Assembly: GCF_002847305.1 (NCBI RefSeq)
Contig: NZ_CP025409.1
Location: 28,523 to 92,522, forward strand
DNA length: 64,000 nt
Direction: 5' to 3'
From: Paracoccus tegillarcae
Lineage (GTDB): Bacteria > Pseudomonadota > Alphaproteobacteria > Rhodobacterales > Rhodobacteraceae
A model generated the notes under the pieces. The model saw nothing but the letters and a program-made list of their open reading frames with translations. It was not told the origin of the DNA and did not search any database. A program made the translations under genes and the position numbers. Every line of letters starts with the position of its first letter. Position 1 is the first letter of the stretch. Of this stretch, positions 1 to 64,000 are shown piece after piece.

Positions 1-2
1 TT

Positions 3-968
3 CATCCGGGCAAAGAGCTGGCTGACGACGACGCACTGATCGTGTTTCCCTCGAACGCCTCATTGTCCGAGCGGACGCACGGCATGGCCGAAAGCACGCT
101 GCGCCGCCATCTGGCCGCGCTGACCCGTGCCGGCCTGATCCTGCGCCGTGACAGCCCCAACGGGAAGCGCTACGCCGCGCGTGACCGCAGCGGCGCCCTC
201 GATCGCGTGTTCGGCTTTGACCTGCGCCCCCTGCTGATCCGCAGCCCCGAAATCGCCGAGGCTGCCGAGGAAGCACGCCGCGAGGCATTTGCGTTGCGCA
301 GGCTGCGCGAACAGGTCGTCATCCGTGTGCGCGACGCGGGCAAATTGATTGCCTGGGCAATCGAAACAGACATGGGTGCCCCAGCAGCCCTCATCGCCGA
401 TCTGGCGGAGCTTCAGCGCTTGCTGCGGCGGAAGCTGGACATTCAGTGTCTGGCAACTCTTGCCGCCCGTGCCGAGAACGTCCTGGATCAGGTACGTTCG
501 CTGAGCAAAACAGAAAAAATGGACGGCAATGCCGACGTTAATGAGCGGCACCAACAGAATTCAAAACCAGACTCTTATGAATCTGAACCTTGCTTAGAGC
601 ACCAAGAGGGCGAAGCCGCCGCGTCATCTGCGGAACCGGCCATGCCATTGGGACTGGTGCTGAAGGCGGTGCCCGACATTTTGGATTATGCTCCGGATGG
701 TATCCGAACCTGGCGGGATCTGATTGGGGTGGCTGGTTTCGTGCGCCCAATGTTGGGTATCAGCCCGGATGCCTGGGACAGTTCGCGACGAGTTATGGGC
801 GATGCCGCTGCGGCCATCGTGTTGGCGTGCATGCTGCAGAGGGCGGAAACAATCAACAAACCCGGCGGCTATCTGCGGGCGTTGACCAGCAAGGCAGAGG
901 CTGGAGCATTCTCGGTCGGGCCGATGGTCATGGCTTTGCTGCGCGCCGAAAACGGGCGGCCAGTCTGA
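3..968 (+). CDS. repC: RepC replication initiator (repABC type), 5' end outside window
   Basis: C-terminal part of the plasmid initiator that opens the replication origin, which in repABC plasmids lies inside repC itself. The frame is open from base 3 and enters with residues HPGKELADDDALIVFPSN, so the gene starts upstream; the GTG at 42 is not its start. The winged-helix block MAESTLRRHLAALTRAGLI and the following RRDSPNGKRYAARD are characteristic of RepC. A variable linker lies around bases 500-620 and is less GC-rich. The C-terminal domain carries LGISPDAWDSSRRVMG and NKPGGYLRALTSKA, also found in the second RepC at 28843. RepA and RepB would be upstream. The two parS palindromes just downstream fit this plasmid type. 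Confidence 0.93.
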   Translation, partial: HPGKELADDDALIVFPSNASLSERTHGMAESTLRRHLAALTRAGLILRRDSPNGKRYAARDRSGALDRVFGFDLRPLLIRSPEIAEAAEEARREAFALRRLREQVVIRVRDAGKLIAWAIETDMGAPAALIADLAELQRLLRRKLDIQCLATLAARAENVLDQVRSLSKTEKMDGNADVNERHQQNSKPDSYESEPCLEHQEGEAAASSAEPAMPLGLVLKAVPDILDYAPDGIRTWRDLIGVAGFVRPMLGISPDAWDSSRRVMGDAAAAIVLACMLQRAETINKPGGYLRALTSKAEAGAFSVGPMVMALLRAENGRPV

Positions 969-982
969 TGCAATCGGGGACA

Positions 983-998
983 GTTGACGGCTGTCAAC
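983..998. promoter_or_regulatory. parS: parS partition site 1
   Basis: 16-base near-palindrome GTTGACGGCTGTCAAC starting 15 bases after the repC stop. It fits the repABC centromere pattern GTTNNCNGCNGNNAAC, which RepB binds to load the RepA ATPase for segregation. The left arm has one G that breaks perfect symmetry. The assignment rests on sequence and position; binding is inferred. Confidence 0.85.
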
Positions 999-1027
999 TT
1001 TGGGCGCGGTCGCGACATGGCCGGAGC

Positions 1028-1043
1028 GTTGACAGCTGTCAAC
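1028..1043. promoter_or_regulatory. parS: parS partition site 2
   Basis: Perfect 16-base palindrome GTTGACAGCTGTCAAC, 45 bases centre to centre from the first site. Both sites are followed by CTT or TTC and separated by GC-rich sequence. Two parS copies directly after repC make this the probable centromere of the plasmid. Confidence 0.87.
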
Positions 1044-1381
1044 TTCCGCCCGGTCGTTGGCGAGACAGCGTGTGCCCGCGCGCTTTGGGCAGATCGGAAC
1101 GGTCCCCTCGCCGAACCTCCTTTTGCCCTCGATACCTCTCGGCACCGTGCTTCAGACGCGTCGCTTTCTTTGTCGCTTGTAGGTCAGAACAAGGATGACT
1201 TTCTGCCAGGACGTGCATTACGCCTTCCAGGCTCGCAGTTGTGCCGCTGTGGCTGGCTGCGCCGCGGGGATTCTCGCGTTCTCGTAACTCGCGATAGAAC
1301 CGCAGTCTGGCAGGCAATTCACTGGCCGGGAAGCTGCCAGACCAATAAGTGCCCACAAGACTGATGCGATCAGATCGTTTG
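1044..1381. other. Intergenic region after parS
   Basis: No convincing gene. Open frames here have poor codon structure and no ribosome binding site. It separates the replication/partition end from the minus-strand gene ending at 1382. Confidence 0.5.
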
Positions 1382-1777
1382 TCAAAGCTGATCAACATCG
1401 ATCAGATCCTTTCCTTCCCGAAGCGCCTGCAGGATAGCGTGACGCTCATCATCACGCAGGCCGTCGAGCAATCGCTGCATCATGCGAAACCGGCCGCGTC
1501 GACCGAGCCGATATGAGATCAGTCTGCGACCAGCTGCGATGAAGATTGCGCGAAGCTCTTCAAAACTTGCAGCGTGCGCCCAGAACTCTGCATCACTGTC
1601 AGCATCGATGAAGGTCGGGAGCGGAACACCAGTCCGCCATTCTTCCAGGATGACCGCCAAGACATGCTCAGCGTCATCTGGGTGACAGGCGTAAATACCG
1701 TCGACCAGATCCACAATTCGTGAGAGCCGCATGCCTGGGCTCATGTTCCCATTGTCACGTCTTTCTTGCGTCGACAT
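1382..1777 (-). CDS. Hypothetical protein, 131 aa
   Basis: Family not recognised. The start is the ATG at 1777, preceded by a clear GGAGG five bases upstream; the longer frame to 1876 has no such signal. The protein begins MSTQERRDNGNMSPGMRL and looks all-helical and acidic, with a basic patch YRLGRRGRFRMMQRLLDGLR near residue 100. It has no signal peptide, membrane helix or cysteine pattern. It is transcribed towards repC and away from virC2. Confidence 0.7.
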   Translation of the reverse strand: MSTQERRDNGNMSPGMRLSRIVDLVDGIYACHPDDAEHVLAVILEEWRTGVPLPTFIDADSDAEFWAHAASFEELRAIFIAAGRRLISYRLGRRGRFRMMQRLLDGLRDDERHAILQALREGKDLIDVDQL

Positions 1778-2025
1778 TATCGCCTCCATTGATCTGGAGC
1801 GCCCAAATTGGGACAGCCCCGAAAACAAGCGTTTTCGGGGTCTGGCCGTCGCCGAGACTGGGGGTAGCAGAGACAAGGAAAATCGACTGGGGTGGTGCGG
1901 CCCGCAGCCGAAGGCGAGGACACGGCCCTGTCTATTTTCCTTGGCGGCGCGAGGGGCAACGCCCCTTAGTTCTTTGGCGCGGCAGGCGACGCGTTCGACT
2001 TCGCCGAAGCCCCACTGTAACGTGT

Positions 2026-2694
2026 TCAGTGACCTTTGGCCGCCAGCCAGGCATTAAAATGCGGTATAAACTGGGCGCGTGCCCATCGCGACATGGGCCC
2101 TTCAATCCCGGTCATCGCCTCAGGATCGACTTCTCTCGTGAGACGGTCATAAGCGGCCCGGCTGATCATCATGGAGGTATCAAACGGATGGCTGGCGTCT
2201 TTCATGCGGTCGTTCGGTACTTCGGTATAGTTGATGCCTGCTTCGATCCGCTCGATCAGCTGAGGCCGCAAGTCGGCGAAGGCTTTTCGGAACACGGCAC
2301 TGACCGGACAGCGGGCCTTTTCTGCCCAGGTAGTTGCCCGTTCTGTCAGGTCGGTTGGACAGCGGAAGGTGACGCGCAGCTTGATATTTGTCACCTTGCC
2401 GGCCTCGGGCGGTGTCTTCTGCTTCGGGGCGGTCGTGTGCACCTCTGTGGCTGCTGAAGGATGGCTCGTCGCATCCGTGATCGAGGTAAGACTCCCTGGC
2501 TTCACTTCCTGATCGGATGGCTTGTCAGCGGGAGTCGATGCCGCCGCCGACATTTCAGTCGATTTTTTCACTGCTGGGCTTGGCGCCGGTTTTGCGACAG
2601 ATGTTGGCTGCTCTGCTGGCCTAGCCACGTCCAGACGGGCCGCAAAACTGTCGTCGCGCCTGTTAACTGTGCCGCGATCCTTGAGCCGAGCCAT
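2026..2694 (-). CDS. virC2: VirC2-like relaxosome accessory protein
   Basis: Small DNA-binding helper of conjugative DNA processing. The N-terminal half (about residues 1-110) is a Pro/Ala/Ser-rich disordered tail. The C-terminal half, from KLRVTFRCPTDLTERATTW onward, looks like the ribbon-helix-helix fold of VirC2, ending in MSRWARAQFIPHFNAWLAAK. The ATG at 2694 overlaps the TGA of virC1, so the two are translationally coupled; a GTG one codon earlier is possible. In Agrobacterium VirC2 works with VirC1 at the overdrive sequence beside the T-DNA border. Here the pair lies beside the plasmid's own relaxase genes, suggesting a role at oriT. The call rests mainly on partner and domain layout. 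Confidence 0.75.
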   Translation of the reverse strand: MARLKDRGTVNRRDDSFAARLDVARPAEQPTSVAKPAPSPAVKKSTEMSAAASTPADKPSDQEVKPGSLTSITDATSHPSAATEVHTTAPKQKTPPEAGKVTNIKLRVTFRCPTDLTERATTWAEKARCPVSAVFRKAFADLRPQLIERIEAGINYTEVPNDRMKDASHPFDTSMMISRAAYDRLTREVDPEAMTGIEGPMSRWARAQFIPHFNAWLAAKGH

Positions 2695-3410
2695 CACGCA
2701 TTCTCCCTGATGATTTCGTCAAACTGGTCGAGCAGCTCGCCCATCTCGGTCAGGCCCGGTGTGATCGACTGCACCAGGCTGCGGTTGGGGTGCTTGTCGC
2801 GGATGACTCCCAACAGTCCGGTGTCGTTCATGCGCTCATAACACGCCCGGTCCAGGACAAAATCCTCGAGCGTCGGAAGCGTCTCGAACATGATTGCGAT
2901 CTGCGCTTTGGCAGATTCGCTGATTGACTTGCCGACATGGCTGCCGACGACGCGGAAAGGGGGCACATGATCCGGGTCGTCGACTCGGGTTTTCAGACGC
3001 GCGTGCCAGATGCCGGTTGCGGTGGTGTCGCGCACATCCTGTGACGACAGCCGGCAGGGTGAGACGATAAGGTGCGCCGTCATGGCCATTTCGTCATGCG
3101 CCTCAGATCCGCCACCGAAGGTGTCGATCAGGATCAGGTGATCTTCATCTTCCCCTTGGTACAGCCTCTGAATATCCTCAAGGACCGTCTCTGCATCCAA
3201 CGTCCCGATGACCTCGATGCGGTCGTGCCAATAGCCCTGGCGTCGTGCCTCGGTCATCCATTCCGCGATGCCCTGGTTCGAGTCGGTGTCGAAGACCGTC
3301 ACGCGTTCGCCCCGATCGATGGCCACGGAGGCCAGACCGCGCACGAGGGTCGATTTGCCGCAGCCTCCCTTCTTGTTCATGACCGTGATGATCCGTCTGC
3401 CTTTGTCCAC
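2694..3410 (-). CDS. virC1: VirC1-like ParA-family ATPase
   Basis: Deviant Walker ATPase of the ParA/MinD class, 238 aa. The P-loop is VMNKKGGCGKSTLVRGLAS near residues 10-28, and the Walker B-like strand is HLILIDTFGGG near residue 94. VirC1 proteins bring the relaxosome to the VirD4 coupling protein at the cell pole and raise T-strand yield. The start is GTG at 3410, because a stop lies two codons upstream and a later ATG would remove the first beta strand. It directly abuts the heptamer-periodic tract at 3411-3620, a possible DNA target. A plasmid ParA role is less likely because the segregation genes belong to repABC and the partner is VirC2-like. Confidence 0.85.
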   Translation of the reverse strand: MDKGRRIITVMNKKGGCGKSTLVRGLASVAIDRGERVTVFDTDSNQGIAEWMTEARRQGYWHDRIEVIGTLDAETVLEDIQRLYQGEDEDHLILIDTFGGGSEAHDEMAMTAHLIVSPCRLSSQDVRDTTATGIWHARLKTRVDDPDHVPPFRVVGSHVGKSISESAKAQIAIMFETLPTLEDFVLDRACYERMNDTGLLGVIRDKHPNRSLVQSITPGLTEMGELLDQFDEIIRENA

Positions 3411-3620
3411 GATGCGCTATCCGTCCTGCGTGATGCGATAACCTTAATACGTAACACGACAACCGTGGAACGACAAGCGACGACCGAGGTGCGGCATACA
3501 TTAACCGTAATGCGAGAGCCATGAAACGGTATCCGACGTACAACAATCGTCATCCGGCATGCGTCAACCGACACCCGCAATGCATGGTGCGTGCTGCATG
3601 GTTCGAGGGTCTGCATTCTG
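3411..3620. repeat. Degenerate heptamer-periodic tract (about 30 units)
   Basis: The sequence reads as consecutive 7-base units, most ending in CG plus one base: gatgcgc, tatccgt, cctgcgt, gatgcga, and later aacacga, caaccgt, ggaacga, caagcga. About 28-30 units run without phase change from 3411. The tract abuts the virC1 start and points towards the mobC-relaxase genes. Function unknown; a binding array for a relaxosome or VirC-type protein, or a slippage-derived repeat, are both possible. Confidence 0.75.
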
Positions 3621-3663
3621 ACTGTGCTTGACGCTAATCGAGTCATGTCCAGCGCGGGCCAGC

Positions 3664-3712
3664 GGAACGAGGTGCGACATGCACCATCCGCAAACCGTGA
3701 TGCGAGATCCGA
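3664..3712. repeat. Second heptamer-periodic patch
   Basis: Seven further units of the same style (ggaacga, ggtgcga, catgcac, catccgc, aaaccgt, gatgcga, gatccga), offset by one base from the main tract. Several units are identical or nearly identical to those at 3411-3620. Confidence 0.6.
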
Positions 3713-4051
3713 TGTGGCGTAGCGAAGGGCAGGGGCGTTGAGAGGGTGCGTAAGGACCAGGAGCGGGGCCAGGCTCTAACCCGATGCGGCGCGGGCTTCA
3801 GCGGCCGCCTGGCGGCACTCGGCGCGCGCCTGAAGCGGTGTCGCAAGAGCGACAAGCCTAAAGCGTCAAGAAAACGGACCACATGTGCCGCACCGAGCAA
3901 CCTCGGCGATCGCCCCAATCGGTGCCGCCTACGGCGGCAAGTTCCCGATTGTTTGGTGGGCGATCTTGGGTTACCTTGGCTCATGTGGGGAAGTGGCAGG
4001 AAATGCGGAATGTATACAAACCGTCTGACCGCCATCGTCAGGAGACTATTG
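3713..4051. other. oriT: Candidate oriT region with hairpins
   Basis: Gene-free stretch between the virC pair and mobC-relaxase, where transfer origins of such plasmids usually lie. It has two clear inverted repeats: TGTCGC/GCGACA at 3839-3854, and a nested one at 3916-3951 in which TGCCGCC/GGCGGCA is enclosed by CAATCGG/CCGATTG. No exact YATCCTGY nick site was found, so the nick position is not assigned. A longer mobC frame reaching back to 3746 is open here but lacks a start signal. Confidence 0.5.
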
Positions 4052-4597
4052 ATGGCGCGTAAATCGCTGACGAAAGACCAGAAGGCAGAGGCCATCCGCC
4101 AGTTGAAGGCGGGCGGGGCTGTTTCCACGGTTGCTGACGCGGTTGGTGCCGCGCCTGAGGCGATCAAGAAGGAAAAGGCCCTGAAACTGCGTCAATCCGA
4201 GGCGACCACGACCTATGGAAGTGTCGTTACCGTGCGGCTATCCCCCGAGGAGGTGCACCAGTTGGACAGGCTGAAAGGGGTTCTTGGCACAGAAAGTCGT
4301 TCCGATGTGCTGCGCACCTTGCTGCGATCCAGTGTCGGGATGCTCGAATTTCCGCCTGAACAGGCGGCGGAGCTTGAGGCAATCAAACACGAGCTTCACA
4401 AGATTGGCGTCAACATCAACCAGATCGCCTTTGCTGCCAACACTCGGAAGATCAAGCTGGCGAAGGGTCAGATGCACGCCCTGGACGATTTGCGGCTCAC
4501 CATGCCGAAGGTGCGCACCTTCCTTCAGGCGGTGGTCAGCGAGCAACGGCGTCGTGGAGTGCGACTGTTCAAAGCCTTCATCGAGGGTGAAGCATGA
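4052..4597 (+). CDS. mobC: MobC-like relaxosome accessory protein
   Basis: 181-aa DNA-binding partner of the relaxase. The middle carries a ribbon-helix-helix-like segment (YGSVVTVRLSPEEVHQLDRL, then ESRSDVLRTLLRSS). The C-terminal part contains HELHKIGVNINQIAFAANT, the signature of the MobC family, whose members help melt DNA at oriT. The start is the ATG at 4052 behind CAGGAG; the upstream extension is poorly coding. Its stop overlaps the relaxase start (ATGA), so the two are coupled. An N-terminal HTH-like stretch (DQKAEAIRQLKAGGAVSTVA) is also visible. Confidence 0.85.
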   Translation: MARKSLTKDQKAEAIRQLKAGGAVSTVADAVGAAPEAIKKEKALKLRQSEATTTYGSVVTVRLSPEEVHQLDRLKGVLGTESRSDVLRTLLRSSVGMLEFPPEQAAELEAIKHELHKIGVNINQIAFAANTRKIKLAKGQMHALDDLRLTMPKVRTFLQAVVSEQRRRGVRLFKAFIEGEA

Positions 4598-6468
4598 ATC
4601 ACGGTGGGCTGGCAAAGGCGCTGATCGGCGAGATCGAGTTTCCGATCTGGCAGGGCGGGGCGGGTATGCTGGCCTTCCAGCAGGCCGAGGTCGCGCGCGA
4701 GTTCGACAGGTTCATGACCCCGAAGCCGAAATTTTCCGGGCGGGCGGCGGGCCTGTGGCGCGTCGCCCAGGGCTCGAATGCGGTGGTGCTGAAGAAGATC
4801 CACAATGGCGGCACGCACACCGGAAAGCAGCTTGGCAACCAGCTGGATTACCTCTTCTCCAAGGCAGCGGCGGTGTTCGGCAACATGGCCGATCTGGACC
4901 CGCGCGCCCGGACGCTGAACGGCGATCAGCGCAAGGTGATCGTCGATCAGTGGTCTGACGAATGGACCGGCGATCCGAAGAACGGCCATACCACGCATCT
5001 GCTGGTTTCCTTCCCCTTCGATGTGAGCGGGGAGCGCGGCCGGCCAGTGGTCGAAGAATGGTGCATGGAGATGTTCCAGTCCGGTCTGCATTCGGATGGC
5101 GAGGAATGGGCCTATGTTGCGGCCCTGCACACCGATCGGGTCAACAGGCATGTCCATGTCGTCGTGAACAACCGGGGCCTGGAGAATGGCGACTGGTTCT
5201 ATATGGCGAAGGACCACGCCTTTAATCTGGATTTCATGAAGGAACGGCTGGTCGAGATCGCCGCCGGGCAGGGCATGTTTCTGGACAAGAGCAGCCGCCT
5301 GGACCGGGGCGTCCTGACCTATGGGCCGTCACGGGCCGAGATCGAGCGGGCTGCGCGTGAAGGCCGTGAGCCCGTCGAGGCCCGCCGCCAGGGCAGGGCG
5401 CTCAGCGATGCCCTCGATCACATTCAGCGCAATATCGAGACGCTGCGCAGTCTCGCGGTCGTGGCCACGCTCATCAGCGACGAGCACCTGGCCCGGAAGA
5501 TCGAGGCCGCAGCCGACCTGCTGGAACAGGGCGGCATTATCAATCACAGAAATCAGGAGATCGTCATGGACGCTGAAACCATCCGCAATCGCGGCGATCT
5601 GGCCACTGCCTTCGGGAACTGGCTGGATGAAAGCGAGAAGGACATTTCGCGCCTGCCCGTGCAGGAGCAGCGCGAAATGCGTGAGGAACTCTACGGTATT
5701 GCCTCGGAGATCGTGCGCGATCTGGGCGATGATCGCGGCGCGCAGCTGATGCACCATGCCCCGCGCACCCCGGTCTATCAGGCGCAGATGGACGGAGATC
5801 GCATCACCATCGAGGACAAGCACAACGTCATCGGGCCGGATGGCTCAAAGGCAATGACGGCGCAGATCGGCGCGGCCGCAGAGAAGGCCGGTCTCGATCC
5901 GAGCGTGATCCAGTCCCGGATGGAGCTTGGTGCCGCGAATGCCTGGCAGGAGCGCGAATGGATCAAGGCCGATATTCTGGCCGTGGCCGACGCGAAGAAG
6001 ATCGATCTGTCTTCCGAGGACGGGCGGGGCAGGGCGGCCGAGCTGGTCGACAGCTTCTATGCCGCGGCGGCGCGGACGATTTCACGCGCAGTGCCGATCG
6101 AGCAGGAGGCCACAAATGACAAGCTCACCCGCACCCTGTCTGTAATGGCCGATGCTCACGCCCAGCATGGCAAGGTCGAGTTCCAGAATGATGAGCACGC
6201 TGCGCGCTTCGGGGCCGACTTCCGCGAACGCTATGGCGAGAATGCCATGGCGCGGATGGCGACCGGCGACACCAACGCCCTGGCCGTCGATTTTCCTGAT
6301 GCGGGTCAGCGTCGGGCTATCGCGCGGGCTGTGGCAGCGGCGGGCGAAGCCCATCAGTCGGTCGGCATCACGCTCGCCCAGACCCGGCAGGTCAAAGAGA
6401 AAATGGCCGAGCAGGAGGCTGACGAGCATCACGTTTCGCGTCGCAAGGATCTCGGTCACGAGTTGTGA
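4594..6468 (+). CDS. VirD2-like conjugative relaxase
   Basis: Nicks oriT and stays linked to the transferred strand, 624 aa. Motif I, QLGNQLDYLFSK, places the likely catalytic tyrosine at residue 86. Motif III, LHTDRVNRHVHVVVNNRG, gives the metal-binding histidines 179, 186 and 188, and HTTHLLVSFP lies near 132-141. This is the relaxase core of the VirD2/MOBP-like class. The C-terminal 300 residues are helical, charged and without a recognisable helicase or primase, and probably contain the secretion signal. It is co-translated with mobC. The T4SS that would export it is encoded at 10-24 kb. Confidence 0.93.
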   Translation: MNHGGLAKALIGEIEFPIWQGGAGMLAFQQAEVAREFDRFMTPKPKFSGRAAGLWRVAQGSNAVVLKKIHNGGTHTGKQLGNQLDYLFSKAAAVFGNMADLDPRARTLNGDQRKVIVDQWSDEWTGDPKNGHTTHLLVSFPFDVSGERGRPVVEEWCMEMFQSGLHSDGEEWAYVAALHTDRVNRHVHVVVNNRGLENGDWFYMAKDHAFNLDFMKERLVEIAAGQGMFLDKSSRLDRGVLTYGPSRAEIERAAREGREPVEARRQGRALSDALDHIQRNIETLRSLAVVATLISDEHLARKIEAAADLLEQGGIINHRNQEIVMDAETIRNRGDLATAFGNWLDESEKDISRLPVQEQREMREELYGIASEIVRDLGDDRGAQLMHHAPRTPVYQAQMDGDRITIEDKHNVIGPDGSKAMTAQIGAAAEKAGLDPSVIQSRMELGAANAWQEREWIKADILAVADAKKIDLSSEDGRGRAAELVDSFYAAAARTISRAVPIEQEATNDKLTRTLSVMADAHAQHGKVEFQNDEHAARFGADFRERYGENAMARMATGDTNALAVDFPDAGQRRAIARAVAAAGEAHQSVGITLAQTRQVKEKMAEQEADEHHVSRRKDLGHEL

Positions 6469-6500
6469 TCGCATCACCGATTGAACCGGGGGCCGCCAGG

Positions 6501-6524
6501 ATATACATTATTGACGATGTGTAT
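6501..6524. promoter_or_regulatory. Probable vapBC operator
   Basis: Imperfect inverted repeat ATATACAT / ATGTGTAT separated by eight bases, about 25 bases before the antitoxin start. VapB-type antitoxins autorepress at such palindromes. The same half-site appears in the operator of the second vapBC at 37739. Confidence 0.55.
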
Positions 6525-6547
6525 CATTCAAGGCGGAGCCAAACACC

Positions 6548-6778
6548 ATGCAGATCGCGAAATGGGGTAATTCTTTGGCCGTCCGCCTGCCCGCGCGGAT
6601 GGTCCAGGAACTCGGGCTGAAGGCGGGCGACGAGATCGAGATTACTGCGGCCGATGCCGGGCTTTTTGAGGTTCATCGACGCCGTGACCCCGAAGAAATC
6701 CTGGCTCGCCTGCGCGAGTTTCGTGGATTGATGCCCAAGGGCTATCGGTTCGATCGGGACGAGGCGAATGCCAGGTAG
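6548..6778 (+). CDS. vapB: AbrB/MazE-type antitoxin (VapB-like)
   Basis: 76 aa. The N-terminal swapped-hairpin AbrB domain is plain in MQIAKWGNSLAVRLPARMVQ and GLKAGDEIEITA. The C-terminal tail (RREFRGLMPKGYRFDRDEAN region) would wrap the toxin. It overlaps the toxin gene by 11 bases. Expected to neutralise the PIN toxin and repress the pair through the operator at 6501-6524. On a plasmid such pairs stabilise inheritance. Confidence 0.9.
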   Translation: MQIAKWGNSLAVRLPARMVQELGLKAGDEIEITAADAGLFEVHRRRDPEEILARLREFRGLMPKGYRFDRDEANAR

Positions 6779-7175
6779 GTTCTTCGACACGAACATCCTG
6801 CTTTACTTGCTTTCTGACGACCACACCAAGGCTGACATTGCCGAAGGGCTGCTGCGCGGCGGTGGAACCGTCAGCGTGCAGGTGCTGAACGAGATTGCGA
6901 CTGTCACGCAGCGAAAATTCAGGATGAGTTGGGCGCAGACGGATGAGTTCCTGCTCATGATCCGTGAATTTGTGACCGTCGAGCCGTTGACCTATGAGAC
7001 GCATGACCTTGGTATCGCCCTGGCGCGGAAACACGCGCTGTCTGTCTATGACGCCATGATCGTTGCAGCCGGGCTACTGGCTGGCTGTGACATCCTGCTG
7101 TCAGAGGACATGCAGGATGGATTCAGGGTGGCCGATAGGATCACGATCCGTAATCCATTCGCCGCGCAAATATGA
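6768..7175 (+). CDS. vapC: PIN-domain toxin (VapC-like)
   Basis: 135-aa PIN-fold RNase. Acidic catalytic residues are visible in GRFFDTNILLYLLS, the conserved glutamate of QVLNEIATV, and the C-terminal LSVYDAMIVAAGLLAGC plus ILLSEDMQDG. VapC toxins cut tRNA or rRNA when the antitoxin decays. Coupled to vapB by overlap. Confidence 0.92.
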   Translation: MPGRFFDTNILLYLLSDDHTKADIAEGLLRGGGTVSVQVLNEIATVTQRKFRMSWAQTDEFLLMIREFVTVEPLTYETHDLGIALARKHALSVYDAMIVAAGLLAGCDILLSEDMQDGFRVADRITIRNPFAAQI

Positions 7176-7730
7176 TCCGCGCAGCTATCTATGATGGATC
7201 GCCATGTGATCACCCGTCCAGGTTAGGAGCAGGGTCGGCGTGTTTTCCCTCGCTGGACTATGAAAGTTTGGGCGGGAAGCCGACATGCGGCGGCGCGGCG
7301 TTGCGACTGCAGAAATTCGGCGATAACCGCCATTCGTTCTCAGCGCAGCGAAATTCGCACCATCGCAGGCCCATCGGGCGGACTGCCGACATGCGGCGAT
7401 GCAGCGTCGCATCCGCGGCAATCTGGATAAGCCGACATTCAGGGACAGGGCGATAACTGGCGGGCGAGACCCGCAGGTCGGGCGGAAACCCGTCGTTCGC
7501 TGCGAATTCATGAAGGCGGATGCCGACGGGAGTAAGCTGCCATTCGTGGTGGCGCCAATAGGAGTGCAGCAATTGATCGCCATTCAACTGGTGGTAGGCG
7601 AGGCGCTTTAGTGTGCAGCAGGGCAAGCACGCCGTGCTCCAAGGCAAGCGGTGATCGGATCGCCTCTTATAGACAAAAAACAAAAACTGTCTCTAAGCCA
7701 CCACGTCCGGGCGCTCTTTCAAGCATGAAG
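7176..7730. other. Non-coding stretch with degenerate repeats
   Basis: No supportable gene. The motif GCCGACATGCGGCG occurs at 7279 and 7385, and GCCGACATT at 7431, so the stretch seems built from diverged direct repeats. Similar low-information blocks are common between genes in Rhodobacteraceae. The open frames across it look accidental. Confidence 0.5.
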
Positions 7731-7760
7731 AAGGCCGACCCCAGCGGTCGGCCTTTTCTT
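7731..7760 (+). terminator. Rho-independent terminator
   Basis: Perfect 10-base stem AAGGCCGACC/GGTCGGCCTT with a five-base loop, followed by TTCTT. It sits exactly at the end of the minus-strand gene that stops at 7759 and probably works in both directions. Confidence 0.8.
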
Positions 7761-8322
7761 ATGGACGCAGGAAGGCGTGCTCTTCCCTCGCCGACCGCGG
7801 CGATCGTTCAATTGTCGCGGGATCAATCTCGCACATCGTCAGCTGTGCATTCACCTTTCGTGCGGCCATTCCAGCCCGGAACCACTTCGACGCTGCAGCA
7901 ATGTTCATCCGCGGGCGCCTCTGGCCTTTTTTCGGCTTCGAGGCCTCCATCATCGCCGCGACCATCTCATCGATGCGGTAGAGCCCACCATAGACCGGCA
8001 GTGGCATCTTGCGTTGCTGGAGGGCCTGACGCTTGACCTCCAGCTTCTCCGCCACGTCGGCCAAGCTGACCAGGTCAGGGCGAACCTCGCGCAGCACAGT
8101 GCCTTGCGGCAGCGCCTTGATCAGTGCCCGCGCAGCATCAAGGATCACGGCCTCTGCGTCGTCCCCTTCAACCTCCAGCTCCACGCCGAGCAGGCCAGCC
8201 TGGCCCGTGCCCACAAGGGCATCTTCAAAGCCAGCCTCGAAGACGGCGTCGGACAAGGCAAATGCGTCGTGCTCTCCTTCGGGGAGCGCGAAGACCAGTT
8301 CGAATTCGAATTCTTCAGCCAT
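7759..8322 (-). CDS. HTH-containing protein, possible antitoxin
   Basis: 187 aa; start ATG at 8322 behind GAAGGA. The N-terminal 85 residues look like a small alpha/beta domain rich in acidic residues (EEFEFELVFALPEGEHDAF). A helix-turn-helix follows, LVSLADVAEKLEVKRQALQQ, then LPVYGGLYRIDEMVAAMMEA. It overlaps by eight bases a small basic protein encoded just upstream. A DNA-binding partner translated after a small basic protein suggests an autoregulated toxin-antitoxin-like pair, but neither gene was matched to a known family. Confidence 0.75.
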   Translation of the reverse strand: MAEEFEFELVFALPEGEHDAFALSDAVFEAGFEDALVGTGQAGLLGVELEVEGDDAEAVILDAARALIKALPQGTVLREVRPDLVSLADVAEKLEVKRQALQQRKMPLPVYGGLYRIDEMVAAMMEASKPKKGQRRPRMNIAAASKWFRAGMAARKVNAQLTMCEIDPATIERSPRSAREEHAFLRP

Positions 8323-8584
8323 CGGCTTTTCCTTCGTCTTTTTTATCAAGCATCACGCAGGACAGGGCTTTCTGCCGAACCTTCTTCGCGTGCTGCTGCG
8401 GGTTCTTGGGTGTGGACCACACCGACATGTTGCAGAACGTGCCGCAGCGGCATTCCTTATCGTTGGCAGGACAGCGAAGAATTCCCCATACGTGCCCCTT
8501 GCCTTCAATCAGAGCCCATCCGAGAGCTTCCAGCTCTTGGACGACAGCCTCGATTTCCTTCGACGTGTGCTTCTTCCTTGGCAC
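8315..8584 (-). CDS. Small basic protein, HicA-like layout, possible toxin
   Basis: 89 aa, basic (many Lys). It begins MPRKKHTSKEIEAVVQELEA, then GWALIEGKGHVWGILRCP, followed by a cysteine cluster (C-x5-C-x-C-x3-C) and VWSTPKNPQQHAKKVRQKA. The GW...GKGH...TPKNP..H layout resembles the double-stranded-RNA-binding fold of HicA mRNA interferases, with an added cysteine knuckle. It is the first gene of an overlapping pair with the HTH protein at 7759-8322. The toxin role is an inference. Confidence 0.7.
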   Translation of the reverse strand: MPRKKHTSKEIEAVVQELEALGWALIEGKGHVWGILRCPANDKECRCGTFCNMSVWSTPKNPQQHAKKVRQKALSCVMLDKKDEGKADG

Positions 8585-9089
8585 TGAAGATACTCCATCC
8601 CATTAAATTGTCAATCGACAAGTTATTAGAGCACCAAAAACATCTCACCAGATCGTAGCCAGGCTCAAGAACGTCGCACAGCGGGTTCACGGGCAGGCCA
8701 TTGGCGCGCTCATCGATCTCGCTAAGGGATACTGGACGGAAGTCCCAGACATCAACGCCCATCGGACCGTTCAAAATGCTGCAGCCTGAATGAATGACCG
8801 GTTCAGTTAAGCTGCTCTGCAGCGTTGCACCTGCGGACGAATGTCCGGAGAGGGCCGGGCGTGCCATGTCGCTCTGCCAGGATGGTCACACGGCCTGCCG
8901 CACCGCCGCATGACCGCATCGAGCCCTTGTTGATCGATGCTGCGGCGCTTGCGAACGGCGGGTTCGACGGATACTGCTGCATGGGGTTCAAATCAGATCT
9001 AGACCTGCACCTGCTGACGTTTCAAATGCTACGACTAGCCAATGTGAAACGGCGCGACCGTTTCACTCGGCCATCCCAGAGAAGTGCAG
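8585..9089. other. Intergenic region
   Basis: No gene can be supported. Short frames on both strands have no start signals or family features. A moderately AT-rich patch at 8590-8650 (gagcaccaaaaacatc area) lies upstream of the minus-strand pair and may hold its promoter. Confidence 0.45.
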
Positions 9090-10208
9090 TCATTGCGACG
9101 CGCGTCGGATCGCATCCGGCAGCTCCATTAGCTTCGCGACCATCTTGCCCTCAAGCGGTATGAACCCCCGCATCATGTCAAACATCCGTCCATCAACGCG
9201 GATGAGGTCCACGTCCGGATGGTAGGCGAGGTGACACAGGTCCACCGCCTCTGACGGCAATGGATCGCGCTCCATACGGAACAGAGCTTCACAATAGGCG
9301 CGGATGTAATCGAACCGGGGACCGCTCGCATGAGACCATGACGAGCGGGGCACGCGCTTGGCCTCGCGCTCGAACGCGGCATGCTCACCCCGAGCACGTC
9401 CCGCCTCATCGGAGGTCTCGCCGTAGGTCCGCACAGCCTGGGTGACGGCGGCCTCATGGACGAGTCGTATTCCTTCGTCCCGCGCACGCTTGAGGCGGAT
9501 GCTGGCCACGAGTGCGTTGAGCTTCGCGCGGGGCTCCGCGAGGTTCTCGTCCAAGATCCGGCGCAACGGGTTCTCGCCGCGCCGGACGGACGCGACTGCG
9601 GTGCAGTAGTGCCGTGGGTCGGTGAAGAAGCGCATGAGCTTCGAATGGAACGCCCGTCGCCCACGTGGTGGATCGCGAACAAGGGCGCAGAATTCCGACT
9701 TTGTCATGCCGATCATCGCTAGCTCGGGCGGCAGGTCGAACACCGTGTTCGCCATGAGGCGGGCGAGCGTATTCGGATTCGCAATCATCCGCCGCTGCTG
9801 ACGAGAAAGCGGCGCCCGATCCTGAAGTGCGTCTCCAACCATACGCTTGATGGATTTGGCGTCGATTAGCGCCTTTATGCGCTCCAAGCTTGATGCAGGT
9901 GCCCACATCCCATCGTTTGGGAACACAGCTCCGTTTATAATGTCGCCCACATGGGGGAACGCGGCGCCGCCTGTAAGCGCATGGATCACCTCGCCGCAAT
10001 GGCGCTGGTAGTTTTCGAAGCCCTCGCTGTCGGGATTTAGCACCTCGACGACGTGGAAGAGAGATACCCCGAACTCGGCCACGCCATTAAGCCGGAGGCT
10101 AACGAGCTCTTCGAAGAGCGCCGCCTTACGCTCGGAAAGGGGCCGCGCCGAGAGAGAGATGAAGTCCTGGGAATCGAGATAGACTCGTATCGGTTCGCGC
10201 TCTGTCAT
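9090..10208 (-). CDS. PIN-like domain protein
   Basis: 372 aa from the ATG at 10208; an alternative TTG lies at 10256. The N-terminus IRVYLDSQDFISLSARPL and the C-terminal SEAVDLCHLAYHPDVDLIRV with VDGRMFDMM are the first and last acidic motifs of a PIN-like nuclease, with a glutamate in GVSLFHVVEVLNP. The long helical middle separates the motifs more than in VapC. No antitoxin neighbour is visible. It may be a stand-alone RNase used in plasmid maintenance or defence; function unproven. Confidence 0.75.
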   Translation of the reverse strand: MTEREPIRVYLDSQDFISLSARPLSERKAALFEELVSLRLNGVAEFGVSLFHVVEVLNPDSEGFENYQRHCGEVIHALTGGAAFPHVGDIINGAVFPNDGMWAPASSLERIKALIDAKSIKRMVGDALQDRAPLSRQQRRMIANPNTLARLMANTVFDLPPELAMIGMTKSEFCALVRDPPRGRRAFHSKLMRFFTDPRHYCTAVASVRRGENPLRRILDENLAEPRAKLNALVASIRLKRARDEGIRLVHEAAVTQAVRTYGETSDEAGRARGEHAAFEREAKRVPRSSWSHASGPRFDYIRAYCEALFRMERDPLPSEAVDLCHLAYHPDVDLIRVDGRMFDMMRGFIPLEGKMVAKLMELPDAIRRASQ

Positions 10209-10397
10209 ACGGTGGTCCCATTCGGCGATAGTGTAATGAAGCAGACCTTCGCGCAAGTCGCAGCGAAAGTCCGTTCTGTCCCGCAGTGCGGACCTCAGAC
10301 ACTAAAGAAATCGAGCACCCGCAGCGAATGGCCGGTCTGGAGAAGCTGCAACGCGGCGCTCGGCGTCGGGATGAAGGTCCGCTTTGGGCCGGGACCG

Positions 10398-12320
10398 TCA
10401 TTCTATGGGAACCTTCGCCTTCATCTTCTTCCTGAAATCCGACGCTTTCCTGATGGCCTCCTTATCGGATGGCCGCAGGGATTCCTGTGCCTCGGCATCC
10501 GTCATGGCGGGTCGCGCAGCCTCGACCTCGGCGATTATCGCCTTAGCGGTGATCCCTAGCGGCGGCGCATAGGCAAGCGGCTGGAACTGCGCCACCTGGT
10601 CTTGCAGCTTCTCGATTTCGTCACGCATTGATCTGATCTGATGCCGCTCGTCAGGATAGGGCAGCGGTCCGGACTGAGCAGCCATGATCTTCGAGAAATA
10701 GGGGTCCTCGTAATAGACGATGCGGTCCGCCAGGATCGGGTTCTGCCGTTCGGGGATCAGGATGACCTTCGAGGCGTCGAATTTCTTGACCTCATCCGGG
10801 CTCATCAGTGGTCGCTCTTCGTTCCGGCGCGACACAGACCGCCGCCGGAAGCCGCGACCGTCAGAGGACAGGCTGTCGCTGACGGAAAGTCGGGTGGTCT
10901 TTCCTAGGGCCTCGGACACCTCGGCTGCGGTCTTTTTCTCGTTCGGGCTGATGAAGAGCTTCATCCCGGCTGCGGATTCGACCGACAGACGATCGTTCTC
11001 GCCATAGATATTGTCGAGACCGGGGATGGACTGCGTGATGATCGACACACGCCCGCCGTGCCCTGCCAGCTGCTTCAGCGACTGCACGACGATGGGCATC
11101 TTGCCCAGCTGGTCGAATTCGTCGAGAATGATCTGCACCGGCCATGGCTCGGTCTTGTGGTTCGGCAGGGACGACCGCAAGGTGGCGATCAATTCACCGA
11201 ACAGCAGCCGCATCAGCGGCGCGAGGGTCACAATATCGTCGCTGTTGACGACGATATAGATCGTCTGCGGCTTCATTCGGATATTCTGCCAGCTGAAGTC
11301 ATTGCCGCTGGTGACGCGATCGACCTTCGGATTCACCCAGAGGCCGAGGCCAGCCCCTTTAAGGACCGAGACATAGGAGGACAGCGTGCGGTCAGCATAG
11401 CCGCTGAAATCCATGAAGATGTCCTTGGTCTGCTGGTGACGGGCCTCGGCCGCGCGGGATTTGTATTCCTCGGACTTGTCGGCACCGCCGAAGAGGACGC
11501 GCGTGATTTCCCCGATGGTCGGCTTTCCGCGCTCGATGGCGAGCATCCCCCCGGCGACGAACAGCTCCCGTGCCCCGACGATGAAATCCGCCGCCCCGCC
11601 CTTTTCGCTGGTGGTCAGGAAATAGGTCGACAGCTTGCTCAGCTCGGTGAACTGCTGATCAGTATTCTTCAGGGCGGCGATACGTTCCAGCGGGTTGTAG
11701 CGATGCGAGGGGTAATCGAAGTCGAAGGGCGCGAAATAGAAGATTTCGTCGCCCTGCGCCTTACGGTGCCGGGATGTGGCCTCAAAAATTTCACCCTTCA
11801 CATCGAGGATGACGCAGCTGCCGGGGAAGAGCAGCGTGTTCGGAATGACATAGCCGACACCCTTGCCCGCCCGCGTCGGCGCCACGACCAGGCAATGCGG
11901 AAATTTGTCCCAGTTCGAGGCAATGAACCGGAACCGGCCCGAGAAACGACCAAGGATGCCGTGTGTGCCGAGCCGCGCAAAGACCAGACCGCCGCCGATC
12001 TTTTGCAGGAGACCGTTCTTCCTGATCTCGGTCGGTGACTGGAAATGCGCCTTGCCGTATTGGGTCAGTTTCTGGGTGATGGACAGCGCCAGCGTGAAGA
12101 GCACGGTCGCGATCAGGGCTACCCCGGCGATCTGATACCCGCCGAACCAGGGTTGCGTCATGCTGCGCGACAAGCCCGGAAACTGCTTCACGAGAATGAA
12201 CATGTCGGCAGAGGCGGCATTGGCACCGAGTTGATGCTGGACCCACATGCCCCCAAGCATCAGGCCTATGATGACACCGCTGATGATGCCAAAGGACAGG
12301 GCGATCAATGTCCGGTTCAT
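10398..12320 (-). CDS. virD4: VirD4/TraG type IV coupling protein
   Basis: 640-aa inner-membrane ATPase that brings the relaxosome to the T4SS channel. Two N-terminal membrane helices (ALSFGIISGVIIGLMLGG; IAGVALIATVLFTLALSI) precede the Walker A motif VVAPTRAGKGVGYVIPNTLL near residue 148 and the Walker B strand WPVQIILDEFDQLGKMPIV near 388. ITQSIPGLDNIYGEND and the C-terminal RIVYYEDPYFSKI are typical. Last gene of the minus-strand vir operon, 11 bases after the small gene at 12332. The acidic C-terminal tail may recognise the relaxase. Confidence 0.97.
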   Translation of the reverse strand: MNRTLIALSFGIISGVIIGLMLGGMWVQHQLGANAASADMFILVKQFPGLSRSMTQPWFGGYQIAGVALIATVLFTLALSITQKLTQYGKAHFQSPTEIRKNGLLQKIGGGLVFARLGTHGILGRFSGRFRFIASNWDKFPHCLVVAPTRAGKGVGYVIPNTLLFPGSCVILDVKGEIFEATSRHRKAQGDEIFYFAPFDFDYPSHRYNPLERIAALKNTDQQFTELSKLSTYFLTTSEKGGAADFIVGARELFVAGGMLAIERGKPTIGEITRVLFGGADKSEEYKSRAAEARHQQTKDIFMDFSGYADRTLSSYVSVLKGAGLGLWVNPKVDRVTSGNDFSWQNIRMKPQTIYIVVNSDDIVTLAPLMRLLFGELIATLRSSLPNHKTEPWPVQIILDEFDQLGKMPIVVQSLKQLAGHGGRVSIITQSIPGLDNIYGENDRLSVESAAGMKLFISPNEKKTAAEVSEALGKTTRLSVSDSLSSDGRGFRRRSVSRRNEERPLMSPDEVKKFDASKVILIPERQNPILADRIVYYEDPYFSKIMAAQSGPLPYPDERHQIRSMRDEIEKLQDQVAQFQPLAYAPPLGITAKAIIAEVEAARPAMTDAEAQESLRPSDKEAIRKASDFRKKMKAKVPIE

Positions 12321-12331
12321 AGGCCTGCCTC

Positions 12332-12745
12332 CTATAGATCCATGTTCAGTTCGCGCTTCCCCGGAGCGGCGCTGTGCTGATGGTCCTCGGCAGCATCGGC
12401 AAGAATCCGACCATATGCGGCCTCGACGGCCCCGCGATCCCGTACCGCGAGTTGTGAAAGATTCTTGCGGATGAAGGCCATGTTCTCAGCGGTGCTCTCA
12501 ACCAGCTTCATCATCATCGACGCATTGTCAGACTCGATGTCCCTCAGGCGCTCATTGCCACCGTCCCGTGTCGCGAGTTTTGCCGGTCGAAGAGCGTCTT
12601 CGCCGGATGCAAAAGATTCGCCGGCAGGGTCCGCGTAAGGGCGACCATGAATGTAGATGACGGATTGACCCGCCTTTTCTGCCGCGCGCCCCTCGGCCAA
12701 TGCCTCCCGCTGCCGCTCAGCCAGGCTTTCGATATCCTTGTCCAT
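12332..12745 (-). CDS. Hypothetical T4SS-operon protein, 137 aa
   Basis: Start ATG at 12745 behind AAGGAG. It is cytoplasmic, strongly helical and charged (MDKDIESLAERQREALAEGR), with VIYIHGRPYADPAGE in the middle and a coiled C-terminal half. No family recognised. Its place between virB11 and virD4 suggests an accessory of the coupling protein or a relaxosome adaptor. No membrane segment or signal peptide. Confidence 0.8.
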   Translation of the reverse strand: MDKDIESLAERQREALAEGRAAEKAGQSVIYIHGRPYADPAGESFASGEDALRPAKLATRDGGNERLRDIESDNASMMMKLVESTAENMAFIRKNLSQLAVRDRGAVEAAYGRILADAAEDHQHSAAPGKRELNMDL

Positions 12746-12812
12746 CTCTAACTCCTTAAAATCTGGTTGCGTCACACATGGCGAAACCTGCACGTGGCCG
12801 TAGGGGAACAGG

Positions 12813-13817
12813 TCAAAGCAGATCGTCATCCAGTGCAGGGAAATAGACTTCCATGATGCCGCGCGCCTCGCCTTCACGGCCGGTCTGGATCACCGCATCG
12901 ATCGAGCCACGCAGATAGCGCAGGATCTCGCCATAGTTCAGCTGCGTCCCGGTGTTCATGACCAGGAGCGCCATCTTGTCCATGGCCTTGCGGCCACTGG
13001 CCGCGTGCAGCGTCGTGAAACTGCCCTCATGGCCGGTATTGATCGCGCCGAGGAAGGTTGCGGCTTCCCCGCCGCGCACTTCGCCCAGGATGATCCTGTC
13101 CGGTCGCAGACGAAGCGTGGCCTGAAGAAGCTTGTCGGCCGAGCGCGGCGAGGTGTCGTCGCGCGATGCGATCAGGCTGACATGGTTTGGCTGGTGCGGC
13201 AGGGCCTCAGCCGAATCCTCAATCAGCACCAACCGCTCTTCATCGGGGATCATCCACATCAACCGGCGTGCCAATTCGGTCTTGCCGGCCGAGGTCGGTC
13301 CGGACACGATCATGTTCAGCTTCATATCGACGCAAGCCGTCAGCACCGCATCTGCATCACCACCGACACCAAGATCGGCCGCGAGGCTGTGAATCTTCTC
13401 GATCTTCGACAGCCGGTCGGTTTCCAGCGAAATGCCCTGCTGGCGCAGGAAGCCGAACTTCTTCGGTTCCTCCGATGCCAACCTTTGCCGGAAAACCCTG
13501 AAAGAGAGGATGGTTCCACCGAATGCCGCCGGCGCAATGATCGCCTGCACCCGCAGCGTCGCACCGCCATAGGGCACCGTGGTGGAAATCATCGGCGACA
13601 AAGCCGTCAGCGGCTGCTCGGCAGATCGTGCTATCTGCCCGGCCAGATCGGTCACTTCCGATGGGTTCAGGCTGATCCCGTCGAAGCGGCTCATATGAGC
13701 CGATCCGGCCTTTTCAACCCAGAGACCGGCATCGCCATTGATCGCCAGTTCGATCGTCAGAGGGTCGCCCAGGATCATATCGAGGCGCTTCAGGTAATGA
13801 TCGAGATAGCCAGCCAT
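12813..13817 (-). CDS. virB11: VirB11 ATPase
   Basis: 334-aa hexameric traffic ATPase on the cytoplasmic side of the T4SS. Walker A is MIVSGPTSAGKTELARRL near residue 165; the Asp and His boxes are RLVLIEDSAEALPHQPNH and DRIILGEVRGGEAATFLGA; GHEGSFTTLHAASGRKAM follows. Length and motif order match VirB11. The start overlaps the virB10 stop by one base (ATGA-type). Confidence 0.97.
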   Translation of the reverse strand: MAGYLDHYLKRLDMILGDPLTIELAINGDAGLWVEKAGSAHMSRFDGISLNPSEVTDLAGQIARSAEQPLTALSPMISTTVPYGGATLRVQAIIAPAAFGGTILSFRVFRQRLASEEPKKFGFLRQQGISLETDRLSKIEKIHSLAADLGVGGDADAVLTACVDMKLNMIVSGPTSAGKTELARRLMWMIPDEERLVLIEDSAEALPHQPNHVSLIASRDDTSPRSADKLLQATLRLRPDRIILGEVRGGEAATFLGAINTGHEGSFTTLHAASGRKAMDKMALLVMNTGTQLNYGEILRYLRGSIDAVIQTGREGEARGIMEVYFPALDDDLL

Positions 13818-15133
13818 CAGAACATCTCAAGATCGGTATTGACCCGAACCATGACCACCGCGCCCTGGTCGACCGAAATCGTTGCCGGAATGTCGAGATA
13901 TTCAGCCAAGACGTTATCGAGGGCGTCGGACGCATCCTGGCCGATACTCTCCACCGTATCGCGCGTGGTCTCGCTGCCGCCATTCTCTTCGATGCTGGCG
14001 ACGGCAATGTCCGGCAGCGCACCGATGATCGACACGGCCGCGGCCGATCCGAAGCGGGCCAGCGTGTGATTGTTGACCTTGCCGGTCATGCCCGCGCGTC
14101 CGATGCGGTCTGTGCCATACCCTTCGAGTTGCACGGATTGGCCATCCGCGGTCACCAGACGGTCCCAAGCGATCATCACCCGGCGCTGCCCACGCTCGAT
14201 CTGCGAATTATATCGGCCATAGAGTTTGGAACCACGCGGGATCAGGACCTGGCTCATGTCCATCGACCACACATCATAGCTGACATTGGCCGCGACATTG
14301 CCGGGCAATTGGCTGCTTATGGCCGTTTCCAGCGTCGCTTCGATCAGCGTGCCTTGAATAATCGTGTTGGACGGGCTGCCAATGACCTCGCTCTGTGTCA
14401 CCCGCGCCTTGTTCGCTCCGGCGCGAAGGAACTCATCGCCGGCAGCGTAATCGCGAGCATCGCCTCCATCCGGCGTCTCAGATCCGCCACTTGCCCGATA
14501 TGTCACCATGGGCGAGGCGATCTGGGCCTGCTTGCGCGCTTCCTCTTCGGCCCGGCGAGCCTCGTATTCGGCCCGGCGCTGCGCCTCAAGTGCGGCGGCG
14601 GCATCCTGTTCGCCAAAAAGCTGATCCTGGGTTTCCAGTTGCGATTGCAGCCGCAGCATTTCCCGCTCGGCCTCGGCAAGGGCCTCGTCCTTCAGCGCCG
14701 CATCGCCCTTCATCTGCTCCATTTCCGCCAGAAGCGCGTCGCGGGCCGTATCGCCCTCCGTCAGCTTCAGCTGCAATCCATCAAGCTCGGCCGCCAACTC
14801 GTCGATCCGCGTCTGATCGACCACTTCCACCGTTTCCGTGCGTGTGGCCGGGGCTTGCGGCACCTGCGGTTCCGGACGCGGCCGGGTGATGGTAAAGCCA
14901 TCGAGGCCGCTGCCGTCCTGAAAATCCGTCACCTGCGATGTGGGCAGGTTCAGCGAGGCGCCTTGCGGCGGCGCATCTGTCGCAGTCAGGAAAGCATAGC
15001 TGGCCAGTGCTGCGCCGGCGGTGAAGGTTCCGGCACCGATTGCCCAGGGCTTCCAGCGGTTCATCCGTCCGGGCTTGCGCTGAAGGCGCTGCAACCGTTC
15101 CTCGATGCCGCTCTGCTCGTTCTCATTCGCCAT
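13817..15133 (-). CDS. virB10: VirB10
   Basis: 438-aa channel protein spanning both membranes. One N-terminal transmembrane helix (IGAGTFTAGAALASYAFL, about residues 31-50), a Pro-rich and coiled-coil periplasmic stretch (about 85-200), then the beta-barrel domain with TIIQGTLIEATLETAISSQL, GSKLYGRYNSQIERGQRR and LARFGSAAAVSIIGAL, all typical of VirB10/TrbI. Between virB9 and virB11. Confidence 0.97.
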   Translation of the reverse strand: MANENEQSGIEERLQRLQRKPGRMNRWKPWAIGAGTFTAGAALASYAFLTATDAPPQGASLNLPTSQVTDFQDGSGLDGFTITRPRPEPQVPQAPATRTETVEVVDQTRIDELAAELDGLQLKLTEGDTARDALLAEMEQMKGDAALKDEALAEAEREMLRLQSQLETQDQLFGEQDAAAALEAQRRAEYEARRAEEEARKQAQIASPMVTYRASGGSETPDGGDARDYAAGDEFLRAGANKARVTQSEVIGSPSNTIIQGTLIEATLETAISSQLPGNVAANVSYDVWSMDMSQVLIPRGSKLYGRYNSQIERGQRRVMIAWDRLVTADGQSVQLEGYGTDRIGRAGMTGKVNNHTLARFGSAAAVSIIGALPDIAVASIEENGGSETTRDTVESIGQDASDALDNVLAEYLDIPATISVDQGAVVMVRVNTDLEMF

Positions 15134-15143
15134 CGATACCTCC

Positions 15144-15875
15144 TTACAGCCCGGCCTGTGCGGCCGAGCCGGTCACGCAGACATATTGATCGCCATAGCG
15201 CAGCACCCACCGTTCCGAGCGGCCCGCAACCGTGATGACGGTGCCTTTCGTGGTGCTGTTGACCGCATATTCGAGACCTTTGCTATCGGCCCGGAAAACG
15301 CTTGGCATCGGTGCGCCAGGCGGGATCTGGAAATAGGTCCGGTTGCCATCGTCGGAAACGCCGGTCGGCGCGAAAGTCGCACCATTGACCTTGCGCGAGA
15401 CCGCATAGCGCATCGGCGGCAGGGTCGCGGCGGCCGTCGCAGCGGCGGCGCCCGCCGAGCGGGTCGATCCTCCCTCGCCGGGCACCGTGAATTTCACCGA
15501 CCAGCTGGGTGTGCCGCGGCTGGTTTCCACAAGGTTGATGAAATAGAACCGCCGGTTCGTCTCGACGGTCATATTGGTTGCAGCGCCCTGGATGACCGGC
15601 TTCACCGTGAAGACGTTCGCGCCTTCCAACTTGTCGATCTGGAAGCTTTCGCTGTCGCCGATGGCGATCGACTGGATGCGTTCGCCATTGCCAAGCTCGA
15701 TCAGCGTCACGTTCCGCACCCGCGTCTGCACCGTATAGACCTGGCCTTCCTGATAGGTCGCATAGGTCACACGATGGTCGCGCGAGCCCGATTGGGGCCG
15801 CGCCTCGGCATGAACAAGGCCCGGCAGAGCGAGATATGCAGCCAGAACGGCCGCGCCATAGGTCGATTTTAGCAT
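15144..15875 (-). CDS. virB9: VirB9
   Basis: 243-aa outer-membrane core component. Cleavable signal peptide ending GLVHAEA near residue 25. The N-terminal domain has GQVYTVQTRVRNVTLIELG and GDSESFQIDKLEGANVFTV; the C-terminal domain ends YVCVTGSAAQAGL. Order and length match VirB9/TrbG. Its stop lies 10 bases before virB10. Confidence 0.95.
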   Translation of the reverse strand: MLKSTYGAAVLAAYLALPGLVHAEARPQSGSRDHRVTYATYQEGQVYTVQTRVRNVTLIELGNGERIQSIAIGDSESFQIDKLEGANVFTVKPVIQGAATNMTVETNRRFYFINLVETSRGTPSWSVKFTVPGEGGSTRSAGAAAATAAATLPPMRYAVSRKVNGATFAPTGVSDDGNRTYFQIPPGAPMPSVFRADSKGLEYAVNSTTKGTVITVAGRSERWVLRYGDQYVCVTGSAAQAGL

Positions 15876-16558
15876 CAGTTTCCTCCTTCCTGCTGGGCTT
15901 CGAGAGATTCAGCCGTCACGCGATAATCCGTCACCGTGAAGCCGAAGGGGTTTTCCCAGACCAGCTCGACCGCCGATTGCTGGGTCGGCACGAACTGATA
16001 GGTGACGGTCGCATAGAAATTGCCGATCCGATCATCTTCGCCGGGACGGCTCAGCGTCTTGGTGAACCGCACCTGCGTCGTGTCCTCATCAATCGGGTTG
16101 ACGCTCAACACCTCGATCGAGATCTTGCCCGTCGCCCCATAGAGATCGGGCGGATAATCCGCATTGCCCTCGGTCCAGAGCGCTCGCACGCTTTGCTGCG
16201 CGATGCCGGCCGACTTGCGATAGACCGCCAGAATACGCCGCTCGTTGTCATTCGCGTCGTAGGTCTCGCGATCCATGACGTAATTGAAGACGAGGCTCTG
16301 CTTGACCGCATCCGCATGTTCGATACTCGCGTTCTCGATCTCGACCGCGCGTTCGGCGATGCCGGTGTCGCGGTCCACGATGGTCAGGTAAGCCTGCGTC
16401 TCCTTCAGCGGCAGCAGCATGACCAGGGCGGTCAGCTCGCCCACCGCGATCAGGCTGCTGAAAATCGCCACACCCCAGGCCGTCCGCAGGCTGCGTCTTG
16501 CCCCGAAAATCAATTCGCTTTCGAGAATCGTCCTCTGTTCAGACACGCGGTCTGTCAT
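15875..16558 (-). CDS. virB8: VirB8
   Basis: 227-aa inner-membrane assembly factor with one transmembrane helix (AWGVAIFSSLIAVGELTALVM cut at about residues 27-47) and an NTF2-like periplasmic domain (SLVFNYVMDRETYDANDNER, ISIEVLSVNPIDEDTTQVRF). The last base overlaps virB9. Length and topology fit VirB8. Confidence 0.95.
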   Translation of the reverse strand: MTDRVSEQRTILESELIFGARRSLRTAWGVAIFSSLIAVGELTALVMLLPLKETQAYLTIVDRDTGIAERAVEIENASIEHADAVKQSLVFNYVMDRETYDANDNERRILAVYRKSAGIAQQSVRALWTEGNADYPPDLYGATGKISIEVLSVNPIDEDTTQVRFTKTLSRPGEDDRIGNFYATVTYQFVPTQQSAVELVWENPFGFTVTDYRVTAESLEAQQEGGN

Positions 16559-16596
16559 AATTTCACCTCATGAATCTGGCTCTTGGCCTTGTCTGC

Positions 16597-17628
16597 TCAG
16601 TCCTTGCCGCCGCGCAGCAACCGCATGTCGCGAAATTTCTGACCGATCGCTGCGCCACGTTCACGCAATTCGCGGTCCCGGTCCTGCGCCTGCTTTCGCG
16701 GATCGTCGGATGTGCCGGCGCGCGCGGCGCTGGCGATGGTCGCCGCATCGCGGATCGTCGAGGTGCCGGGCACGTTCTGTGCCGCCACCCCGAGCCCGCC
16801 CTGTCCAAGGCGCAATGCCTGCGGCGCGATATTGGCCAGATGGAAATGACCGGTGATATTCGACGCGGCCGAGGGGATCGCCTTCAGCGCGAAGATGCCG
16901 ACGAAGACGATGACCAGGAAGCCAATGATCTGGCTGATCGTGTCCACATTGTCTTGGCGAACAAACTGTTGCCGAGCCACGGCTACGATGGTTGCAATGA
17001 CCGACGACGCAGCAATCGGATACATCAGATAACCGACGAAACTGCTGAGCCAGGCCTCGAACATGTTCTTCGTCCGCTCGAAGATCGTCGCGACCATGGC
17101 AATCGGCGCCACCCCGATCAGGAAGGCCAGCATGATCTTGGCAAAGCCGACGATCAGCACATAGATGCCCATCAGCAGCGACAGCAACACGAAGAAGACA
17201 CCGCCCAGAAACCCGCGCATGATCGAGCCCTGTGACTTGGCCACGCCATCTGCCGTGTCTGCCATCTGTACAGCAAAATCATCCATCGCTGCATAAGCGC
17301 TGTTCTGTCCTGTGGTCGCAGCAATGTCGAAGAAGCGCATCGCCATATCGCCGCTGGTCGTGGCGAAGGCATCATAGACCGGCCCGAAATTCGACCAGGA
17401 GAAGGCGAAGAAATAGACAAGGATGATCCGCACTGCCAGCTGGATCGAATCCCGCGCATTCATCTGGAAATAGCCGATGGCCATGTTCATGCCGACCAGC
17501 ACCAGCAGGATCGTGCAGACGATGGTCATCACCGGCAGCATCCCGGCGGCGGTCGCCTCGAAAAACCGCTCGCCGGCGGTCATGACGCTGGTGTCGATGG
17601 TGGTCAGGATATCGGTGACAATGCCCAT
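16597..17628 (-). CDS. virB6: VirB6/TrbL-type polytopic membrane protein
   Basis: 343 aa from the ATG at 17628 behind GGAGGG. Several membrane helices: MLPVMTIVCTILLVLVGMNM, ILVYFFAFSWSNFGPVYDAF, GVFFVLLSLLMGIYVLIVGF, IMLAFLIGVAPIAMVATIF, IGFLVIVFVGIFALKAI. A cytoplasmic basic tail (QAQDRDRELRERGAAIG) closes the protein. It is the inner-membrane channel component. The ATG shares one base with the stop of the preceding gene. Confidence 0.94.
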   Translation of the reverse strand: MGIVTDILTTIDTSVMTAGERFFEATAAGMLPVMTIVCTILLVLVGMNMAIGYFQMNARDSIQLAVRIILVYFFAFSWSNFGPVYDAFATTSGDMAMRFFDIAATTGQNSAYAAMDDFAVQMADTADGVAKSQGSIMRGFLGGVFFVLLSLLMGIYVLIVGFAKIMLAFLIGVAPIAMVATIFERTKNMFEAWLSSFVGYLMYPIAASSVIATIVAVARQQFVRQDNVDTISQIIGFLVIVFVGIFALKAIPSAASNITGHFHLANIAPQALRLGQGGLGVAAQNVPGTSTIRDAATIASAARAGTSDDPRKQAQDRDRELRERGAAIGQKFRDMRLLRGGKD

Positions 17629-18203
17629 CAGAATTTCCCTCCGCACATGGCTTCCACCTGGTCGCGCAGCTCGTTGCCATCTTTTTCGTATTCGCCACCG
17701 ATAATCAGGCGGTTCCAGTCATCGCCATGTTCGGCGACGATCTGATCCTTGATCTTTTGGACCTCGGCGAAAGGCGCGACCTTGCCCGCACAGGTGCAAT
17801 CTTTGGTCGTCAATACCCGCTCATAGCGCACGTAATCGTATAACATTCGATCGGCGTATGCGTCTGGTGTCCCTCTGAAAAACTCCGCCGACTTCACTTC
17901 CGGCACCTTCTCGCAGGTCTCGTAAAGCACGTTCTCGGTCAGTGCCTCGGGCATATCGCCGGTCCCGCCGGCCGGCGGCGACATGCGCAGGTAATCGTCC
18001 TCGGCCTGCACGTCCTCTTCCGTCATTCCGAGATCTGGGTCGGGCTCGTTGAAAATCTCGTCCAGCCCGGCAAAGGGATTGTCGTCGGCCTGCGTCACCA
18101 GGCCCTCGGGCGTGGTTTCCTCGACCGGCCGCATCTGCGCCACCGCCACGGCGGCCAGAACGGCAAGGACGGCAGTTCCGCCCAGGATCATGCGCTTCTT
18201 CAT
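17628..18203 (-). CDS. Secreted protein in T4SS operon, unknown family
   Basis: 191 aa. Signal peptide MKKRMILGGTAVLAVLAAVA ending AVAQ. The mature part is acidic (PDPDLGMTEEDVQAEDDYLR) and has four cysteines: YETCEKV, KDCTCAGK, and a final AMCGGKF. These suggest a disulfide-stabilised periplasmic domain. It lies between virB5 and virB6, where some T4SS encode VirB6-associated or entry-exclusion proteins. No family recognised. Confidence 0.85.
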   Translation of the reverse strand: MKKRMILGGTAVLAVLAAVAVAQMRPVEETTPEGLVTQADDNPFAGLDEIFNEPDPDLGMTEEDVQAEDDYLRMSPPAGGTGDMPEALTENVLYETCEKVPEVKSAEFFRGTPDAYADRMLYDYVRYERVLTTKDCTCAGKVAPFAEVQKIKDQIVAEHGDDWNRLIIGGEYEKDGNELRDQVEAMCGGKF

Positions 18204-18204
18204 C

Positions 18205-18996
18205 TCAATCCTCCGGCAGCTTGATGGTCAGGTATTTCTCTTCATCGGCGGCAGTCGCGGCATCCATGATCCCGGCTTCGCCAAGGCTCACGGTCTGCAC
18301 CGCCTCCATCGCCCAGATATTCGCCAGCGCGATACCAAGCTCCCCGGTCACGCGCGTATTCAGATCGATGGCTTCCTTCAGGTTCGTCGTGTCGCCGATC
18401 TGCTGCATGAAACCGTCCATCCGCGTCAGGCTTTCCCGTGCCGCCTGCGAAGAGCTTTCCGCAGCCACCGACATGAAAGCGCCGACATTGGCCTGGTTGC
18501 CGATGCGCGCAGCCGAAGGATCGTCGCTGCTTGCCAGTGCATCCACATCGCTGCGTTCGATGCCGGATTGTTCAAACGTCTTGTCCACATAGCCGCTGAC
18601 ACTGGTGCCGCCGATCTGGCTGGCATTTGCCAGCACGCCGGACCAGTTGCCCGCCTTGGCCGCATCGAGTGATTTCGACAGGTCCGAGAAATCGGGCAGG
18701 ATATCGCGCAGGAAACTGGCCGGATCGAGGCCGAGATCGGCCAGGCTCAACCCGTTGCGCAGCGCATCGAGCTGCGCTTCCAGCGTCCTGATCTGTTCGA
18801 CCAGCTTCAGCGTCTGCTCGTCCAGCTTCACATTCTGCGCGATCTGCTCGCGCAGCTGAAGCTTCTGTTCGGCGATCATTTCTTGGAGCTTGGCGATGCT
18901 GGTCACGTCGATCGTCGGCACGCCCTGGCCAAAGGCAGTCGGCGCGGCCATGATCGCCAGCACGGTCAGGCCGAGTTTCATCTTCGTCAAAATCAT
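18205..18996 (-). CDS. virB5: VirB5-like pilus component
   Basis: 263 aa. Signal peptide ending TAFGQG near residue 25, then a coiled-coil N-terminal arm ([19 protein letters not shown]) and a helical body, typical of VirB5/TrbJ minor pilins that sit at the pilus tip. [17 protein letters not shown] and [12 protein letters not shown] near the C-terminus recur almost exactly in the upstream neighbour, showing the two are paralogues outside the latter's enzyme domain. Confidence 0.92.
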
Positions 18997-20156
18997 GGCT
19001 GTAACCTCACCTGCAAATATTTTTCATCTTCGATATAGGCCTGGATCAGCAGCGCATTCCGCGCCGCCTCGATCTTCTGGCGTGTCGCCATCAGCCGGAT
19101 CAGGATATTGCCCATCCGCGCAACCTCGCCCCGCGCATAGGTGTTCAGATCCATCGCTTCCTTCACCGACTGCGTGCCCTCGATCTGGCTGACGATCGAC
19201 CGCAGCCGCGTGGCGGAAGCAGTCATCGTGTCCATTGACCAGGCGGCGTAATGCGTCCCGGCATCCGAGAGGTTCGAGGCTTCGGCAATCGCCAGATCCT
19301 TGGGATCGAGCGTGCCGATCGCATCGGCCGCGCCGCCCATGCGCGCGGCATAGCGGCTGTAATAGCCGCTGATCTTGCGCACATAATCCTGGGTTTCCTT
19401 GTAAGGCGGGACGCCATTGTATTTCTGGACCGCGCCTGGACCGGCATTATAGGCGGCAAGCGCCAGTTCCATCGAGCCGAACTTGCCCAACTGTTCCAGC
19501 AGGTATCGGGCGCCGCCGTCCAGTTGCAGGCGCGGATCGTCGTAATAGGCCGGATATATGCCGAGATATTGCGCCGTGCCGGGGATGATCTGCGTGAGGC
19601 CGAAGGCTGCCTTCGGGCTTTTCGCGCCGATGGAGAAATTCGATTCCTGCTTCACCAGTGCCTGGAACCAGCAGCGGAACTCAACGGCATTGATGCCCGC
19701 GCGGCCAAGCGCGGGATGGCCCCCGAACTTGATCGCGGTTTCTGCGATCATCTGTTCGATCGTCACGGGCGCATCGCCCATGATCCGGTCAACATAGGGA
19801 TTATTGTCGTCGATCGCATAGACCGTCGAGGCCGCATAGGCACTGCCTGCGCCGCCGCCCTCTTCCAGCCCCGGAATGAAGGCGCTGGTGCCGGTCAGCA
19901 GTTCCAGCGTGCCATCGAGCGCCGCCAGCTGTTCCTTTTCCCGCGCCAGAAGCTCCGTCTGCCGCGCGGTTTCCTCGATCTCCGCAGTCCTGGTTTCATG
20001 GCCGGTGTCGAGTTGCAGGATGATGGCGAGAATGCCCTTGGCGTCGATATCGGGCACACCCTGGGCCAGTACCGCAAGCGGTGCCGCGGTCACGCTGGCC
20101 GCCATCAGCAGGCAGGTCGTCCGCCTGCCCGTCCGGTCACTTCGCCGCAGGAACAT
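18993..20156 (-). CDS. Lytic transglycosylase domain inserted in a VirB5-like protein
   Basis: 387 aa from the ATG at 20156; a longer frame begins at 20234. Signal peptide [18 protein letters not shown]... ending VLAQG. Residues about 33-85 ([13 protein letters not shown] then [18 protein letters not shown]) match the VirB5 coiled-coil arm. Residues about 130-265 are an SLT domain: [16 protein letters not shown] with the catalytic Glu, [17 protein letters not shown] and [18 protein letters not shown]. The last 90 residues ([30 protein letters not shown]) match the VirB5 C-terminus. It overlaps virB5 by four bases. Predicted to open peptidoglycan at the T4SS while tethered as a VirB5 paralogue. 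Confidence 0.9.
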
Positions 20157-20286
20157 AACGGAAATCGCAATCGTCAGAGGGAAGCAGGGCCATGCTGGAC
20201 CAGCAGTTGCTCTTTTTGATCGGTGTCTCGCCACAGGCTGCCAGCAGCGGCAGGGCGGTCAGAAGCAGGATAATCGCCTTCGTCAT
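20137..20286 (-). CDS. virB7: VirB7-like small lipoprotein
   Basis: 49 aa: [20 protein letters not shown], with lipobox LAAC and lipid-bearing Cys17, then [20 protein letters not shown] with two more cysteines. VirB7 lipoproteins pair with VirB9 in the outer-membrane core, often by disulfide. It begins two bases after virB4 ends and overlaps the next gene by 20 bases. Size, lipobox and operon position support the call; sequence conservation of VirB7 is too low for certainty. Confidence 0.8.
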
Positions 20287-20287
20287 C

Positions 20288-22651
20288 TTATTCGGTCCTC
20301 CAGAAATTCGGTATCTTTGCGTAATCCTCGCCAAAAGCCTGTTTCGCGGCAGTATCGCTGCCAAGCGCGGCCAGGAGTGGTCCCAATGCGGACAGATCGG
20401 CATTCAGCACTGTCGAGCCGGTATGACCATTGAACAGCACTTCGCGCTGTCCGCGCGATCCATTCAGCAGAAAGCCGATCTGGTTCTCGGTCAGGCCATA
20501 GCCGTCATAGTCCCGCTCGGTCGCGCGGCTGTTCGGAAACAGCATCCGGTTCGGCAGACCTTCGAGGATCGACTTCGCCTTGCTGTCCCGTATCTGGCTC
20601 GGAAACTGCGTCATCAGGAACATCAGGACGTTCTGTTTCCGCACGGTCGGCAGCCATTTCGGAACCCGCAGCGAGAAATAATTGTCATCCATCACCCGGC
20701 TGGCCTCATCGATCAGCAGGGCAGTCGGAATATGATCCTCGAACATCAGTTCGAGGCGCCGGAAGATATAACTCAGCACCGCCGTGCGCTCGATCGGCAG
20801 GTCAAGGATCTCCGTCAGATCGATCCCGAGCACATTGCCCGCACCCTCGAAATCGACAATCGGGCGATCCGCTTCGCCGAAAACCCAGCCATAACGGCCC
20901 GCCGGTCCCCATTCGCCGATCCGCATAGCCAGATTGCGGCCATCGTTCACATCGCCGATCAGGTCCTGGAAATGTCGGAAGTCCCGAAGCTCGGCCGGGG
21001 CCTGCCCGTTCTGCCGGATCGCCGATTTCAGCGCATCCGACTGCTGCGGTGTCAGTTTCTGGCCGCCGCGTTCCACCAGCGTTGACAGCCAGTCCATCTG
21101 CCAGGCCTCGCCACGCGGGCCGCTTTCGGTCAGAAGTGGGTTCAGCCCGGTCGGCTGACCGGCAAGGATCTCCGCATAACGGCCACCAAGCGCCGTCACG
21201 ACGGGACGCAACGCCTTGTCCTTGTCGAAGAGGATGAGACGGATACCGGCCCGCATCGCCTGCGTCGCCAGAAAGGCCATCGTCGTCGATTTACCTGCAT
21301 CGGACGGGCCGAGAACCAGCGTGTGTCCAAGCGTCGGGTCGGCGGGCGCTGGCTTGCCGGGCTTGTGCCAACTGAAGCGATGCGCGCAACCGCCCGCTGT
21401 TTCCATCACCGTGATCGGCGTCTGCCAGGGCAAACCCTCCGCCGGTGTGCCGGCATCTTCCATGTGCAGCGATGCCATATCGGCGAATGTGACCGTGCTG
21501 ACAGCCATTTCAAAGCACTGATAGTCCTGGTTGCCGGGGTGCTGTGCGAAGAAGGTCGCCTCCTGCGCACGCATGGTGCGCGTCAGCGTCACCTTCATCC
21601 GCTCGGCAATTCCCCGGATATGAGAGACGCGGGCGTCCAGTTCCGCTTCACTGTCTGCGAAGATCGTGATCGACAGCTGATGCGCACCGATCCCGAGTTT
21701 TCCGGTCTCCACGTCATCGGCAGCTTGGAGCAGTTGCGCCTCGATCGTCGGCACCAGATCGCCAGCGGCACGGATCTGGTTGACGCGGCGCTTCACCCGC
21801 CCCGAAATCTTGTGATTTGCGACCGGGGTGAAGGAATGGCAGATCACCGTGTCAATCGAGGTGTCGAGCGCATCGAGCATCCCCGGCCAGGTGGTTTCAC
21901 TGTATTTCCAGATTGCCAGCGTCGCCGCATACCGCGGCCGGTCGAAACCTTCTTCGACCTTCATCGATCCCCTGTTCGGATCGAAAGCCACGGCGATATT
22001 CGACACATCCTCGGCGATCATGGTCCGTGACCCACGATATTCCTTGCGCAGAACCGCCGTGTTGATGGCCGACAGGAAGCCAAGAAGGCTTCCGTCACCG
22101 ATCTTCAACCGGCGCGTGCGAACCGCAAAGCTTGTCTCGATGATCGACACAACCTCACGCAATTCGTGCAGCCGCTTGGCCGTATTGTTGTCGAGAAGGC
22201 GATTGGCCGCCTTCCCGAAGAGCGGCACCCGCAAGGGCTGCACCTGGTTGCGAACGACCGTCAGCACCAGCACGAAATCATGCAGGTTCCTGCTGTCCAG
22301 ATGCGCCTGCCAGGCACGATCCACATCCGCCGCAAATCCGTCGCCACGGATCGGCTTCAATCCGAACTCGGCCGGGCGCATCATCCGGTGGACATAGATC
22401 GTGAAGCGTTCGTCCAATCCGTCGAGGACATGTGCAAACGCCCGCCGCAATTCGCGGATATCGCCGTCCGAACTGGTCGTGCCGTCGATGCCGGTCACTT
22501 CCATAGCCATCATCAGGCCATTTTCGCGAGTGCGGATCGTTTCGTCATCGACCTCAAGCACATAGGGCATGTGCCGGTAGAGCTTCATGTCGGCCGGCAG
22601 GACCGCCCGCGCACGCTCGCTCAACTCGTTCATGTCGCGGGCGTTAAACAT
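20288..22651 (-). CDS. virB4: VirB4 ATPase
   Basis: 787-aa T4SS energiser. Walker A LGPSDAGKSTTMAFLATQ near residue 447 and Walker B-region PTALLIDEASRVMDDNYFS near 650, followed by VLMFLMTQFPSQIRDSKA. The N-terminal domain contains YVHRMMRPAEFGLKPI. Length is typical of VirB4/TrbE. The start overlaps virB3 by eight bases. Confidence 0.97.
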   Translation of the reverse strand: MFNARDMNELSERARAVLPADMKLYRHMPYVLEVDDETIRTRENGLMMAMEVTGIDGTTSSDGDIRELRRAFAHVLDGLDERFTIYVHRMMRPAEFGLKPIRGDGFAADVDRAWQAHLDSRNLHDFVLVLTVVRNQVQPLRVPLFGKAANRLLDNNTAKRLHELREVVSIIETSFAVRTRRLKIGDGSLLGFLSAINTAVLRKEYRGSRTMIAEDVSNIAVAFDPNRGSMKVEEGFDRPRYAATLAIWKYSETTWPGMLDALDTSIDTVICHSFTPVANHKISGRVKRRVNQIRAAGDLVPTIEAQLLQAADDVETGKLGIGAHQLSITIFADSEAELDARVSHIRGIAERMKVTLTRTMRAQEATFFAQHPGNQDYQCFEMAVSTVTFADMASLHMEDAGTPAEGLPWQTPITVMETAGGCAHRFSWHKPGKPAPADPTLGHTLVLGPSDAGKSTTMAFLATQAMRAGIRLILFDKDKALRPVVTALGGRYAEILAGQPTGLNPLLTESGPRGEAWQMDWLSTLVERGGQKLTPQQSDALKSAIRQNGQAPAELRDFRHFQDLIGDVNDGRNLAMRIGEWGPAGRYGWVFGEADRPIVDFEGAGNVLGIDLTEILDLPIERTAVLSYIFRRLELMFEDHIPTALLIDEASRVMDDNYFSLRVPKWLPTVRKQNVLMFLMTQFPSQIRDSKAKSILEGLPNRMLFPNSRATERDYDGYGLTENQIGFLLNGSRGQREVLFNGHTGSTVLNADLSALGPLLAALGSDTAAKQAFGEDYAKIPNFWRTE

Positions 22652-22922
22652 AGCGACGCACCCTCTTTTCCCCGGTTACCGCCAGTTTCGGCGGCGTCCG
22701 TTGAAAAATGACGGCCAGCACACGATGGCCGTGTGGGTTGATGATCGCGGCGACACGGGCTGCCGGATACCAGAATAGGCCAGTCAGCAGCCATGGCATC
22801 CACTTGAACCAGATGAAGGGCAACATGATCAGCGCCCCCACCGCCAGCGTATAGGGCATGGGCAGGCCAGCAAGATTGGCCTGCCTCGAAAGCCCGAGAA
22901 TGACGGGGGTTCTCTCGGTCAT
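22644..22922 (-). CDS. virB3: VirB3
   Basis: 92-aa inner-membrane protein. Start ATG at 22922 shares a base with the virB2 stop. Hydrophobic double segment YTLAVGALIMLPFIWFKWMP and WLLTGLFWYPAARVAAIINP, flanked by a short N-terminal tail (ERTPVILGLSRQANLAGLP) typical of VirB3/TrbD. Confidence 0.93.
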   Translation of the reverse strand: MTERTPVILGLSRQANLAGLPMPYTLAVGALIMLPFIWFKWMPWLLTGLFWYPAARVAAIINPHGHRVLAVIFQRTPPKLAVTGEKRVRRYV

Positions 22923-23230
22923 CAGGTGAACACCGCCTTCAGCTGGGTGACGATATTGGTCGCGCCGAATGCAAAGAATGCGCCGACACAGATCATCAGC
23001 ACCCACATCCAGCTGATGCGATTGAAGGCAGCCAGGAGCCCGGTCACGATCAGGGCCACCGTGAAGAAGATCGTGATCGGGTTGCCCTTGAGCCAGGTCA
23101 GAAAGCTCGTGCCGAGCGTGTCGATCTTGCTGAACTGGACCTGCTGGGCCATGGCATCCGTCGCAACCAGCCCGACAAGCGCCACCATCAGGAGGCACAA
23201 TGCCAATTGCGTGAAATTCAATTTCGTCAT
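22922..23230 (-). CDS. virB2: VirB2 major pilin
   Basis: 102 aa from the ATG at 23230 behind AAGGA. Long signal region ending TDAMAQQ, then two hydrophobic helices (NPITIFFTVALIVTGLLAAF and MWVLMICVGAFFAFGATNIV) separated by a short polar loop, as in VirB2 pilins, some of which are cyclised. Head of the pilus-forming set. Confidence 0.93.
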   Translation of the reverse strand: MTKLNFTQLALCLLMVALVGLVATDAMAQQVQFSKIDTLGTSFLTWLKGNPITIFFTVALIVTGLLAAFNRISWMWVLMICVGAFFAFGATNIVTQLKAVFT

Positions 23231-23241
23231 GGCAAATCCTT

Positions 23242-23928
23242 TCATTTTGCTGCCATCAATCGGGCGTGGTGCGACAGGATCGTCACCACGTAATTCCTTG
23301 TTTCGCGATAAGGTGGGACGCCGCCGTATTTCTGGACGGCGCCGGGGCCGGCGTTATAGGCGGCAAGCGCCAGCGTCGGAGATTTGAAGGTCTGAAGCTG
23401 CATGAGCAAATAGCGGGCGCCGCCGTCCAGATTCTGCATTGGATCTCTTGGATCGACCCCGAGCCGCGCCGCCGTTCCGGGCATCAGCTGCGCCAGACCG
23501 CGCGCACCCTTCGGACTGACCGCCCTCGGATTGAACCGCGATTCCTGCCAGATCATCGCCTGGAACAGGGCAATCCATTCCGCGCGGGTCAAACCGGCAG
23601 CGGAAATAGCCGGGTGGTTCTGATATCTCGCCGCGGTCGCACGCACCCCTTCCAGCGGCGTCGAATAGTCGCCGACCGCCCCGCGCGTCGCGATGAAATT
23701 CATCTGGCCCGAGGTTGAAGCCGCCGCCGCACCGAGGTCCTCGACTTGCTGCTCTGGGGGTTTTGCCGGGACTATGAGTTTGCCCGCCTGATCATATCGA
23801 TAAACAGCCCGGTTCTGGGGATCAGTCGCGGCCTGCTCGCCTCCAGAAGATGACCCAAACCGGATTACGTCAGCCAGGCTGCAGGCACCGCTCGAAAGCA
23901 AGAAAATCAGCGCACAGGACAGCAACAT
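23242..23928 (-). CDS. virB1: VirB1-like lytic transglycosylase
   Basis: 228 aa from the ATG at 23928, which gives the signal sequence [20 protein letters not shown]; the frame is open further upstream but that part is poorly coding. The SLT domain shows [20 protein letters not shown] with the catalytic Glu, [17 protein letters not shown] and [18 protein letters not shown]. It cuts peptidoglycan for T4SS assembly. First gene of the vir operon. No strong ribosome binding site, so the start is uncertain. Confidence 0.9.
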
Positions 23929-23998
23929 GCAGAAAGTGTTCGCTGTCGAGCACGACCGCGACTGCCTAGCTCTGTCAAAGCCTTTATGACGCTCGCTG

Positions 23999-24571
23999 CT
24001 ATTCCGACCTTTGAGTTGGCTCGCGGGTCCCTGGTAGGCTAACGCGCTGCCGCTCACGATCGCCGGCAAATGATGGGATGATCGGAGATGAAACAGAGTA
24101 TTGTTTGCAGAACGAGTACATTCCGTTGACAGTCTTGAACAGCCGCATGTCGTCGGCTGTCCCGCCGCGCCTCGCCTTGAGCAATGGAATCTCTTGTTTC
24201 TCATCGGGCGAGACGAGAACAACAACCCACTCGCCGTACCAGTATGAGTTGCGTAAGTAGGCGTCCGTCCGGCAGAGCACGTCGAAGTGCCAGCCATCGC
24301 GCAAGTAATCCATGAATTCTTCTGCCTGATCCAGAACAAAGTAGGGCGACTTCATAAGGGCAGGCCTTGACACATTCCGTCTCCATAGACGGTCGCAGTG
24401 CCTGCAGTGGTTAGTCACCCAGGCATACGACATTATAAGTTCGTCAGCAACCTTGTAATATCGGCAAGCATCAAAAAACGTGGCCAATGTTGCAAGATCG
24501 TCTTCATGCCTAACGGCAAGTGCTACTTGTGTAGTCGTTTTCTGCAGAGGGGCCAACAAGCGAAAAATCAA
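23999..24571 (-). CDS. Hypothetical protein, start uncertain
   Basis: Up to 190 aa. Not recognised. Contains [16 protein letters not shown], a cysteine/histidine cluster [12 protein letters not shown] that could bind zinc, and [19 protein letters not shown]. The only upstream starts are TTG codons. Composition is less GC-rich than the vir genes, so it belongs with the neighbouring island rather than the T4SS. Confidence 0.55.
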
Positions 24572-24879
24572 AGACGGGGCGTTTTAGCCGCAACTCAATC
24601 AGACCTGATAGGGGCCACTCTGGTCTCGGTACCGGCGACTCCGCTAAAACTTCATCTTAGCGCGCTGGCCACCGGTGCGTGCTCGTGCAGATCATGGCGC
24701 ACCGACCGAGTGGACAGTGAGCTCCTCCCCAACTCTTAGACAGATTTCCGGGAGGAGTTCACAGACCTGGGTAAAAACTATGGTGAGCAGCCCAGTCCGC
24801 GTGGCGCCGCATCTCCGTATTGATTGATGTTTCGGTCGACCATCGCCGCTAAGATTGAACAGGAGCGCTCTTTTGGATG
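24572..24879. other. Intergenic region
   Basis: About 310 bases between two minus-strand genes. No gene or clear hairpin seen; the frames crossing it lack start signals. Confidence 0.45.
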
Positions 24880-25902
24880 TTAACTTCCGCGCAAAAATGA
24901 CGCCAGACGAGTCCCCGCAAAGAGAACGTAGGGCAGTCTCGCTATCGAATAGTGGCCGCAGTTCAAGCGAACGACATCCGGTTCGGCACCGAAGCCACGG
25001 AGACGCGCAATCAACCTTTCTGATAAACACGGTAGAACAACCTTGTCCCGCTCAGCGACGACAACCTGCAACGCCAGCCCGTTTCTAGCAAGCCTAACAG
25101 AATAATCCTCAAGATTCAGAGGTCTCCACGCGGCATTTAGATCTGCCAAACATATCGAAGCCTCAAGCTGCATCCGAATCTGTCGCGTCGCACGACCAGT
25201 CCATACCATGTCAGCCAGACTTCCCGCCGGCAAAAATAACGAAGCCTTTTCGACGCTATCATCATGCGCCGCCACTATGCCTGCAATCCAAGCGCCGAGA
25301 CTAAACCCCAGAACAGAAATTTCCTGATAGCCTCTATTTCTTAAGCATTGAACTAGATTTCGGCCATCCCAAACAGCCTGCCGAAACGACGCAATCGTCC
25401 GACCAAGGTTTGCACTGAGCATAAAGTCACTGTGCGTGGCACCGCGCCGGCTTCTCTCTAAATGATAGGGTAACGCCATTTCAGCAACTGAAATACCACG
25501 ATTTGCAAGATAAGCTGCGAGACGTGGCTGTCGTTTGCGAGCATTCCATTGGTGGAAAACGACGACAGCATGCTTTGATTTGCTGCCTTGGGTAAGCTTT
25601 GTAACAACAATGTTATTAGCATCTATGCTTGAAACAAATGCTGAAGGGAAACTTATAAATCCATCTACGGAATTTATCTTCGACAGAGATAAAGAGGGCG
25701 GATCGAAAAAAGTTTTATCATGCATCGCGCGCAATGCCAGATCGCTGAAATCACTCACCTTCACCAACTTTTGAGAGTTCGAAAACGCAAGGTGTCCATC
25801 TAATACATAGCTACCAACATTCTTTCCAAGCTCACCTTCGACCGCTCTTCGCTCGTCCCAACGATCAAGCCATCTATGATACACGCAATCACCCCTCAGC
25901 AT
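24880..25902 (-). CDS. Alpha/beta-hydrolase-fold protein
   Basis: 340 aa from the ATG at 25902 (a TTG lies at 25923). Nucleophile elbow ISVLGFSLGAWIAGIVAA (G-F-S-L-G) near residue 205, a possible acid in VVVAERDKVVLP and histidine in LNCGHYSIARLP near the end, so the Ser-Asp-His triad appears complete. HAVVVFHQWNARKRQPRL would be the oxyanion region. No signal peptide. It overlaps the HTH-membrane gene by 14 bases, so the two are coupled. AT-richer than its surroundings. The substrate cannot be told; phospholipase, esterase or peptidase are all open. Confidence 0.8.
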   Translation of the reverse strand: MLRGDCVYHRWLDRWDERRAVEGELGKNVGSYVLDGHLAFSNSQKLVKVSDFSDLALRAMHDKTFFDPPSLSLSKINSVDGFISFPSAFVSSIDANNIVVTKLTQGSKSKHAVVVFHQWNARKRQPRLAAYLANRGISVAEMALPYHLERSRRGATHSDFMLSANLGRTIASFRQAVWDGRNLVQCLRNRGYQEISVLGFSLGAWIAGIVAAHDDSVEKASLFLPAGSLADMVWTGRATRQIRMQLEASICLADLNAAWRPLNLEDYSVRLARNGLALQVVVAERDKVVLPCLSERLIARLRGFGAEPDVVRLNCGHYSIARLPYVLFAGTRLASFLRGS

Positions 25903-27472
25903 CGACAAAATCGTCTCGATCAAAGCCCGGTCTTAGTATTCCACACAAAGCTAACAGAACAGACACAAACAGAAGAATTGAGAAGCCCACGAACGAGCCA
26001 ATCAGCAGATAAGCGCAGCACAATATCGCCACCACAAATGTCATCTTCCCAAGCGTTCGATGAAACAATTTTGCGCCTTCTAAATTTAGTGTTCCAGATA
26101 TAAATACCACCAAGCTTGACAACGCTACAATCAAACTGCTGTAATGTGTCGGTAAACTATAGGCGACAGAAGTTCCTGGCCCGAGCGGCTGGCTGAGGCC
26201 TGACAGCGCATCATCAAACATCCAAACAATAATGTTTCCTCTGCCTGTTGCTGTATAGGTGCTTTGCAGCTTCATGCAAATCGCTATCAGCAACCCCAAG
26301 CAAGTGCACCTAAACGACGCAGTGAAAATTTTATATGCAATGCTTCGGCAGTCAAAGTTACAGCGCTTGTTGACAATCTCGCCGCTTTGCGAAGTTATTT
26401 CGGCGTAATCATGTGTTATCGCAAAAACTAAAATTAAGCTTGAGAAAAACAAATAGAAGAAAACCGCCATGTAAAGATATGCCAATCCCGTGAAAAGAAC
26501 TTCAGTTGGCGCCGAAATTAAGTCTGGGCGAATATTTGAAAAATTACCCCAATCTGGCGCATAGTGTCCTTCACCGCTGAGAATCGGCCGTAACCTAATG
26601 GCTATCCATTGTATAACCCCAGCAAACACCAAGCAAATTATAAGCACGATCCAGTGCGTATGATTGAAAGCACTGTAACTATCGGACCACGATTTATTTA
26701 CCCTGAGGCCCGCATCTTCTGCATCTAAGCTCTGCCTGTATTGCTTCCATAGCGCAATACAATTGCTCGCGACAGTAAAAGACAGTGGCATTAAGACCAT
26801 AAACAACAAAGTCCAATTGGGCGCCCAAAGAAATCCTACCTCCTTTAGAGCACCATCGCCAAGATCGTATCTAATACTATGAATGCCAAGCAAGTACGAA
26901 AGAAAGCCAAGTGCGACGGCTCCGCCAAATACCGCAGAGGGTAGGTCAAGCGGTGAGCCTTTACTAAAAATTGCTTCGGTTCGCACCGCAAGGCTTAAGG
27001 ACCGGCCATCTCTGTTCGTTCGCTGTGCGTGGTCGACAATACTTTCATCAACCTCCGAGGTCTGATCGTTAACAACCCCCTCGCTTTCGGTGCGTTGCTT
27101 CCGCCTCCTCGCAGCCAGACGTGACTGCGCAGCTCCAAGCGCAATCTGCCATTCGCTCGTGGCATTCGGATCATCGCAGCCCAAGACCCGCGCCAGCCAC
27201 CTGATATTGGCTTGGCTGATGCCCTTCTCGTTATCTTGAAACCAATGCTGAACAGTCCTGAGGTCGACGCCAACCCCATTGCTGTCAAGCTGTGAGATTG
27301 CTTCCGCCAACAACTCCGGAGACCATGATCCCGGTGGAAAGCCATCTTCTCCAACGTTTCGTCCGGCACCAGATGAAACTACCCGTCTCAAAATCTCCTT
27401 AATGTCACTGCCATCTTGGGGCGGCGGAAGAAAAATTTTACCATTTTTTAACAATGCCTTAGTCTCTGTCAT
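25889..27472 (-). CDS. HTH plus multispanning membrane protein
   Basis: 527 aa from the ATG at 27472. Residues about 45-105 look like an XRE-type HTH (WSPELLAEAISQLDSNGVGV, LRTVQHWFQDNEKGISQANI, WLARVLGCDDP). Then a basic linker (SRLAARRRKQRTE) and seven or eight membrane helices, e.g. SAVFGGAVALGFLSYLLGIH, WTLLFMVLMPLSFTVASN, HWIVLIICLVFAGVIQWIAI and YMAVFFYLFFSSLILVFAI. Family not recognised. A DNA-binding-like head on a membrane body, coupled to a hydrolase and of low GC, suggests a horizontally acquired sensing or defence pair. Confidence 0.8.
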   Translation of the reverse strand: MTETKALLKNGKIFLPPPQDGSDIKEILRRVVSSGAGRNVGEDGFPPGSWSPELLAEAISQLDSNGVGVDLRTVQHWFQDNEKGISQANIRWLARVLGCDDPNATSEWQIALGAAQSRLAARRRKQRTESEGVVNDQTSEVDESIVDHAQRTNRDGRSLSLAVRTEAIFSKGSPLDLPSAVFGGAVALGFLSYLLGIHSIRYDLGDGALKEVGFLWAPNWTLLFMVLMPLSFTVASNCIALWKQYRQSLDAEDAGLRVNKSWSDSYSAFNHTHWIVLIICLVFAGVIQWIAIRLRPILSGEGHYAPDWGNFSNIRPDLISAPTEVLFTGLAYLYMAVFFYLFFSSLILVFAITHDYAEITSQSGEIVNKRCNFDCRSIAYKIFTASFRCTCLGLLIAICMKLQSTYTATGRGNIIVWMFDDALSGLSQPLGPGTSVAYSLPTHYSSLIVALSSLVVFISGTLNLEGAKLFHRTLGKMTFVVAILCCAYLLIGSFVGFSILLFVSVLLALCGILRPGFDRDDFVDAEG

Positions 27473-27618
27473 GTCGTATGGTTTCACCCTAATTCGTAAC
27501 TTATCGTGACTTACTCCTCAAGATTGCTATCGACAGTCGAACTCAATCGCCGCGCGATCGTGGGCCACCACGGTGGCGCAATCGATAACTGAGCACTCTA
27601 TATTGGAGATATGTTCTT

Positions 27619-27819
27619 ATGCGACCGGGCAACAGATTCACTGACGAAATATACCAACGAGACGGCATTGGGCTTCGTTATGTCACAAAGACCGGCCGGG
27701 AAGGCATCGTATGGTTGATTCGGCCTTCAGACAGCACAGGGTCTGGCCAATCGCGACAAACAGTCTTGGGCGATTACTTGGAGCGAACAGGTGCATTCAC
27801 TTGCCCCCAACGTCAATAG
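27619..27819 (+). CDS. Possible small protein, 66 aa
   Basis: Frame MRPGNRFTDEIYQRDGIGLR... with GGAG ten bases before the ATG. It has no family features. It sits in the divergent region between the HTH-membrane gene and the secreted protein gene. May be a chance frame. Confidence 0.35.
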   Translation: MRPGNRFTDEIYQRDGIGLRYVTKTGREGIVWLIRPSDSTGSGQSRQTVLGDYLERTGAFTCPQRQ

Positions 27820-27867
27820 CGCTATACAATCTTGCAAGATTGATTCACAACTTGCAAGGAGATGCGC

Positions 27868-28536
27868 ATGGCCGTCCGTAGCGTTTCTATATTTTTCGCT
27901 TCTTCCCTAGCGGTGTCGACCGCCACCCCCGCCAGCGCCTACCCCATAGACTGCGCCATCCTCCTGTGCCTCGCAGGCGGATGGCCTGCTTCTGCCGAGT
28001 GCGCCGCCGCAAGGGCCGAGTTCATTCGCAGGATCACGCCCTGGCCCATTGAGCCACCACTGCAGATCTGGCGCTGTCCGATGGGTGCTTCGCTTGAGAC
28101 TCCGCGCCCATCAGACCGCCTCTGGTCGATCAGCACCACGGTACTTCCCGCTCAGAGCTACAACCAGGAAAATGAGCTTGCGCGAGACCTGGCTTTAAGA
28201 ATCGCAACAGGACCGAAGGCCGATGTAGATATCTCTGATCCCATCTATGACTTCGTTCGCTCCATCAAGGTCTACGACATCGACTGGTCACAGCGTGTCC
28301 ATCACAGCTCTGATGACGAATACTGCTGGAGAAGCCGAAGCCGCGCGCGCCTGGGCGAATATGGCACGCAGGGCGACTTCACGTGGGCGCGCTTCGACAT
28401 TCTTGCAGCACCACACTGGCTCGATGCCAACATACAGCCGGACAGCCCGTGTGAAGCTGCAGGCCGCTTCCGAGGCGTTGGTGTCGAATGGACCGACTAC
28501 TTCGGCAACCACGGCTTTGAGGTTGTCCGCTACTAG
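27868..28536 (+). CDS. Secreted conserved hypothetical protein
   Basis: 222 aa; the ATG at 27868 is six bases from AAGGAG (the ATG at 27862 directly abuts it). Signal peptide ending TPASAYP. The mature N-terminus has CAILLCLAGGWPASAECAAA and RRITPWPIEPPLQIWRCPMG, a cysteine-rich block I associate with a protein repeatedly found near conjugation genes of alphaproteobacterial mobile elements. The function is unknown; two disulfides are likely. A periplasmic role in mating or entry exclusion would be a guess. Confidence 0.82.
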   Translation: MAVRSVSIFFASSLAVSTATPASAYPIDCAILLCLAGGWPASAECAAARAEFIRRITPWPIEPPLQIWRCPMGASLETPRPSDRLWSISTTVLPAQSYNQENELARDLALRIATGPKADVDISDPIYDFVRSIKVYDIDWSQRVHHSSDDEYCWRSRSRARLGEYGTQGDFTWARFDILAAPHWLDANIQPDSPCEAAGRFRGVGVEWTDYFGNHGFEVVRY

Positions 28537-28842
28537 ATATTGGGTGCTGCCCGGGGCGATTGATCAAGAATTGCCCGGACCCACTATAAACTGTAGGTTC
28601 TCTGGATAAGACAAAACAAGAATCATCGAGCGAGGATCAACCAGACCCAGAAAAAGCGAACCCCCGCGCGGGGAACCCGGCGGGGGGGATCGTGCAAACA
28701 GGTCGGCAAACCTGAATAGCCACCAATGTTAGGCTCTTTTGTACGTCCTCCCGAAAAGCAGATCAAGCAAAAAACGCGCCAGCGCGAACACAGAAATCTT
28801 GCCCGGCTTCCTTGCGCCTCAACGGAAACGAGGAGCAGAAGA
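28537..28842. other. Intergenic region before second repC
   Basis: Holds a GC-rich imperfect hairpin near 28660-28690 (CCCCCGCGCGGGG followed by CCCGGCGGGGGG) that may end transcription of the secreted-protein gene. No gene. Confidence 0.5.
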
Positions 28843-30099
28843 ATGACTTATCCACGGGCGGTTCATCCCGCCGCAACGCGGTCATACCGCGACCCTTCAG
28901 ATGTTCACCCTGTCCTGCCGGGACGGATGCAGCGCGACAGTTTCGCGGTCCTGGTCGAACGTGTCGCGCCCGTCCTAGGTGTAGGCCGTGCCGCAGCCCA
29001 TGCCTTTGTGCGGCTGGCCGCGCTGACACGGCCGAGTGACTGGATCTCGGAGGATCGGTCCCCCGTCATTTATGCCGAGGCTGGCGAGGTCGCCAAAATG
29101 CTCGGCCTGTCACAGCCGCGCTTGCGCGCCATCACCGTCGAGCTGGAACTTGCCGGGCTGATCGAAAGGCGCACCGGCGCCAATGGCAGCCGCTCACGCG
29201 CTGCCGGGACTGGGCTCTATCTCAGCGCTGCCATCGCCCGCGCAGATGAGCTGATGGCCCTCGATGAGCGCCTGACCGCCGTGCGACAGCAGGCCAAATA
29301 TCTGCGCGGCCAGCGCAGCACCCATCGCCGGCACCTGGTCCGCGCCTTGGATCATCTCTGCGAGATCGCCCCCCATCATCCCCGGATCGGTGAGATCCGC
29401 GCGGGCCTGGAGCAATGGCCTTCGGCCGACCAGCTTCACATCATGGATCTCGCGACGCTGACGGCCCATGTCGAGGATGCGGATAACCTGTGCAGAACCA
29501 CCCTTGATCTTCTCGAAAAAGTAGAAGAATCAATCGGTGGACCGCTCGAAAACGAGCGCCCCTATATACAAGATACAACCCAAGAATCTTCTCGTATCTG
29601 TAACGCACGCGTCCATCAGCGGCGCGCGGGCAAGCCCGCGCACGACAATTCTTCTGTCGCGCCGCCTAACGGCGGCACGAATTGCAGTGAAAAAAATGAT
29701 GGGGCGGCCAGCGGTGCGTTCAAGAGCGAATTTATCGCCAAGCTCGGCCCGGAGCGGCTGTTCAGGCTCGCATCGCCAGAAATGCAGTTTTACCTGAGTG
29801 GCCGGGCCGAACCTCGCTCTCTTCGGTTCCATGATTTCGTATGGGCAGCCGAGCGTAGGGTGCCCGAACTCGGGATCAGCCCGGATGCCTGGACGGCTGC
29901 AAAAGAGGTCATGGGCGAGGACAGCGCCATGCTCTCGGTCTTCATCCTCGATGCCCGAAAGGCCGAGCCTGGCACCACGATCTTCAAGCCCGGTGGCTAT
30001 CTGCGCGGCATGATCAAGAAATATCGCGAGGGCGATCTGCACCTGATCCGCAGCCTGATCGGCCTCAGCGAACGGAAACGAGGGGAGGACCCGACATGA
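28843..30099 (+). CDS. repC: Second RepC-like replication initiator
   Basis: 418 aa from the ATG at 28843 behind GAGGAG. The N-terminus has RVAPVLGVGRAAAHAFVRLA, then a winged-helix block (VIYAEAGEVAKMLGLSQPRL, VELELAGLIERRTGANGSRS). The less GC-rich linker (about residues 230-300) and the C-terminal module LGISPDAWTAAKEVMG and FKPGGYLRGMIKKYREGD parallel the RepC ending at 968. No RepA or RepB is adjacent, so this is an orphan initiator. A DnaA-box-like TTATCCACG at 28848 lies inside the first codons. Overlaps the next gene by four bases. Confidence 0.88.
   Translation: MTYPRAVHPAATRSYRDPSDVHPVLPGRMQRDSFAVLVERVAPVLGVGRAAAHAFVRLAALTRPSDWISEDRSPVIYAEAGEVAKMLGLSQPRLRAITVELELAGLIERRTGANGSRSRAAGTGLYLSAAIARADELMALDERLTAVRQQAKYLRGQRSTHRRHLVRALDHLCEIAPHHPRIGEIRAGLEQWPSADQLHIMDLATLTAHVEDADNLCRTTLDLLEKVEESIGGPLENERPYIQDTTQESSRICNARVHQRRAGKPAHDNSSVAPPNGGTNCSEKNDGAASGAFKSEFIAKLGPERLFRLASPEMQFYLSGRAEPRSLRFHDFVWAAERRVPELGISPDAWTAAKEVMGEDSAMLSVFILDARKAEPGTTIFKPGGYLRGMIKKYREGDLHLIRSLIGLSERKRGEDPT
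28848..28856 (+). promoter_or_regulatory. DnaA-box-like site at repC start
   Basis: TTATCCACG differs from the DnaA box TTATCCACA only at the last base. Together with the AT-richer linker of the same gene around 29545-29600 it marks a possible second origin, since RepC-type origins lie within repC. Inference from position and sequence only. Confidence 0.4.
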
Positions 30100-30407
30100 G
30101 GCCCGGAATCTGGCTGATCGGGCTGTTGGCGTTCAGTGGACCCACGCTCGGGCAGGACAGGATCTGTGTTCCGCCCGAAGAGCCGTTCATGCCAGACGAC
30201 GACGCCACCTTCAGCGAATATGCCGATATCGTCGCCGAGGATTTCGAGCGGTATTTCTCTGAATTTTCGCCCTATATCGCCTGCCTCGATGCCGCCCGCC
30301 TGGAGGCGTTCGCCCGCGCCCGCGAAATTTCCACCCGGCACCAGGCATTCTGGGACCGGGCGGATCGGATGGGGCTGACCGAAGAGGCCGCGCCCTATGC
30401 CGAATGA
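30096..30407 (+). CDS. Small secreted protein
   Basis: 103 aa. Signal peptide MRPGIWLIGLLAFSGPTLGQ, then RICVPPEEPFMPDDD and YIACLDAARLEAFARARE; two cysteines may pair. Start overlaps the repC stop (ATGA), so it is translated from the same transcript. Unknown function. Confidence 0.75.
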   Translation: MRPGIWLIGLLAFSGPTLGQDRICVPPEEPFMPDDDATFSEYADIVAEDFERYFSEFSPYIACLDAARLEAFARAREISTRHQAFWDRADRMGLTEEAAPYAE

Positions 30408-30428
30408 TCGCGAGCGGAGGAAAACAGT

Positions 30429-30505
30429 GGATGCGTGGTGCAACAACCACTATCCACTATGCGATATCCGCTTTCCGCTTTCGGATAGCGACTATCCGCC
30501 ATATG
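30429..30505. repeat. Heptamer-periodic tract, third patch
   Basis: Eleven consecutive 7-base units: ggatgcg, tggtgca, acaacca, ctatcca, ctatgcg, atatccg, ctttccg, ctttcgg, atagcga, ctatccg, ccatatg. Same style as the tract at 3411-3620, 27 kb away, again between genes and next to a replication/transfer-type gene. Confidence 0.65.
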
Positions 30506-30549
30506 CGCCGGGTGCATCCCTGCGGTCGCGCCTTTTGGGCTCCGCCGGT

Positions 30550-30600
30550 TGACCCCAGGCTGACGCTCGATCCGTGATGTCTCGCTGTCAGCCTGCAAGG
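30550..30600 (+). repeat. 51-base dispersed element, copy 1
   Basis: Closely matches, in reverse orientation, 43811-43861 (by eye about 46 of 51 bases). It contains inverted arms CAGGCTGA/TCAGCCTG separated by 24-29 bases. Function unknown. Confidence 0.7.
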
Positions 30601-30657
30601 ACCGACGCGGCCTGCCTTTGGACAGGGCCTTGTGATCTGGACAACCGGCTCGGTCGA

Positions 30658-31305
30658 TCAGTCGCCCTTGAACACGAACATCCGGTCGGGCGGATAGGGC
30701 TTAAGGAGCGCAAAGGCTGCCTCGTCATCGCCGGCGAGCCAGGTACCGTAATCCTCAGGGGCGAGAATCACGGGCATTCGCAGTGGATGAACAGGTTTCA
30801 CCAAGTCGTTCGCGACCGTCGTCACCATCGTATGCGTGAGCCAGGTGCCCTCCTCATCCTCGACGCCAGCTTGCCCCTCGCGCCAAAGGCCCGCGAAGGC
30901 AAAGGGTGACGGGTTGCTTTCCTGTCCGACGCCGAACCACACATCTATCGCGGGGCTGCGCCCCTTCGTTTCGCAAAAGGCACTGGCAGGGATCAGGCAG
31001 CGGCGATTGCGAAAGCTGTCCTTCCAGAGCGGTGCCGTCCGCAGCTTGTCGTCCCGCGCATTGTTCCAGGCCGCAGGTTTGATCGGCTTGCCGGTCTTCT
31101 TCGAGACCTGCGGCGTCAGGAAACCCCAATGCATTCTGACCAGCTCGCGATCACCCTCCGGGGGCAGCCGCACCACCGGTGCCTCATATTTCGGCCAGAT
31201 CGCGGGCAGAGGCTCGGCATTGCCCAAGCGATCATGCTCACGCATCACCTGGAAATACTCCCGCATCAGGATCTGCTCCAGAGTGTTGGCGTACTTATTA
31301 CACAT
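30658..31305 (-). CDS. SRAP (YedK/HMCES-like) abasic-site DNA protein
   Basis: 215 aa from the ATG at 31305, so that MCNKYANTL places the catalytic Cys at position 2. Conserved PAAWNNARDDKL, NRRCLIPASAFCETKG with the active-site Glu, and KPVHPLRMPVIL with the His. SRAP proteins crosslink to abasic sites in single-stranded DNA and protect them. Longer upstream frame rejected because Cys2 must be exposed. Follows the small gene at 31298 in one transcript driven from the LexA box. Confidence 0.95.
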   Translation of the reverse strand: MCNKYANTLEQILMREYFQVMREHDRLGNAEPLPAIWPKYEAPVVRLPPEGDRELVRMHWGFLTPQVSKKTGKPIKPAAWNNARDDKLRTAPLWKDSFRNRRCLIPASAFCETKGRSPAIDVWFGVGQESNPSPFAFAGLWREGQAGVEDEEGTWLTHTMVTTVANDLVKPVHPLRMPVILAPEDYGTWLAGDDEAAFALLKPYPPDRMFVFKGD

Positions 31306-31624
31306 CGCCTGACCTTGCCTTGCCGTCTCCATGCCCCGCCGCCAGCAAATCGGCGATCCGGGCCAGTTCGCGGATACGGCGCGGTGCCGGTTCCCAGGTC
31401 GCGCCTCGCCTCCATGCATCCCGCAATATGTCGCCTTTCGAGTGATTTTTGCAAAGCAAATCAAGCGCTGTAATCACCTCGGCCGTTCGAGGATCGCGGC
31501 GCGCAGCGCCGGCGGCCGCCCGCTTCAGGGTCTCAATCGCGGCCGCGATGGCCTCGCGGCCCGCGATCTGTTCCGACCAGGCCCCGCCGAACGCGACGTT
31601 TCTCAATTGCTGCTTGCGATCCAT
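31298..31624 (-). CDS. Small protein of SOS cassette
   Basis: 108 aa from the ATG at 31624. Helical and basic (MDRKQQLRNVAFGGAWSEQI, RDPRTAEVITALDLLCKNHS, RIRELARIADLLAAGHGD). No family recognised. The start lies three bases from the LexA box and has no ribosome binding site, so the mRNA may be leaderless. Overlaps the SRAP gene by eight bases and is divergent from the polymerase. Confidence 0.75.
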   Translation of the reverse strand: MDRKQQLRNVAFGGAWSEQIAGREAIAAAIETLKRAAAGAARRDPRTAEVITALDLLCKNHSKGDILRDAWRRGATWEPAPRRIRELARIADLLAAGHGDGKARSGDV

Positions 31625-31626
31625 AA

Positions 31627-31641
31627 GAACAAAAATAGAAC
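31627..31641. promoter_or_regulatory. LexA box
   Basis: GAAC-N7-GAAC, the direct-repeat LexA operator of Alphaproteobacteria, read GTTC-N7-GTTC on minus. It lies in the 52-base divergent region between the minus-strand SOS genes and the polymerase gene, so it can control both. Confidence 0.88.
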
Positions 31642-31676
31642 ATAGAGGCGAAAACACCATCCGGCAGGTTTAGCGC

Positions 31677-32879
31677 ATGGGTCCGTTCCGCATTCTATAT
31701 CTCGACATGAACAGCTTCTTCGCGAGCGTCGAACAGCAACTCAACCCAGGCCTCCGCGGCCGACCCGTCGCGATCACCGCCGTCGATTCGGGCTCCGGCG
31801 CCTGTGTCGCCGCCTCCTATGAGGCCAAGGCCTTCGGCGTGAAAACCGGCACCAGCGTGCGCGATGCCCGCCGGCTCTGCCCCGGCATCACCTTCCTGCC
31901 CTCCCGCCATCGCCTCTATGTCCGCTTCAACCTGGCCGTCGCCGATGTGCTCGATCGCCATGCCGAACTGACCCATATCCGCAGCGTCGATGAGTTCCAG
32001 TTGGCCCTGTCCGGCGAGGCACGCAGCCTTGCCGGTGCGACGGGTCTCGTCGCCCGGCTGAAAGCGGCGGTCGCGGCAGAGGTCGGCATCTGCCTGCGGT
32101 TTTCCGCAGGGATCGGGCCAAATCATCTCTTGGCCAAGATCGCCGGCAAGCTCGAAAAGCCCGATGGCTGCCGCTGGCTTTCCCCTGAAAACATGCCCCA
32201 GGCCATCGCCCATCTTTCCCTGGACGATCTGCCGGGGATTTCAGAGGCGATGAAGGCCCGGCTTTACCGCGCACGCATCTTCGATATTCCAAGTCTCCAT
32301 GCGCTCGATCCGCGCCACGCCCGGTTGATCTGGCGATCGGTCGAGGGCGAACGCTTCGTGCGGATGTTGCAAGGTATGGAGATCCCGCTCATTGCCACCG
32401 AGCGCGGAGGGTTCGGCAACAGCAAGGTGCTGGCCCCGGAGTTTCGCGATCCGGTCCGCGCCTATCATGTCGGCCGCTGGCTGGTCGAGAAGGCGAGCGC
32501 CCGTCTGCGCCGCGATGGTCGCGTTGCGGCCCGGTTCAGCCTCACGGTCAGCTTTCTGGCTGGCGGCACTTGGGCGCGAAATGTCAGCTGCTTTCCGACC
32601 CAGGACACGGCGATCTTTCTCAGGCTGCACCGCGCCCTCTGGATACGCCTCTGGCGCAGCGTTCGGCCCGGTGCGATCATCAGCCTTGGCGTCCATCTGG
32701 GCGATGTCGATCTTCTGACCGCGCGGCAAGGAGATTTGCTCCTTCCCCTTGCCCCGGCCGAACTGACGCGGGGCGAGCAGATCTCGAAGGCACTCGATCA
32801 GATCAATGCCCGCTTTGGCGATGGCGCCATCCGGTTTGGTCTCAATGCACCGCATCCGGGGTTTTTCGAGCGTGGGTAG
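31677..32879 (+). CDS. Y-family DNA polymerase (DinB/UmuC/ImuB type)
   Basis: 400-aa translesion polymerase. Motifs: ILYLDMNSFFASVEQQLNP with the first catalytic Asp, VDSGSGACVAASYEAKAFGV, and THIRSVDEFQLALSG with the second Asp-Glu pair; then SAGIGPNHLLAKIAGKLEKP and LDDLPGISEAMKARLYRARI. So the active site is intact, which favours a true polymerase over an inactive ImuB. Controlled by the LexA box. Typical of plasmid-borne SOS mutagenesis cassettes. Confidence 0.94.
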   Translation: MGPFRILYLDMNSFFASVEQQLNPGLRGRPVAITAVDSGSGACVAASYEAKAFGVKTGTSVRDARRLCPGITFLPSRHRLYVRFNLAVADVLDRHAELTHIRSVDEFQLALSGEARSLAGATGLVARLKAAVAAEVGICLRFSAGIGPNHLLAKIAGKLEKPDGCRWLSPENMPQAIAHLSLDDLPGISEAMKARLYRARIFDIPSLHALDPRHARLIWRSVEGERFVRMLQGMEIPLIATERGGFGNSKVLAPEFRDPVRAYHVGRWLVEKASARLRRDGRVAARFSLTVSFLAGGTWARNVSCFPTQDTAIFLRLHRALWIRLWRSVRPGAIISLGVHLGDVDLLTARQGDLLLPLAPAELTRGEQISKALDQINARFGDGAIRFGLNAPHPGFFERG

Positions 32880-32888
32880 GACTGTTCC

Positions 32889-33080
32889 TCACTTCGAGCG
32901 CCAGCGACTGATTTGGCGGGCTAGGTCGGGACCAGCGCTGAAGCCCCAGATAGCGCCGCCCGTGGTGAACACCAGCACCCCAGCCATCGCACCGAAAGGT
33001 CCACCGACAATGCCGGTGCCGGCACCAATCAAGAAACCAAGCGCCGCGCCGCAAATCGTCCCTATCGCCCGTGCTGTCAT
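32889..33080 (-). CDS. Small glycine-rich membrane protein
   Basis: 63 aa from the ATG at 33080 behind GAGAGGTGAG. Two Gly/Ala-rich hydrophobic segments (IGTICGAALGFLIGAGTGIV; GPFGAMAGVLVFTTGGAIWG) and a basic end (LARQISRWRSK). Glycine-zipper-like. Convergent with the polymerase gene. Unknown role. Confidence 0.65.
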   Translation of the reverse strand: MTARAIGTICGAALGFLIGAGTGIVGGPFGAMAGVLVFTTGGAIWGFSAGPDLARQISRWRSK

Positions 33081-33132
33081 CTCACCTCTCGTCAATAGCA
33101 GCGTTTCGAAAAACAATCGCAGAGAATGATGT

Positions 33133-33774
33133 TCACCGCCAGATCGGCGCGCGCCAGCCAGCAGTGATGGCTTCATCTTCGGAACAGAACCAGCGTTCGC
33201 CCTTGGCGACATTGATCCGGGTCTTTCCATACCACGGCGACCATGGCGCGTGGTAAATCTTGCCACCCGACGAAATATTGCCCTTGATCGGGCAGCCCTC
33301 CGGTGCCTGCTGGGTGGCCTCAGCCCATTTCCGGTCCCGGAAATCCCAGGGCGTCTCGTAATCGCCTTGCCAGATGCCGACCGCCGCCGTCCGGGCGATT
33401 TCCTCTGCACCGACATAGTCATCTGAATAGCGCGTGAAGGCGCGAGCCAGGCCCGCTGCAATCATGGCATCACCGAGATCCTGACCATCGGCATCACAGC
33501 GGGCAATCGTGCGTCCGTATTTGTCCTGGTCCAGCGCCTCGCAGCTGACCGTGCCTGCTGAAATCAGCGTGTCGAGCTGGTCCAGCGCCGCCTGGCCGCA
33601 ATCCCAATCGCCGCAGCGCTGCCCAAGTTCCGGGGCATCTATGCCGTTGATTCTGATGCGAAGTCCGTCGAGGTCGAAGGTATCGCCATCCACCACGCGC
33701 GTCTGCGCGAAGGCGGCTGTCGATGAGGTGGCGATGAAGAGTGCGGCAAGGATGAATTGTCGGGTCAGTGTCAT
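33133..33774 (-). CDS. Secreted staphylococcal-nuclease-like protein
   Basis: 213 aa. Signal peptide ending TAAFAQ near residue 24. SNase domain: TRVVDGDTFDLDGLRIRING, IDAPELGQRCGDWDCGQAAL, DKYGRTIARCDADGQDLGDA and GLARAFTRYSDDY carry the calcium and phosphate-binding Asp/Arg/Glu set. The C-terminal 60 residues (GCPIKGNISSGGKIYHAPWS, GERWFCSEDEAITAGWR) form a small extracellular cap domain often fused to secreted nucleases. Extracellular or periplasmic DNA degradation expected. Confidence 0.93.
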   Translation of the reverse strand: MTLTRQFILAALFIATSSTAAFAQTRVVDGDTFDLDGLRIRINGIDAPELGQRCGDWDCGQAALDQLDTLISAGTVSCEALDQDKYGRTIARCDADGQDLGDAMIAAGLARAFTRYSDDYVGAEEIARTAAVGIWQGDYETPWDFRDRKWAEATQQAPEGCPIKGNISSGGKIYHAPWSPWYGKTRINVAKGERWFCSEDEAITAGWRAPIWR

Positions 33775-33837
33775 CGAATGATCATCGGCAACTTCTGATC
33801 ACGGGACAAGCATTTCCGGACGGCCATGAAGATCGAT

Positions 33838-34209
33838 GGAGGCCCGCATATCGCGGGCCACGCCAGCCGGGGGATTCGGACAAAACCGAACGCCCCGGCT
33901 TTTGTTTGGCCGCGTTCCGCAGCCGTCATGGGAACCGCCGGTTCCCCCGTTCAAGGGCGCGTCCGCTTGACGGGGCAAGGGGTGTCCCCGGCCTTCCTTC
34001 GCGCGGCGCGCTCCGTGCAGGCCGGGTGATCCCCCTCCCCTCGCCCCTACGGCCGACCCCTGATCGGGTCCCCCTCCTGCCCTCGCCGGGAGGCAGGGTT
34101 TCAGGAGAGGCGCGCGGTCCCCGCGACCTCGCCAGAAACCCCGCCCGATGATGGGCACCCCGCACAAGGCAACGACCAAGGCGGGACCGTCGCAAAATGG
34201 AAGATGACC
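33838..34209 (+). ncRNA. Structured leader, copy 1
   Basis: Copy 1 of a hairpin-rich element found three times in the window. In order: GGCCCGC/GCGGGCC; a terminator-like stem AGCCGGGG/CCCCGGCT at 33865-33900 enclosing TTCGG/CCGAA; GGGAACC/GGTTCCC; a long hairpin GGGTTTC/GAAACCC; GCCC-GATGAT-GGGC; and a conserved end with AAGGCGGGACCGTCGC before the start codon at 34210. Classed as ncRNA provisionally; it may act as DNA structure, promoter or 5' leader. Confidence 0.65.
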
Positions 34210-34836
34210 ATGTTTCACAATTTTGATGGCCTGACCCGTAACGAAGGCCGCTGGCTCAATCTCTGGGCCGCGTTCGATGTGACCGGGGACTATCTCGGCA
34301 CCTTCACGCTGGACGATCTGCGCGCGAAGGCAGCCGATGCTGGCAAATGGGTTAGCGCCGTTCGGTATCGCCGGGCTGGTCAGCAGATTGACCAAGCCGC
34401 GCTGGCGCAGCATTTCAACGGGCTGCCGTGCGGCACGACCATCTTTGCCTTCTCAGGCTTCCGCCTGTCCCCCGTCCGCGACATGGGTGGCAGTATCGAA
34501 GTCTGCGATCCCGGCGAGCATGATTTCTGGTCGGTCTATGGGTTTCACCGGGACGCCGAAGAATGGCAGATTGTCCATGATGCCCCTTGGGGCGAGATCG
34601 GCGAAACCCTCGCCCGGATCGTGGACCTGACCGGCGAACTGGTCGAATACCGCGACCTGTCACACGCTTATGCCAATACCCGCCTGCCCGATCTGGTCGA
34701 CCTGCTGGCACAGCGCATTCTGGATGAAATCCCCGACCAAGACGACGCCGATGCGCGCATGGATGACGCGGACGCGCATCCGCTGGAAGAACTGCGGGAC
34801 CTGATCCTGTTCGCCCTCAATGCGCGGAGGGGCTGA
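34210..34836 (+). CDS. Hypothetical protein, first gene of leader-1 cassette
   Basis: 208 aa. Start chosen at 34210 because it aligns with the starts after the other two leader copies; an ATG two codons earlier is open. Contains RNEGRWLNLWAAFDVTGDYL and RLPDLVDLLAQRILDEIPDQ; acidic C-terminus (DDADARMDDADAHPLEEL). Family not recognised. Two bases from the next gene, so one operon. Confidence 0.8.
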   Translation: MFHNFDGLTRNEGRWLNLWAAFDVTGDYLGTFTLDDLRAKAADAGKWVSAVRYRRAGQQIDQAALAQHFNGLPCGTTIFAFSGFRLSPVRDMGGSIEVCDPGEHDFWSVYGFHRDAEEWQIVHDAPWGEIGETLARIVDLTGELVEYRDLSHAYANTRLPDLVDLLAQRILDEIPDQDDADARMDDADAHPLEELRDLILFALNARRG

Positions 34837-34837
34837 T

Positions 34838-35434
34838 ATGGGCTGGCTCATCTATCCCGACACCCCCGCCTGCATCCGCGATGAAATCGCCCGGCTCTGC
34901 ACCTGGGACAGCGAGAATGGACGGGGTTTCCCCGTCCTGATCAGCCGCAAGGGCTCGGTCTGGTATGCGGCGATCCGCGCGGAACCTGCCGCTGGCCGAC
35001 TGGACACCGGGCGCGACCCCACCGGGCATTTCGAGACTGACGCCACCGGCGGCTATACTTTTGCCGCCGTGTTCCTGACCACGACCAGCAAGGGCGAGTG
35101 GGGCTATAAGGACATGGACGAAACCAGCGGCCCCAATCAGGCCCAGGCCCCGGCGAAACTGCTGGACCTGCTGTCACCGACAAGCGCCGAATACGCCCTC
35201 GACTGGCGGCAGCGCTGCCGCGACCACGCGGCGCGCAACAGCCGCCGCATGAAACCCGGTGACGTGATCTGTCTGGCAACGCCCCTGCGGTTTTCGGATG
35301 GCGCTGAGTTGCAGACCTTCCGCGTCTCAAAGGAAAAATGGGGGCGCAGCAACCGAACGGTGTTCATCAGCACCGAAACCGGCGGGCGCTATTCCATCAG
35401 CAACATCATGTCCCGCGACTGGACCCGCATCTGA
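34838..35434 (+). CDS. Hypothetical protein (DUF6927-like)
   Basis: 198 aa from the ATG at 34838 behind GGAGGGG. The start MGWLIYPDTPACIRDEIARL followed by CTWDSENGRG and SVWYAAIRAE resembles the MGWL-type plasmid proteins I recall as DUF6927; this is from memory. The C-terminal half has RMKPGDVICLATPLRFSDGA and a basic RVSKEKWGRSNRTVFIS. No catalytic motif seen. Confidence 0.8.
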   Translation: MGWLIYPDTPACIRDEIARLCTWDSENGRGFPVLISRKGSVWYAAIRAEPAAGRLDTGRDPTGHFETDATGGYTFAAVFLTTTSKGEWGYKDMDETSGPNQAQAPAKLLDLLSPTSAEYALDWRQRCRDHAARNSRRMKPGDVICLATPLRFSDGAELQTFRVSKEKWGRSNRTVFISTETGGRYSISNIMSRDWTRI

Positions 35435-35499
35435 CCCGGCAGCGCCGCGCCCGATGGCGCGGCTGCACCCGTGTCCCCCGACATTCAAGGATCAGTTCC

Positions 35500-35814
35500 A
35501 TGACCCATGCACAACAGATGATCACCATCCCGAACAGCCTCTATGGCGATCAGACCGTGACCGCCTATTGCCGGTCGGGGCTTGGCGTTTTCAAGCAGCA
35601 CAAACGCTGGCAGGTCGTTCATGTCGCATCCGGCATGAGCATCGGCGGCGGACGGGGCGGCGATCGCCGCACCCGGAAAGGTGCTTTCGCGATCATGGAC
35701 GCCCTTCTGCAGACGCCGGTTGATTGGTCGAAACCCTATGATCAGGTCAGCAATGATGTGGCCGCCAACAAGACGGCGATCATGCTGGCGCTGAGCGTAT
35801 CACGCGACCAGTAA
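35500..35814 (+). CDS. Hypothetical protein, 104 aa
   Basis: Start ATG at 35500 after CAAGGATC. Contains YGDQTVTAYCRSGLGVFKQH, a Gly/Arg loop GGGRGGDRRTRKGAFAIMDA and DWSKPYDQVSNDVAANKTA. Unknown family. Flanked by short repeated texts (GCGCC...GATGGCGCGGC) that form small hairpins in the two intergenic gaps around it. Confidence 0.75.
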   Translation: MTHAQQMITIPNSLYGDQTVTAYCRSGLGVFKQHKRWQVVHVASGMSIGGGRGGDRRTRKGAFAIMDALLQTPVDWSKPYDQVSNDVAANKTAIMLALSVSRDQ

Positions 35815-35873
35815 TGCCCGCGCGCCGCGCCTGATGGCGCGGCACCCTGCCCCATCCCCACAAGGATTTTGAC

Positions 35874-36668
35874 ATGGCCCACCCCGCCGTGACCGCATTC
35901 CTGCGCGCCCTCGATCAGTTTGACCGCTCGAAAACCCGCACCGAGATCTTCCGCCTGTTCTGCGAAATGGCCTATTGCGCGCTTGCCAAGCGCGCCTCCC
36001 CGTTCTCCGATCAGCGGGACCGGCTGGAAGCACAATACATGGACTGCGTCGGCAGGTTCCCGAACAAGGACGATGTGCGGCGCATGCCTGAAATGATGGC
36101 GGTCGCCATCGAGGCCATCGCCGGCGGCGGCATCGACTTCATCGGCCAGGTCGCGGCCGAGATCGGCGCGCTCGATGCGGGCCTCGGGCAATTTTTCACG
36201 CCCTATGAGGTCAGCCGCCTGATGGCTGAAATAAGCCTTGGCGATACCGCTCGCCAGATTGAGGCGCAGGGCTTCATCACTGTGTCCGAACCCGCCGCCG
36301 GTGCCGGTGGCATGGTTCTGGCGATGGCCGATGCGCTCGAAAGCCAGGGCTTTGATCCGGCCAGGCATATCTGGGTTGAGGCGGTCGAACTGTTCCGCAG
36401 CACTTTCCACATGGCCTATATCCAGATCAGCACGCGCGGCATCGCCGGTCGGGTGATCAACGGCAACAGCCTTTCGCTGGAGGTGTTCGAGCAGTCATAT
36501 ACAGCGTCTGCGCCGGTGTTCTATGGACTGCATGGCGATCCGTTCGCGAAGCAGAAGGACGTCGCCCGCCGTGCCGCGCAGGCCGAGGAAGAGGCCCGCG
36601 CCCGGACGCGCGAGCTGCTGCACAGCACCGCGCCGGTCCAGGCTTGCGCTGTCTGGCAATGCGATTGA
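35874..36668 (+). CDS. N6-methylase-like SAM-binding protein lacking the catalytic motif
   Basis: 264 aa. LGQFFTPYEVSRLMAEI is the pre-motif of HsdM-type adenine methylases and VSEPAAGAGGMVLAMADAL is SAM motif I; WVEAVELFRSTFHMAYIQIS and VINGNSLSLEVFEQ match the following motifs. But the catalytic NPPF/Y that should come next is absent; the text runs SAPVFYGLHGDPFAKQ. It may bind SAM or DNA without methylating, or use a divergent motif. Last gene of the leader-1 cassette. Antirestriction role possible. Confidence 0.82.
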   Translation: MAHPAVTAFLRALDQFDRSKTRTEIFRLFCEMAYCALAKRASPFSDQRDRLEAQYMDCVGRFPNKDDVRRMPEMMAVAIEAIAGGGIDFIGQVAAEIGALDAGLGQFFTPYEVSRLMAEISLGDTARQIEAQGFITVSEPAAGAGGMVLAMADALESQGFDPARHIWVEAVELFRSTFHMAYIQISTRGIAGRVINGNSLSLEVFEQSYTASAPVFYGLHGDPFAKQKDVARRAAQAEEEARARTRELLHSTAPVQACAVWQCD

Positions 36669-36737
36669 CGCAGGCCATTGCGTTGCCTATTCTGACCGAG
36701 AACGAAAGGGGATCACCGATCCCAGTTTTCAGGTTTT

Positions 36738-36784
36738 CCTTCTGCGACGAAGGTTCACTTGGGCCGCCCTTGGGCGGCCTTTTT
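36738..36784 (+). terminator. Double-hairpin terminator of leader-1 cassette
   Basis: First a small hairpin CCTTC-TGCGAC-GAAGG, then GGCCGCCC-TT-GGGCGGCC followed by TTTTT. The first hairpin and the following GGTTCA are repeated almost exactly at 47930, at the end of the leader-2 cassette. Confidence 0.88.
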
Positions 36785-36809
36785 CTTTATGAAATACTTG
36801 AGGAAATGA

Positions 36810-37043
36810 TTATTTGGCTACACAATCAAGGTAGGCAGAGCGGGTCTCTGTCGCGGGTACTGCTTGAACTTTACCAATCTGACCGTCTTCTGTTTTACAG
36901 ATTAGATGGCTGTCATCCTCCTTGTCGGCAATTAATGACCACTTTTGACTGATCCACGCTGCACCAAGTAATGCAACGGCACCTATTACCGCGGCTATGA
37001 TCGTTGCATATGCAGACCACCGTGCCTCACCGTTCTTAGCCAT
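36810..37043 (-). CDS. Small membrane protein
   Basis: 77 aa, start ATG at 37043 after AAAGGG. One membrane helix (YATIIAAVIGAVALLGAAWI) and a C-terminal domain with two cysteines (HLICKTEDGQIGKVQ; AYLDCVAK). Unknown. AT-richer than its neighbours. Confidence 0.65.
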   Translation of the reverse strand: MAKNGEARWSAYATIIAAVIGAVALLGAAWISQKWSLIADKEDDSHLICKTEDGQIGKVQAVPATETRSAYLDCVAK

Positions 37044-37069
37044 TAAACGCCCTTTCTACTCCATCTCTG

Positions 37070-37495
37070 CTACGCCAGATCGGTTTCGCTGAAATCCCGT
37101 CCCTTGTAGAGCAGCGGAACCTGTTCGGCCTTCGCGCAGGCATAGGACAGCGCATCGCCCATGTTCAGCTGCGCCGGGTGGCCCACCTGCTTGCCGTAGA
37201 TTGCCAGCGCCGCGATCGCGCCCTTGCCGATCTCGCTGGTGATCGGCATGTCCTGCGCTTCGAGGGCTTCCAGCAGCTGATCGACCAGCCCGGTCGCATC
37301 GGCGTAGTCGGCGGCAGTGGCCGGTCCCTTGCCGCGCGTCTCGATCCGCGCGCGCACCAGTGCCAGCACCGCCTCCATCCGCACCACTGGTGAAAAGCGC
37401 AGCGTGCCGCGTGCGGCCTCCATCGCCTTCAGCAGCGCGGTGCCGTCCGATTCCCGCAGCAGCACCGCGACCAGCGCGCTGGCATCGAGAAACAT
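37070..37495 (-). CDS. vapC: PIN-domain toxin (VapC family)
   Basis: 141 aa from the ATG at 37495, sharing the ATGA overlap with the antitoxin. MFLDASALVAVLL gives the first Asp, VVRMEAVLALVRA the Glu, and LNMGDALSYACAKAEQVPLL with GRDFSETDLA the C-terminal acidic residues. The GDALSYACA form is typical of FitB/VapC toxins of alphaproteobacteria. Confidence 0.93.
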   Translation of the reverse strand: MFLDASALVAVLLRESDGTALLKAMEAARGTLRFSPVVRMEAVLALVRARIETRGKGPATAADYADATGLVDQLLEALEAQDMPITSEIGKGAIAALAIYGKQVGHPAQLNMGDALSYACAKAEQVPLLYKGRDFSETDLA

Positions 37496-37740
37496 CAGTT
37501 CTCGCCCCACATCTCATCCATGAACGCCTTGTCGGAGCTTTTCGGGGAGACGAACCCGCCGTCAGCCGCCTGCCGCTGGATCTTCGCAACCCGGTCCGCC
37601 AGGCTTTCTTTCGCCGCCAGCGCCTCGATCTGTGCCGCCAGTGCCCGGCGCACCGCCTCGCTCTTGTTGCTCTGGCCCGTCATGGCACAGTATTTTTCGA
37701 CCAATGCGTCGATCTCGTCGCCTCTGATCAGGATTGCCAT
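37495..37740 (-). CDS. vapB: VapB-type antitoxin (RHH/PSK-like)
   Basis: 81 aa. MAILIRGDEIDALVEKYCAM and QSNKSEAVRRALAAQIEAL form a ribbon-helix-helix with the toxin-binding tail KAFMDEMWGEN. It should repress its promoter at the large palindrome overlapping its start codon. Confidence 0.9.
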   Translation of the reverse strand: MAILIRGDEIDALVEKYCAMTGQSNKSEAVRRALAAQIEALAAKESLADRVAKIQRQAADGGFVSPKSSDKAFMDEMWGEN

Positions 37741-37777
37741 GTGTATATCCTCTGATGTATAATCGGTATATACACAT
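37739..37777. promoter_or_regulatory. vapBC operator
   Basis: Perfect 10-base inverted repeat ATGTGTATAT / ATATACACAT with 19 bases between, overlapping the vapB start codon. Half-site ATGTGTAT is shared with the operator of the other vapBC at 6517. Confidence 0.75.
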
Positions 37778-37830
37778 CAAGATAGATTTCTGCAATTCCC
37801 GAGGTCAGTGATTATCGACAGGTGATCTTT

Positions 37831-39042
37831 ATGCGTTCAGCCGATATTGCCGTCCCCGCCAGCCGCTATCAGCTCGGTGCTGATACCTTCGATGCCGCAT
37901 CACCCAATTGGCAAGGCATTCTCGCTACGGCGCATCGGAACAAGGCCCGGCCGGCTTGCCTCTGTTCATCAGCATCCCCGCTCATGTATGTCGCCAAGAT
38001 CCAGGGCGAATTTTATCTGAAGCGGATGCCCGGCACCGGACACGCCCATGACCCCTCCTGCGACAGCTTCGCCATGCCGCCGGAACTGTCGGGTCTTGGT
38101 CAGGTCGAGGGCAAGGCCATCACCACCGATGACAGCGGCGAAACCACTCTCAAGCTGGATTTCCCCCTTTCGGTCCGAGGCCGGAGGGGCGTTGCCCCGG
38201 ATGCCGGCGATCACGAACCCACCGTGGCCGAGGCCAGCCCCAGCAAGCTGGGTCTCCTTGGCTTGCTGCATTTCCTCTGGGATGCCGCCGGCCTGACCAT
38301 GTGGCGCCCCGCCTATGCGCGCCGGTCCTGGTGGATCGTTCATCGCGAACTGACCGCCGCGGCCGAGCGCGCCAATGCGAAATCCATGCCGCTGTCCTCG
38401 GTCCTGTTCGTGCCGCCCATGTTTTCCGCCGAGAAGAAGGACGAACTGGCCGCCGCGCGTCGGCGCTTCCTGCATCACCTTCAGCCGGTCAAGGGCAAGC
38501 CCATGCCCCTGGGCGTGCTTGTGGCCGAGCTGAAGGACATGGAGCCGTCCCAATATGGCCGGAGGATTCGGTTCAAGCATCTGCCTGACATGGCCTTTTT
38601 CATGGAAGAGGAGCTGTGCGCCCGTTTCGACAAGCTTGCCGGTGACAAGATCCGCGACGTGGAGGCCGTCGAAGGCGCCCATCTGATCGTCATCGCCACC
38701 TTCAACATGCGCGGCAACTATGCCGAGATCCGGCAGATCGCCGTTATGGCCGTCACGGCACAGTGGATCCCCTTCGATCATGATCGCGAGCTGCGTCTGA
38801 TCGAGGCCATGCGAGATCGCCATTTCAGCAAAAGTCTACGCTACAACATGCGCCAGGACGCCCCGATCGCCAATGCCGTGATGCTCGACACCTCGCCCCC
38901 CACCGCTCTTTACTGCCCATCGCAAGCACTCCAACCCGAACTCGAACGCGAACTGGTCGAAATCGCAGCAGAAGGCGTCTATCCGGCGTGGATCTGGCCG
39001 GCGCAGGATGATGACATGCCGGGATTGCCAGCTGCTGGATAA
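37831..39042 (+). CDS. DUF1173-like plasmid protein
   Basis: 403 aa from the ATG at 37831 after AGGTGA; a GTG at 37822 is possible. The N-terminal part has RPACLCSSASPLMYVAKI and LKRMPGTGHAHDPSCDSFAM; CLC plus H-x-H-x3-C suggests a zinc knuckle. I recall this layout as DUF1173 of alphaproteobacterial plasmids. The remainder (YARRSWWIVHRELTAAAERA, LAAARRRFLHHLQPVKGKPM) has no known catalytic motif. Divergent from vapBC and convergent with the type III restriction gene. Confidence 0.8.
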   Translation: MRSADIAVPASRYQLGADTFDAASPNWQGILATAHRNKARPACLCSSASPLMYVAKIQGEFYLKRMPGTGHAHDPSCDSFAMPPELSGLGQVEGKAITTDDSGETTLKLDFPLSVRGRRGVAPDAGDHEPTVAEASPSKLGLLGLLHFLWDAAGLTMWRPAYARRSWWIVHRELTAAAERANAKSMPLSSVLFVPPMFSAEKKDELAAARRRFLHHLQPVKGKPMPLGVLVAELKDMEPSQYGRRIRFKHLPDMAFFMEEELCARFDKLAGDKIRDVEAVEGAHLIVIATFNMRGNYAEIRQIAVMAVTAQWIPFDHDRELRLIEAMRDRHFSKSLRYNMRQDAPIANAVMLDTSPPTALYCPSQALQPELERELVEIAAEGVYPAWIWPAQDDDMPGLPAAG

Positions 39043-39116
39043 GAGAAGCAAGGTAGCCAGCCAGCACCCTCGGAGCGGTTTTCGCTAGACGAGCTTCAAA
39101 ACGCGTCATCAAAGCC

Positions 39117-41669
39117 CTAGTGAATCATGACCATGTCTTCGATTTCAAACGGTCCCGCCCCGAAAATTCGGTTGTAAGAATGGTTCCACACGGCTTTCAA
39201 AAATATGCCTTCTGCCTCCCGGTAGGACCAGAAGACCTTCTTGTATTCGCTGTGCTCTGAGCGAATTTTGATCGCATTGCTGTCCGAGTGCAGCCTCCCG
39301 GTTTCTCCGTCATCCTTGATCTCGACCAATGCGATACTGTCGCGGGTGCGCCGTCCGCTGACGCCCACAACGAAATCAGGGAAGAACCGCTTTCCGGTCG
39401 GCAGGATCAGCCGCGTTGCCCACTTCTCGTTTTCCGGGTTGCGCAGCCACCACTTGATCCGGCCCGTGTCGTCATTGTCCAGCATTTCGACAAAGGCCCG
39501 CTCTGGTCGGTTGTAACGACCGATGAAAGCCCCGTAGGCCCCCTTCTTGGCCTTTGGCGCGTCCTTCGGGCCAAATTGTTCTGTCGGGACTGGCTCGTTA
39601 CTCTCTAAGCGGATGTGATGGCCCTGTGCGATGCGAACGGCCTCTTTCAGCGCCTGCGGCTGTCGCAGGATCGCCAAGTTGATGGTCCTGCGAATGTCGC
39701 GGCTCGTCGCGGCGATACCATCCTTCTGGCACAAGCGGGCAAGCTCGGCCTCTACCGCTTCGCGGATGCGGCGGGGGTCGATCCCGTCATTGAACATAAG
39801 CTGCGCTTGCGCCTGTTCCGCGATCCGGGCCGCCGACATCCTGACACTCAGGTTGCGCTGATCCGTCTGGCCCGCGTTGAACAAGTCGCGCATCGACAGT
39901 TCGGCGTTGCTGTTCACCGCCAGCAACATCGAGGTCATGGGCACCATCCGGCAAAACTCGCGGGCGATCTGCGGGCAGAGGTCGCCTTCGATGTCGAACA
40001 GGTTCGGCAGTTCCTCCCGCACAAGCGCGGTTGGAATGCCCAAATCCGTCCGCAGCAGATACTTCACCTGATGTTCTTGCGGCACCGGCTGTGCGGGTGT
40101 CACGCGAGGCGACAGGACATCGGGAAGGTTCGGGAACAGAGGCGGTGTGGCCGGGGCCGAAAAGCCTTCGACTGCACTCAAGGCGCTTTGCTGGCGCGGG
40201 GGCGAGGCGGTGGCATAGTTCGGGTTCAGCAACCCCATCGACACCTGCCGTTCAATCCGGTCGCCCTCGGTCTCACCCGGCACTGTTTGCACGGGCGGGG
40301 GCGGCAACGGCGTTGCGCCATAGCTTTCTGCCGCCCGCGTATCGTTGCCCAACACATTCACGTCGAGCGTGTCGGTCAGCACCGCGATCCCCTCGCGCAC
40401 CGCTTTCAGATCGGCGGCGGCCTCATCCAGGCCCACCTGCAGCTCCGGGTCCGACATGAAGACATAGCCCCGGTCCAGCAGCGGCTCAGACCCATGCAGC
40501 GGACGCACCAGCGGATGCACCCGCATGATCCGCCCCACGATCTGCAAACCGAAATCCCGCCCGCGCGACGGGCGCACCGAAACCAGCGTCCATGCTCGCG
40601 GCGCATCGAACCCGGTCGCTACGGCCAGCTTGAACACCAGAACCTCGATCTCGGGGTCATAGGCCAGCGTGTGAAACGCGGGGTCGGGCTCGCCCGAGGT
40701 GTGGACGGCAATCGCCTTCTCGGGCACCCCGATCTCGATCAGCCGCTCCGTCACCCGCGCAACCGGGTCTTCCTTCCCCTCTTGCTGATCCTCGACCTGC
40801 ACCAGCATCAGCGGCGTCAGGCTGATCCCCTTTTCAGCCAGCTTGTCCTTGATGAACGAATGCTGCGACCATCCCGCCGTCAGGGTCGCCGCTTCGGTGT
40901 CGATCAGCGCCCGGTCCTCTTCCTTGAACCGCAGCACGCCGACCATCAGGCCGATCTTGTTCAACCCCGCCTTCACCACGGCCTCACGGGCAACCGTCAC
41001 GCGGCTTGCCACCTTTAACCCGGCATCGCGTTCAAACTTTTCCAGCTTGGCATCGTTCGGCGTGGCCGTGGCCAGCACCGTGAAATCGGGCGAGAGCACA
41101 TTCAGAAAGAAATCCGCCGTCGCCGCAGCACCCGAGCCGAAATTCAGATGCGCCTCGTCGATCACCACGCCGATACGGAACCCCCGCTCGCGCAACTCGG
41201 CAATCATGCTGTCCACCGACAGCGACGCCTCCTTGTCACTGCGGACCTTGCGGCTTTCCTTCTTGACCACGGCGACCGAGGCCCAGGTCTGCACGAACAC
41301 ATCGCCATCCCGCGCAGCACTTGCCTCGCGGTCGGCATAGACATCGCGCTGGCGCAACGCGCCGCATTGGGCGGTCAGGGCGCTGCGGGTCTGCGTCACC
41401 AGCCCGGCATAGGGGGCGAACCAGAACCAGACCGTCTTGGCCGAAAGCTGCCCACGCACGGCTTCCAGCGCACGGCCCAGCATCAGGGTTTTGCCCGATC
41501 CGGTCGGGGCTTGCAGCAGGATCACCCCCAACTCACGCGAAATCCGCGTCCGGTGTTCGGGTTCGCGGTCATGCAGGGCGGATACGGTGCGCAGCGTCTC
41601 AGCCAGCGCATCGACGGCGTTCAACTGATACTTGGCCAGCGATACTCGGAAATCAGCGTCACCCGTCAT
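39117..41669 (-). CDS. res: Type III restriction enzyme, Res subunit
   Basis: 850 aa from the ATG at 41669, which overlaps the mod stop. Walker A ILLQAPTGSGKTLMLG near residue 57, DEAH box IGVVIDEAHLNFGSG near 165, TVLATATPNDAKLE, helicase motif VI DFGLQIVGRIMRVHPLV, and a C-terminal PD-(D/E)xK nuclease FFPDFVVGVSG...ALVEIKDDGE near 770-800. It translocates with Mod and cuts unmethylated DNA. All motifs are present, so it is probably active. Confidence 0.94.
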   Translation of the reverse strand: MTGDADFRVSLAKYQLNAVDALAETLRTVSALHDREPEHRTRISRELGVILLQAPTGSGKTLMLGRALEAVRGQLSAKTVWFWFAPYAGLVTQTRSALTAQCGALRQRDVYADREASAARDGDVFVQTWASVAVVKKESRKVRSDKEASLSVDSMIAELRERGFRIGVVIDEAHLNFGSGAAATADFFLNVLSPDFTVLATATPNDAKLEKFERDAGLKVASRVTVAREAVVKAGLNKIGLMVGVLRFKEEDRALIDTEAATLTAGWSQHSFIKDKLAEKGISLTPLMLVQVEDQQEGKEDPVARVTERLIEIGVPEKAIAVHTSGEPDPAFHTLAYDPEIEVLVFKLAVATGFDAPRAWTLVSVRPSRGRDFGLQIVGRIMRVHPLVRPLHGSEPLLDRGYVFMSDPELQVGLDEAAADLKAVREGIAVLTDTLDVNVLGNDTRAAESYGATPLPPPPVQTVPGETEGDRIERQVSMGLLNPNYATASPPRQQSALSAVEGFSAPATPPLFPNLPDVLSPRVTPAQPVPQEHQVKYLLRTDLGIPTALVREELPNLFDIEGDLCPQIAREFCRMVPMTSMLLAVNSNAELSMRDLFNAGQTDQRNLSVRMSAARIAEQAQAQLMFNDGIDPRRIREAVEAELARLCQKDGIAATSRDIRRTINLAILRQPQALKEAVRIAQGHHIRLESNEPVPTEQFGPKDAPKAKKGAYGAFIGRYNRPERAFVEMLDNDDTGRIKWWLRNPENEKWATRLILPTGKRFFPDFVVGVSGRRTRDSIALVEIKDDGETGRLHSDSNAIKIRSEHSEYKKVFWSYREAEGIFLKAVWNHSYNRIFGAGPFEIEDMVMIH

Positions 41670-43552
41670 TGGCGGAACCTTCCGACCAGTTCGGTGCGCA
41701 CGGATCGCACGTCCAGCGCATCGCCAAGCGCGGCGGTGATCTGGCCGGGTGCCCAGGCATAAACAAAGGCATTTTCGCGCCGATCCACTACCCCGCGCAG
41801 ATGGCCCAGCAGTTCGGTGCTGACCCGATCCGCGAAGATCAGGGTCTGGGCTTCCGTCTTGTGCTCCTGCCACGGCGCTTGGGTGTAGCGGGTCATGGGC
41901 AGGCGGTGCAGGGTTTCCAAGGCCGCCCAAACCTCGGCGGGCGCAAGGTCTTGGTCGAGGTCTTCAAACTCGATCTCGCGGCAGCGTAGATAAGCGAAAT
42001 CGGCGGCAAGCTCCGCAAACTTCTTGTCGTCCGAGGCATTCAGGCGGCGAATGCGCTCCGCCGTCACATCGCGGCAGAGGTTCTTGTCGGGTTCATCGGC
42101 GGTCGCCTCAGTGGACGACACCATGATGAACCGCCGATCACCGCCATCTTCTGCGTTCAACTCCATCACGGCTTGGGCCGTGGTTGCCGACCCTGCGAAG
42201 AAATCAAGAACGATGTCGAAAGGCGATGCAGCCTGACGAATCATTTCGCGCATCAACGAAACGGGCTTCGTGTAGTTAAATGCTTTAGATCCAAAGATAT
42301 CTTGAACGGAGGTTGTGCCCTCTTGGTTCATACCCGATACAATGAAAGCTTTAGGGTCAGCGTCTTCACCTTCTGGCACAGTCTTTGCTTCGGAGAGAGG
42401 CGTGATCCAAGACGACAAAGGCTGATTTGCGTTTTTGAGCTCAGACTTGTATCTGACCCACTGCGGAATGCCGAAGCCAACACGTTTGCCGACCCAAAAA
42501 TCCAAGTGCGGCATACCTCGCCAAATCTTCTTGGTCTTTTTGGCCAGCGGAACTTCGCTCGCATCAATTGCGCTCAACAGTTCGTCCAGTGTTTCCCAAA
42601 CCACAACTTTCTGGTCTTCGGGAAAGACGATCCGACCAGCCTTTATCCATTTTCCGATTTGATCGCCTGAGGGCATAACCCCCTTTGCCGCCGCGTCAGG
42701 CGGAAAGACTTTCATAACGTCACTGATAGCTTCAAGTTCAGCATCCTTGCGACCGCCCTTTGGAAAGGGGGCGGGCCAAACGCGCTGAGGGTTTGGCGGA
42801 TAGTAGGTGTCGGTCTTGGGATCATACATCGCGTAGAACCCATTCTCGCGCTCGGTCATGTCCTTTGGCTGGCTAATGTCGCTCAGACGATACCAATCAT
42901 TGGCCTTCTCATCCCAGAAAATATACTTCTCATAGGTCTTCTCGTGCCCCGAAAACCGAAACTGCGGCTTGGCGTAGATCAGGACATGCTCATGGTTTTC
43001 TGAAAGGAACGCGCCTTTTGTGTCGTTTCCACCTGTTCTTGTCCGCCAAGCAAACGACCCCACCCGCATCCCCGGCATGGCCTCGTCCATCAGCAATTCC
43101 AGCTTGGCCCGCTGGTCATCATTGATCGACACAAGGATCACCCCGTCCTCGGCCAGCAAATCCCGCGCCAGTGTCAGGCGGCGGAACAAGAACTCCAGCC
43201 AGGTCGAATGGAAATAGGCATCCTCGGGGTTGGCGTAATGGTCGTTATAGACCCAATCCTTCGCCCCGGTGTTATAGGGCGGGTCGATGTAGATGCAGTT
43301 GATCTGCCCGGCCATGGTCATGCGCAGCCAGCGCAGGGCGTCGTAGTTATCGCCCTCGATCACCATGTTCCGCCAGGGCGCGGGCTTGTCCGACAGGTCG
43401 GGGATGATCGTCGCCGCCACGAAATTGGCGTCCACGGCGTTGTCCGCCTCGATCTCGTCCCGCTCCCAGACCAGCCCCAGCTTCTTGGTGCGGTCCCGCT
43501 TTTTCAGAAGTTCGATCAACTGCTCGCGGGGAAGATCGTCATATTTGCTCAT
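41666..43552 (-). CDS. mod: Type III DNA methyltransferase, Mod subunit
   Basis: 628 aa from the ATG at 43552. Catalytic NCIYIDPPYNTGAKDWVY near residue 90 precedes the SAM motif DIVLDFFAGSATTAQAVMEL near 455, i.e. a beta-class N6-adenine methylase as in type III systems. The stretch between, about 42240-42980, is visibly AT-richer and corresponds to the target-recognition domain, probably exchanged by recombination. Coupled to res by an ATGA overlap. Confidence 0.95.
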   Translation of the reverse strand: MSKYDDLPREQLIELLKKRDRTKKLGLVWERDEIEADNAVDANFVAATIIPDLSDKPAPWRNMVIEGDNYDALRWLRMTMAGQINCIYIDPPYNTGAKDWVYNDHYANPEDAYFHSTWLEFLFRRLTLARDLLAEDGVILVSINDDQRAKLELLMDEAMPGMRVGSFAWRTRTGGNDTKGAFLSENHEHVLIYAKPQFRFSGHEKTYEKYIFWDEKANDWYRLSDISQPKDMTERENGFYAMYDPKTDTYYPPNPQRVWPAPFPKGGRKDAELEAISDVMKVFPPDAAAKGVMPSGDQIGKWIKAGRIVFPEDQKVVVWETLDELLSAIDASEVPLAKKTKKIWRGMPHLDFWVGKRVGFGIPQWVRYKSELKNANQPLSSWITPLSEAKTVPEGEDADPKAFIVSGMNQEGTTSVQDIFGSKAFNYTKPVSLMREMIRQAASPFDIVLDFFAGSATTAQAVMELNAEDGGDRRFIMVSSTEATADEPDKNLCRDVTAERIRRLNASDDKKFAELAADFAYLRCREIEFEDLDQDLAPAEVWAALETLHRLPMTRYTQAPWQEHKTEAQTLIFADRVSTELLGHLRGVVDRRENAFVYAWAPGQITAALGDALDVRSVRTELVGRFRQ

Positions 43553-43883
43553 GCCCTGTCCCGTGTTCTTGGGGCGTTTACTCCGCCCGTTAGGCTCATG
43601 GCTGGCGAGGCAAGCTCGCCGCCCGTTCCCCAAGCGATACACCGGGGCCGCACATGTCTCAACGCCGGAGGCATTGCGTTAGCACGGCACGCGACTCCAC
43701 CTGCCTTCAGCCCGAGCCACGCGTTCACGCGTCTCGGCACCGTGGGTGACATTTCCTGTCGCGGGCCCAACGGCGCCGGCAGGTTGTCCAGCCCGGAGCG
43801 CAGCCCAGGGCCTTGCAGGCTGAAAGCGAGACGCCAAGGATCGAGCGTCAGCCTGTGGTCAAGCTGCACTATCCAAGGATCAT
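43553..43883. other. Intergenic region upstream of mod
   Basis: No gene. Contains the second copy of the 51-base element at its right end and GC-rich imperfect hairpins (GGCGAGGCAAGCTCGCC at about 43607-43623). The promoter for mod-res should lie here. Confidence 0.5.
43811..43861 (-). repeat. 51-base dispersed element, copy 2
   Basis: Inverted copy of 30550-30600, starting CCTTGCAGGCTGA and ending TCAGCCTG plus TGGTCAA. Lies 23 bases before leader copy 2. Confidence 0.7.
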
Positions 43884-44233
43884 GAGGCCCGTGTGCCACG
43901 GGCCACGCCAGCCGGGGGAATAGGACAAGCCGAACGCCCCGGCTTTTGCTTGGCCGCGCCAGAGCGCGGCCGTCTGGAAACCGCCGGTTTCCCCGTCAAC
44001 CAGAAAATACTGCGCCGTCTGCGGGGCCGTGTCCTCGCGCTGTGCGCTGCGGGCCGCACCACCCCCTTGTCGGCTGGATTTTCAAGTTGCCGGGCCCCCT
44101 TCCCGCCCTCGCCGGGAGGCAGGGTTTCAGGAGAGGCGCGCGTTCCGCGTCCTCTTCTGAAACCCCGCCCGATTATGGGCATCCCGACCACGGCAAAGAC
44201 CAAGGCGGGACCGTCGCAAAAAGGAAACTGACC
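43884..44233 (+). ncRNA. Structured leader, copy 2
   Basis: Same hairpin series as copy 1 with compensatory changes: first stem GGCCCGT/ACGGGCC, third stem GGAAACC/GGTTTCC, and GGCCGCG/CGCGGCC between. The middle third differs in sequence from the other copies. The end, from GCCGGGAGGCAGGGTTTC to GGGACCGTCGCAAAAAGGA, is nearly identical to copies 1 and 3. The start codon follows at 44234. Confidence 0.65.
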
Positions 44234-44605
44234 ATGGGTCTGGACCAATACGCCTACAGCATTTCCGAGGAAAATGCCGCAGAGGGTGGCCATGTGCCGC
44301 AGTTCACGTGGCGCAAGCATTCCCGGCTGCAAACGTGGATGGAAGCCCTCTACACCGCCCGCACCGGACTTCATTCCGACAACCTCAACTGCGGTGAGTT
44401 GCGGCTGACCGAAGCGGACCTGACGGCGCTGGAAACTGCCATCCGCGAGAAGGCTCTGCCCGTCTGTCACGGCGGATTTTTCTACGGCCACCAAGCGCAA
44501 GAGGAACAGGCGGACGCCTATCACGATCAGGACCTCGCGTTCTGTGCATGGGCCAAAGCTGAAATCAGCGAGGGCCGCGCCGTCGCCTATTCCTGTTGGT
44601 GGTAA
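44234..44605 (+). CDS. Small plasmid protein (MGLDQYAY type)
   Basis: 123 aa. Begins MGLDQYAYSISEENAAEGGH, a start I recognise from small plasmid and phage proteins that are sometimes mislabelled phosphoglycerate kinase. Contains FTWRKHSRLQTWMEALY, CHGGFFYGHQAQEEQ and ends AVAYSCWW. No kinase features. First gene after leader copy 2. Confidence 0.8.
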   Translation: MGLDQYAYSISEENAAEGGHVPQFTWRKHSRLQTWMEALYTARTGLHSDNLNCGELRLTEADLTALETAIREKALPVCHGGFFYGHQAQEEQADAYHDQDLAFCAWAKAEISEGRAVAYSCWW

Positions 44606-44710
44606 TCGGATCGGCCCGCGCCGCGAAGGGCGGGCCGGGGCTGGCCTGTCGAGCGGGCCAAAGGGGAGGGGCGGCCAACGTCCCCCCCGACCATCACAGC
44701 GTGAAAGGAG

Positions 44711-44830
44711 GTGAGAGGAACGAACCAATGGCTTGAACAGCGCATCACCGAAGCGTGGGCACTCATCAGGAAGGGCGGACATTCCGCGAAGATCGGCCGC
44801 GCCTTCCTGATCCAGCACGGAGTCATCTGA
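44711..44830 (+). CDS. Possible 39-aa protein
   Basis: Short frame starting GTG at 44711 just after AAAGGAG: residues end SAKIGRAFLIQHGVI, with QWLEQRITEAWALIRKGGH before. Dense coding-like structure and a strong Shine-Dalgarno sequence, though the spacing is tight. Lies in the otherwise empty gap before the ParB-like gene. Confidence 0.35.
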   Translation: MRGTNQWLEQRITEAWALIRKGGHSAKIGRAFLIQHGVI

Positions 44831-44902
44831 CCCCCTCGCCTCGGCCCAACGGGCCGGGGCACCGATACCACAAAACCAATGTCGCAAACAAGGATATACA
44901 CC

Positions 44903-46744
44903 ATGAAACAGAGTGCTATCGACAAGGCCCCGATCCAGTATTTCCCGATGGATCGCCTTTATATTTCGCCAATGAACCCGCGCGAGAGCGTGAATGACGA
45001 AGGCATCACCCTGCTGGCGGAAAGCATCAAGGTCGCGGGACTGATCCAGAACCTGGCAGGTCATCTGGACGAGGACGGCAAGGTCGGCATCGTCGCAGGT
45101 GGCCGTCGCCTGCTGGCCATGACGGAAATCCCGCCCGAGGACATGGCGGCAATCGGACTGACGGAAATCCCGGTGCGGATCGCGCCGGATGAAGCCACCG
45201 CCCGCGCTTGGGCCAGCATCGAAAACACCGCCCGCGAGGCCCTGCACCCCGCCGATGAAATCCGCGCCTATGGCCGGATGGCCGAAAGCGGCACCACCGT
45301 TCCGGCAATCGCCCGCGTGTTCGGCCAGACGGAAAAGCACGTCTATCGCCGTCTTGCGCTTGCCGCCCTGCCCGTTCCGGTGCTGGACGCGCTGAAAGCC
45401 GGAGAACTGACCCTTGGTGCTGCTGAATGCTTCACCGTGGCCCAGAGCGAGGCGCTTGCCTTGGAGGTTCTGGACCGGGTGCGCGGCGAGGATTATTCCG
45501 TCGCGCGGCTGAAACAGGCATTGCAGCCGGAAGCCATCGGCAAATCTGATCGTCGCGTCGTCTATGTCGGGCTGGATGCCTATGAGGGCGCGGGCGGTCA
45601 TCTGACTCGCGATCTGTTCGCGGATCAGGTCTTTCTGACCGATGCCGATCTGCTGGACAGCCTCTATGCCGAAAAGCTGGCCATGGATGCCGACATGCTC
45701 GGCCAGGGCTGGAAATGGGTCGAGACGAGCGACGACCAGTATATCCCCTATGAGGTCACGTCGAAACTCGACCGCATCTATCGCATCGAGGGCGAACTGA
45801 CCGAGGAACAGGCCACCCGCTATGACGAACTGGCCGAACTGGCCGAGGGCGACGTGCTGGACGAAGCCGGTCAGGCGGAACTGGATGCGCTGGAAGCAAT
45901 CTGTGACGGTGAGTTTACCGACACGCAGCGCGACCATGCCGGGCTGTTCATCTTTGTGGCCCGCGACGGACAACTGACCGTGCAAGCGGCCTTTGTCCGG
46001 CCCGAGGATCGGGACGCCGCCATCGCGGCGGAGGTTCTGACCGGCCATGCCGCCATGCGCGGACAGACCGGCAGCGCCGCTGATGCCGAGCCGAAATCGC
46101 CCATCAGCAATGCGCTGCGAGAGGATTTGAACCGCGTGGCGAAGGGCGCAAGGCAACACGCTGTCTTGCGCGATCCTGATCTGCTGATCGCGCTCTTGGC
46201 CTATCAGTTGAGCCACGATCTGCAATGGCGCAGCCCGCTTGGGCTATCGACCGAGGACGTGCCGAACTGGCCGACAACGGCAGCGGAAGGCTATGCGCTG
46301 GATGATCGCCTGACCACGAACGCGCTGCCCGACATGCATGGCAAAGACCTTGCCAAATCCTTCCGCGCCTTCCGCAAGAAAGGCGAGGATCACATTCGTG
46401 GCGAGTTGGCCCGCTATCTTGCGGCCCATTATCGCGGCGGTTCCGATGAATTGCGCGCTTTGATCGACAAGGACACGAAGCCAGCGATCCGCGAGGTCTG
46501 GACCCCCACGGCGGCGAATTTCTTCAGCCGCGTGGGAGGCCCCTATCTCAATGATCTGTGGCGTGATCTGCTGGACCTGAAAGAAGAGCACCCGACCGCC
46601 ACCACCTTCGCCAAGCTGAAAAAGGGCGAGAAGGCCGAAATGCTGGAAGCCCTGTTCAGTGATCCGGTGATCCGCACCGCGCGCGGCGTCACCGAGGCGC
46701 AGGAGGCCCGCATCGCCGCGTGGCTGCCCGAGGGTATGGAGTGA
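44903..46744 (+). CDS. ParB/Spo0J-like protein, extended
   Basis: 613 aa from the ATG at 44903 after AAGGA. N-terminal ParB-like nuclease/CTPase fold: ISPMNPRESVNDEGITLLAE, LIQNLAGHLDED, VGIVAGGRRLLAM and SIENTAREALHPADEIRAYG; then an HTH, TVPAIARVFGQTEKHVYRRL. The C-terminal 350 residues are specific to large plasmid ParB-like proteins, with acidic repeats (YDELAELAEGDVLDEAGQAE). Not the segregation ParB, since repABC provides RepB. In F-like plasmids such proteins are encoded in the early-entering leading region. Confidence 0.9.
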   Translation: MKQSAIDKAPIQYFPMDRLYISPMNPRESVNDEGITLLAESIKVAGLIQNLAGHLDEDGKVGIVAGGRRLLAMTEIPPEDMAAIGLTEIPVRIAPDEATARAWASIENTAREALHPADEIRAYGRMAESGTTVPAIARVFGQTEKHVYRRLALAALPVPVLDALKAGELTLGAAECFTVAQSEALALEVLDRVRGEDYSVARLKQALQPEAIGKSDRRVVYVGLDAYEGAGGHLTRDLFADQVFLTDADLLDSLYAEKLAMDADMLGQGWKWVETSDDQYIPYEVTSKLDRIYRIEGELTEEQATRYDELAELAEGDVLDEAGQAELDALEAICDGEFTDTQRDHAGLFIFVARDGQLTVQAAFVRPEDRDAAIAAEVLTGHAAMRGQTGSAADAEPKSPISNALREDLNRVAKGARQHAVLRDPDLLIALLAYQLSHDLQWRSPLGLSTEDVPNWPTTAAEGYALDDRLTTNALPDMHGKDLAKSFRAFRKKGEDHIRGELARYLAAHYRGGSDELRALIDKDTKPAIREVWTPTAANFFSRVGGPYLNDLWRDLLDLKEEHPTATTFAKLKKGEKAEMLEALFSDPVIRTARGVTEAQEARIAAWLPEGME

Positions 46745-46799
46745 CCAAGGCGGGGCGCGCGCAAGACGCGCGCCCCGTGCCATCACGGAGGATCGACCA

Positions 46800-47054
46800 A
46801 TGACCGATGAGTTCAATCAGAGCGACTATCAGAAGGAAAAGGCATGGCACGGGCTGTCATGCGGCTGTGGCGGCGGATACCGCGTCGGCCATGCCCTTGG
46901 CTGCCCGGACGCAACCCGCGACGACAATCTGTCCTGGTTGGACGATGATATTGCCCGCGCTGTGGCGGCGGGCGACCAGGAGGAAATCGCCGATCTGCGC
47001 CGGATCAGGGCCGAGATCGAGCGGCTGCCAACCAGATATGCCGATGGGGACTGA
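46800..47054 (+). CDS. Hypothetical protein, 84 aa
   Basis: Start ATG after GGAGGATCG. Contains WHGLSCGCGGGYRVGHALGC, with C-x-C and a later Cys that could bind a metal, and an acidic helical C-terminus. Same operon as the ParB-like gene. Unknown family. Confidence 0.75.
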   Translation: MTDEFNQSDYQKEKAWHGLSCGCGGGYRVGHALGCPDATRDDNLSWLDDDIARAVAAGDQEEIADLRRIRAEIERLPTRYADGD

Positions 47055-47057
47055 GCC

Positions 47058-47489
47058 ATGCGCTTCATCAAAGCGTCCCGCCACCCCTTCACCGATACCG
47101 CCCGCAAGCGCGCAGCCCTTGCCCGCAAGCAGAAGGCCGAACGCGATGCCCTGCCGCTCTTTGCGGCAGAAATCGCCGCCGGCCAGCGCAGCCCTGACGA
47201 TGTGATGCAGGCCCGAGCGGAAAGGTGGGCGGCAAGCGAGGCCCGCAGGCGGCAATGGCGTGCGGAGCGATGGCGGCAGGCCCGCCGCGAAATCGACGCC
47301 ATGCCAAAAAACATGCGGCGCAAGGTCCGCGCCGCATGGGACGGTGCACCCTACCCCGCCGATCCAGTCTATCTGCTGGATTTCCTGCATGAGCTTCGCG
47401 TGGGTCGGCGCAGCATGGACGCCCTGCCCTTCACACCAAAGCCGGTCAATGCGCGTGGCCACAGCATCAGCATCGGAGGCCTGCCATGA
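47058..47489 (+). CDS. Hypothetical basic protein, 143 aa
   Basis: Arg/Ala-rich and helical: SRHPFTDTARKRAALARKQK, RAERWAASEARRRQWRAERW. The C-terminal part (AAWDGAPYPADPVYLLDFLH) looks globular. Possibly nucleic-acid binding from charge alone. Three bases after the previous gene; overlaps the next by four. Confidence 0.78.
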   Translation: MRFIKASRHPFTDTARKRAALARKQKAERDALPLFAAEIAAGQRSPDDVMQARAERWAASEARRRQWRAERWRQARREIDAMPKNMRRKVRAAWDGAPYPADPVYLLDFLHELRVGRRSMDALPFTPKPVNARGHSISIGGLP

Positions 47490-47899
47490 TGACGATCCTG
47501 AGCGCCCGAGACATTGCCGAGGCCATCCCCGCCCATTTCGAGGCTGACCGCCGTGCCGCCTTCGCCGCGCTTCATGCCTCTGCCGATCTGAACAGGGATC
47601 AGCGCCGGGCAAGCGCCGACCGCGCGCTGGCGCAGGCAGTCTGGGACAGTTTTGGTGAAAATCCAGCGGTGGATTTCACCGCTTGGCGCCATCCGGTGCT
47701 GGCCGTGCCCTGCCCGACCTGCCGCGCCAGCATCGGTGCCTGGTGCAAGCGCCCAAGCGGCCACCGCGCTGCCGATCTGCACGATGAACGCGGCGCCGAT
47801 GCGGATCGGGCGTTCATTCGGCAGCACGGGGCGAGTGCCGCCATCCGGCGCGATGGTGCTGGCTGGATCATCGACGCGCACGGACGCGAGAGGGATTAG
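47486..47899 (+). CDS. Zinc-finger-like protein, 137 aa
   Basis: LAVPCPTCRASIGAWCKRPS followed by GHRAADLHDERG forms a C-x2-C...C...H...H knuckle with the conserved Gly and HxxR tail of plasmid/phage zinc-finger proteins. The N-terminal 75 residues are helical. Last gene of the leader-2 cassette, just before its terminator. DNA-binding likely, role unknown. Confidence 0.8.
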   Translation: MMTILSARDIAEAIPAHFEADRRAAFAALHASADLNRDQRRASADRALAQAVWDSFGENPAVDFTAWRHPVLAVPCPTCRASIGAWCKRPSGHRAADLHDERGADADRAFIRQHGASAAIRRDGAGWIIDAHGRERD

Positions 47900-47929
47900 A
47901 CCCAAGAATAAAGCGCCCGCCGACCCTTT

Positions 47930-47980
47930 CCTTCTGCGACGAAGGTTCAACTGGCCCCGCCTTGCGCGGGGTCCCTTTTT
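47930..47980 (+). terminator. Double-hairpin terminator of leader-2 cassette
   Basis: CCTTC-TGCGAC-GAAGG then GGCCCCGC/GCGGGGTCC and TTTTT. The first hairpin plus GGTTCA is the same text as at 36738-36756. A further GC hairpin (CCCCGG/CCGGGG) lies at about 48008-48028. Confidence 0.85.
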
Positions 47981-48132
47981 GCGAGGAAGCCTTTGATTGC
48001 CCTAGCCGGCCCCGGCTTTGGGCCGGGGACTGGCCAGGCCCGTGCGCTTCGCGCTGAGACGCGCCGCCGGTGCGTCAGCGCCGGTCGCCAGTATTACCTG
48101 AGAGTGCTCCCTAGCACCCAAAGTCTATCAGG

Positions 48133-49563
48133 CTAGAATACGAAGTCGTCCAATCCGAGGGCTGCCTTACTAATATTCTTGATAACAAGAACATCACCGT
48201 CAGAGTCACGTAACTCAACATCCGCCCCGACCTGGTAAAGCCGGGCTTGCACGGTAGAGTAATTCGTAAGAGTTGTACTCCCGCGTAAATAGATCACATC
48301 ACCAGCAGGATCGCTAAAATCCCATATTGTGTCTCTACCATCCCGACCATCGAAAGAATTGTTGGAATTAATGAACAAGAACGAATCAGCTCCCGCGCCT
48401 CCGTAATAATTGTCATTCCCACCAAGTCCATTGAATGCGTCTGCACCGGCATTACCACGAAGTGTATTTGATGCCGAATTGCCTACTAAGGCATCGCTAC
48501 CGGAGCCGCCCGTGGCATTTTCAATAAGGGAGCGCACATCGGTACCATATTGAAGTGCATTATATATATTGCCGGTCGCAAGTTTATCTGGTGCGCCATA
48601 CCAATTCCGGTTCAGGACTGCAAGTTGGTTGGTGTCAAAGGTACTTCTATCACCAGGTGTCAACCTAATTATCATGTCTGTCGTATAGGCCGAGAGGTCA
48701 TAGGTATCTATGCCACCTCCATCCCATATCGTTGCAAAGATTGTGTCCCCAGCCGCATCTATCCCAACGGCTCCATTGACATATGTGTTTCCATCACCCG
48801 GCAGCCACTTATATGTCGTATTTCCACTATTTGTCGTGAAGTCAGCGCCATAAGCATGTTGTAGAGCGCGAATATCGAGCATCATAAATGTTTGAGCATA
48901 GTCAAATTTATCGTTTCCACCGACGCCAGACGCTCCCTCGCCTGGGTATGAGTTATAACTCATGACGGTGTATTCCATCGCATCATAAGTTGGGTTCAGG
49001 GCTGGATTATATGGGGCAGTGTTGTACGTTGAGCTTGGGTGTTTGAGGCCGAGCGCGTGGCCTGTCTCATGAATGACATTGTACCACCCAATTGTCCCTG
49101 CTCTGACGTCGGTATACATACCATCATTCAGCCATACATCACCTGATCTCGTAACTGGAGCGGTTCCAGGAAAGGACGCATACCCGCCTTCATTGCTTCC
49201 TGTCATGGCGGTTTGGGCGTATCTGATATGAGCTCCACTTACCCCTGAAGGCGCTGCAGATTCGGCAATATTAAGGTTAGTGAAGCCTTCGACCGAAAAA
49301 CCCTTCGAACCTGCCCATGTTGTACCTTCGAGCGCAAAATGCGCCGCATTCTTAGTGCCCAGGGTAACTTGCGAGAAGGTTGGGAGTTCAAACGGTCGCA
49401 CCTGTGAGGCCTGATAGCCCGAACCATAATTGGAGGAACTTGTGGAAAACGTATAGTAAATTGTTGATTCGGCCCATTTTGCTCCAAAGAGCATGCCGTC
49501 TATCAAATTCGCGCCGTACTTTGGGACTGCAGCGCCGGGATTATTTGTTCCTGTCATTTTCAT
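48133..49563 (-). CDS. Serralysin-family (M10) metalloprotease
   Basis: 476 aa. Zinc site NVIHETGHALGLKHPSSTYN (HExxHxxGxxH) near residue 165 and Met-turn YTVMSYNSYPGEG near 200. The C-terminal half has RTX calcium-binding repeats (NAGADAFNGLGGNDNYYGGA) and ends ALGLDDFVF, a type I secretion signal pattern. No type I secretion genes are in the window. GC content is clearly lower than its neighbours, so it was probably acquired. A gene for a small lipoprotein lies just upstream. Confidence 0.94.
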   Translation of the reverse strand: MKMTGTNNPGAAVPKYGANLIDGMLFGAKWAESTIYYTFSTSSSNYGSGYQASQVRPFELPTFSQVTLGTKNAAHFALEGTTWAGSKGFSVEGFTNLNIAESAAPSGVSGAHIRYAQTAMTGSNEGGYASFPGTAPVTRSGDVWLNDGMYTDVRAGTIGWYNVIHETGHALGLKHPSSTYNTAPYNPALNPTYDAMEYTVMSYNSYPGEGASGVGGNDKFDYAQTFMMLDIRALQHAYGADFTTNSGNTTYKWLPGDGNTYVNGAVGIDAAGDTIFATIWDGGGIDTYDLSAYTTDMIIRLTPGDRSTFDTNQLAVLNRNWYGAPDKLATGNIYNALQYGTDVRSLIENATGGSGSDALVGNSASNTLRGNAGADAFNGLGGNDNYYGGAGADSFLFINSNNSFDGRDGRDTIWDFSDPAGDVIYLRGSTTLTNYSTVQARLYQVGADVELRDSDGDVLVIKNISKAALGLDDFVF

Positions 49564-49569
49564 AAACTC

Positions 49570-49992
49570 CTAATTCATCATATTTCCCATGAGCGGTTCA
49601 ATCAAATAATGATCTTCGGGACTATATGAAGGAACATCTGGACAGCCTTCATCGATTCTCGTTTGTAAATTTTCTTTTACTTTTTGTACCAAAGGTTTAT
49701 TTGCATAGGCATAATTCTCCAGCGACTCCGCCCGCGTAAGAAGGGCGCGCAGGTTATCATTGCTTCCATGTCGCATCATTATTTGAAAATAGTTAGGATC
49801 AGCGAGCAAGACCCTATCGCCTCTTCGAGGTGGGGGTTCCGAAACCACCTTCTTGGGCCCTGCGGCCACAGGACAACTGAATTCCGACGGCGCGTAACCA
49901 TTACACGCGGCCAGGTAAAACAGTGTCAACCCAGCAATCATAGGTGAAAGAGACCGAATCACTGCTACCTCCGCGCGAATCATACTAAACAT
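49570..49992 (-). CDS. Lipoprotein upstream of the metalloprotease
   Basis: Up to 140 aa; starts at 49992 or 49983 are possible. Hydrophobic segment MIAGLTLFYLAACNGY ends in a lipobox with Cys30. Mature part acidic and helical (LLTRAESLENYAYANKPLVQ), no similarity seen to serralysin inhibitors. Separated by six bases from the protease start, so co-transcribed; it could be an accessory or immunity-like lipoprotein. Confidence 0.7.
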   Translation of the reverse strand: MFSMIRAEVAVIRSLSPMIAGLTLFYLAACNGYAPSEFSCPVAAGPKKVVSEPPPRRGDRVLLADPNYFQIMMRHGSNDNLRALLTRAESLENYAYANKPLVQKVKENLQTRIDEGCPDVPSYSPEDHYLIEPLMGNMMN

Positions 49993-50767
49993 CTATTGTT
50001 ACGGTCCGGGTTATTCGCAAGTGACGATCATTAGCCGGCGATCGATGCTTGGCTGAGTCGGCAGGATATTGCCAAGGTTACACTGCGGTGCTGCTAACCT
50101 TTGGTGCAAGCGTCTGCCCGCGAGCGGGCACCGCGTCTTAGTCCGGCCATGGCCGGACCCAAGCCAGACAGGGCGATGAGCCCGGCTGCGGCGTCTGCGG
50201 TCTGTCTCGTCCCGAGCCAGATCCTCGTGCGCCGGTCTTGGGCGCCCTGCCCTGTCGGTCTTGGCCCATTCGGGTGACGGCCGCTGACGCGGGCTGGCCT
50301 TCAGCCGCCCCGTTCCCAACCGGATCATGGGGCAGCCGTCACCGCCCTCCCAATCCCGGTCGGCCGGTCGGTTGGGTCAAAGTCTCTCGGCCAAAGGGCA
50401 TGTTGTGGCGTAAAGAGCTTGGCGCTGTGACCCTGGCAGCATTGCGGTTGAACCGGAGACGGGCAGCCGGTCCCGTTCTTGCCGACTTTCTCGCTGACGG
50501 TGACGCGGGGGCTTGCTGTCGTGGCCAACCCGGTCCTTACCAGCGGGTGCGTTTCTCATCGATGAAATATGACAGGGCAGCGCCCCGGACGGCCTTTTGA
50601 GGCCCGCCTATGGCGGGCCACGGCTTGATGTCATTTTTGGCCTTCAATGACGAATTTCCCCTGGCCTTCGGCCATTCCTCGCGGAAGACAAATTCCTCAT
50701 TGACCGACGCTCTTCCTGCCCCGTCCCGGAAATTTCATCGAAACGCCAAGCAGGAAAGGAAAACCAA
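49993..50767. other. Intergenic region with GC hairpins
   Basis: No gene supported. At 50599-50620 lies GAGGCCCGCC-TAT-GGCGGGCC, the same first hairpin (followed by CACG) that opens the three leader copies, but without the rest. An AT-richer patch at about 49975-50050 precedes the lipoprotein gene. A CAAGG-type region at 50690-50767 leads into the next gene. Confidence 0.5.
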
Positions 50768-50959
50768 ATGGCCAACGAAAGCATGAAGCTCCGCGTGAAA
50801 ACCGGCGAGAAAGACGGCAAGAACTTCTGGGACAGCTGCGGTGTCCTCTTCATCAACCGCAATGCCGCCGGCGAGATCACCTCCATCCAGGTCCGCCACA
50901 ACATGTTCCCCGGCGTCGATATGGTCGCCTTCCCGAAACGGGACGACGACCAGGAGTAA
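50768..50959 (+). CDS. Small conserved-type plasmid protein, 63 aa
   Basis: Start ATG after AAGGAAAACC. MANESMKLRVKTGEKDGKNF, then WDSCGVLFINRNAAGEITSI and a charged end. Beta-rich; looks like a compact OB- or SH3-sized domain. Family not recognised. It lies immediately before leader copy 3. Confidence 0.75.
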   Translation: MANESMKLRVKTGEKDGKNFWDSCGVLFINRNAAGEITSIQVRHNMFPGVDMVAFPKRDDDQE

Positions 50960-51036
50960 CGACAGGGGCGGCGAAAGCCGCCCCTTTGCCGTTCCATCCG
51001 GTCGCTCACGCGACAGCCTTCGGCCAGGAAGATCGA

Positions 51037-51416
51037 AGGAGGCCCGCGCAGATCGCGCGGGCCACGCCAGCCGGGGGATTCGGACGACGCCGAACGCCCC
51101 GGCTTTTTTCTGGGCCGCGGGACCGCGGCCGTGACGGGAACCGCCGGTTCCCCCGTTCAAGGGCACGTCCGCTTCACGGGGCAAGGGGTGTCCCCGGCCT
51201 TCCTTCGCGCTGCACGCTCCGTGCAGGCCGGGTGAGTCCCCTCCCCTCGCCCCTGCGGCCGACCCCTGATCGGGTCCCCCTCCTGCCCTCGCCGGGAGGC
51301 AGGGTTTCAGGAGAGGCGCGCGGTTCGCGCGTCCTCGCCAGAAACCCCGCCCGATGATGGGCACCCCGACCACGGCAAAGACCAAAGCGGGACCGTCGCA
51401 AAAAAGGAGGCCACAC
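51037..51416 (+). ncRNA. Structured leader, copy 3
   Basis: Nearly identical to copy 1 over much of its length, with stem-preserving changes: first stem GGCCCGCGC/GCGCGGGCC, terminator-like stem AGCCGGGG/CCCCGGCT at 51069-51104 followed by TTTTTT, next stem GGCCGCGG/CCGCGGCC, then GGGAACC/GGTTCCC, the GGGTTTC/GAAACCC hairpin and the conserved end before the ATG at 51417. Confidence 0.67.
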
Positions 51417-51653
51417 ATGGCTGAATATCGTTTGGGATCGTCATCCCTCGTTCATACCCCCGGCCTGATCGCATGGGCGATCAACGGCTACCATTTCGAG
51501 GAAGATCGTCCGCAGCTGCTGGACGTGATCGCCGCGACCTATCCCGGCGTGCCGCGTGAGGCGCTGGAACAGCTACTGCTGCGCAAGATCGACTATCGCG
51601 TCGATGGCGAAACCGTCGTCTTCACCGTGGAGGCTGACCATGCCCGCGCGTGA
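51417..51653 (+). CDS. Hypothetical protein, 78 aa
   Basis: Start ATG behind AAGGAGG. SLVHTPGLIAWAINGYHFEE and PREALEQLLLRKIDYRVDGE; compact alpha/beta protein, unknown family. First gene after leader copy 3; overlaps the next gene by 14 bases. Confidence 0.78.
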   Translation: MAEYRLGSSSLVHTPGLIAWAINGYHFEEDRPQLLDVIAATYPGVPREALEQLLLRKIDYRVDGETVVFTVEADHARA

Positions 51654-51840
51654 ACCCGATCACCCCATCACCATTCATTGCCCGCATTGCGGAGGCCAGA
51701 GCATTCTGGCCGACGCCTGCGCCCGCTGGAACGTCGAGACGCAAGAGTGGGAACTGTCCAACGTCTTTGACAATACGACCTGCGACGATTGCGGCATCGA
51801 GGTCAGCGCCGTCGAGCGCCCCGTGCAGGAGGACGCATGA
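51640..51840 (+). CDS. Zinc-ribbon protein, 66 aa
   Basis: Two CxxC knuckles: ITIHCPHCGGQSILADACAR and FDNTTCDDCGIEVSAV, a classic zinc ribbon. Probably binds nucleic acid or a protein partner. Overlaps ArdC start by four bases. Confidence 0.82.
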   Translation: MPAREPDHPITIHCPHCGGQSILADACARWNVETQEWELSNVFDNTTCDDCGIEVSAVERPVQEDA

Positions 51841-52736
51841 TGGCCCATTTTGACGTTTATCAGCATGTCACCGACCAGATCATTGCCAGCATTGAGGCCG
51901 GCACCCCGGTCTGGCGGAAGCCATGGAGCGGCGATGCCGGCGGCATACCCTTCCCCCGCCGCAGCACCGGCGAGCATTATCGCGGCATCAATATCCTGAT
52001 GTTGTGGGCGCGGGCCGCTGAACAGGGCTATCGCAGCGCCCATTGGTTTACCTATCGTCAGGCGCAGGAGGCAGGCGCGCAGGTCCGCAAGGGCGAGAAA
52101 TCCGCAACGGTCGTGAAGTATGGCACCGTTGATCGCACTGATGCCGAGACCGGCGAAGAAAAGACCTTCGGCTATGCGAAAGCCTATCGCGTCTTCAATG
52201 CTGACCAGATCGACGACTTGCCCGAGGAATTCCAGGCACAGCCTGTTGAGGCCCCGCGCGATCTCGGCACCGAAACCGACCCGGCACTTGAGGCCTTCTT
52301 TGATGCTACCGGCATCGAGCGGCGCAAAAGCGAGCGGCCAGAAGCTTTCTATGATGTGGCGGGTGATTTCATCCACATGCCGCCAGTCGTGACCTTCCAC
52401 GATGCAGCCGGATATTACGCCACCCTTGCCCATGAAGCCTGTCACGCCACGGGTGCTGTGCATCGGCTGGACCGTTTCAGCCGGTTCAACGGGCGCCGGG
52501 ATCGGGCCTTCGAGGAACTGGTGGCCGAGATCGGCAGTGCCATGGTCTGCGCACAGATCGGGGTGACACCAGAGTTCGGGCAGACGGCGGCCTATGTGGA
52601 AAGCTGGTTGCGGGCATTGAAGTCCGAGAAGCGGTTCATCTTCAAGGCCGCGACCGAGGCGCAGAAAGCCGCCGACTGGCTGATGCGCACCGCCCCCGCG
52701 GGTCACTTGGACAGAACCAACCGGGCCGCCGCGTAA
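51837..52736 (+). CDS. ardC: ArdC-like antirestriction protein
   Basis: 299 aa (start 51837 or 51840). N-terminal single-stranded-DNA-binding domain: YQHVTDQIIASIEAGTPVW, RKPWSGDAGG, STGEHYRGINILMLW, WFTYRQAQEAGAQVRKGEKS. C-terminal zincin-type metallopeptidase: YYATLAHEACHATGAVHRLD (HExxH) and FEELVAEIGSAM with the third ligand Glu. ArdC shields incoming plasmid DNA from restriction during conjugation, which fits the early-expression idea for its leader. Confidence 0.95.
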   Translation: MMAHFDVYQHVTDQIIASIEAGTPVWRKPWSGDAGGIPFPRRSTGEHYRGINILMLWARAAEQGYRSAHWFTYRQAQEAGAQVRKGEKSATVVKYGTVDRTDAETGEEKTFGYAKAYRVFNADQIDDLPEEFQAQPVEAPRDLGTETDPALEAFFDATGIERRKSERPEAFYDVAGDFIHMPPVVTFHDAAGYYATLAHEACHATGAVHRLDRFSRFNGRRDRAFEELVAEIGSAMVCAQIGVTPEFGQTAAYVESWLRALKSEKRFIFKAATEAQKAADWLMRTAPAGHLDRTNRAAA

Positions 52737-53128
52737 GGCGGCCCCATAGGAGAGCAATCATGCCCATCCTTGCCCGATATTCCCGCCTCAACGTGCTGAT
52801 CTCAGCCGGCGGCGGCGCCGTGATCCGGGCGGTCGTCATGAGGATTCCCCGCGTCCGGTTGGGTCTGGCCCGCGCGGTAACCGCCACGACGATGGTCGCG
52901 CCAGTCTCGATCACGACCACCATGCGCGCGAGCTGGCCATCAATTTCAGGCTGTTTGGCGGACCAAGTTGTACGAACTGCGGGCCCATTCTGACCCGCAG
53001 ATCCGCTGCGGCACGCTGATCGAGGCGCGCAAGCGCGCCCGGCAACGCCGGGACCGTTTCGACATCGACATCCTGATTTAAGAGACCGATCCTTTCGAAG
53101 GCGAGAAAATGTTGGAGGTCATTAGCTG
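52737..53128 (+). pseudogene. Decayed gene remnant
   Basis: Coding-like text appears in different frames: MPILARYSRLNVLISAGGGA from 52760, a middle with DHDHHARELAINFRLF at about 52905, and an end TKLYELRAHSDPQIRCGTLI...RRDRFDIDILI stopping near 53082. Successive frame changes suggest a gene broken by small indels. Original family not recognised. Confidence 0.45.
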
Positions 53129-53529
53129 ATGCCCACGCGCGAATATACCGACAACCAGTTGAGCGAGGCTGCGGGACTGCGCGAAATAGGTATGTCCCAC
53201 GCCACCATCGCCCGCAGGCTCGGCATGTTGGTCAGTGCCGTCAGCTGGCACTGTCAGCGCCCGGTGCCGACAGCCCTAACACGCGCGGCAATACCCGACC
53301 GCCGCGCGAGCCTACGATCGTTACCCGCGGCGGCTTCAGGGTCTGGCGGTTTTCCCCGGTCGAGGATGCCACAATCCTCGCGATGGATCTGAACGGCGCA
53401 ACAATCGCCGAACTCACGCGCAAGCTCGGGCGACCATGGAACTCGCTGCGCTGCCGACAGATGACGCTGGCGCGTCAACAGCCCGCCGAGAAGCAGCGGA
53501 GGATGACGATGTTTGATCAAGCCGTTTAG
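53129..53529 (+). pseudogene. HTH gene with one-base frameshift
   Basis: Frame 1 gives MPTREYTDNQLSEAAGLREI and ATIARRLGMLVSAVSWHCQR to base 53260. The sequence resumes one frame back as GADSPNTRGN... at 53263 and continues through FRVWRFSPVEDATILAMDLN and LGRPWNSLRCRQMTLARQQ to TAG at 53527. I recall intact relatives reading SWHCLRLGADSP, so one base is missing at about 53261. Two HTH-like units (an N-terminal resolvase-like one and a SANT/Myb-like one) make it a DNA-binding protein. Disrupted unless this is a sequencing error or programmed shift. Confidence 0.75.
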
Positions 53530-53948
53530 CCCGCCGCGCGCCTTGGGCGAGCGGCGGCGATCGAGCGGCTGGTCGTCGTCATCGCCGATTGCCAGGAAGG
53601 TGATCTGCGGTTCATCCTGTCGGCGGTGCTGGAAGGGATTTGCGCCGGAGAGCCTGCGCCTGATTCTAGCGGCGTAGACCAGGAGGCGGGAAATTGGGGC
53701 GCGCTGGCAAGCGCGATGACGAACTGCGCGCCTATTTCGGCGCCTGCGGTGACCGCCTCGCCAGAGGCGGGCTTGGCCCGCGCGGCAAGTTCAGGCTGGC
53801 CCAGAGAGCGATGGCGGGCAAGAGCCACGAAAATCTCGCCACGGTTAAGACCGGTTTCTCCGGTCGCTTCGCATGGCAACCAACGGGTTCCTTGTCCCTG
53901 TCGAACCGCGTCTATGTTCCGCTAGAACACAGGTGCGCGACGCGGTAA
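53530..53948 (+). pseudogene. Decayed gene remnant
   Basis: Coding-like stretch IERLVVVIADCQEGDLRFIL and SAVLEGICAGEPAPDSSG in one frame, then DDELRAYFGACGDRLARGGL in another from about 53705. A frame change near 53700 and no clear start suggest a broken small plasmid gene downstream of the HTH remnant. Confidence 0.45.
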
Positions 53949-54340
53949 ACCTCAACAGCCGAGACGAGGCAAATTGACACATGGCCTGTCCAAACAGGTT
54001 AGTTTACCTAAGCTGTTATCGAAGCCATATTGTGGCGATATAGTTCTGTCCCCCCGAGGAAAGAGTATGCCCCGCCTGTTTTGGCGGGGCATTTTTGTTT
54101 TCAACGGTCCAGTTGGGCGGTTGTGAGTAGCAGATGCCTGACATTGGACGTGGAAAGGTTTGCCGGGGCCAGGCAACGGCTACCCAAAAGTTCGGTTTCC
54201 GGTTCCTGCAGTCACCACGCGGCGAGTTAGCCCCCCCGTCTGTTCGCAGACTCCGGGGCCGAATTCTCTGCCGAGATCACGCCCGGGCCGTGAGACGTCC
54301 TCCACTGCCTTGCGACTGGTCACACAGTCTAGACCTCTCC
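53949..54340. other. Intergenic region with terminator
   Basis: Contains the terminator at 54068. To the right, up to the Hint/RTX gene stop, only an inverted repeat-like GC text (GGGGCCGAATTC area) is seen. No gene. Confidence 0.5.
54068..54098 (+). terminator. Rho-independent terminator
   Basis: Perfect ten-base stem ATGCCCCGCC/GGCGGGGCAT with a TGTTTT loop and a TTTTTG run. It ends plus-strand transcription after the decayed gene set. Confidence 0.88.
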
Positions 54341-56155
54341 TCAGACCTCTCCCACCAGCGGCTTACGGTTCTGCAGGTGACGCATCGCCAGCTTGCGGCC
54401 CTGCCGGCCCGAGACCAGTTCCCGCGCCGGGACAGGAGCATGCTCAGGAGCTCGAAGTTCAGGGAATATCGTGAAGATCTCCTCCAACGCCGCCGGACCA
54501 ACCGATTTCAGCGCCTCGGCGCCGGTGAAGAGCGATTCCGTTTCCGCGCCATTGGCCAGGACGATCTGGTGGGTATCGAAGAGAAAATGGACATAGGTCA
54601 CCTCGTCCAGATCCTGCGCCACGTCGATGCCCTCGATCTGGCACAGCTGCTTGGCGGCAACCAGCACCTCGTCGGCGCCGAACATGGTCCGGGCGATGCG
54701 CGAGCGCACCAGAATCCGGTGCTGCGGCGAGACGACAAGGTCCGCCGTCGGCCGGCCCGCGCCAAGCGCGCCCTTGCGGATGCGGATCGGGCGCAGCTTC
54801 GAATGCGCGGCCAGCATCGCCGCATCCAGCCGGCGCTTGCCGATCCAGCGGATCGCCTGCAGGCCGGCATCCCGCGTCTCGACCAGATCGCCGACCTTGA
54901 GATCGCCCGCCGCCACCTCGCCCGAGGCGGTGCAGATACAGGCATCGGCGGCAAAGCAGAGGACATTGGTATTGTCCCAGGTCAGGTTGGCCCCCGCCAC
55001 GGCCGCGCCGCCATTGCGAATGATCAGCCCGCCCGCAGATTGCAGCACGCCATCGGCCTGATCGGCCCTGAGCCAGCCAAGCGGCGTGGCGTAATTCGTG
55101 CCATTCGCCAGGTTATAGGCGGCCAGGTTGGCGGCGTTGTAATAGCCGCTCAGATCGACGAAGTCGTTATTCGCCTGATTGCCATCGGCGATGTTCTGCC
55201 CGGTCGCGGTGTTGAAATCGGTGATGATATCGGCGTCACCGGCAAGGAAGGTGTCGAAGCCCTCGCCCCCGGTCAGGCTGTCCGTGCCAGTCCCCCCCTC
55301 GAGCCGGTCATTGTCGGCGCCGCCGCTCAGGCTGTCATTCCCGGCCCCGCCGCGCAGCGTGTCGCTACCAGCACCGCCGAAAAGCGTATCATTGCCGGCC
55401 TCGCCCAGAAGCGTGTCATTGCCGGCGCCACCCTCGACGATGTCATTGCCCGCCCCGGCCGAGACCGAGTCATTGCCCAGCCCGGCGCGGATGTAATCGT
55501 CATTGCCGGTCATGCCCGGCAGGATGGCATCATTGGCATCGACCCGGTCGCCGGCCCCGTCGATATAGCCTTGACCGATGACGTTGTTGCCGTCGGTGCC
55601 ATCGACATAGCCATCTCTGAAGGGCAGCAGATTGCGTTCCGCCGTGATCCCGCCGAAATTGCTGATGTTCGAGGGGTTGTTCGGGACCGAAACCGAGATG
55701 ATCGGAAATTCGGTGATCGCCGACTCACCCGGTTCGCTGCCGACAACCGGCGGCGGCATCAGGAAGACATTGCCGCTCACATCCTGTATCAGCCGGACCG
55801 GTACAGTAATGGTGCGGGTCGCACCGCCACCGATGGCCTGGACCACCGATACGTTATAGACCCGGATCGTCGAGTCCGCTTGCAGCGTGTAGGTCGTGTC
55901 GTTCAGCGTGTAAGTGATATTGTCCAGCGCTCCAGTCCCGCCCGGCTGGTTGTGGTTCAGCGAGACGGTATTCCCGGTGCCGCGGTTGTCGTTCAGCGTC
56001 ACCTGGGTACTCTGCGAGAAGAGCGGGGTCCCGGCGCTGCCAAAAACCCGGTTCCCAAGAACAGCGCCAACGTTCTCTGCGGTGTTGTTGGTCTCGGTGG
56101 GATCCATGTCCGCCAATTGGCCGAGATACAGCATCTGGTAGGTAAAGCTGGGCAT
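54341..56155 (-). CDS. RTX protein with C-terminal Hint domain
   Basis: 604 aa from the ATG at 56155 (or 56161; GGAG lies upstream). Beginning MPSFTYQMLYLGQLADMDPT is typical of Rhodobacterales Hint proteins. Residues about 275-350 are RTX-type nonapeptides (AGAGNDIVEGGAGNDTLLGE and so on). The Hint domain starts VLCFAADACICTASGEVAAG, with KVGDLVETRDAGLQAIRWIG, LVVSPQHRILVRSRIA and YVHFLFDTHQIVLANGAETE. Probably type I secreted and perhaps self-processing. No secretion genes nearby. GC-rich, unlike the metalloprotease at 48 kb. Confidence 0.92.
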   Translation of the reverse strand: MPSFTYQMLYLGQLADMDPTETNNTAENVGAVLGNRVFGSAGTPLFSQSTQVTLNDNRGTGNTVSLNHNQPGGTGALDNITYTLNDTTYTLQADSTIRVYNVSVVQAIGGGATRTITVPVRLIQDVSGNVFLMPPPVVGSEPGESAITEFPIISVSVPNNPSNISNFGGITAERNLLPFRDGYVDGTDGNNVIGQGYIDGAGDRVDANDAILPGMTGNDDYIRAGLGNDSVSAGAGNDIVEGGAGNDTLLGEAGNDTLFGGAGSDTLRGGAGNDSLSGGADNDRLEGGTGTDSLTGGEGFDTFLAGDADIITDFNTATGQNIADGNQANNDFVDLSGYYNAANLAAYNLANGTNYATPLGWLRADQADGVLQSAGGLIIRNGGAAVAGANLTWDNTNVLCFAADACICTASGEVAAGDLKVGDLVETRDAGLQAIRWIGKRRLDAAMLAAHSKLRPIRIRKGALGAGRPTADLVVSPQHRILVRSRIARTMFGADEVLVAAKQLCQIEGIDVAQDLDEVTYVHFLFDTHQIVLANGAETESLFTGAEALKSVGPAALEEIFTIFPELRAPEHAPVPARELVSGRQGRKLAMRHLQNRKPLVGEV

Positions 56156-56446
56156 GAACATCGGCTCCAAAAAAAACACTTCACATACATCCGCGATAGC
56201 CGTCGAGCCATCGGAGATGTGCCGTTCACTTCGGCCTTAATCGAGCTATATATATGTGACGCCGGAGTTTTGTCATCTATCGTTTTCGGTAGTCGCAGAG
56301 GTGGCCTGACGACGCGCGACTACTCGATCGAGACGCTTCATCGATGTTGCGCGATGGCTCTCGAGCTACCGAGGAGCCGCCTAGTCCACCGGAAAATTCC
56401 TTGTCGCGTGACACAGACGATCACGCCGGGACGGTCGGGCTCGTGG

Positions 56447-57377
56447 TCACAGCACCGCCGTCCACAGCCGGAACCGCGTTCCGCCCGTGATCTCGCGCAC
56501 CAGCCCTAGACCCTGCAAGCGCGCCAGCAGCCGCTCGGCGGTATCGCGGCTGATCGCCGCCTCGGCTTCCAGCGCAGCGGCGGAAACCACCTGATGCACC
56601 ACCAGCGCATCGATCACCAATCCCGCATTGCTGCCCTTGATCCGCGCCGTCTTCCGCCTGGCCCGATCTGCCCACTCCATCAGCTGCCGGATCACGCGGA
56701 ACCCCGCCTCGCAGCCGGCCGCAATGGCCCCGCACCACGCCCTCAGAAATTCTTCCGCATCACCACCTATCGTCCAAACTCGCCGCCCGGCCTGCCCCAT
56801 CGGCACCATCACCAGCGGCTCCGCGCTGTCCGCCATGGCCCGTGCCGCCCAGCACATCGCTTCCAGCTGGTGCCCGTCCGGCGACAGATCGGTGAGCCGC
56901 CAGAGCCGGCATCCGAACGCTGCCAGCGTGATCGCGTGGCAGCCGTCAAGCACGGCCAGCCCCCCCCGCGAAGCCTGCGGCCTCGGCATCGAAATCCTCG
57001 CCGGTCGGGCGCAGCAGATTGCCGTCTCCCCGCCCCTGCCCCACCCGGTGCAGCCCGAGGAAATCCCGCAGATCGTCCACCCGCCCCCTGCCCTGCAACC
57101 GCCCGATGGCCCACCGGGCCTGGGACAGTGCGTCCAGATCGACCGAGGCCGGGGCATCGGCCAGGTCGCGGATCAGCACCTCTTGCGGGATCGGCGTCCC
57201 CACGGCCCAGAGCATGGACACGACCTCACTGAATGCCAACCGGGTGATCAGACCGCGGCGCAGGGTCTCGTCCAGACCGGCCAGGAGCCCGTCCAACCGG
57301 CCGATGGCCTGCGCGGCCTGCGCCAGGTCCACGGCGCAGTCCCGCTCCGCCGCGCGCCAAGCCGCCGGATCGAGCAA
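56447..57377 (-). pseudogene. Plasmid HTH protein gene, frameshifted at a G8 run
   Basis: Two frames join into one protein: the N-terminal frame from 57377 (AAWRAAERDCAVDLAQAAQA, IPQEVLIRDLADAPASVDLD, VDDLRDFLGLHRVGQG) reads to the G-run at 56960-56967 and then stops. The rest continues in the next frame as LAVLDGCHAITLAAFGCRLW, RLTDLSPDGHQLEAMCWAA and a C-terminal wHTH (AISRDTAERLLARLQGLGLV, REITGGTRFRLW). Removing one G restores a single frame. The start is a TTG 13 bases from the IS6 end, so the 5' part may also be missing. A diverged copy lies at 63690-64000. Family seen on Rhodobacterales plasmids; I cannot name it. Confidence 0.75.
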
Positions 57378-57389
57378 TAACCTCCGATC

Positions 57390-58212
57390 GGTTATGTCGC
57401 AAACTTTGACAGCATTTGAGTGATATCTCTGGACTCGCTTCTGCTACGCGGCGAGCGCTGCGAATTGAGCAAACGGACAGAGTTCGGGTGTCAGTTGACC
57501 TTTTCGGATCATGTTGGCCACCTCGATACCTTCGAGTGCCGCCGAAGCTGATGCGAAGGATTTGAAACCAAGCATAGGGCGGATGCGCTTCTTGATGGTC
57601 CGGTGGTCCTGCTCGACCATGTTATTGAGGAATTTGATCCTTACCATCTCGATGGGGATCGGGCAGCCGAAGCGTCTCAGCATGCGGTTGATGGCGTTGA
57701 TGCCGGCCGTGTTGGCGCCGCTCTTGTCGATGACGATCTTTCGCGGCAGGCCGTTCACCTCCAGAGCTCTGGCGAAGAACTTCGTCGCTGCGGTCTTGTT
57801 GCGTCGCTTCGAGAGCATGAAGTCCAGGGTTTTGCCAAACTTGTCGACGGCACGATAGAGGTAGACCCACTCGCCTTTCACCCGGATGTAGGTTTCGTCC
57901 ATGCGCCAGGATCGGTCGGACGGACGCTTGCGGCGACGCGCCTGCTCGGCGACCAGAGGCGAGTACTTCGTGACCCAGCGGTTCAAAGTGGCGTGATCCA
58001 CCCGAACGCCACGTTCAGCCATTATTTCTTCGAGGTCGCGGTACGACACCGAATAGCGGACGTAGAAGAACACCGCGAAAAGGATCACATCTTTCGGGAA
58101 CTGGGCGCCCTTGAACGAGATCATGGCTGGCTCTCCCTCCCCCCCCGTTTCACAGCAAGACGGTCGGATGCAGAGCTGACGCCCGTCAACCGTCAAAGTT
58201 TGCGACAGAGCC
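57390..58212. mobile_element. IS6-family insertion sequence
   Basis: About 823 bp, bounded by imperfect inverted repeats: left end GGTTATGTCGCAAACTTTGA at 57390 and right end reading GGCTCTGTCGCAAACTTTGA from 58212 on minus. One transposase gene inside. Flanking octamers (CTCCGATC left, ATCGTATC right) are not identical, so no target duplication survives, as after recombination or cointegrate formation. Confidence 0.88.
57444..58124 (-). CDS. tnpA: IS6-family DDE transposase
   Basis: 226 aa from the ATG at 58124. Starts MISFKGAQFPKDVILFAVFF, then HATLNRWVTKYSPLVAEQAR. DDE residues: WRMDETYIRVKGEWVYLYRA (first Asp), KIVIDKSGANTAGINAINRM (second Asp) and NMVEQDHRTIKKRIRPMLGF (Glu). Complete, probably active. 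The frame is open upstream but the longer version is not supported. Confidence 0.95.
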   Translation of the reverse strand: MISFKGAQFPKDVILFAVFFYVRYSVSYRDLEEIMAERGVRVDHATLNRWVTKYSPLVAEQARRRKRPSDRSWRMDETYIRVKGEWVYLYRAVDKFGKTLDFMLSKRRNKTAATKFFARALEVNGLPRKIVIDKSGANTAGINAINRMLRRFGCPIPIEMVRIKFLNNMVEQDHRTIKKRIRPMLGFKSFASASAALEGIEVANMIRKGQLTPELCPFAQFAALAA

Positions 58213-58280
58213 ATCGTATCCACCCGCTTCATCTCCCCTCCGTCCGCTGCCTCGCAACGAACGGTCCGACAGAACGTCAG

Positions 58281-58314
58281 GGGGGTCAAAATTGGACGCC
58301 GATACCCCGCCTTA
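58281..58314. mobile_element. IS21-type terminal repeat, outer part split by IS5
   Basis: GGGGGGTCAAAATTGGACGC followed by CGATACCCC is typical of the repeated ends of IS21-family elements. It is continued after the IS5-type insertion by GGGGGTCAAAATTGCATGCC at 59165-59184, ending CGAAACA near 59190. No istA/istB genes are present, so only an end remains. Confidence 0.65.
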
Positions 58315-59162
58315 GGCTCCAGACTCAATCAAGTCCACCAAATGATGATGGCTGCGATTGCGACGGCAGAAGCGAAGTTGATGGCGAGTTTGTCGTATCT
58401 GGTTGCGATGCGTCGCCAGTCTTTGAGGCGGCAGAAGGCGCGCTCGATCAGGTTCCTGTGGCGGTAGGCGTCGGGATCGCAGGGAATGGGGATCTTCCGC
58501 GATCTGGTTGAGGGGATGACGGCCTCGGTTCCTGTGGCGGCCAGGCGGCTGCGCAGGCTGTTCGCGTCGTAGCCCCTGTCAGCGAGAAGGCGGGCCGAGG
58601 GTGGCATTTTGTCCAGAAGCGCAGGGGCTTCGGTGATGTCGGCGTGGTTTCCCGGGCTGAGGGTGAAGGCGACAGCCCGCCCGCACCCATCTGTCAGGGC
58701 GTGGATTTTGGTGGTTGGGCCGCCACGCGAGCGCCCGATGGCCTGAATTTGCGCCCCCCTTTTGCGCCGTGGGCAGAACGGTGGGCGCGGACGGCCGTGC
58801 TGTCGATACTCAGCTCGTCCGGCAGTTCGGCCTGACTCGCGAGGGCAGCAAAGATCCGCCCCCAGAGCCCGCGATGGCTCCATCGGTTGAAGCGGTTGTA
58901 AATCGTCGTCGAGGGGCCGTAGTCGGGTGGGCAATCCTCCCACCGGCAGCCCACGCGCAGCACATGGATGATCCCGCTGATGACCCGCCGGTCGTCCACC
59001 CGCCGCGCGCCCGGCTGGTTCATGGGCAAAAGCGGCTCAATCACCGCCCACGCCCTGTCCGAAAGCCAAAATCCTGCCGACATGACAAACCTCTCCTGAA
59101 CCCTCGGAAAGAGTGAATCAGCTCAACCATAATAGATCAATGGCTTGATTGGGTTTGGAGCC
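58315..59162. mobile_element. IS5-family (IS427-type) insertion sequence
   Basis: 848 bp with inverted ends GGCTCCAGACTCAATCAAG at 58315 and, read on minus from 59162, GGCTCCAAACCCAATCAAG. A two-base TA target duplication flanks it (58313-58314 and 59163-59164), as in the IS427 group. Inserted inside an IS21-type end. Confidence 0.9.
58329..59083 (-). CDS. IS5/IS427-type transposase, two frames with programmed -1 shift
   Basis: OrfA from 59083 (MSAGFWLSDRAWAVIEPLLP, HVLRVGCRWEDCPPDYGPST, IDSTAVRAHRSAHGAKGG) and OrfB ending at 58329 (RGGPTTKIHALTDGCGRAVA, LLADRGYDANSLRSRLAA, RNLIERAFCRLKDWRRIATR). The frames meet at A4G6 on the minus strand (58754-58763), read GCA-AAA-GGG-GGG in orfA; a -1 shift gives the fused protein. 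The D-D-E set is split between IDSTAVRAH, ADRGYD and RNLIERAFCRLK. Looks intact. Confidence 0.9.
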
Positions 59163-59190
59163 TAGGGGGTCAAAATTGCATGCCGAAACA

Positions 59191-59542
59191 CAATCAGCGA
59201 TCCGAACAGCCAGGCGATGATGATTGCCTGCACCCGCCGATCCGGCGAGATGCGGGTAAACCCCGCGCGGATCGACCGGATGCCGCCGCTCTCCTCCAGC
59301 GTGTACAGCAGCAGGATCGCCCCGAAAATGATGTAAAGCAGGCTTACCGCCGTGACCGCGCCGTTTACCGTCGCGCCCAGCACCTTGTTCAGATCGGTGC
59401 CCCAGACCAGCAGCGCCGTCGCCGCGGTGACGAGATAGGCCACGCCCATCGAAAGCTTAGCGGACCGTGCCAGCACCACCAGTAGCAGAAATACCGTGGC
59501 AATTGGCAGCAGCGCCAAGACAAAGGTTAAAATACCAGACAT
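59191..59542 (-). pseudogene. Lactate permease, truncated
   Basis: Only the first 117 or so residues remain: start ATG 59542 behind [84 protein letters not shown]. LctP/GlcA-type permeases continue with EGASGFGTP; here the frame runs instead into the IS21-type end at 59190. The product would have about three helices and no transport activity. It follows dld in the same direction, so it was the permease of a D-lactate operon. Confidence 0.85.
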
Positions 59543-59609
59543 ACGTCCTCCTCCTGAAGACGGCGGGAACCCCGCCGGTTAAGTCGTGATTGGGAACGTT
59601 ACGCGCGGC

Positions 59610-61328
59610 CTAGTGCCATTGCGCGCATTTCGAGGTGTGACCGATCCCGGGGTTCAGCGCGTTCGTGGGATCGATTGACCGATAGAAGCCAGCCAGTTCG
59701 GGCTTGGCGTGATAGAGATGGCCGACATTGTGTTCGGCCGGGTATTCGGCGCCGCGACGATCCAGCAACCGCCACATCGCGTGTTCGACGGCCAGGCAGT
59801 CGTGACCCTTGCGCACGACATAGTCCTGATGAAAGACATGGCAGAAGAAGTGGCCGTAATAGAGTTTTACGGCCAGTTTTTCGTCCAGCTCGGCCGGCAG
59901 CGTCTCGACCCACTCGCGATCGTTGCGGCGCAGCGCAATGTCCAATGCAACGATATCTTCAACCTCTTGGGCATGGATCGCGCGATAGCGGACAGCGGCG
60001 CCCGCCACCGCAAAGCGGTGCAGGAAAGCGGCCTTGCCCTCGTCGGAGGTGCATTCGAACATCGCACCACTGGCGGAAGGAAAGATACCCGACAGATATT
60101 CCCGCGCCTCGGCAATACCCGCCCCACCCATCTTCAGCAGCAGATGATGCTCGTAGCGGTCCCGATAGGCATTCATCCGCTGCGGCAGATGCTGCGGCGC
60201 CAGACGCGACAGCCCCTGCGCCAGCCGGTCGGACAGCGTCGTCCCCAGACCCAGCCGTTCGGTCAGCGCGTCGATGCGCGCCTTCGCGGCAAACAGTGCC
60301 GGCATCCGGTCGGTGCCGAGCCGCTGGATGAACAGGAAGGTGTCCTTGCCATATCGGGCGGCGATGTCATAGGCGTCACGGTGAATGTATTCCCCTGCAA
60401 TCGGCAAGGTATCGAAGCTGCCCAGGATATGCCGCCGGATTGTCGTCAACTCGTCCGGGTCATTGCTGCCAATGTAGAACACCGCAGTCTCGGATTCGGC
60501 CTTGAAACTGTCCAGGCGAACGGCGAAGACCGCCAGCTTGCCGGCACAGCCCGCAGCTTCATGCAGTCGGCGTGGATCGGCATTGAAGCGCGCCGGTGTG
60601 CCGGCCTCGATATCGCGCACATGGCTTGCATATTCGCGGTCCGAGGCCCAGGCATCGGTCAGCACGGGTTCTGGCAGGTCGCCCCGCTCCAGCCGCGTCA
60701 GGATGTCCTCGGGGTCGTCGCCCAGATCGAGGCCGAGGTGATTTACCAGTGCCACCGAGCCATCGGCGCGTACTTCGGCATAGAGGCTCAGCTGCGTATA
60801 GGCCGGGCCACGATGAATCAACGCGCCGCCGGAATTGTTGCAGATCCCGCCCAGCACGGATGCGCCGATGCAGGACGAGCCGATCACCGAATGCGGCTCT
60901 CGGCCCAGTGGGCGCAGACGCTTTTCCAGCGTATCAAGAGTGGCGCCCGGAAGGCAGACGACCTGCTCTCCGCCCTTCAGAAGGTGAATGCGGTTCAGGC
61001 GCATGACGCTGATCAGAACGATCTCGCGATCATAATCCTCGCCCCAGGGAGTCGAGCCGCCGGTCAGCCCGGTATTCGCGGCTTGCAGGATCACGACCCG
61101 GCCGCTGGCGATGACGGCGTTCAGAACCCTCCACATCTCAACGAGCGATCCGGGCCGCACTACCGCAGCCACCGGCCCGCTCCCATAACGAAAGCCGCGC
61201 GTGAAACGCCGTGTCCCGCGCGGTGTCGTCAGCACATGCGCGCTGCCGACGATGTCGCGCAGCCTGGCCAGGAGCAGGTCACGCCTCATCGACGCCACCA
61301 CAGGGCGTTGCCTGGTTTGGTCATCCAA
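59610..61328 (-). CDS. dld: Quinone-dependent D-lactate dehydrogenase
   Basis: 572 aa from the TTG at 61328, with GGAGGAG properly spaced, giving the length of E. coli Dld (571 aa). FAD-binding: QAANTGLTGGSTPWGEDYDR and HSVIGSSCIGASVLGGICNN. Membrane-binding/substrate region with NADPRRLHEAAGCAGKLAVF and HHLLLKMGGAGIAEAREYLS; C-terminus YPAEHNVGHLYHAKPELAGF and DPTNALNPGIGHTSK. Oxidises D-lactate to pyruvate and passes electrons to quinone. Divergent from a GntR regulator with an operator between them. Confidence 0.95.
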   Translation of the reverse strand: MDDQTRQRPVVASMRRDLLLARLRDIVGSAHVLTTPRGTRRFTRGFRYGSGPVAAVVRPGSLVEMWRVLNAVIASGRVVILQAANTGLTGGSTPWGEDYDREIVLISVMRLNRIHLLKGGEQVVCLPGATLDTLEKRLRPLGREPHSVIGSSCIGASVLGGICNNSGGALIHRGPAYTQLSLYAEVRADGSVALVNHLGLDLGDDPEDILTRLERGDLPEPVLTDAWASDREYASHVRDIEAGTPARFNADPRRLHEAAGCAGKLAVFAVRLDSFKAESETAVFYIGSNDPDELTTIRRHILGSFDTLPIAGEYIHRDAYDIAARYGKDTFLFIQRLGTDRMPALFAAKARIDALTERLGLGTTLSDRLAQGLSRLAPQHLPQRMNAYRDRYEHHLLLKMGGAGIAEAREYLSGIFPSASGAMFECTSDEGKAAFLHRFAVAGAAVRYRAIHAQEVEDIVALDIALRRNDREWVETLPAELDEKLAVKLYYGHFFCHVFHQDYVVRKGHDCLAVEHAMWRLLDRRGAEYPAEHNVGHLYHAKPELAGFYRSIDPTNALNPGIGHTSKCAQWH

Positions 61329-61413
61329 ATTCTCCTCCGATTGGGCACAAGGCCCACTCCAGGTAATCAGACGATTCCCATCCAAGAATCGTTCCTTACC
61401 TCTCCTGCAACTA

Positions 61414-61432
61414 TGGTAAAATAAATTTACCA
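61414..61432. promoter_or_regulatory. Operator for the GntR regulator
   Basis: TGGTAAA-N5-TTTACCA, a perfect seven-base inverted repeat in the AT-rich divergent region between dld and the regulator. GGT/ACC half-sites are typical of FadR-subfamily GntR regulators such as LldR. Confidence 0.75.
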
Positions 61433-61519
61433 CTAAGGTCAACAGGAAATTTAATTGCCCATCCCTTCAGTCTCGGTTAGGGTGGGTGCCCGACGATCCG
61501 GGGCGTCACGGAGGCCAGA

Positions 61520-62293
61520 TTGAGCAGCGAAGTCAACAAGGGCACACCGGCCGCAGCCAGCACGGCACGGCATCTTGAGGATCTGATCCTCGAAGGGTCG
61601 TTGCGTCCGGGTGATCCGCTGCTGCCCGAACGCGAGATGGCGCTGCGGCTGAAGGTTTCGCGCCCGACATTGCGACAGGGAATCAAGATGCTGGAAGACA
61701 AGGGGCTGATCGTTGCCGATCAGAATGGCGGACGGCAGGTGGCGATGCTGGCAACCAGTGTCACCGACCCGCTGATCGAACTGATGGCCTCGCGGGCCGA
61801 GACCGTGGATGACTATCTGGAACTGCGCGCGGCTCTGGAGGGGCTGGCCGCCGGCCTTGCCGCAACCCGCGCCAATGACGTCGATCGCGAGACGCTGAGC
61901 CGCTGCATAGAGCGCATTGAGGCCGCCCATCACGATGCCGACCCGAACGACGAGGCCGAGGCCGATATCGATCTGCATACCGCCGTCTATGAGGCGAGCC
62001 ATAATATCGTGCTGTTACAGATCATGCGGGCATTGGCGGGGATGCTACGGCGCGGGGTGTTTCACAACCGCATCAAGCTCTATGCGCGATCAGAGGTGCG
62101 CAATGTACTGCTGACGCAGCACCGGGCGATCCATGACGCGATCATTGCCCGCGATCCCGAGGCGGCCACCCGCGCGGCGGAGAATCACATTGCCTATACC
62201 CGACGCGTGCTGAACGAGATTGCCGCCGCCGAGACACGGCTGGAAATCTCGCTGCGCCGGCTCCAGGGAGGCAACATCAGCCAGCGTGTCTGA
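61520..62293 (+). CDS. GntR-family (FadR subfamily) regulator, LldR-like
   Basis: 257 aa from a TTG at 61520 with GGAGG five bases upstream. N-terminal wHTH: LRPGDPLLPEREMALRLKVS, RPTLRQGIKMLEDKGLIVAD. C-terminal FCD effector domain with the metal/ligand residues in EADIDLHTAVYEASHNIVLL and LLTQHRAIHDAIIARDPEA. It presumably controls dld in response to lactate through the operator at 61414. Confidence 0.92.
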   Translation: MSSEVNKGTPAAASTARHLEDLILEGSLRPGDPLLPEREMALRLKVSRPTLRQGIKMLEDKGLIVADQNGGRQVAMLATSVTDPLIELMASRAETVDDYLELRAALEGLAAGLAATRANDVDRETLSRCIERIEAAHHDADPNDEAEADIDLHTAVYEASHNIVLLQIMRALAGMLRRGVFHNRIKLYARSEVRNVLLTQHRAIHDAIIARDPEAATRAAENHIAYTRRVLNEIAAAETRLEISLRRLQGGNISQRV

Positions 62294-62639
62294 TGCTGCC
62301 CAAGAGGCTGCGCCCAACCACTCGCGCGCGGCACCCGGCCAACGCCATGAACCCGGCATCCGACGTGTCTTCGGGCAAGGTATGAAGCGCAGCGACATGG
62401 ACATGAATTTGGTACTGCCTGGCGTGGCAGGCGCGCGGATCAGACGTGGCCTTCCCTCCGATCACTGTTGAGGCGGCCGAGACCTGTCCCTGCTAGTGTC
62501 GCCCAAAAGAGACGCTTCTCATATCCAGTGGTGCGGCGATCTTTTCTTCCGCTGCCCGACATCCCAAGCCTCCAGTTGCGGATCATGCTGGCATTCCCAC
62601 GGCCAGAGCTCCGCCTGCGTTTCCGACCCGGAGAAGACC
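62294..62639. other. Intergenic region
   Basis: 346 bases between the regulator and the exporter gene. No gene or hairpin supported; a frame open into the exporter from 62496 has no start signal. Confidence 0.45.
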
Positions 62640-63527
62640 ATGCTCAACACACCGGATTTGTTGCGACTGATCACAACCGTTTTCATCGCGGTGACCTGCG
62701 TGGTCATTGGGGATACGGCGGGCAAACTGCTGACCGTCGGCGGCGTGGATCCCATCATCGTGGCCTGGTCGCGGTTCTTGCTGGCGGCGCTGATGCTTCT
62801 TCCCTTCAGCGGACTGACCAGTCGGGAGCTGCCGGCTTTGCTGAACTGGCGTGTCCTGTTGCGGGCGGCATGCATCGTTTGCGGCATTTGCAGCATCCTG
62901 ACCGCCCTGAGGAGCGAACCGATCGCCAATGTCTTCGGTGCCTTCTTCGTCGGCCCGTTGGTCTCCTATATCCTGGCGATCCTGTTCCTGGGCGAACGGC
63001 CATCGATGCAGAGAAGCCTCTTGCTGGCGACCGGATTTGCCGGCGTGATGCTGGTGGTGAAACCCGGTTTCGGCAGCTCTGTCGGCATGATTTTTGCCTT
63101 GGCGGCGGGCACATTCTACGGCGCGTATCTGGTGATGACCCGCACCCTGGCGGGAAGTTTCCGACCGCGATTTCTGCTGATCTCGCAACTGCTGATCGGA
63201 GCCGTCGTCCTGATGCCCTTTGGCCTGCGTTCTGATTTTCCCGTGCCGGACATGCCCTTGCTCGCGCTTCTTCTGATCAGCGCCGTCGGTTCGGCCGTCG
63301 GCAATTATTTACTGGTCATGGCCAGTCGGAAGGCCGAGGCCAGTCTGATCGCACCCTTGGTCTACAGCCAGTTGATTTCAGCGACGGGGCTGGGGATCGT
63401 CGTTTTTGGCGATTGGCCCGATCTCGTTTCACTGGCGGGTCTGCTGCTGATCGCCGTGTCCGGGCTGGGGTCGCTTCTGCTTCACCAACGCGCCGGCAAA
63501 GCTCGATTGGCAAAGATGGATGCTTAG
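62640..63527 (+). CDS. EamA/DMT-family transporter
   Basis: 295 aa from the ATG at 62640 behind GGAGAAG. About ten membrane helices in two EamA repeats: ITTVFIAVTCVVIGDTAGKL, WSRFLLAALMLLPFSGL, NVFGAFFVGPLVSYILAILF (repeat 1 end with LGERPSMQ), then MIFALAAGTFYGAYLVMTRT, LLALLLISAVGSAVGNYLLV and LAGLLLIAVSGLGSLLLHQR. Drug/metabolite exporter; substrate unknown. Confidence 0.93.
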   Translation: MLNTPDLLRLITTVFIAVTCVVIGDTAGKLLTVGGVDPIIVAWSRFLLAALMLLPFSGLTSRELPALLNWRVLLRAACIVCGICSILTALRSEPIANVFGAFFVGPLVSYILAILFLGERPSMQRSLLLATGFAGVMLVVKPGFGSSVGMIFALAAGTFYGAYLVMTRTLAGSFRPRFLLISQLLIGAVVLMPFGLRSDFPVPDMPLLALLLISAVGSAVGNYLLVMASRKAEASLIAPLVYSQLISATGLGIVVFGDWPDLVSLAGLLLIAVSGLGSLLLHQRAGKARLAKMDA

Positions 63528-63593
63528 CATTGCAGTTGCGCTTTAATCCGACATCTGAATCAATGGGATACCATGATTTGGATGAGGTCATGG

Positions 63594-63680
63594 ATGTCGG
63601 GATTGGCTGTCGAGGATACTCTGGAGCTTTGGGCTTCGTTGCTTCGGGACGTGACGTCGCGGATGCAGGTGCTGGACGCA
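63594..63680 (+). pseudogene. Possible N-terminal fragment of an IS701/IS4-type transposase
   Basis: MSGLAVEDTLELWASLLRDV followed by TSRMQVL resembles the start of IS701-family transposases (ETLELWASSLRDVKxRM). The similarity ends near 63678, where the homologue of the 56.4-kb gene begins on the other strand. A 5' remnant at a junction. Confidence 0.45.
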
Positions 63681-63689
63681 GCAGCGCGC

Positions 63690-64000
63690 CAGCAGCCGGT
63701 CCGTCCCCCTGCCCCACCCGATGGAGTCCGAGAAAATCCCGCAGATCGTCCAGGCGCCCCCTGCCCTGCAACCGCCCGACAGCCCATCGGGCCAGCGCCA
63801 GCGCCTCCAGATCGACCGAGGCCGGCGCCTCTGCCAGATCGCGGATCAGCACCTCCTGGGGGATGGGCTGGCCTGCGGCCCAGAGCATCGCCTCGACCTC
63901 GGTCAGGGCCAGCCGGGTGGATATGCCGGTTCGCAGGGCCTGGCCCAGACCGGAGAGCAGCCCGTCCAGCCGGCCGATGGCCAGGGCGGCCTCGGCCAGC
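63690..64000 (-). pseudogene. Partial second copy of the 56.4-kb HTH-type plasmid gene
   Basis: Reads in from the window edge on minus: LAEAALAIGRLDGLLSGLGQ, MLWAAGQPIPQEVLIRDLAE, LARWAVGRLQGRGRLDDLRD, FLGLHRVGQG. It is roughly 75-80% identical in DNA by eye to 57030-57330. After LHRVGQG the homology stops near 63690 and the frame runs into unrelated text, so the 3' half (including the HTH) is lost. The 5' end lies outside the window. Confidence 0.75.

Follow-up and report, generated by a model that had tools for sequence, protein, structure and literature searches.

In this study, we analyzed three copies of a hairpin-rich element, each about 370 nt long, in a 64,000-nt stretch of Paracoccus tegillarcae contig NZ_CP025409.1 (positions 28,523-92,522, forward strand; hereafter the window, whose coordinates are used below), and found that they are members of a widespread, structure-conserved DNA element located before anti-restriction and related genes, in the plasmid part that enters the host first. 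Judging from sequence, these elements are candidate leading-region single-strand promoters, Frpo-like in working and separate in sequence, a reading that we consider about evenly balanced between right and wrong. We favor it because of the conserved folded core, the covariation, the narrow distances to start codons, the orientation and the preservation of template-strand pairing.

Repeated elements in the window

As proposed in the initial annotation, the three copies are real and end at start codons. All lie on the + strand: copy 1 occupies 33838..34209 (followed by a start codon at 34210, with another in-frame ATG at 34204), copy 2 43884..44233 (start codon at 44234) and copy 3 51037..51416 (start codon at 51417). 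Copies 1 and 3 were 94% identical across 281 nt, and the 106-nt 3' part of copy 1 was found again in copies 2 and 3 with 82-83% identity. A type I core was located on the - (gene-template) strand of copy 1 (33969..34050; covariance model R1, 78.9 bits, E 9.9e-16) and copy 3 (51175..51256; R1, 69.7 bits, E 1.6e-13). Copy 2 contained a type II core (43997..44089, + strand; outer arms CAACCAGAAAAT / ATTTTCAAGTTG), to which R1 gave no match at E values up to 1. The cores were accompanied by a 5' hairpin (33865..33900, 43910-43944 and 51069-51104 in copies 1 to 3) and a 3' hairpin with a TCGCC loop (34075..34097, 44101-44123 and 51281-51303), strand unspecified for both. Beyond the initial annotation, which had not included the type II core of copy 2, we found a fourth copy on the same strand of the contig about 9 kb to the left of the window, three further loci on a second plasmid contig (which wraps, giving six matches), and, within the window, a type II element in reverse orientation (1778..1967, - strand), near the presumed oriT and directed away from it, with a start codon at 1777 and an ORF at 1777-1382 (131 aa).

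All stems named previously were present, with compensatory differences between copies. The first stem was GGCCCGC/GCGGGCC in copy 1 (33841/33853), GGCCCGT/ACGGGCC in copy 2 (43886/43898) and GGCCCGCGC/GCGCGGGCC in copy 3 (51041/51055), and the third stem was GGGAACC/GGTTCCC in copies 1 and 3 (33930/33940 and 51136/51146) and GGAAACC/GGTTTCC in copy 2 (43976/43986). Between them, copy 3 had GGCCGCGG/CCGCGGCC (51113/51123) and copy 2 the GGCCGCG/CGCGGCC stem described earlier (43952/43965); copy 1 departed from that description, having GGCCGCG/CGCAGCC, whose single C.A mismatch corresponds to a G.T wobble in the opposite strand. Folding of the three copies exceeded chance, with z scores of -2.3 to -4.8 under DNA parameters (both strands, against 60 dinucleotide shuffles) and, under RNA parameters, -3.8 to -4.1 for the sense strand and -3.4 to -5.2 for the other strand.

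The first gene after copy 1 (34210..34836, +, 208 aa, without Pfam family) was followed by DUF6927 (34820-35434) and N6_Mtase (35874-36668), that after copy 2 (44234..44605, +, 123 aa, without significant Pfam match) by a ParB-like protein (44879-46744), and that after copy 3 (51417..51653, +, 78 aa, also without significant Pfam match) by ArdC (ArdcN + MPTase-PolyVal; 51789-52736). Such genes (ArdC, ParB-like, N6-methylase) are of the leading-region type, and the former designation as a leader of accessory cassettes was not supported. The presumed oriT region (3411..3745) lay between a ParA/VirC1-like gene (2694-3410, -) and a MobC/RHH gene (3746-4597, +) and contained no nic-like site matching the patterns tried; a relaxase of the MobA/VirD2 kind (PF03432; 4594..6468, +) was on the same strand as the three copies. 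The window copies belong to a set of elements repeated along the leading region of a conjugative plasmid.

Conservation and gene context of the family

The core, about 80 nt long, recurred in Paracoccus, Phaeobacter, Sphingobium, Caulobacter, Thiothrix, Pseudomonas and others, with up to six copies on one plasmid (L001). Pairing was possible in 91.7% of pair cells of the core alignment (75.3% in shuffles), and the covariation score was 0.422, against 0.124 (sd 0.012) for shuffles; of the five covariation measures, two were modest, being reached by 22 and 24 of 500 shuffles. The earlier proposal of selection on structure, made from three copies, was thus upheld by strong covariation in a larger alignment.

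After copies too near a locus end had been dropped, an SD-like motif, a start codon and an ORF followed within 320 nt in 109 of 111 cores, as compared with 65/110 in the opposite direction and 322/550 at random places, and the core-to-start distance was 82-118 or 149-170 nt in 95 of those 109 (counts that ignore the relatedness of the elements). Among the 60 of 74 matches listed, 56 of the 58 in annotated records were outside annotated genes. The element was found neither mostly in coding regions nor away from gene starts. Proteins encoded downstream (n=92) included ArdC (20), DUF3768 (16), ArdA (6) and ParB_N (5). Under a strict rule, 12 of 125 unique pattern matches had no upstream partner, and a looser rule kept 117; L048 was excluded from A2. 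The gapped core pattern had no match in viral contigs. The type II pattern matched in 2 of 385 whole genomes of the class, one being the window's own, a scan of little use because the pattern was too strict.

Of 96 unique apical regions, 84 had CG-N-AG on the template strand, compared with 2 on the sense strand (25 of 152 apical regions were unparsed and left out), an excess that may be partly due to a conserved GGAAGG stretch. GCGNAGC loops, which are very stable in DNA, occurred in 30 of the 96 (3.5 expected).

Orientation relative to oriT and relaxase

Among the 35 loci with known relaxase strand, the gene-template strand was the transferred strand in 30. The element was on the relaxase-gene strand, towards the presumed oriT, in 31/32 cases (30/31 once a double-counted locus was removed). 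The orientation table did not include L028 and L172, whose relaxase was outside the stretch examined for each locus, or L173, which had a MobA/MobL relaxase and a single concordant element; for C3, oriT was unlocated and the relaxase strand was taken from DNA similarity. Of 8 plasmids examined, 4 carried the nic-like consensus TATCCTG-C on the strand predicted to be the T-strand.

Five copies near a presumed oriT were directed away from it (window 1967-1778, C3, L001, L025 and L026), and their template strand was the retained strand, an observation that speaks against a single-strand promoter. The elements might form a two-sided set of single-strand promoters, in which T-strand copies would fire in the recipient upon entry of the leading region and one reversed near-oriT copy would fire from the retained strand in the donor at the start of transfer. 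We consider this very improbable; if true, this kind of element would signal transfer in donor and recipient alike, with a mode of recognition unlike that of Frpo.

Comparison with known systems

By sequence, no named match was found: Rfam gave no match in the window at gathering scores, and a permissive Rfam search of four loci gave two sub-threshold, unrelated matches; comparison with four F-plasmid regions, which recovered F's own second copy, gave no match longer than 11-13 nt (all at E 0.06 or higher); and no occurrence of two exact core strings was found in the literature. By layout, the elements here are of one kind with Frpo and the IncN CUP elements, and the earlier statement that no named element has such a layout holds only with regard to sequence.

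The Frpo/ssi sequences of F, ColIb-P9 and relatives, like the elements here, are repeated leading-region hairpins directly before ssb or other leading genes, in one direction, and their structured strand is the T-strand. The elements here, like Frpo, are in the leading region, directed towards oriT (with the five exceptions near it) and located before establishment genes. In F, the region before ssb has a second, equally oriented copy (87.6% identity) ahead of a different leading gene, and the T-strand of the region before ssb folds better (-66.1 vs -63.0); two of five F regions folded favored the sense strand, only one of the five being an Frpo copy. Unlike Frpo, the elements here are GC-rich and have a different invariant core, and no -10/-35 boxes were found in them by a scan that is a weak test (see below); their plasmids are mostly MOBP-typed (three compared records were typed non-mobilizable), whereas F is MOBF. 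That the elements work like Frpo and yet lack homology to it appears to us about equally probable and improbable. According to the portions of PMC11541004, PMC12826799 and PMC9849209 considered here, the experimental demonstrations of single-strand promoters concern Frpo-type sequences, and searches for more of them go mainly by similarity to such sequences or by -35/-10 boxes. The Frpo-like candidates of Samuel et al. 2024, like the elements here, are structured promoters of leading-region anti-defence islands and, as that portion of PMC11541004 describes, were found via BLAST to known sequences plus a -35/-10/UP search; neither Paracoccus nor Alphaproteobacteria occurs in its main text, the supplementary sequences being outside this comparison.

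The IncN CUP elements (pKM101/R46), like the elements here, are several large GC-rich repeats in the same orientation preceding leading genes (ardA and ardB among them), so that a conserved region is repeated ahead of several leading operons. In R46, four long hairpin-rich repeats, 86.7-98.1% alike, precede ccgAI, ardA, ccgD and ardB, and ccgC is preceded by a short repeat; all are on one strand. A CUP-like double-strand region, with GC-rich hairpin repeats upstream of a normal promoter that a plasmid regulator represses, would allow early expression in a recipient without repressor. ArdK binding sites at CUP elements are reported in the portion of PMC6289460 considered. Reversed copies near oriT would also suit such a strand-independent element. 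However, long R46 repeats end in a visible sigma-70-type promoter (TTGACT-17-GATAAT or a close variant), whereas copy 1 contained no sigma-70-like boxes and its region no promoter-like site on either strand. The four long-repeat regions folded slightly better on the sense strand (sense/template -89.8/-87.9, -94.6/-93.6, -97.6/-96.0 and -65.0/-61.1), opposite to the type I cores, and only ardK favored the template strand among nine R46 regions folded. Neither the type I nor the type II core pattern was present at R46 leading genes, and a plain promoter has no need of compensatory hairpins. We consider this explanation unlikely.

A second alternative, distinctly less likely, is an ssi site, where the folded T-strand would load primase or primosome for complementary-strand synthesis and the position before genes would be a by-product. 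Its strand logic and leading-region position would be the same, and Frpo itself reportedly serves primer RNA synthesis, to go by the title of Masai and Arai 1997. It leaves unexplained that nearly every tested copy ended near a start codon within a narrow distance range, and that one plasmid carries up to six copies.

Strand asymmetry of pairing

The pair changes are more consistent with a folded gene-template strand than with a folded mRNA. First, in anchored counts made without a model (38 of 39 representatives parsed), outer pairs 4-11 contained 16 template-strand versus 2 sense-strand G.T wobbles, with the reverse at pair 12 (0 versus 3). Second, in the covariance-model alignment of 50 clusters, G.T wobbles numbered 18 versus 4 in the outer nine pairs and 55 versus 9 over all 22 pairs, the inner-pair asymmetry being partly built in by the search pattern and R1 having been built on the template strand; in 21 clusters outside the search pattern, they numbered 22 versus 3 (all pairs) and 7 versus 2 (outer nine). 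These wobble counts likewise take no account of relatedness. Finally, the template strand folded better in 48 of 50 clusters, with an energy difference between strands of -3.19 versus -2.14 in shuffles. Composition accounts for two thirds of this difference, and the comparison was therefore used only in shuffle-corrected form. The strand bias of 6 of 12 type II cores was not above shuffles. Strand-biased deamination could alternatively yield such wobble asymmetry.

A template-strand antisense RNA, or a double-strand DNA site that binds a protein or forms a cruciform, would also give the template-strand wobble bias or allow both orientations. Neither accounts for an SD-like motif and a start codon that follow in a fixed direction and within a narrow range of distance, and the lack of any promoter-like site in the region of copy 1, on both strands, also argues against them, making them very doubtful. 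The weakest explanation, highly improbable in our view, is a structured sense-strand mRNA leader (riboregulator or attenuator), in line with the leader of the initial annotation, which would fit the strong hairpins immediately before start codons and the sense-strand RNA folding of the three copies, but for which no Rfam family was found, while the template strand was more stable and sense-strand A.C mismatches far exceeded G.U pairs.

Proposed function

A leading-region single-strand promoter would probably help to switch on leading genes early. When the T-strand enters the recipient, the gene-template strand would fold into a long hairpin, and RNA polymerase, perhaps with a further factor, could use the folded duplex as promoter. 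Genes for ArdC, ParB-like proteins, methylases and related proteins would then be transcribed before the complementary strand is made, and the element would be silent or weak after becoming double-stranded. With several copies per plasmid, each operon could be switched on at its entry. A -35/-10 scan of 39 representatives gave scores not above shuffles, a weak test of sigma-70 promoters because the F region before ssb itself scored only 7 of 12.

Wherever a single-strand DNA element is suspected, the asymmetry of pair changes between strands could serve as a test. If the alpha-, beta- and gammaproteobacteria share a separate covarying family that has two or more core types, this would imply that early expression from the entering strand arose repeatedly or diverged far, and the family would mark, in plasmids without such annotation, both leading regions and new anti-defence genes.

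Distribution and genomic setting of the elements

The initial annotation had described three hairpin-rich copies at 33838-34209, 43884-44233 and 51037-51416 (+) with common 3' ends and compensating stems, all of which was borne out by our analysis, and both strands of the three copies gave more stable folds than their dinucleotide shuffles. The window makes up the final 64 kb of C2, a 92.5-kb contig in a genome of four contigs. It encodes ParA/VirC1-like, MobC/RHH and MobA/VirD2-type relaxase proteins (2694-6468), type IV secretion genes (~10.4 to 22.7 kb) and RepC (28.7 kb), with SRAP, UmuC and SNase ahead of copy 1, and an N6-methylase, a ParB-like protein and ArdC among the genes 3' of the copies. 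A 294-nt direct repeat (82%) was present at 57033-57326 and 63706-63999, the second copy reaching the contig end. The genes for a PIN-domain protein (37070-37510, -) and an SNase-like protein (33133-33774, -) are on the strand opposite to the genes of the leading region (the plasmid part entering the recipient first), as are VapBC (plasmids L001, L025 and L028) and thermonuclease genes (L001 and L025).

A fourth copy was found at C2:19505, on the same strand as the other three. Six matches in the second plasmid contig, C3, represented three loci because the sequence of this contig recurs with a ~57.2-kb period, and all six were on the strand of its relaxase match. C3 (81.9 kb, L020-L024) probably represents a circle that was left open in the assembly; the copy at its position 2376 is missing several single bases present in the other copies, as in a low-quality contig end.

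Searching plasmids with copy 1 revealed 161 places in 74 records, and the best match overlapped no annotated feature in 56 of the 58 annotated records among the 60 listed. When 27 copies were aligned (one C3 locus appearing twice), each row ended in a Shine-Dalgarno (SD)-like stretch and a start codon. The exact pattern GGSCGGGTGATCCCCCTCCC, taken from the central part of the element (type I core, ~80 nt, in copies 1 and 3), occurred in at least 119 stretches of the genome collection; the 80 matches listed included Sphingomonadales, Rhodobacterales, Caulobacter, Thiothrix, Pseudomonas, Burkholderiales and some metagenome-assembled genomes (MAGs) carrying the labels of other phyla. Type I cores were present in MAG contigs with the labels Saprospiraceae, Akkermansiaceae, Puniceicoccaceae and Planctomycetota (L029, L079, L081, L091), reflecting either a wide host range or misbinned plasmids. 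Pooled genome and plasmid matches gave 125 unique cores, with an upstream partner in 113 (strict rule) or 117 (looser rule); the latter formed 39 clusters, 38 of which were used to build the type I covariance model R1. Among 398 genomes sampled from the phylum, this model had matches in 13, including the window's own. In L003, an extra repeat upstream of 3080, 5236 and 8130, ahead of ParB, ArdC and DUF3768 genes, shared the core only in part when compared by eye and is perhaps a third core type.

Structure and folding strand of the type I core

In the template-strand alignment of 38 sequences, 91.7% of cells could pair (75.3% in shuffles) and the covariation score was 0.422 versus 0.124 (sd 0.012) in shuffles, while sliding the partner by one column reduced pairing to 57-58%. 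The numbers of pairs and pair types only modestly exceeded those of shuffles (11 vs 9.6 and 34 vs 30.4, respectively). The outer stem varied freely in sequence with pairing kept (double changes in 9 of 12 pairs), and the inner part of the core was nearly invariant. RNAalifold on a longer alignment showed the same picture, with double changes in 8 of 17 pairs.

Among non-Watson-Crick cells, A.C on the sense strand (G.T on the template strand) was far more common than sense-strand G.U. Anchored counting over outer pairs 4-11 gave 16 template G.T versus 2 sense cases (binomial p 0.001, relatedness ignored), or 16 versus 5 (p 0.03) when pair 12 was added. Across 50 clusters, the counts were 18 versus 4 for the outer nine pairs and 55 versus 9 for all pairs. 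In the anchored counting, the two variable inner pairs had 20 and 19 A.C cases on the sense strand, which is weaker evidence since the search pattern fixes one side; the 21 clusters outside this pattern showed 22 versus 3 over all pairs and just 7 versus 2 over the outer nine. The template strand folded more stably in 48 of the 50 clusters, with a mean difference of -3.19 kcal/mol, of which -2.14 was expected from composition (Wilcoxon p 7.5e-4, relatedness ignored).

Position before genes

An SD-like motif, a start codon and an ORF of at least 40 aa were present within 320 nt in 109 of the 111 cores with enough downstream sequence. Controls under the same rule also often passed (65/110 in the opposite direction, 322/550 at random places); thus, the argument for position comes from the distribution of distances and not from the match rate as such: 82-118 nt between core and start in 54 cases, 149-170 in 41, shorter in 11 and longer in 3. 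The 92 different first proteins included ArdC (20), DUF3768 (16), ArdA (6), ParB_N (5) and DUF2958 (3), and single cases such as DUF932, DUF3560 and N6_Mtase. The NCBI ParB model was matched by eight, and PADLOC models for methyltransferases, a type IIG enzyme, mad2 and capP by one member each.

Direction relative to plasmid transfer

Element direction agreed with the relaxase strand in 30 of 31 loci from 10 plasmids (31/32 if one C3 locus is counted twice), the sole exception being a reversed element of L026 at 10365, 0.3 kb from the presumed oriT. In eight plasmids, the stretch from the relaxosome genes to the gene that follows was searched for the MOBP nic consensus. TATCCTG followed by C was found on the strand predicted by relaxase orientation in four of them (L003, L004, L026 and L027; L004 additionally had ATCCTGC on the opposite strand). 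L002 had a single loose match, on the other strand, and none of the nic patterns tested matched this stretch in the window, L001 or L025.

The core of copy 2 is of a different type (type II, GTGTCCTCG...GGGCCGCACCA), and a search for it revealed reversed elements in C2 (window 1967-1778, -), L001 and L025, all located ~1.5-2.2 kb away from the presumed oriT region; a further one, in C3, lies 3 kb from the relaxase match. The window's reversed element is followed by a 131-aa ORF starting MSTQERRDNG (both within 1967-1382, -); the counterparts in C3, L001 and L025 likewise point away from oriT. With the reversed type II elements included, direction was concordant in 30 of 35 loci, and the five discordant loci, in five of the ten plasmids, were all near the presumed oriT and pointed away from it. 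These reversed copies are the strongest evidence against an element acting only in the recipient on the transferred strand (T-strand). They are also the starting point for the reading that T-strand copies fire in the recipient and the reversed oriT-near copy in the donor, which we consider quite unlikely.

Type II core matches occurred in 228 plasmid records (query coverage of at least 80% in five), with hosts including Enterobacter, Citrobacter, Klebsiella, Salmonella and Pseudomonas; matches in plasmids of the first four and of Pseudomonas aeruginosa were short (~40 nt, ~90%), and many such plasmids were 300-490 kb among the 45 matches listed. Template-strand bias exceeded that of their own shuffles in 6 of 12 distinct type II cores.

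Comparison with known single-strand promoters and upstream repeats

In the F plasmid, the region ahead of ssb was repeated at 87.6% (15613-16012 of the compared stretch) ahead of another leading gene, and the two copies are consistent with the single-strand promoters Frpo2 and Frpo1 of PMC9849209. The T-strand of the region ahead of ssb folded better, and the sense strand was favored in two of the five F regions folded. This region shared no sequence beyond 11-13 nt with the present elements. R46 carried long conserved upstream (CUP) repeats ahead of ccgAI, ardA, ccgD and ardB (86.7-98.1% alike), with TTGACT-17-GATAAT or a close variant visible at their ends, the sense strand being slightly more stable. 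The type I elements resemble Frpo in strand and CUP in layout, and are homologous to neither by the tests made here. We found no description of the family in open-access main texts.

The type I elements have a conserved structure, a place before genes and a defined strand. Transcription from the single strand is our inference, and we give an about even chance to the elements being single-strand promoters.
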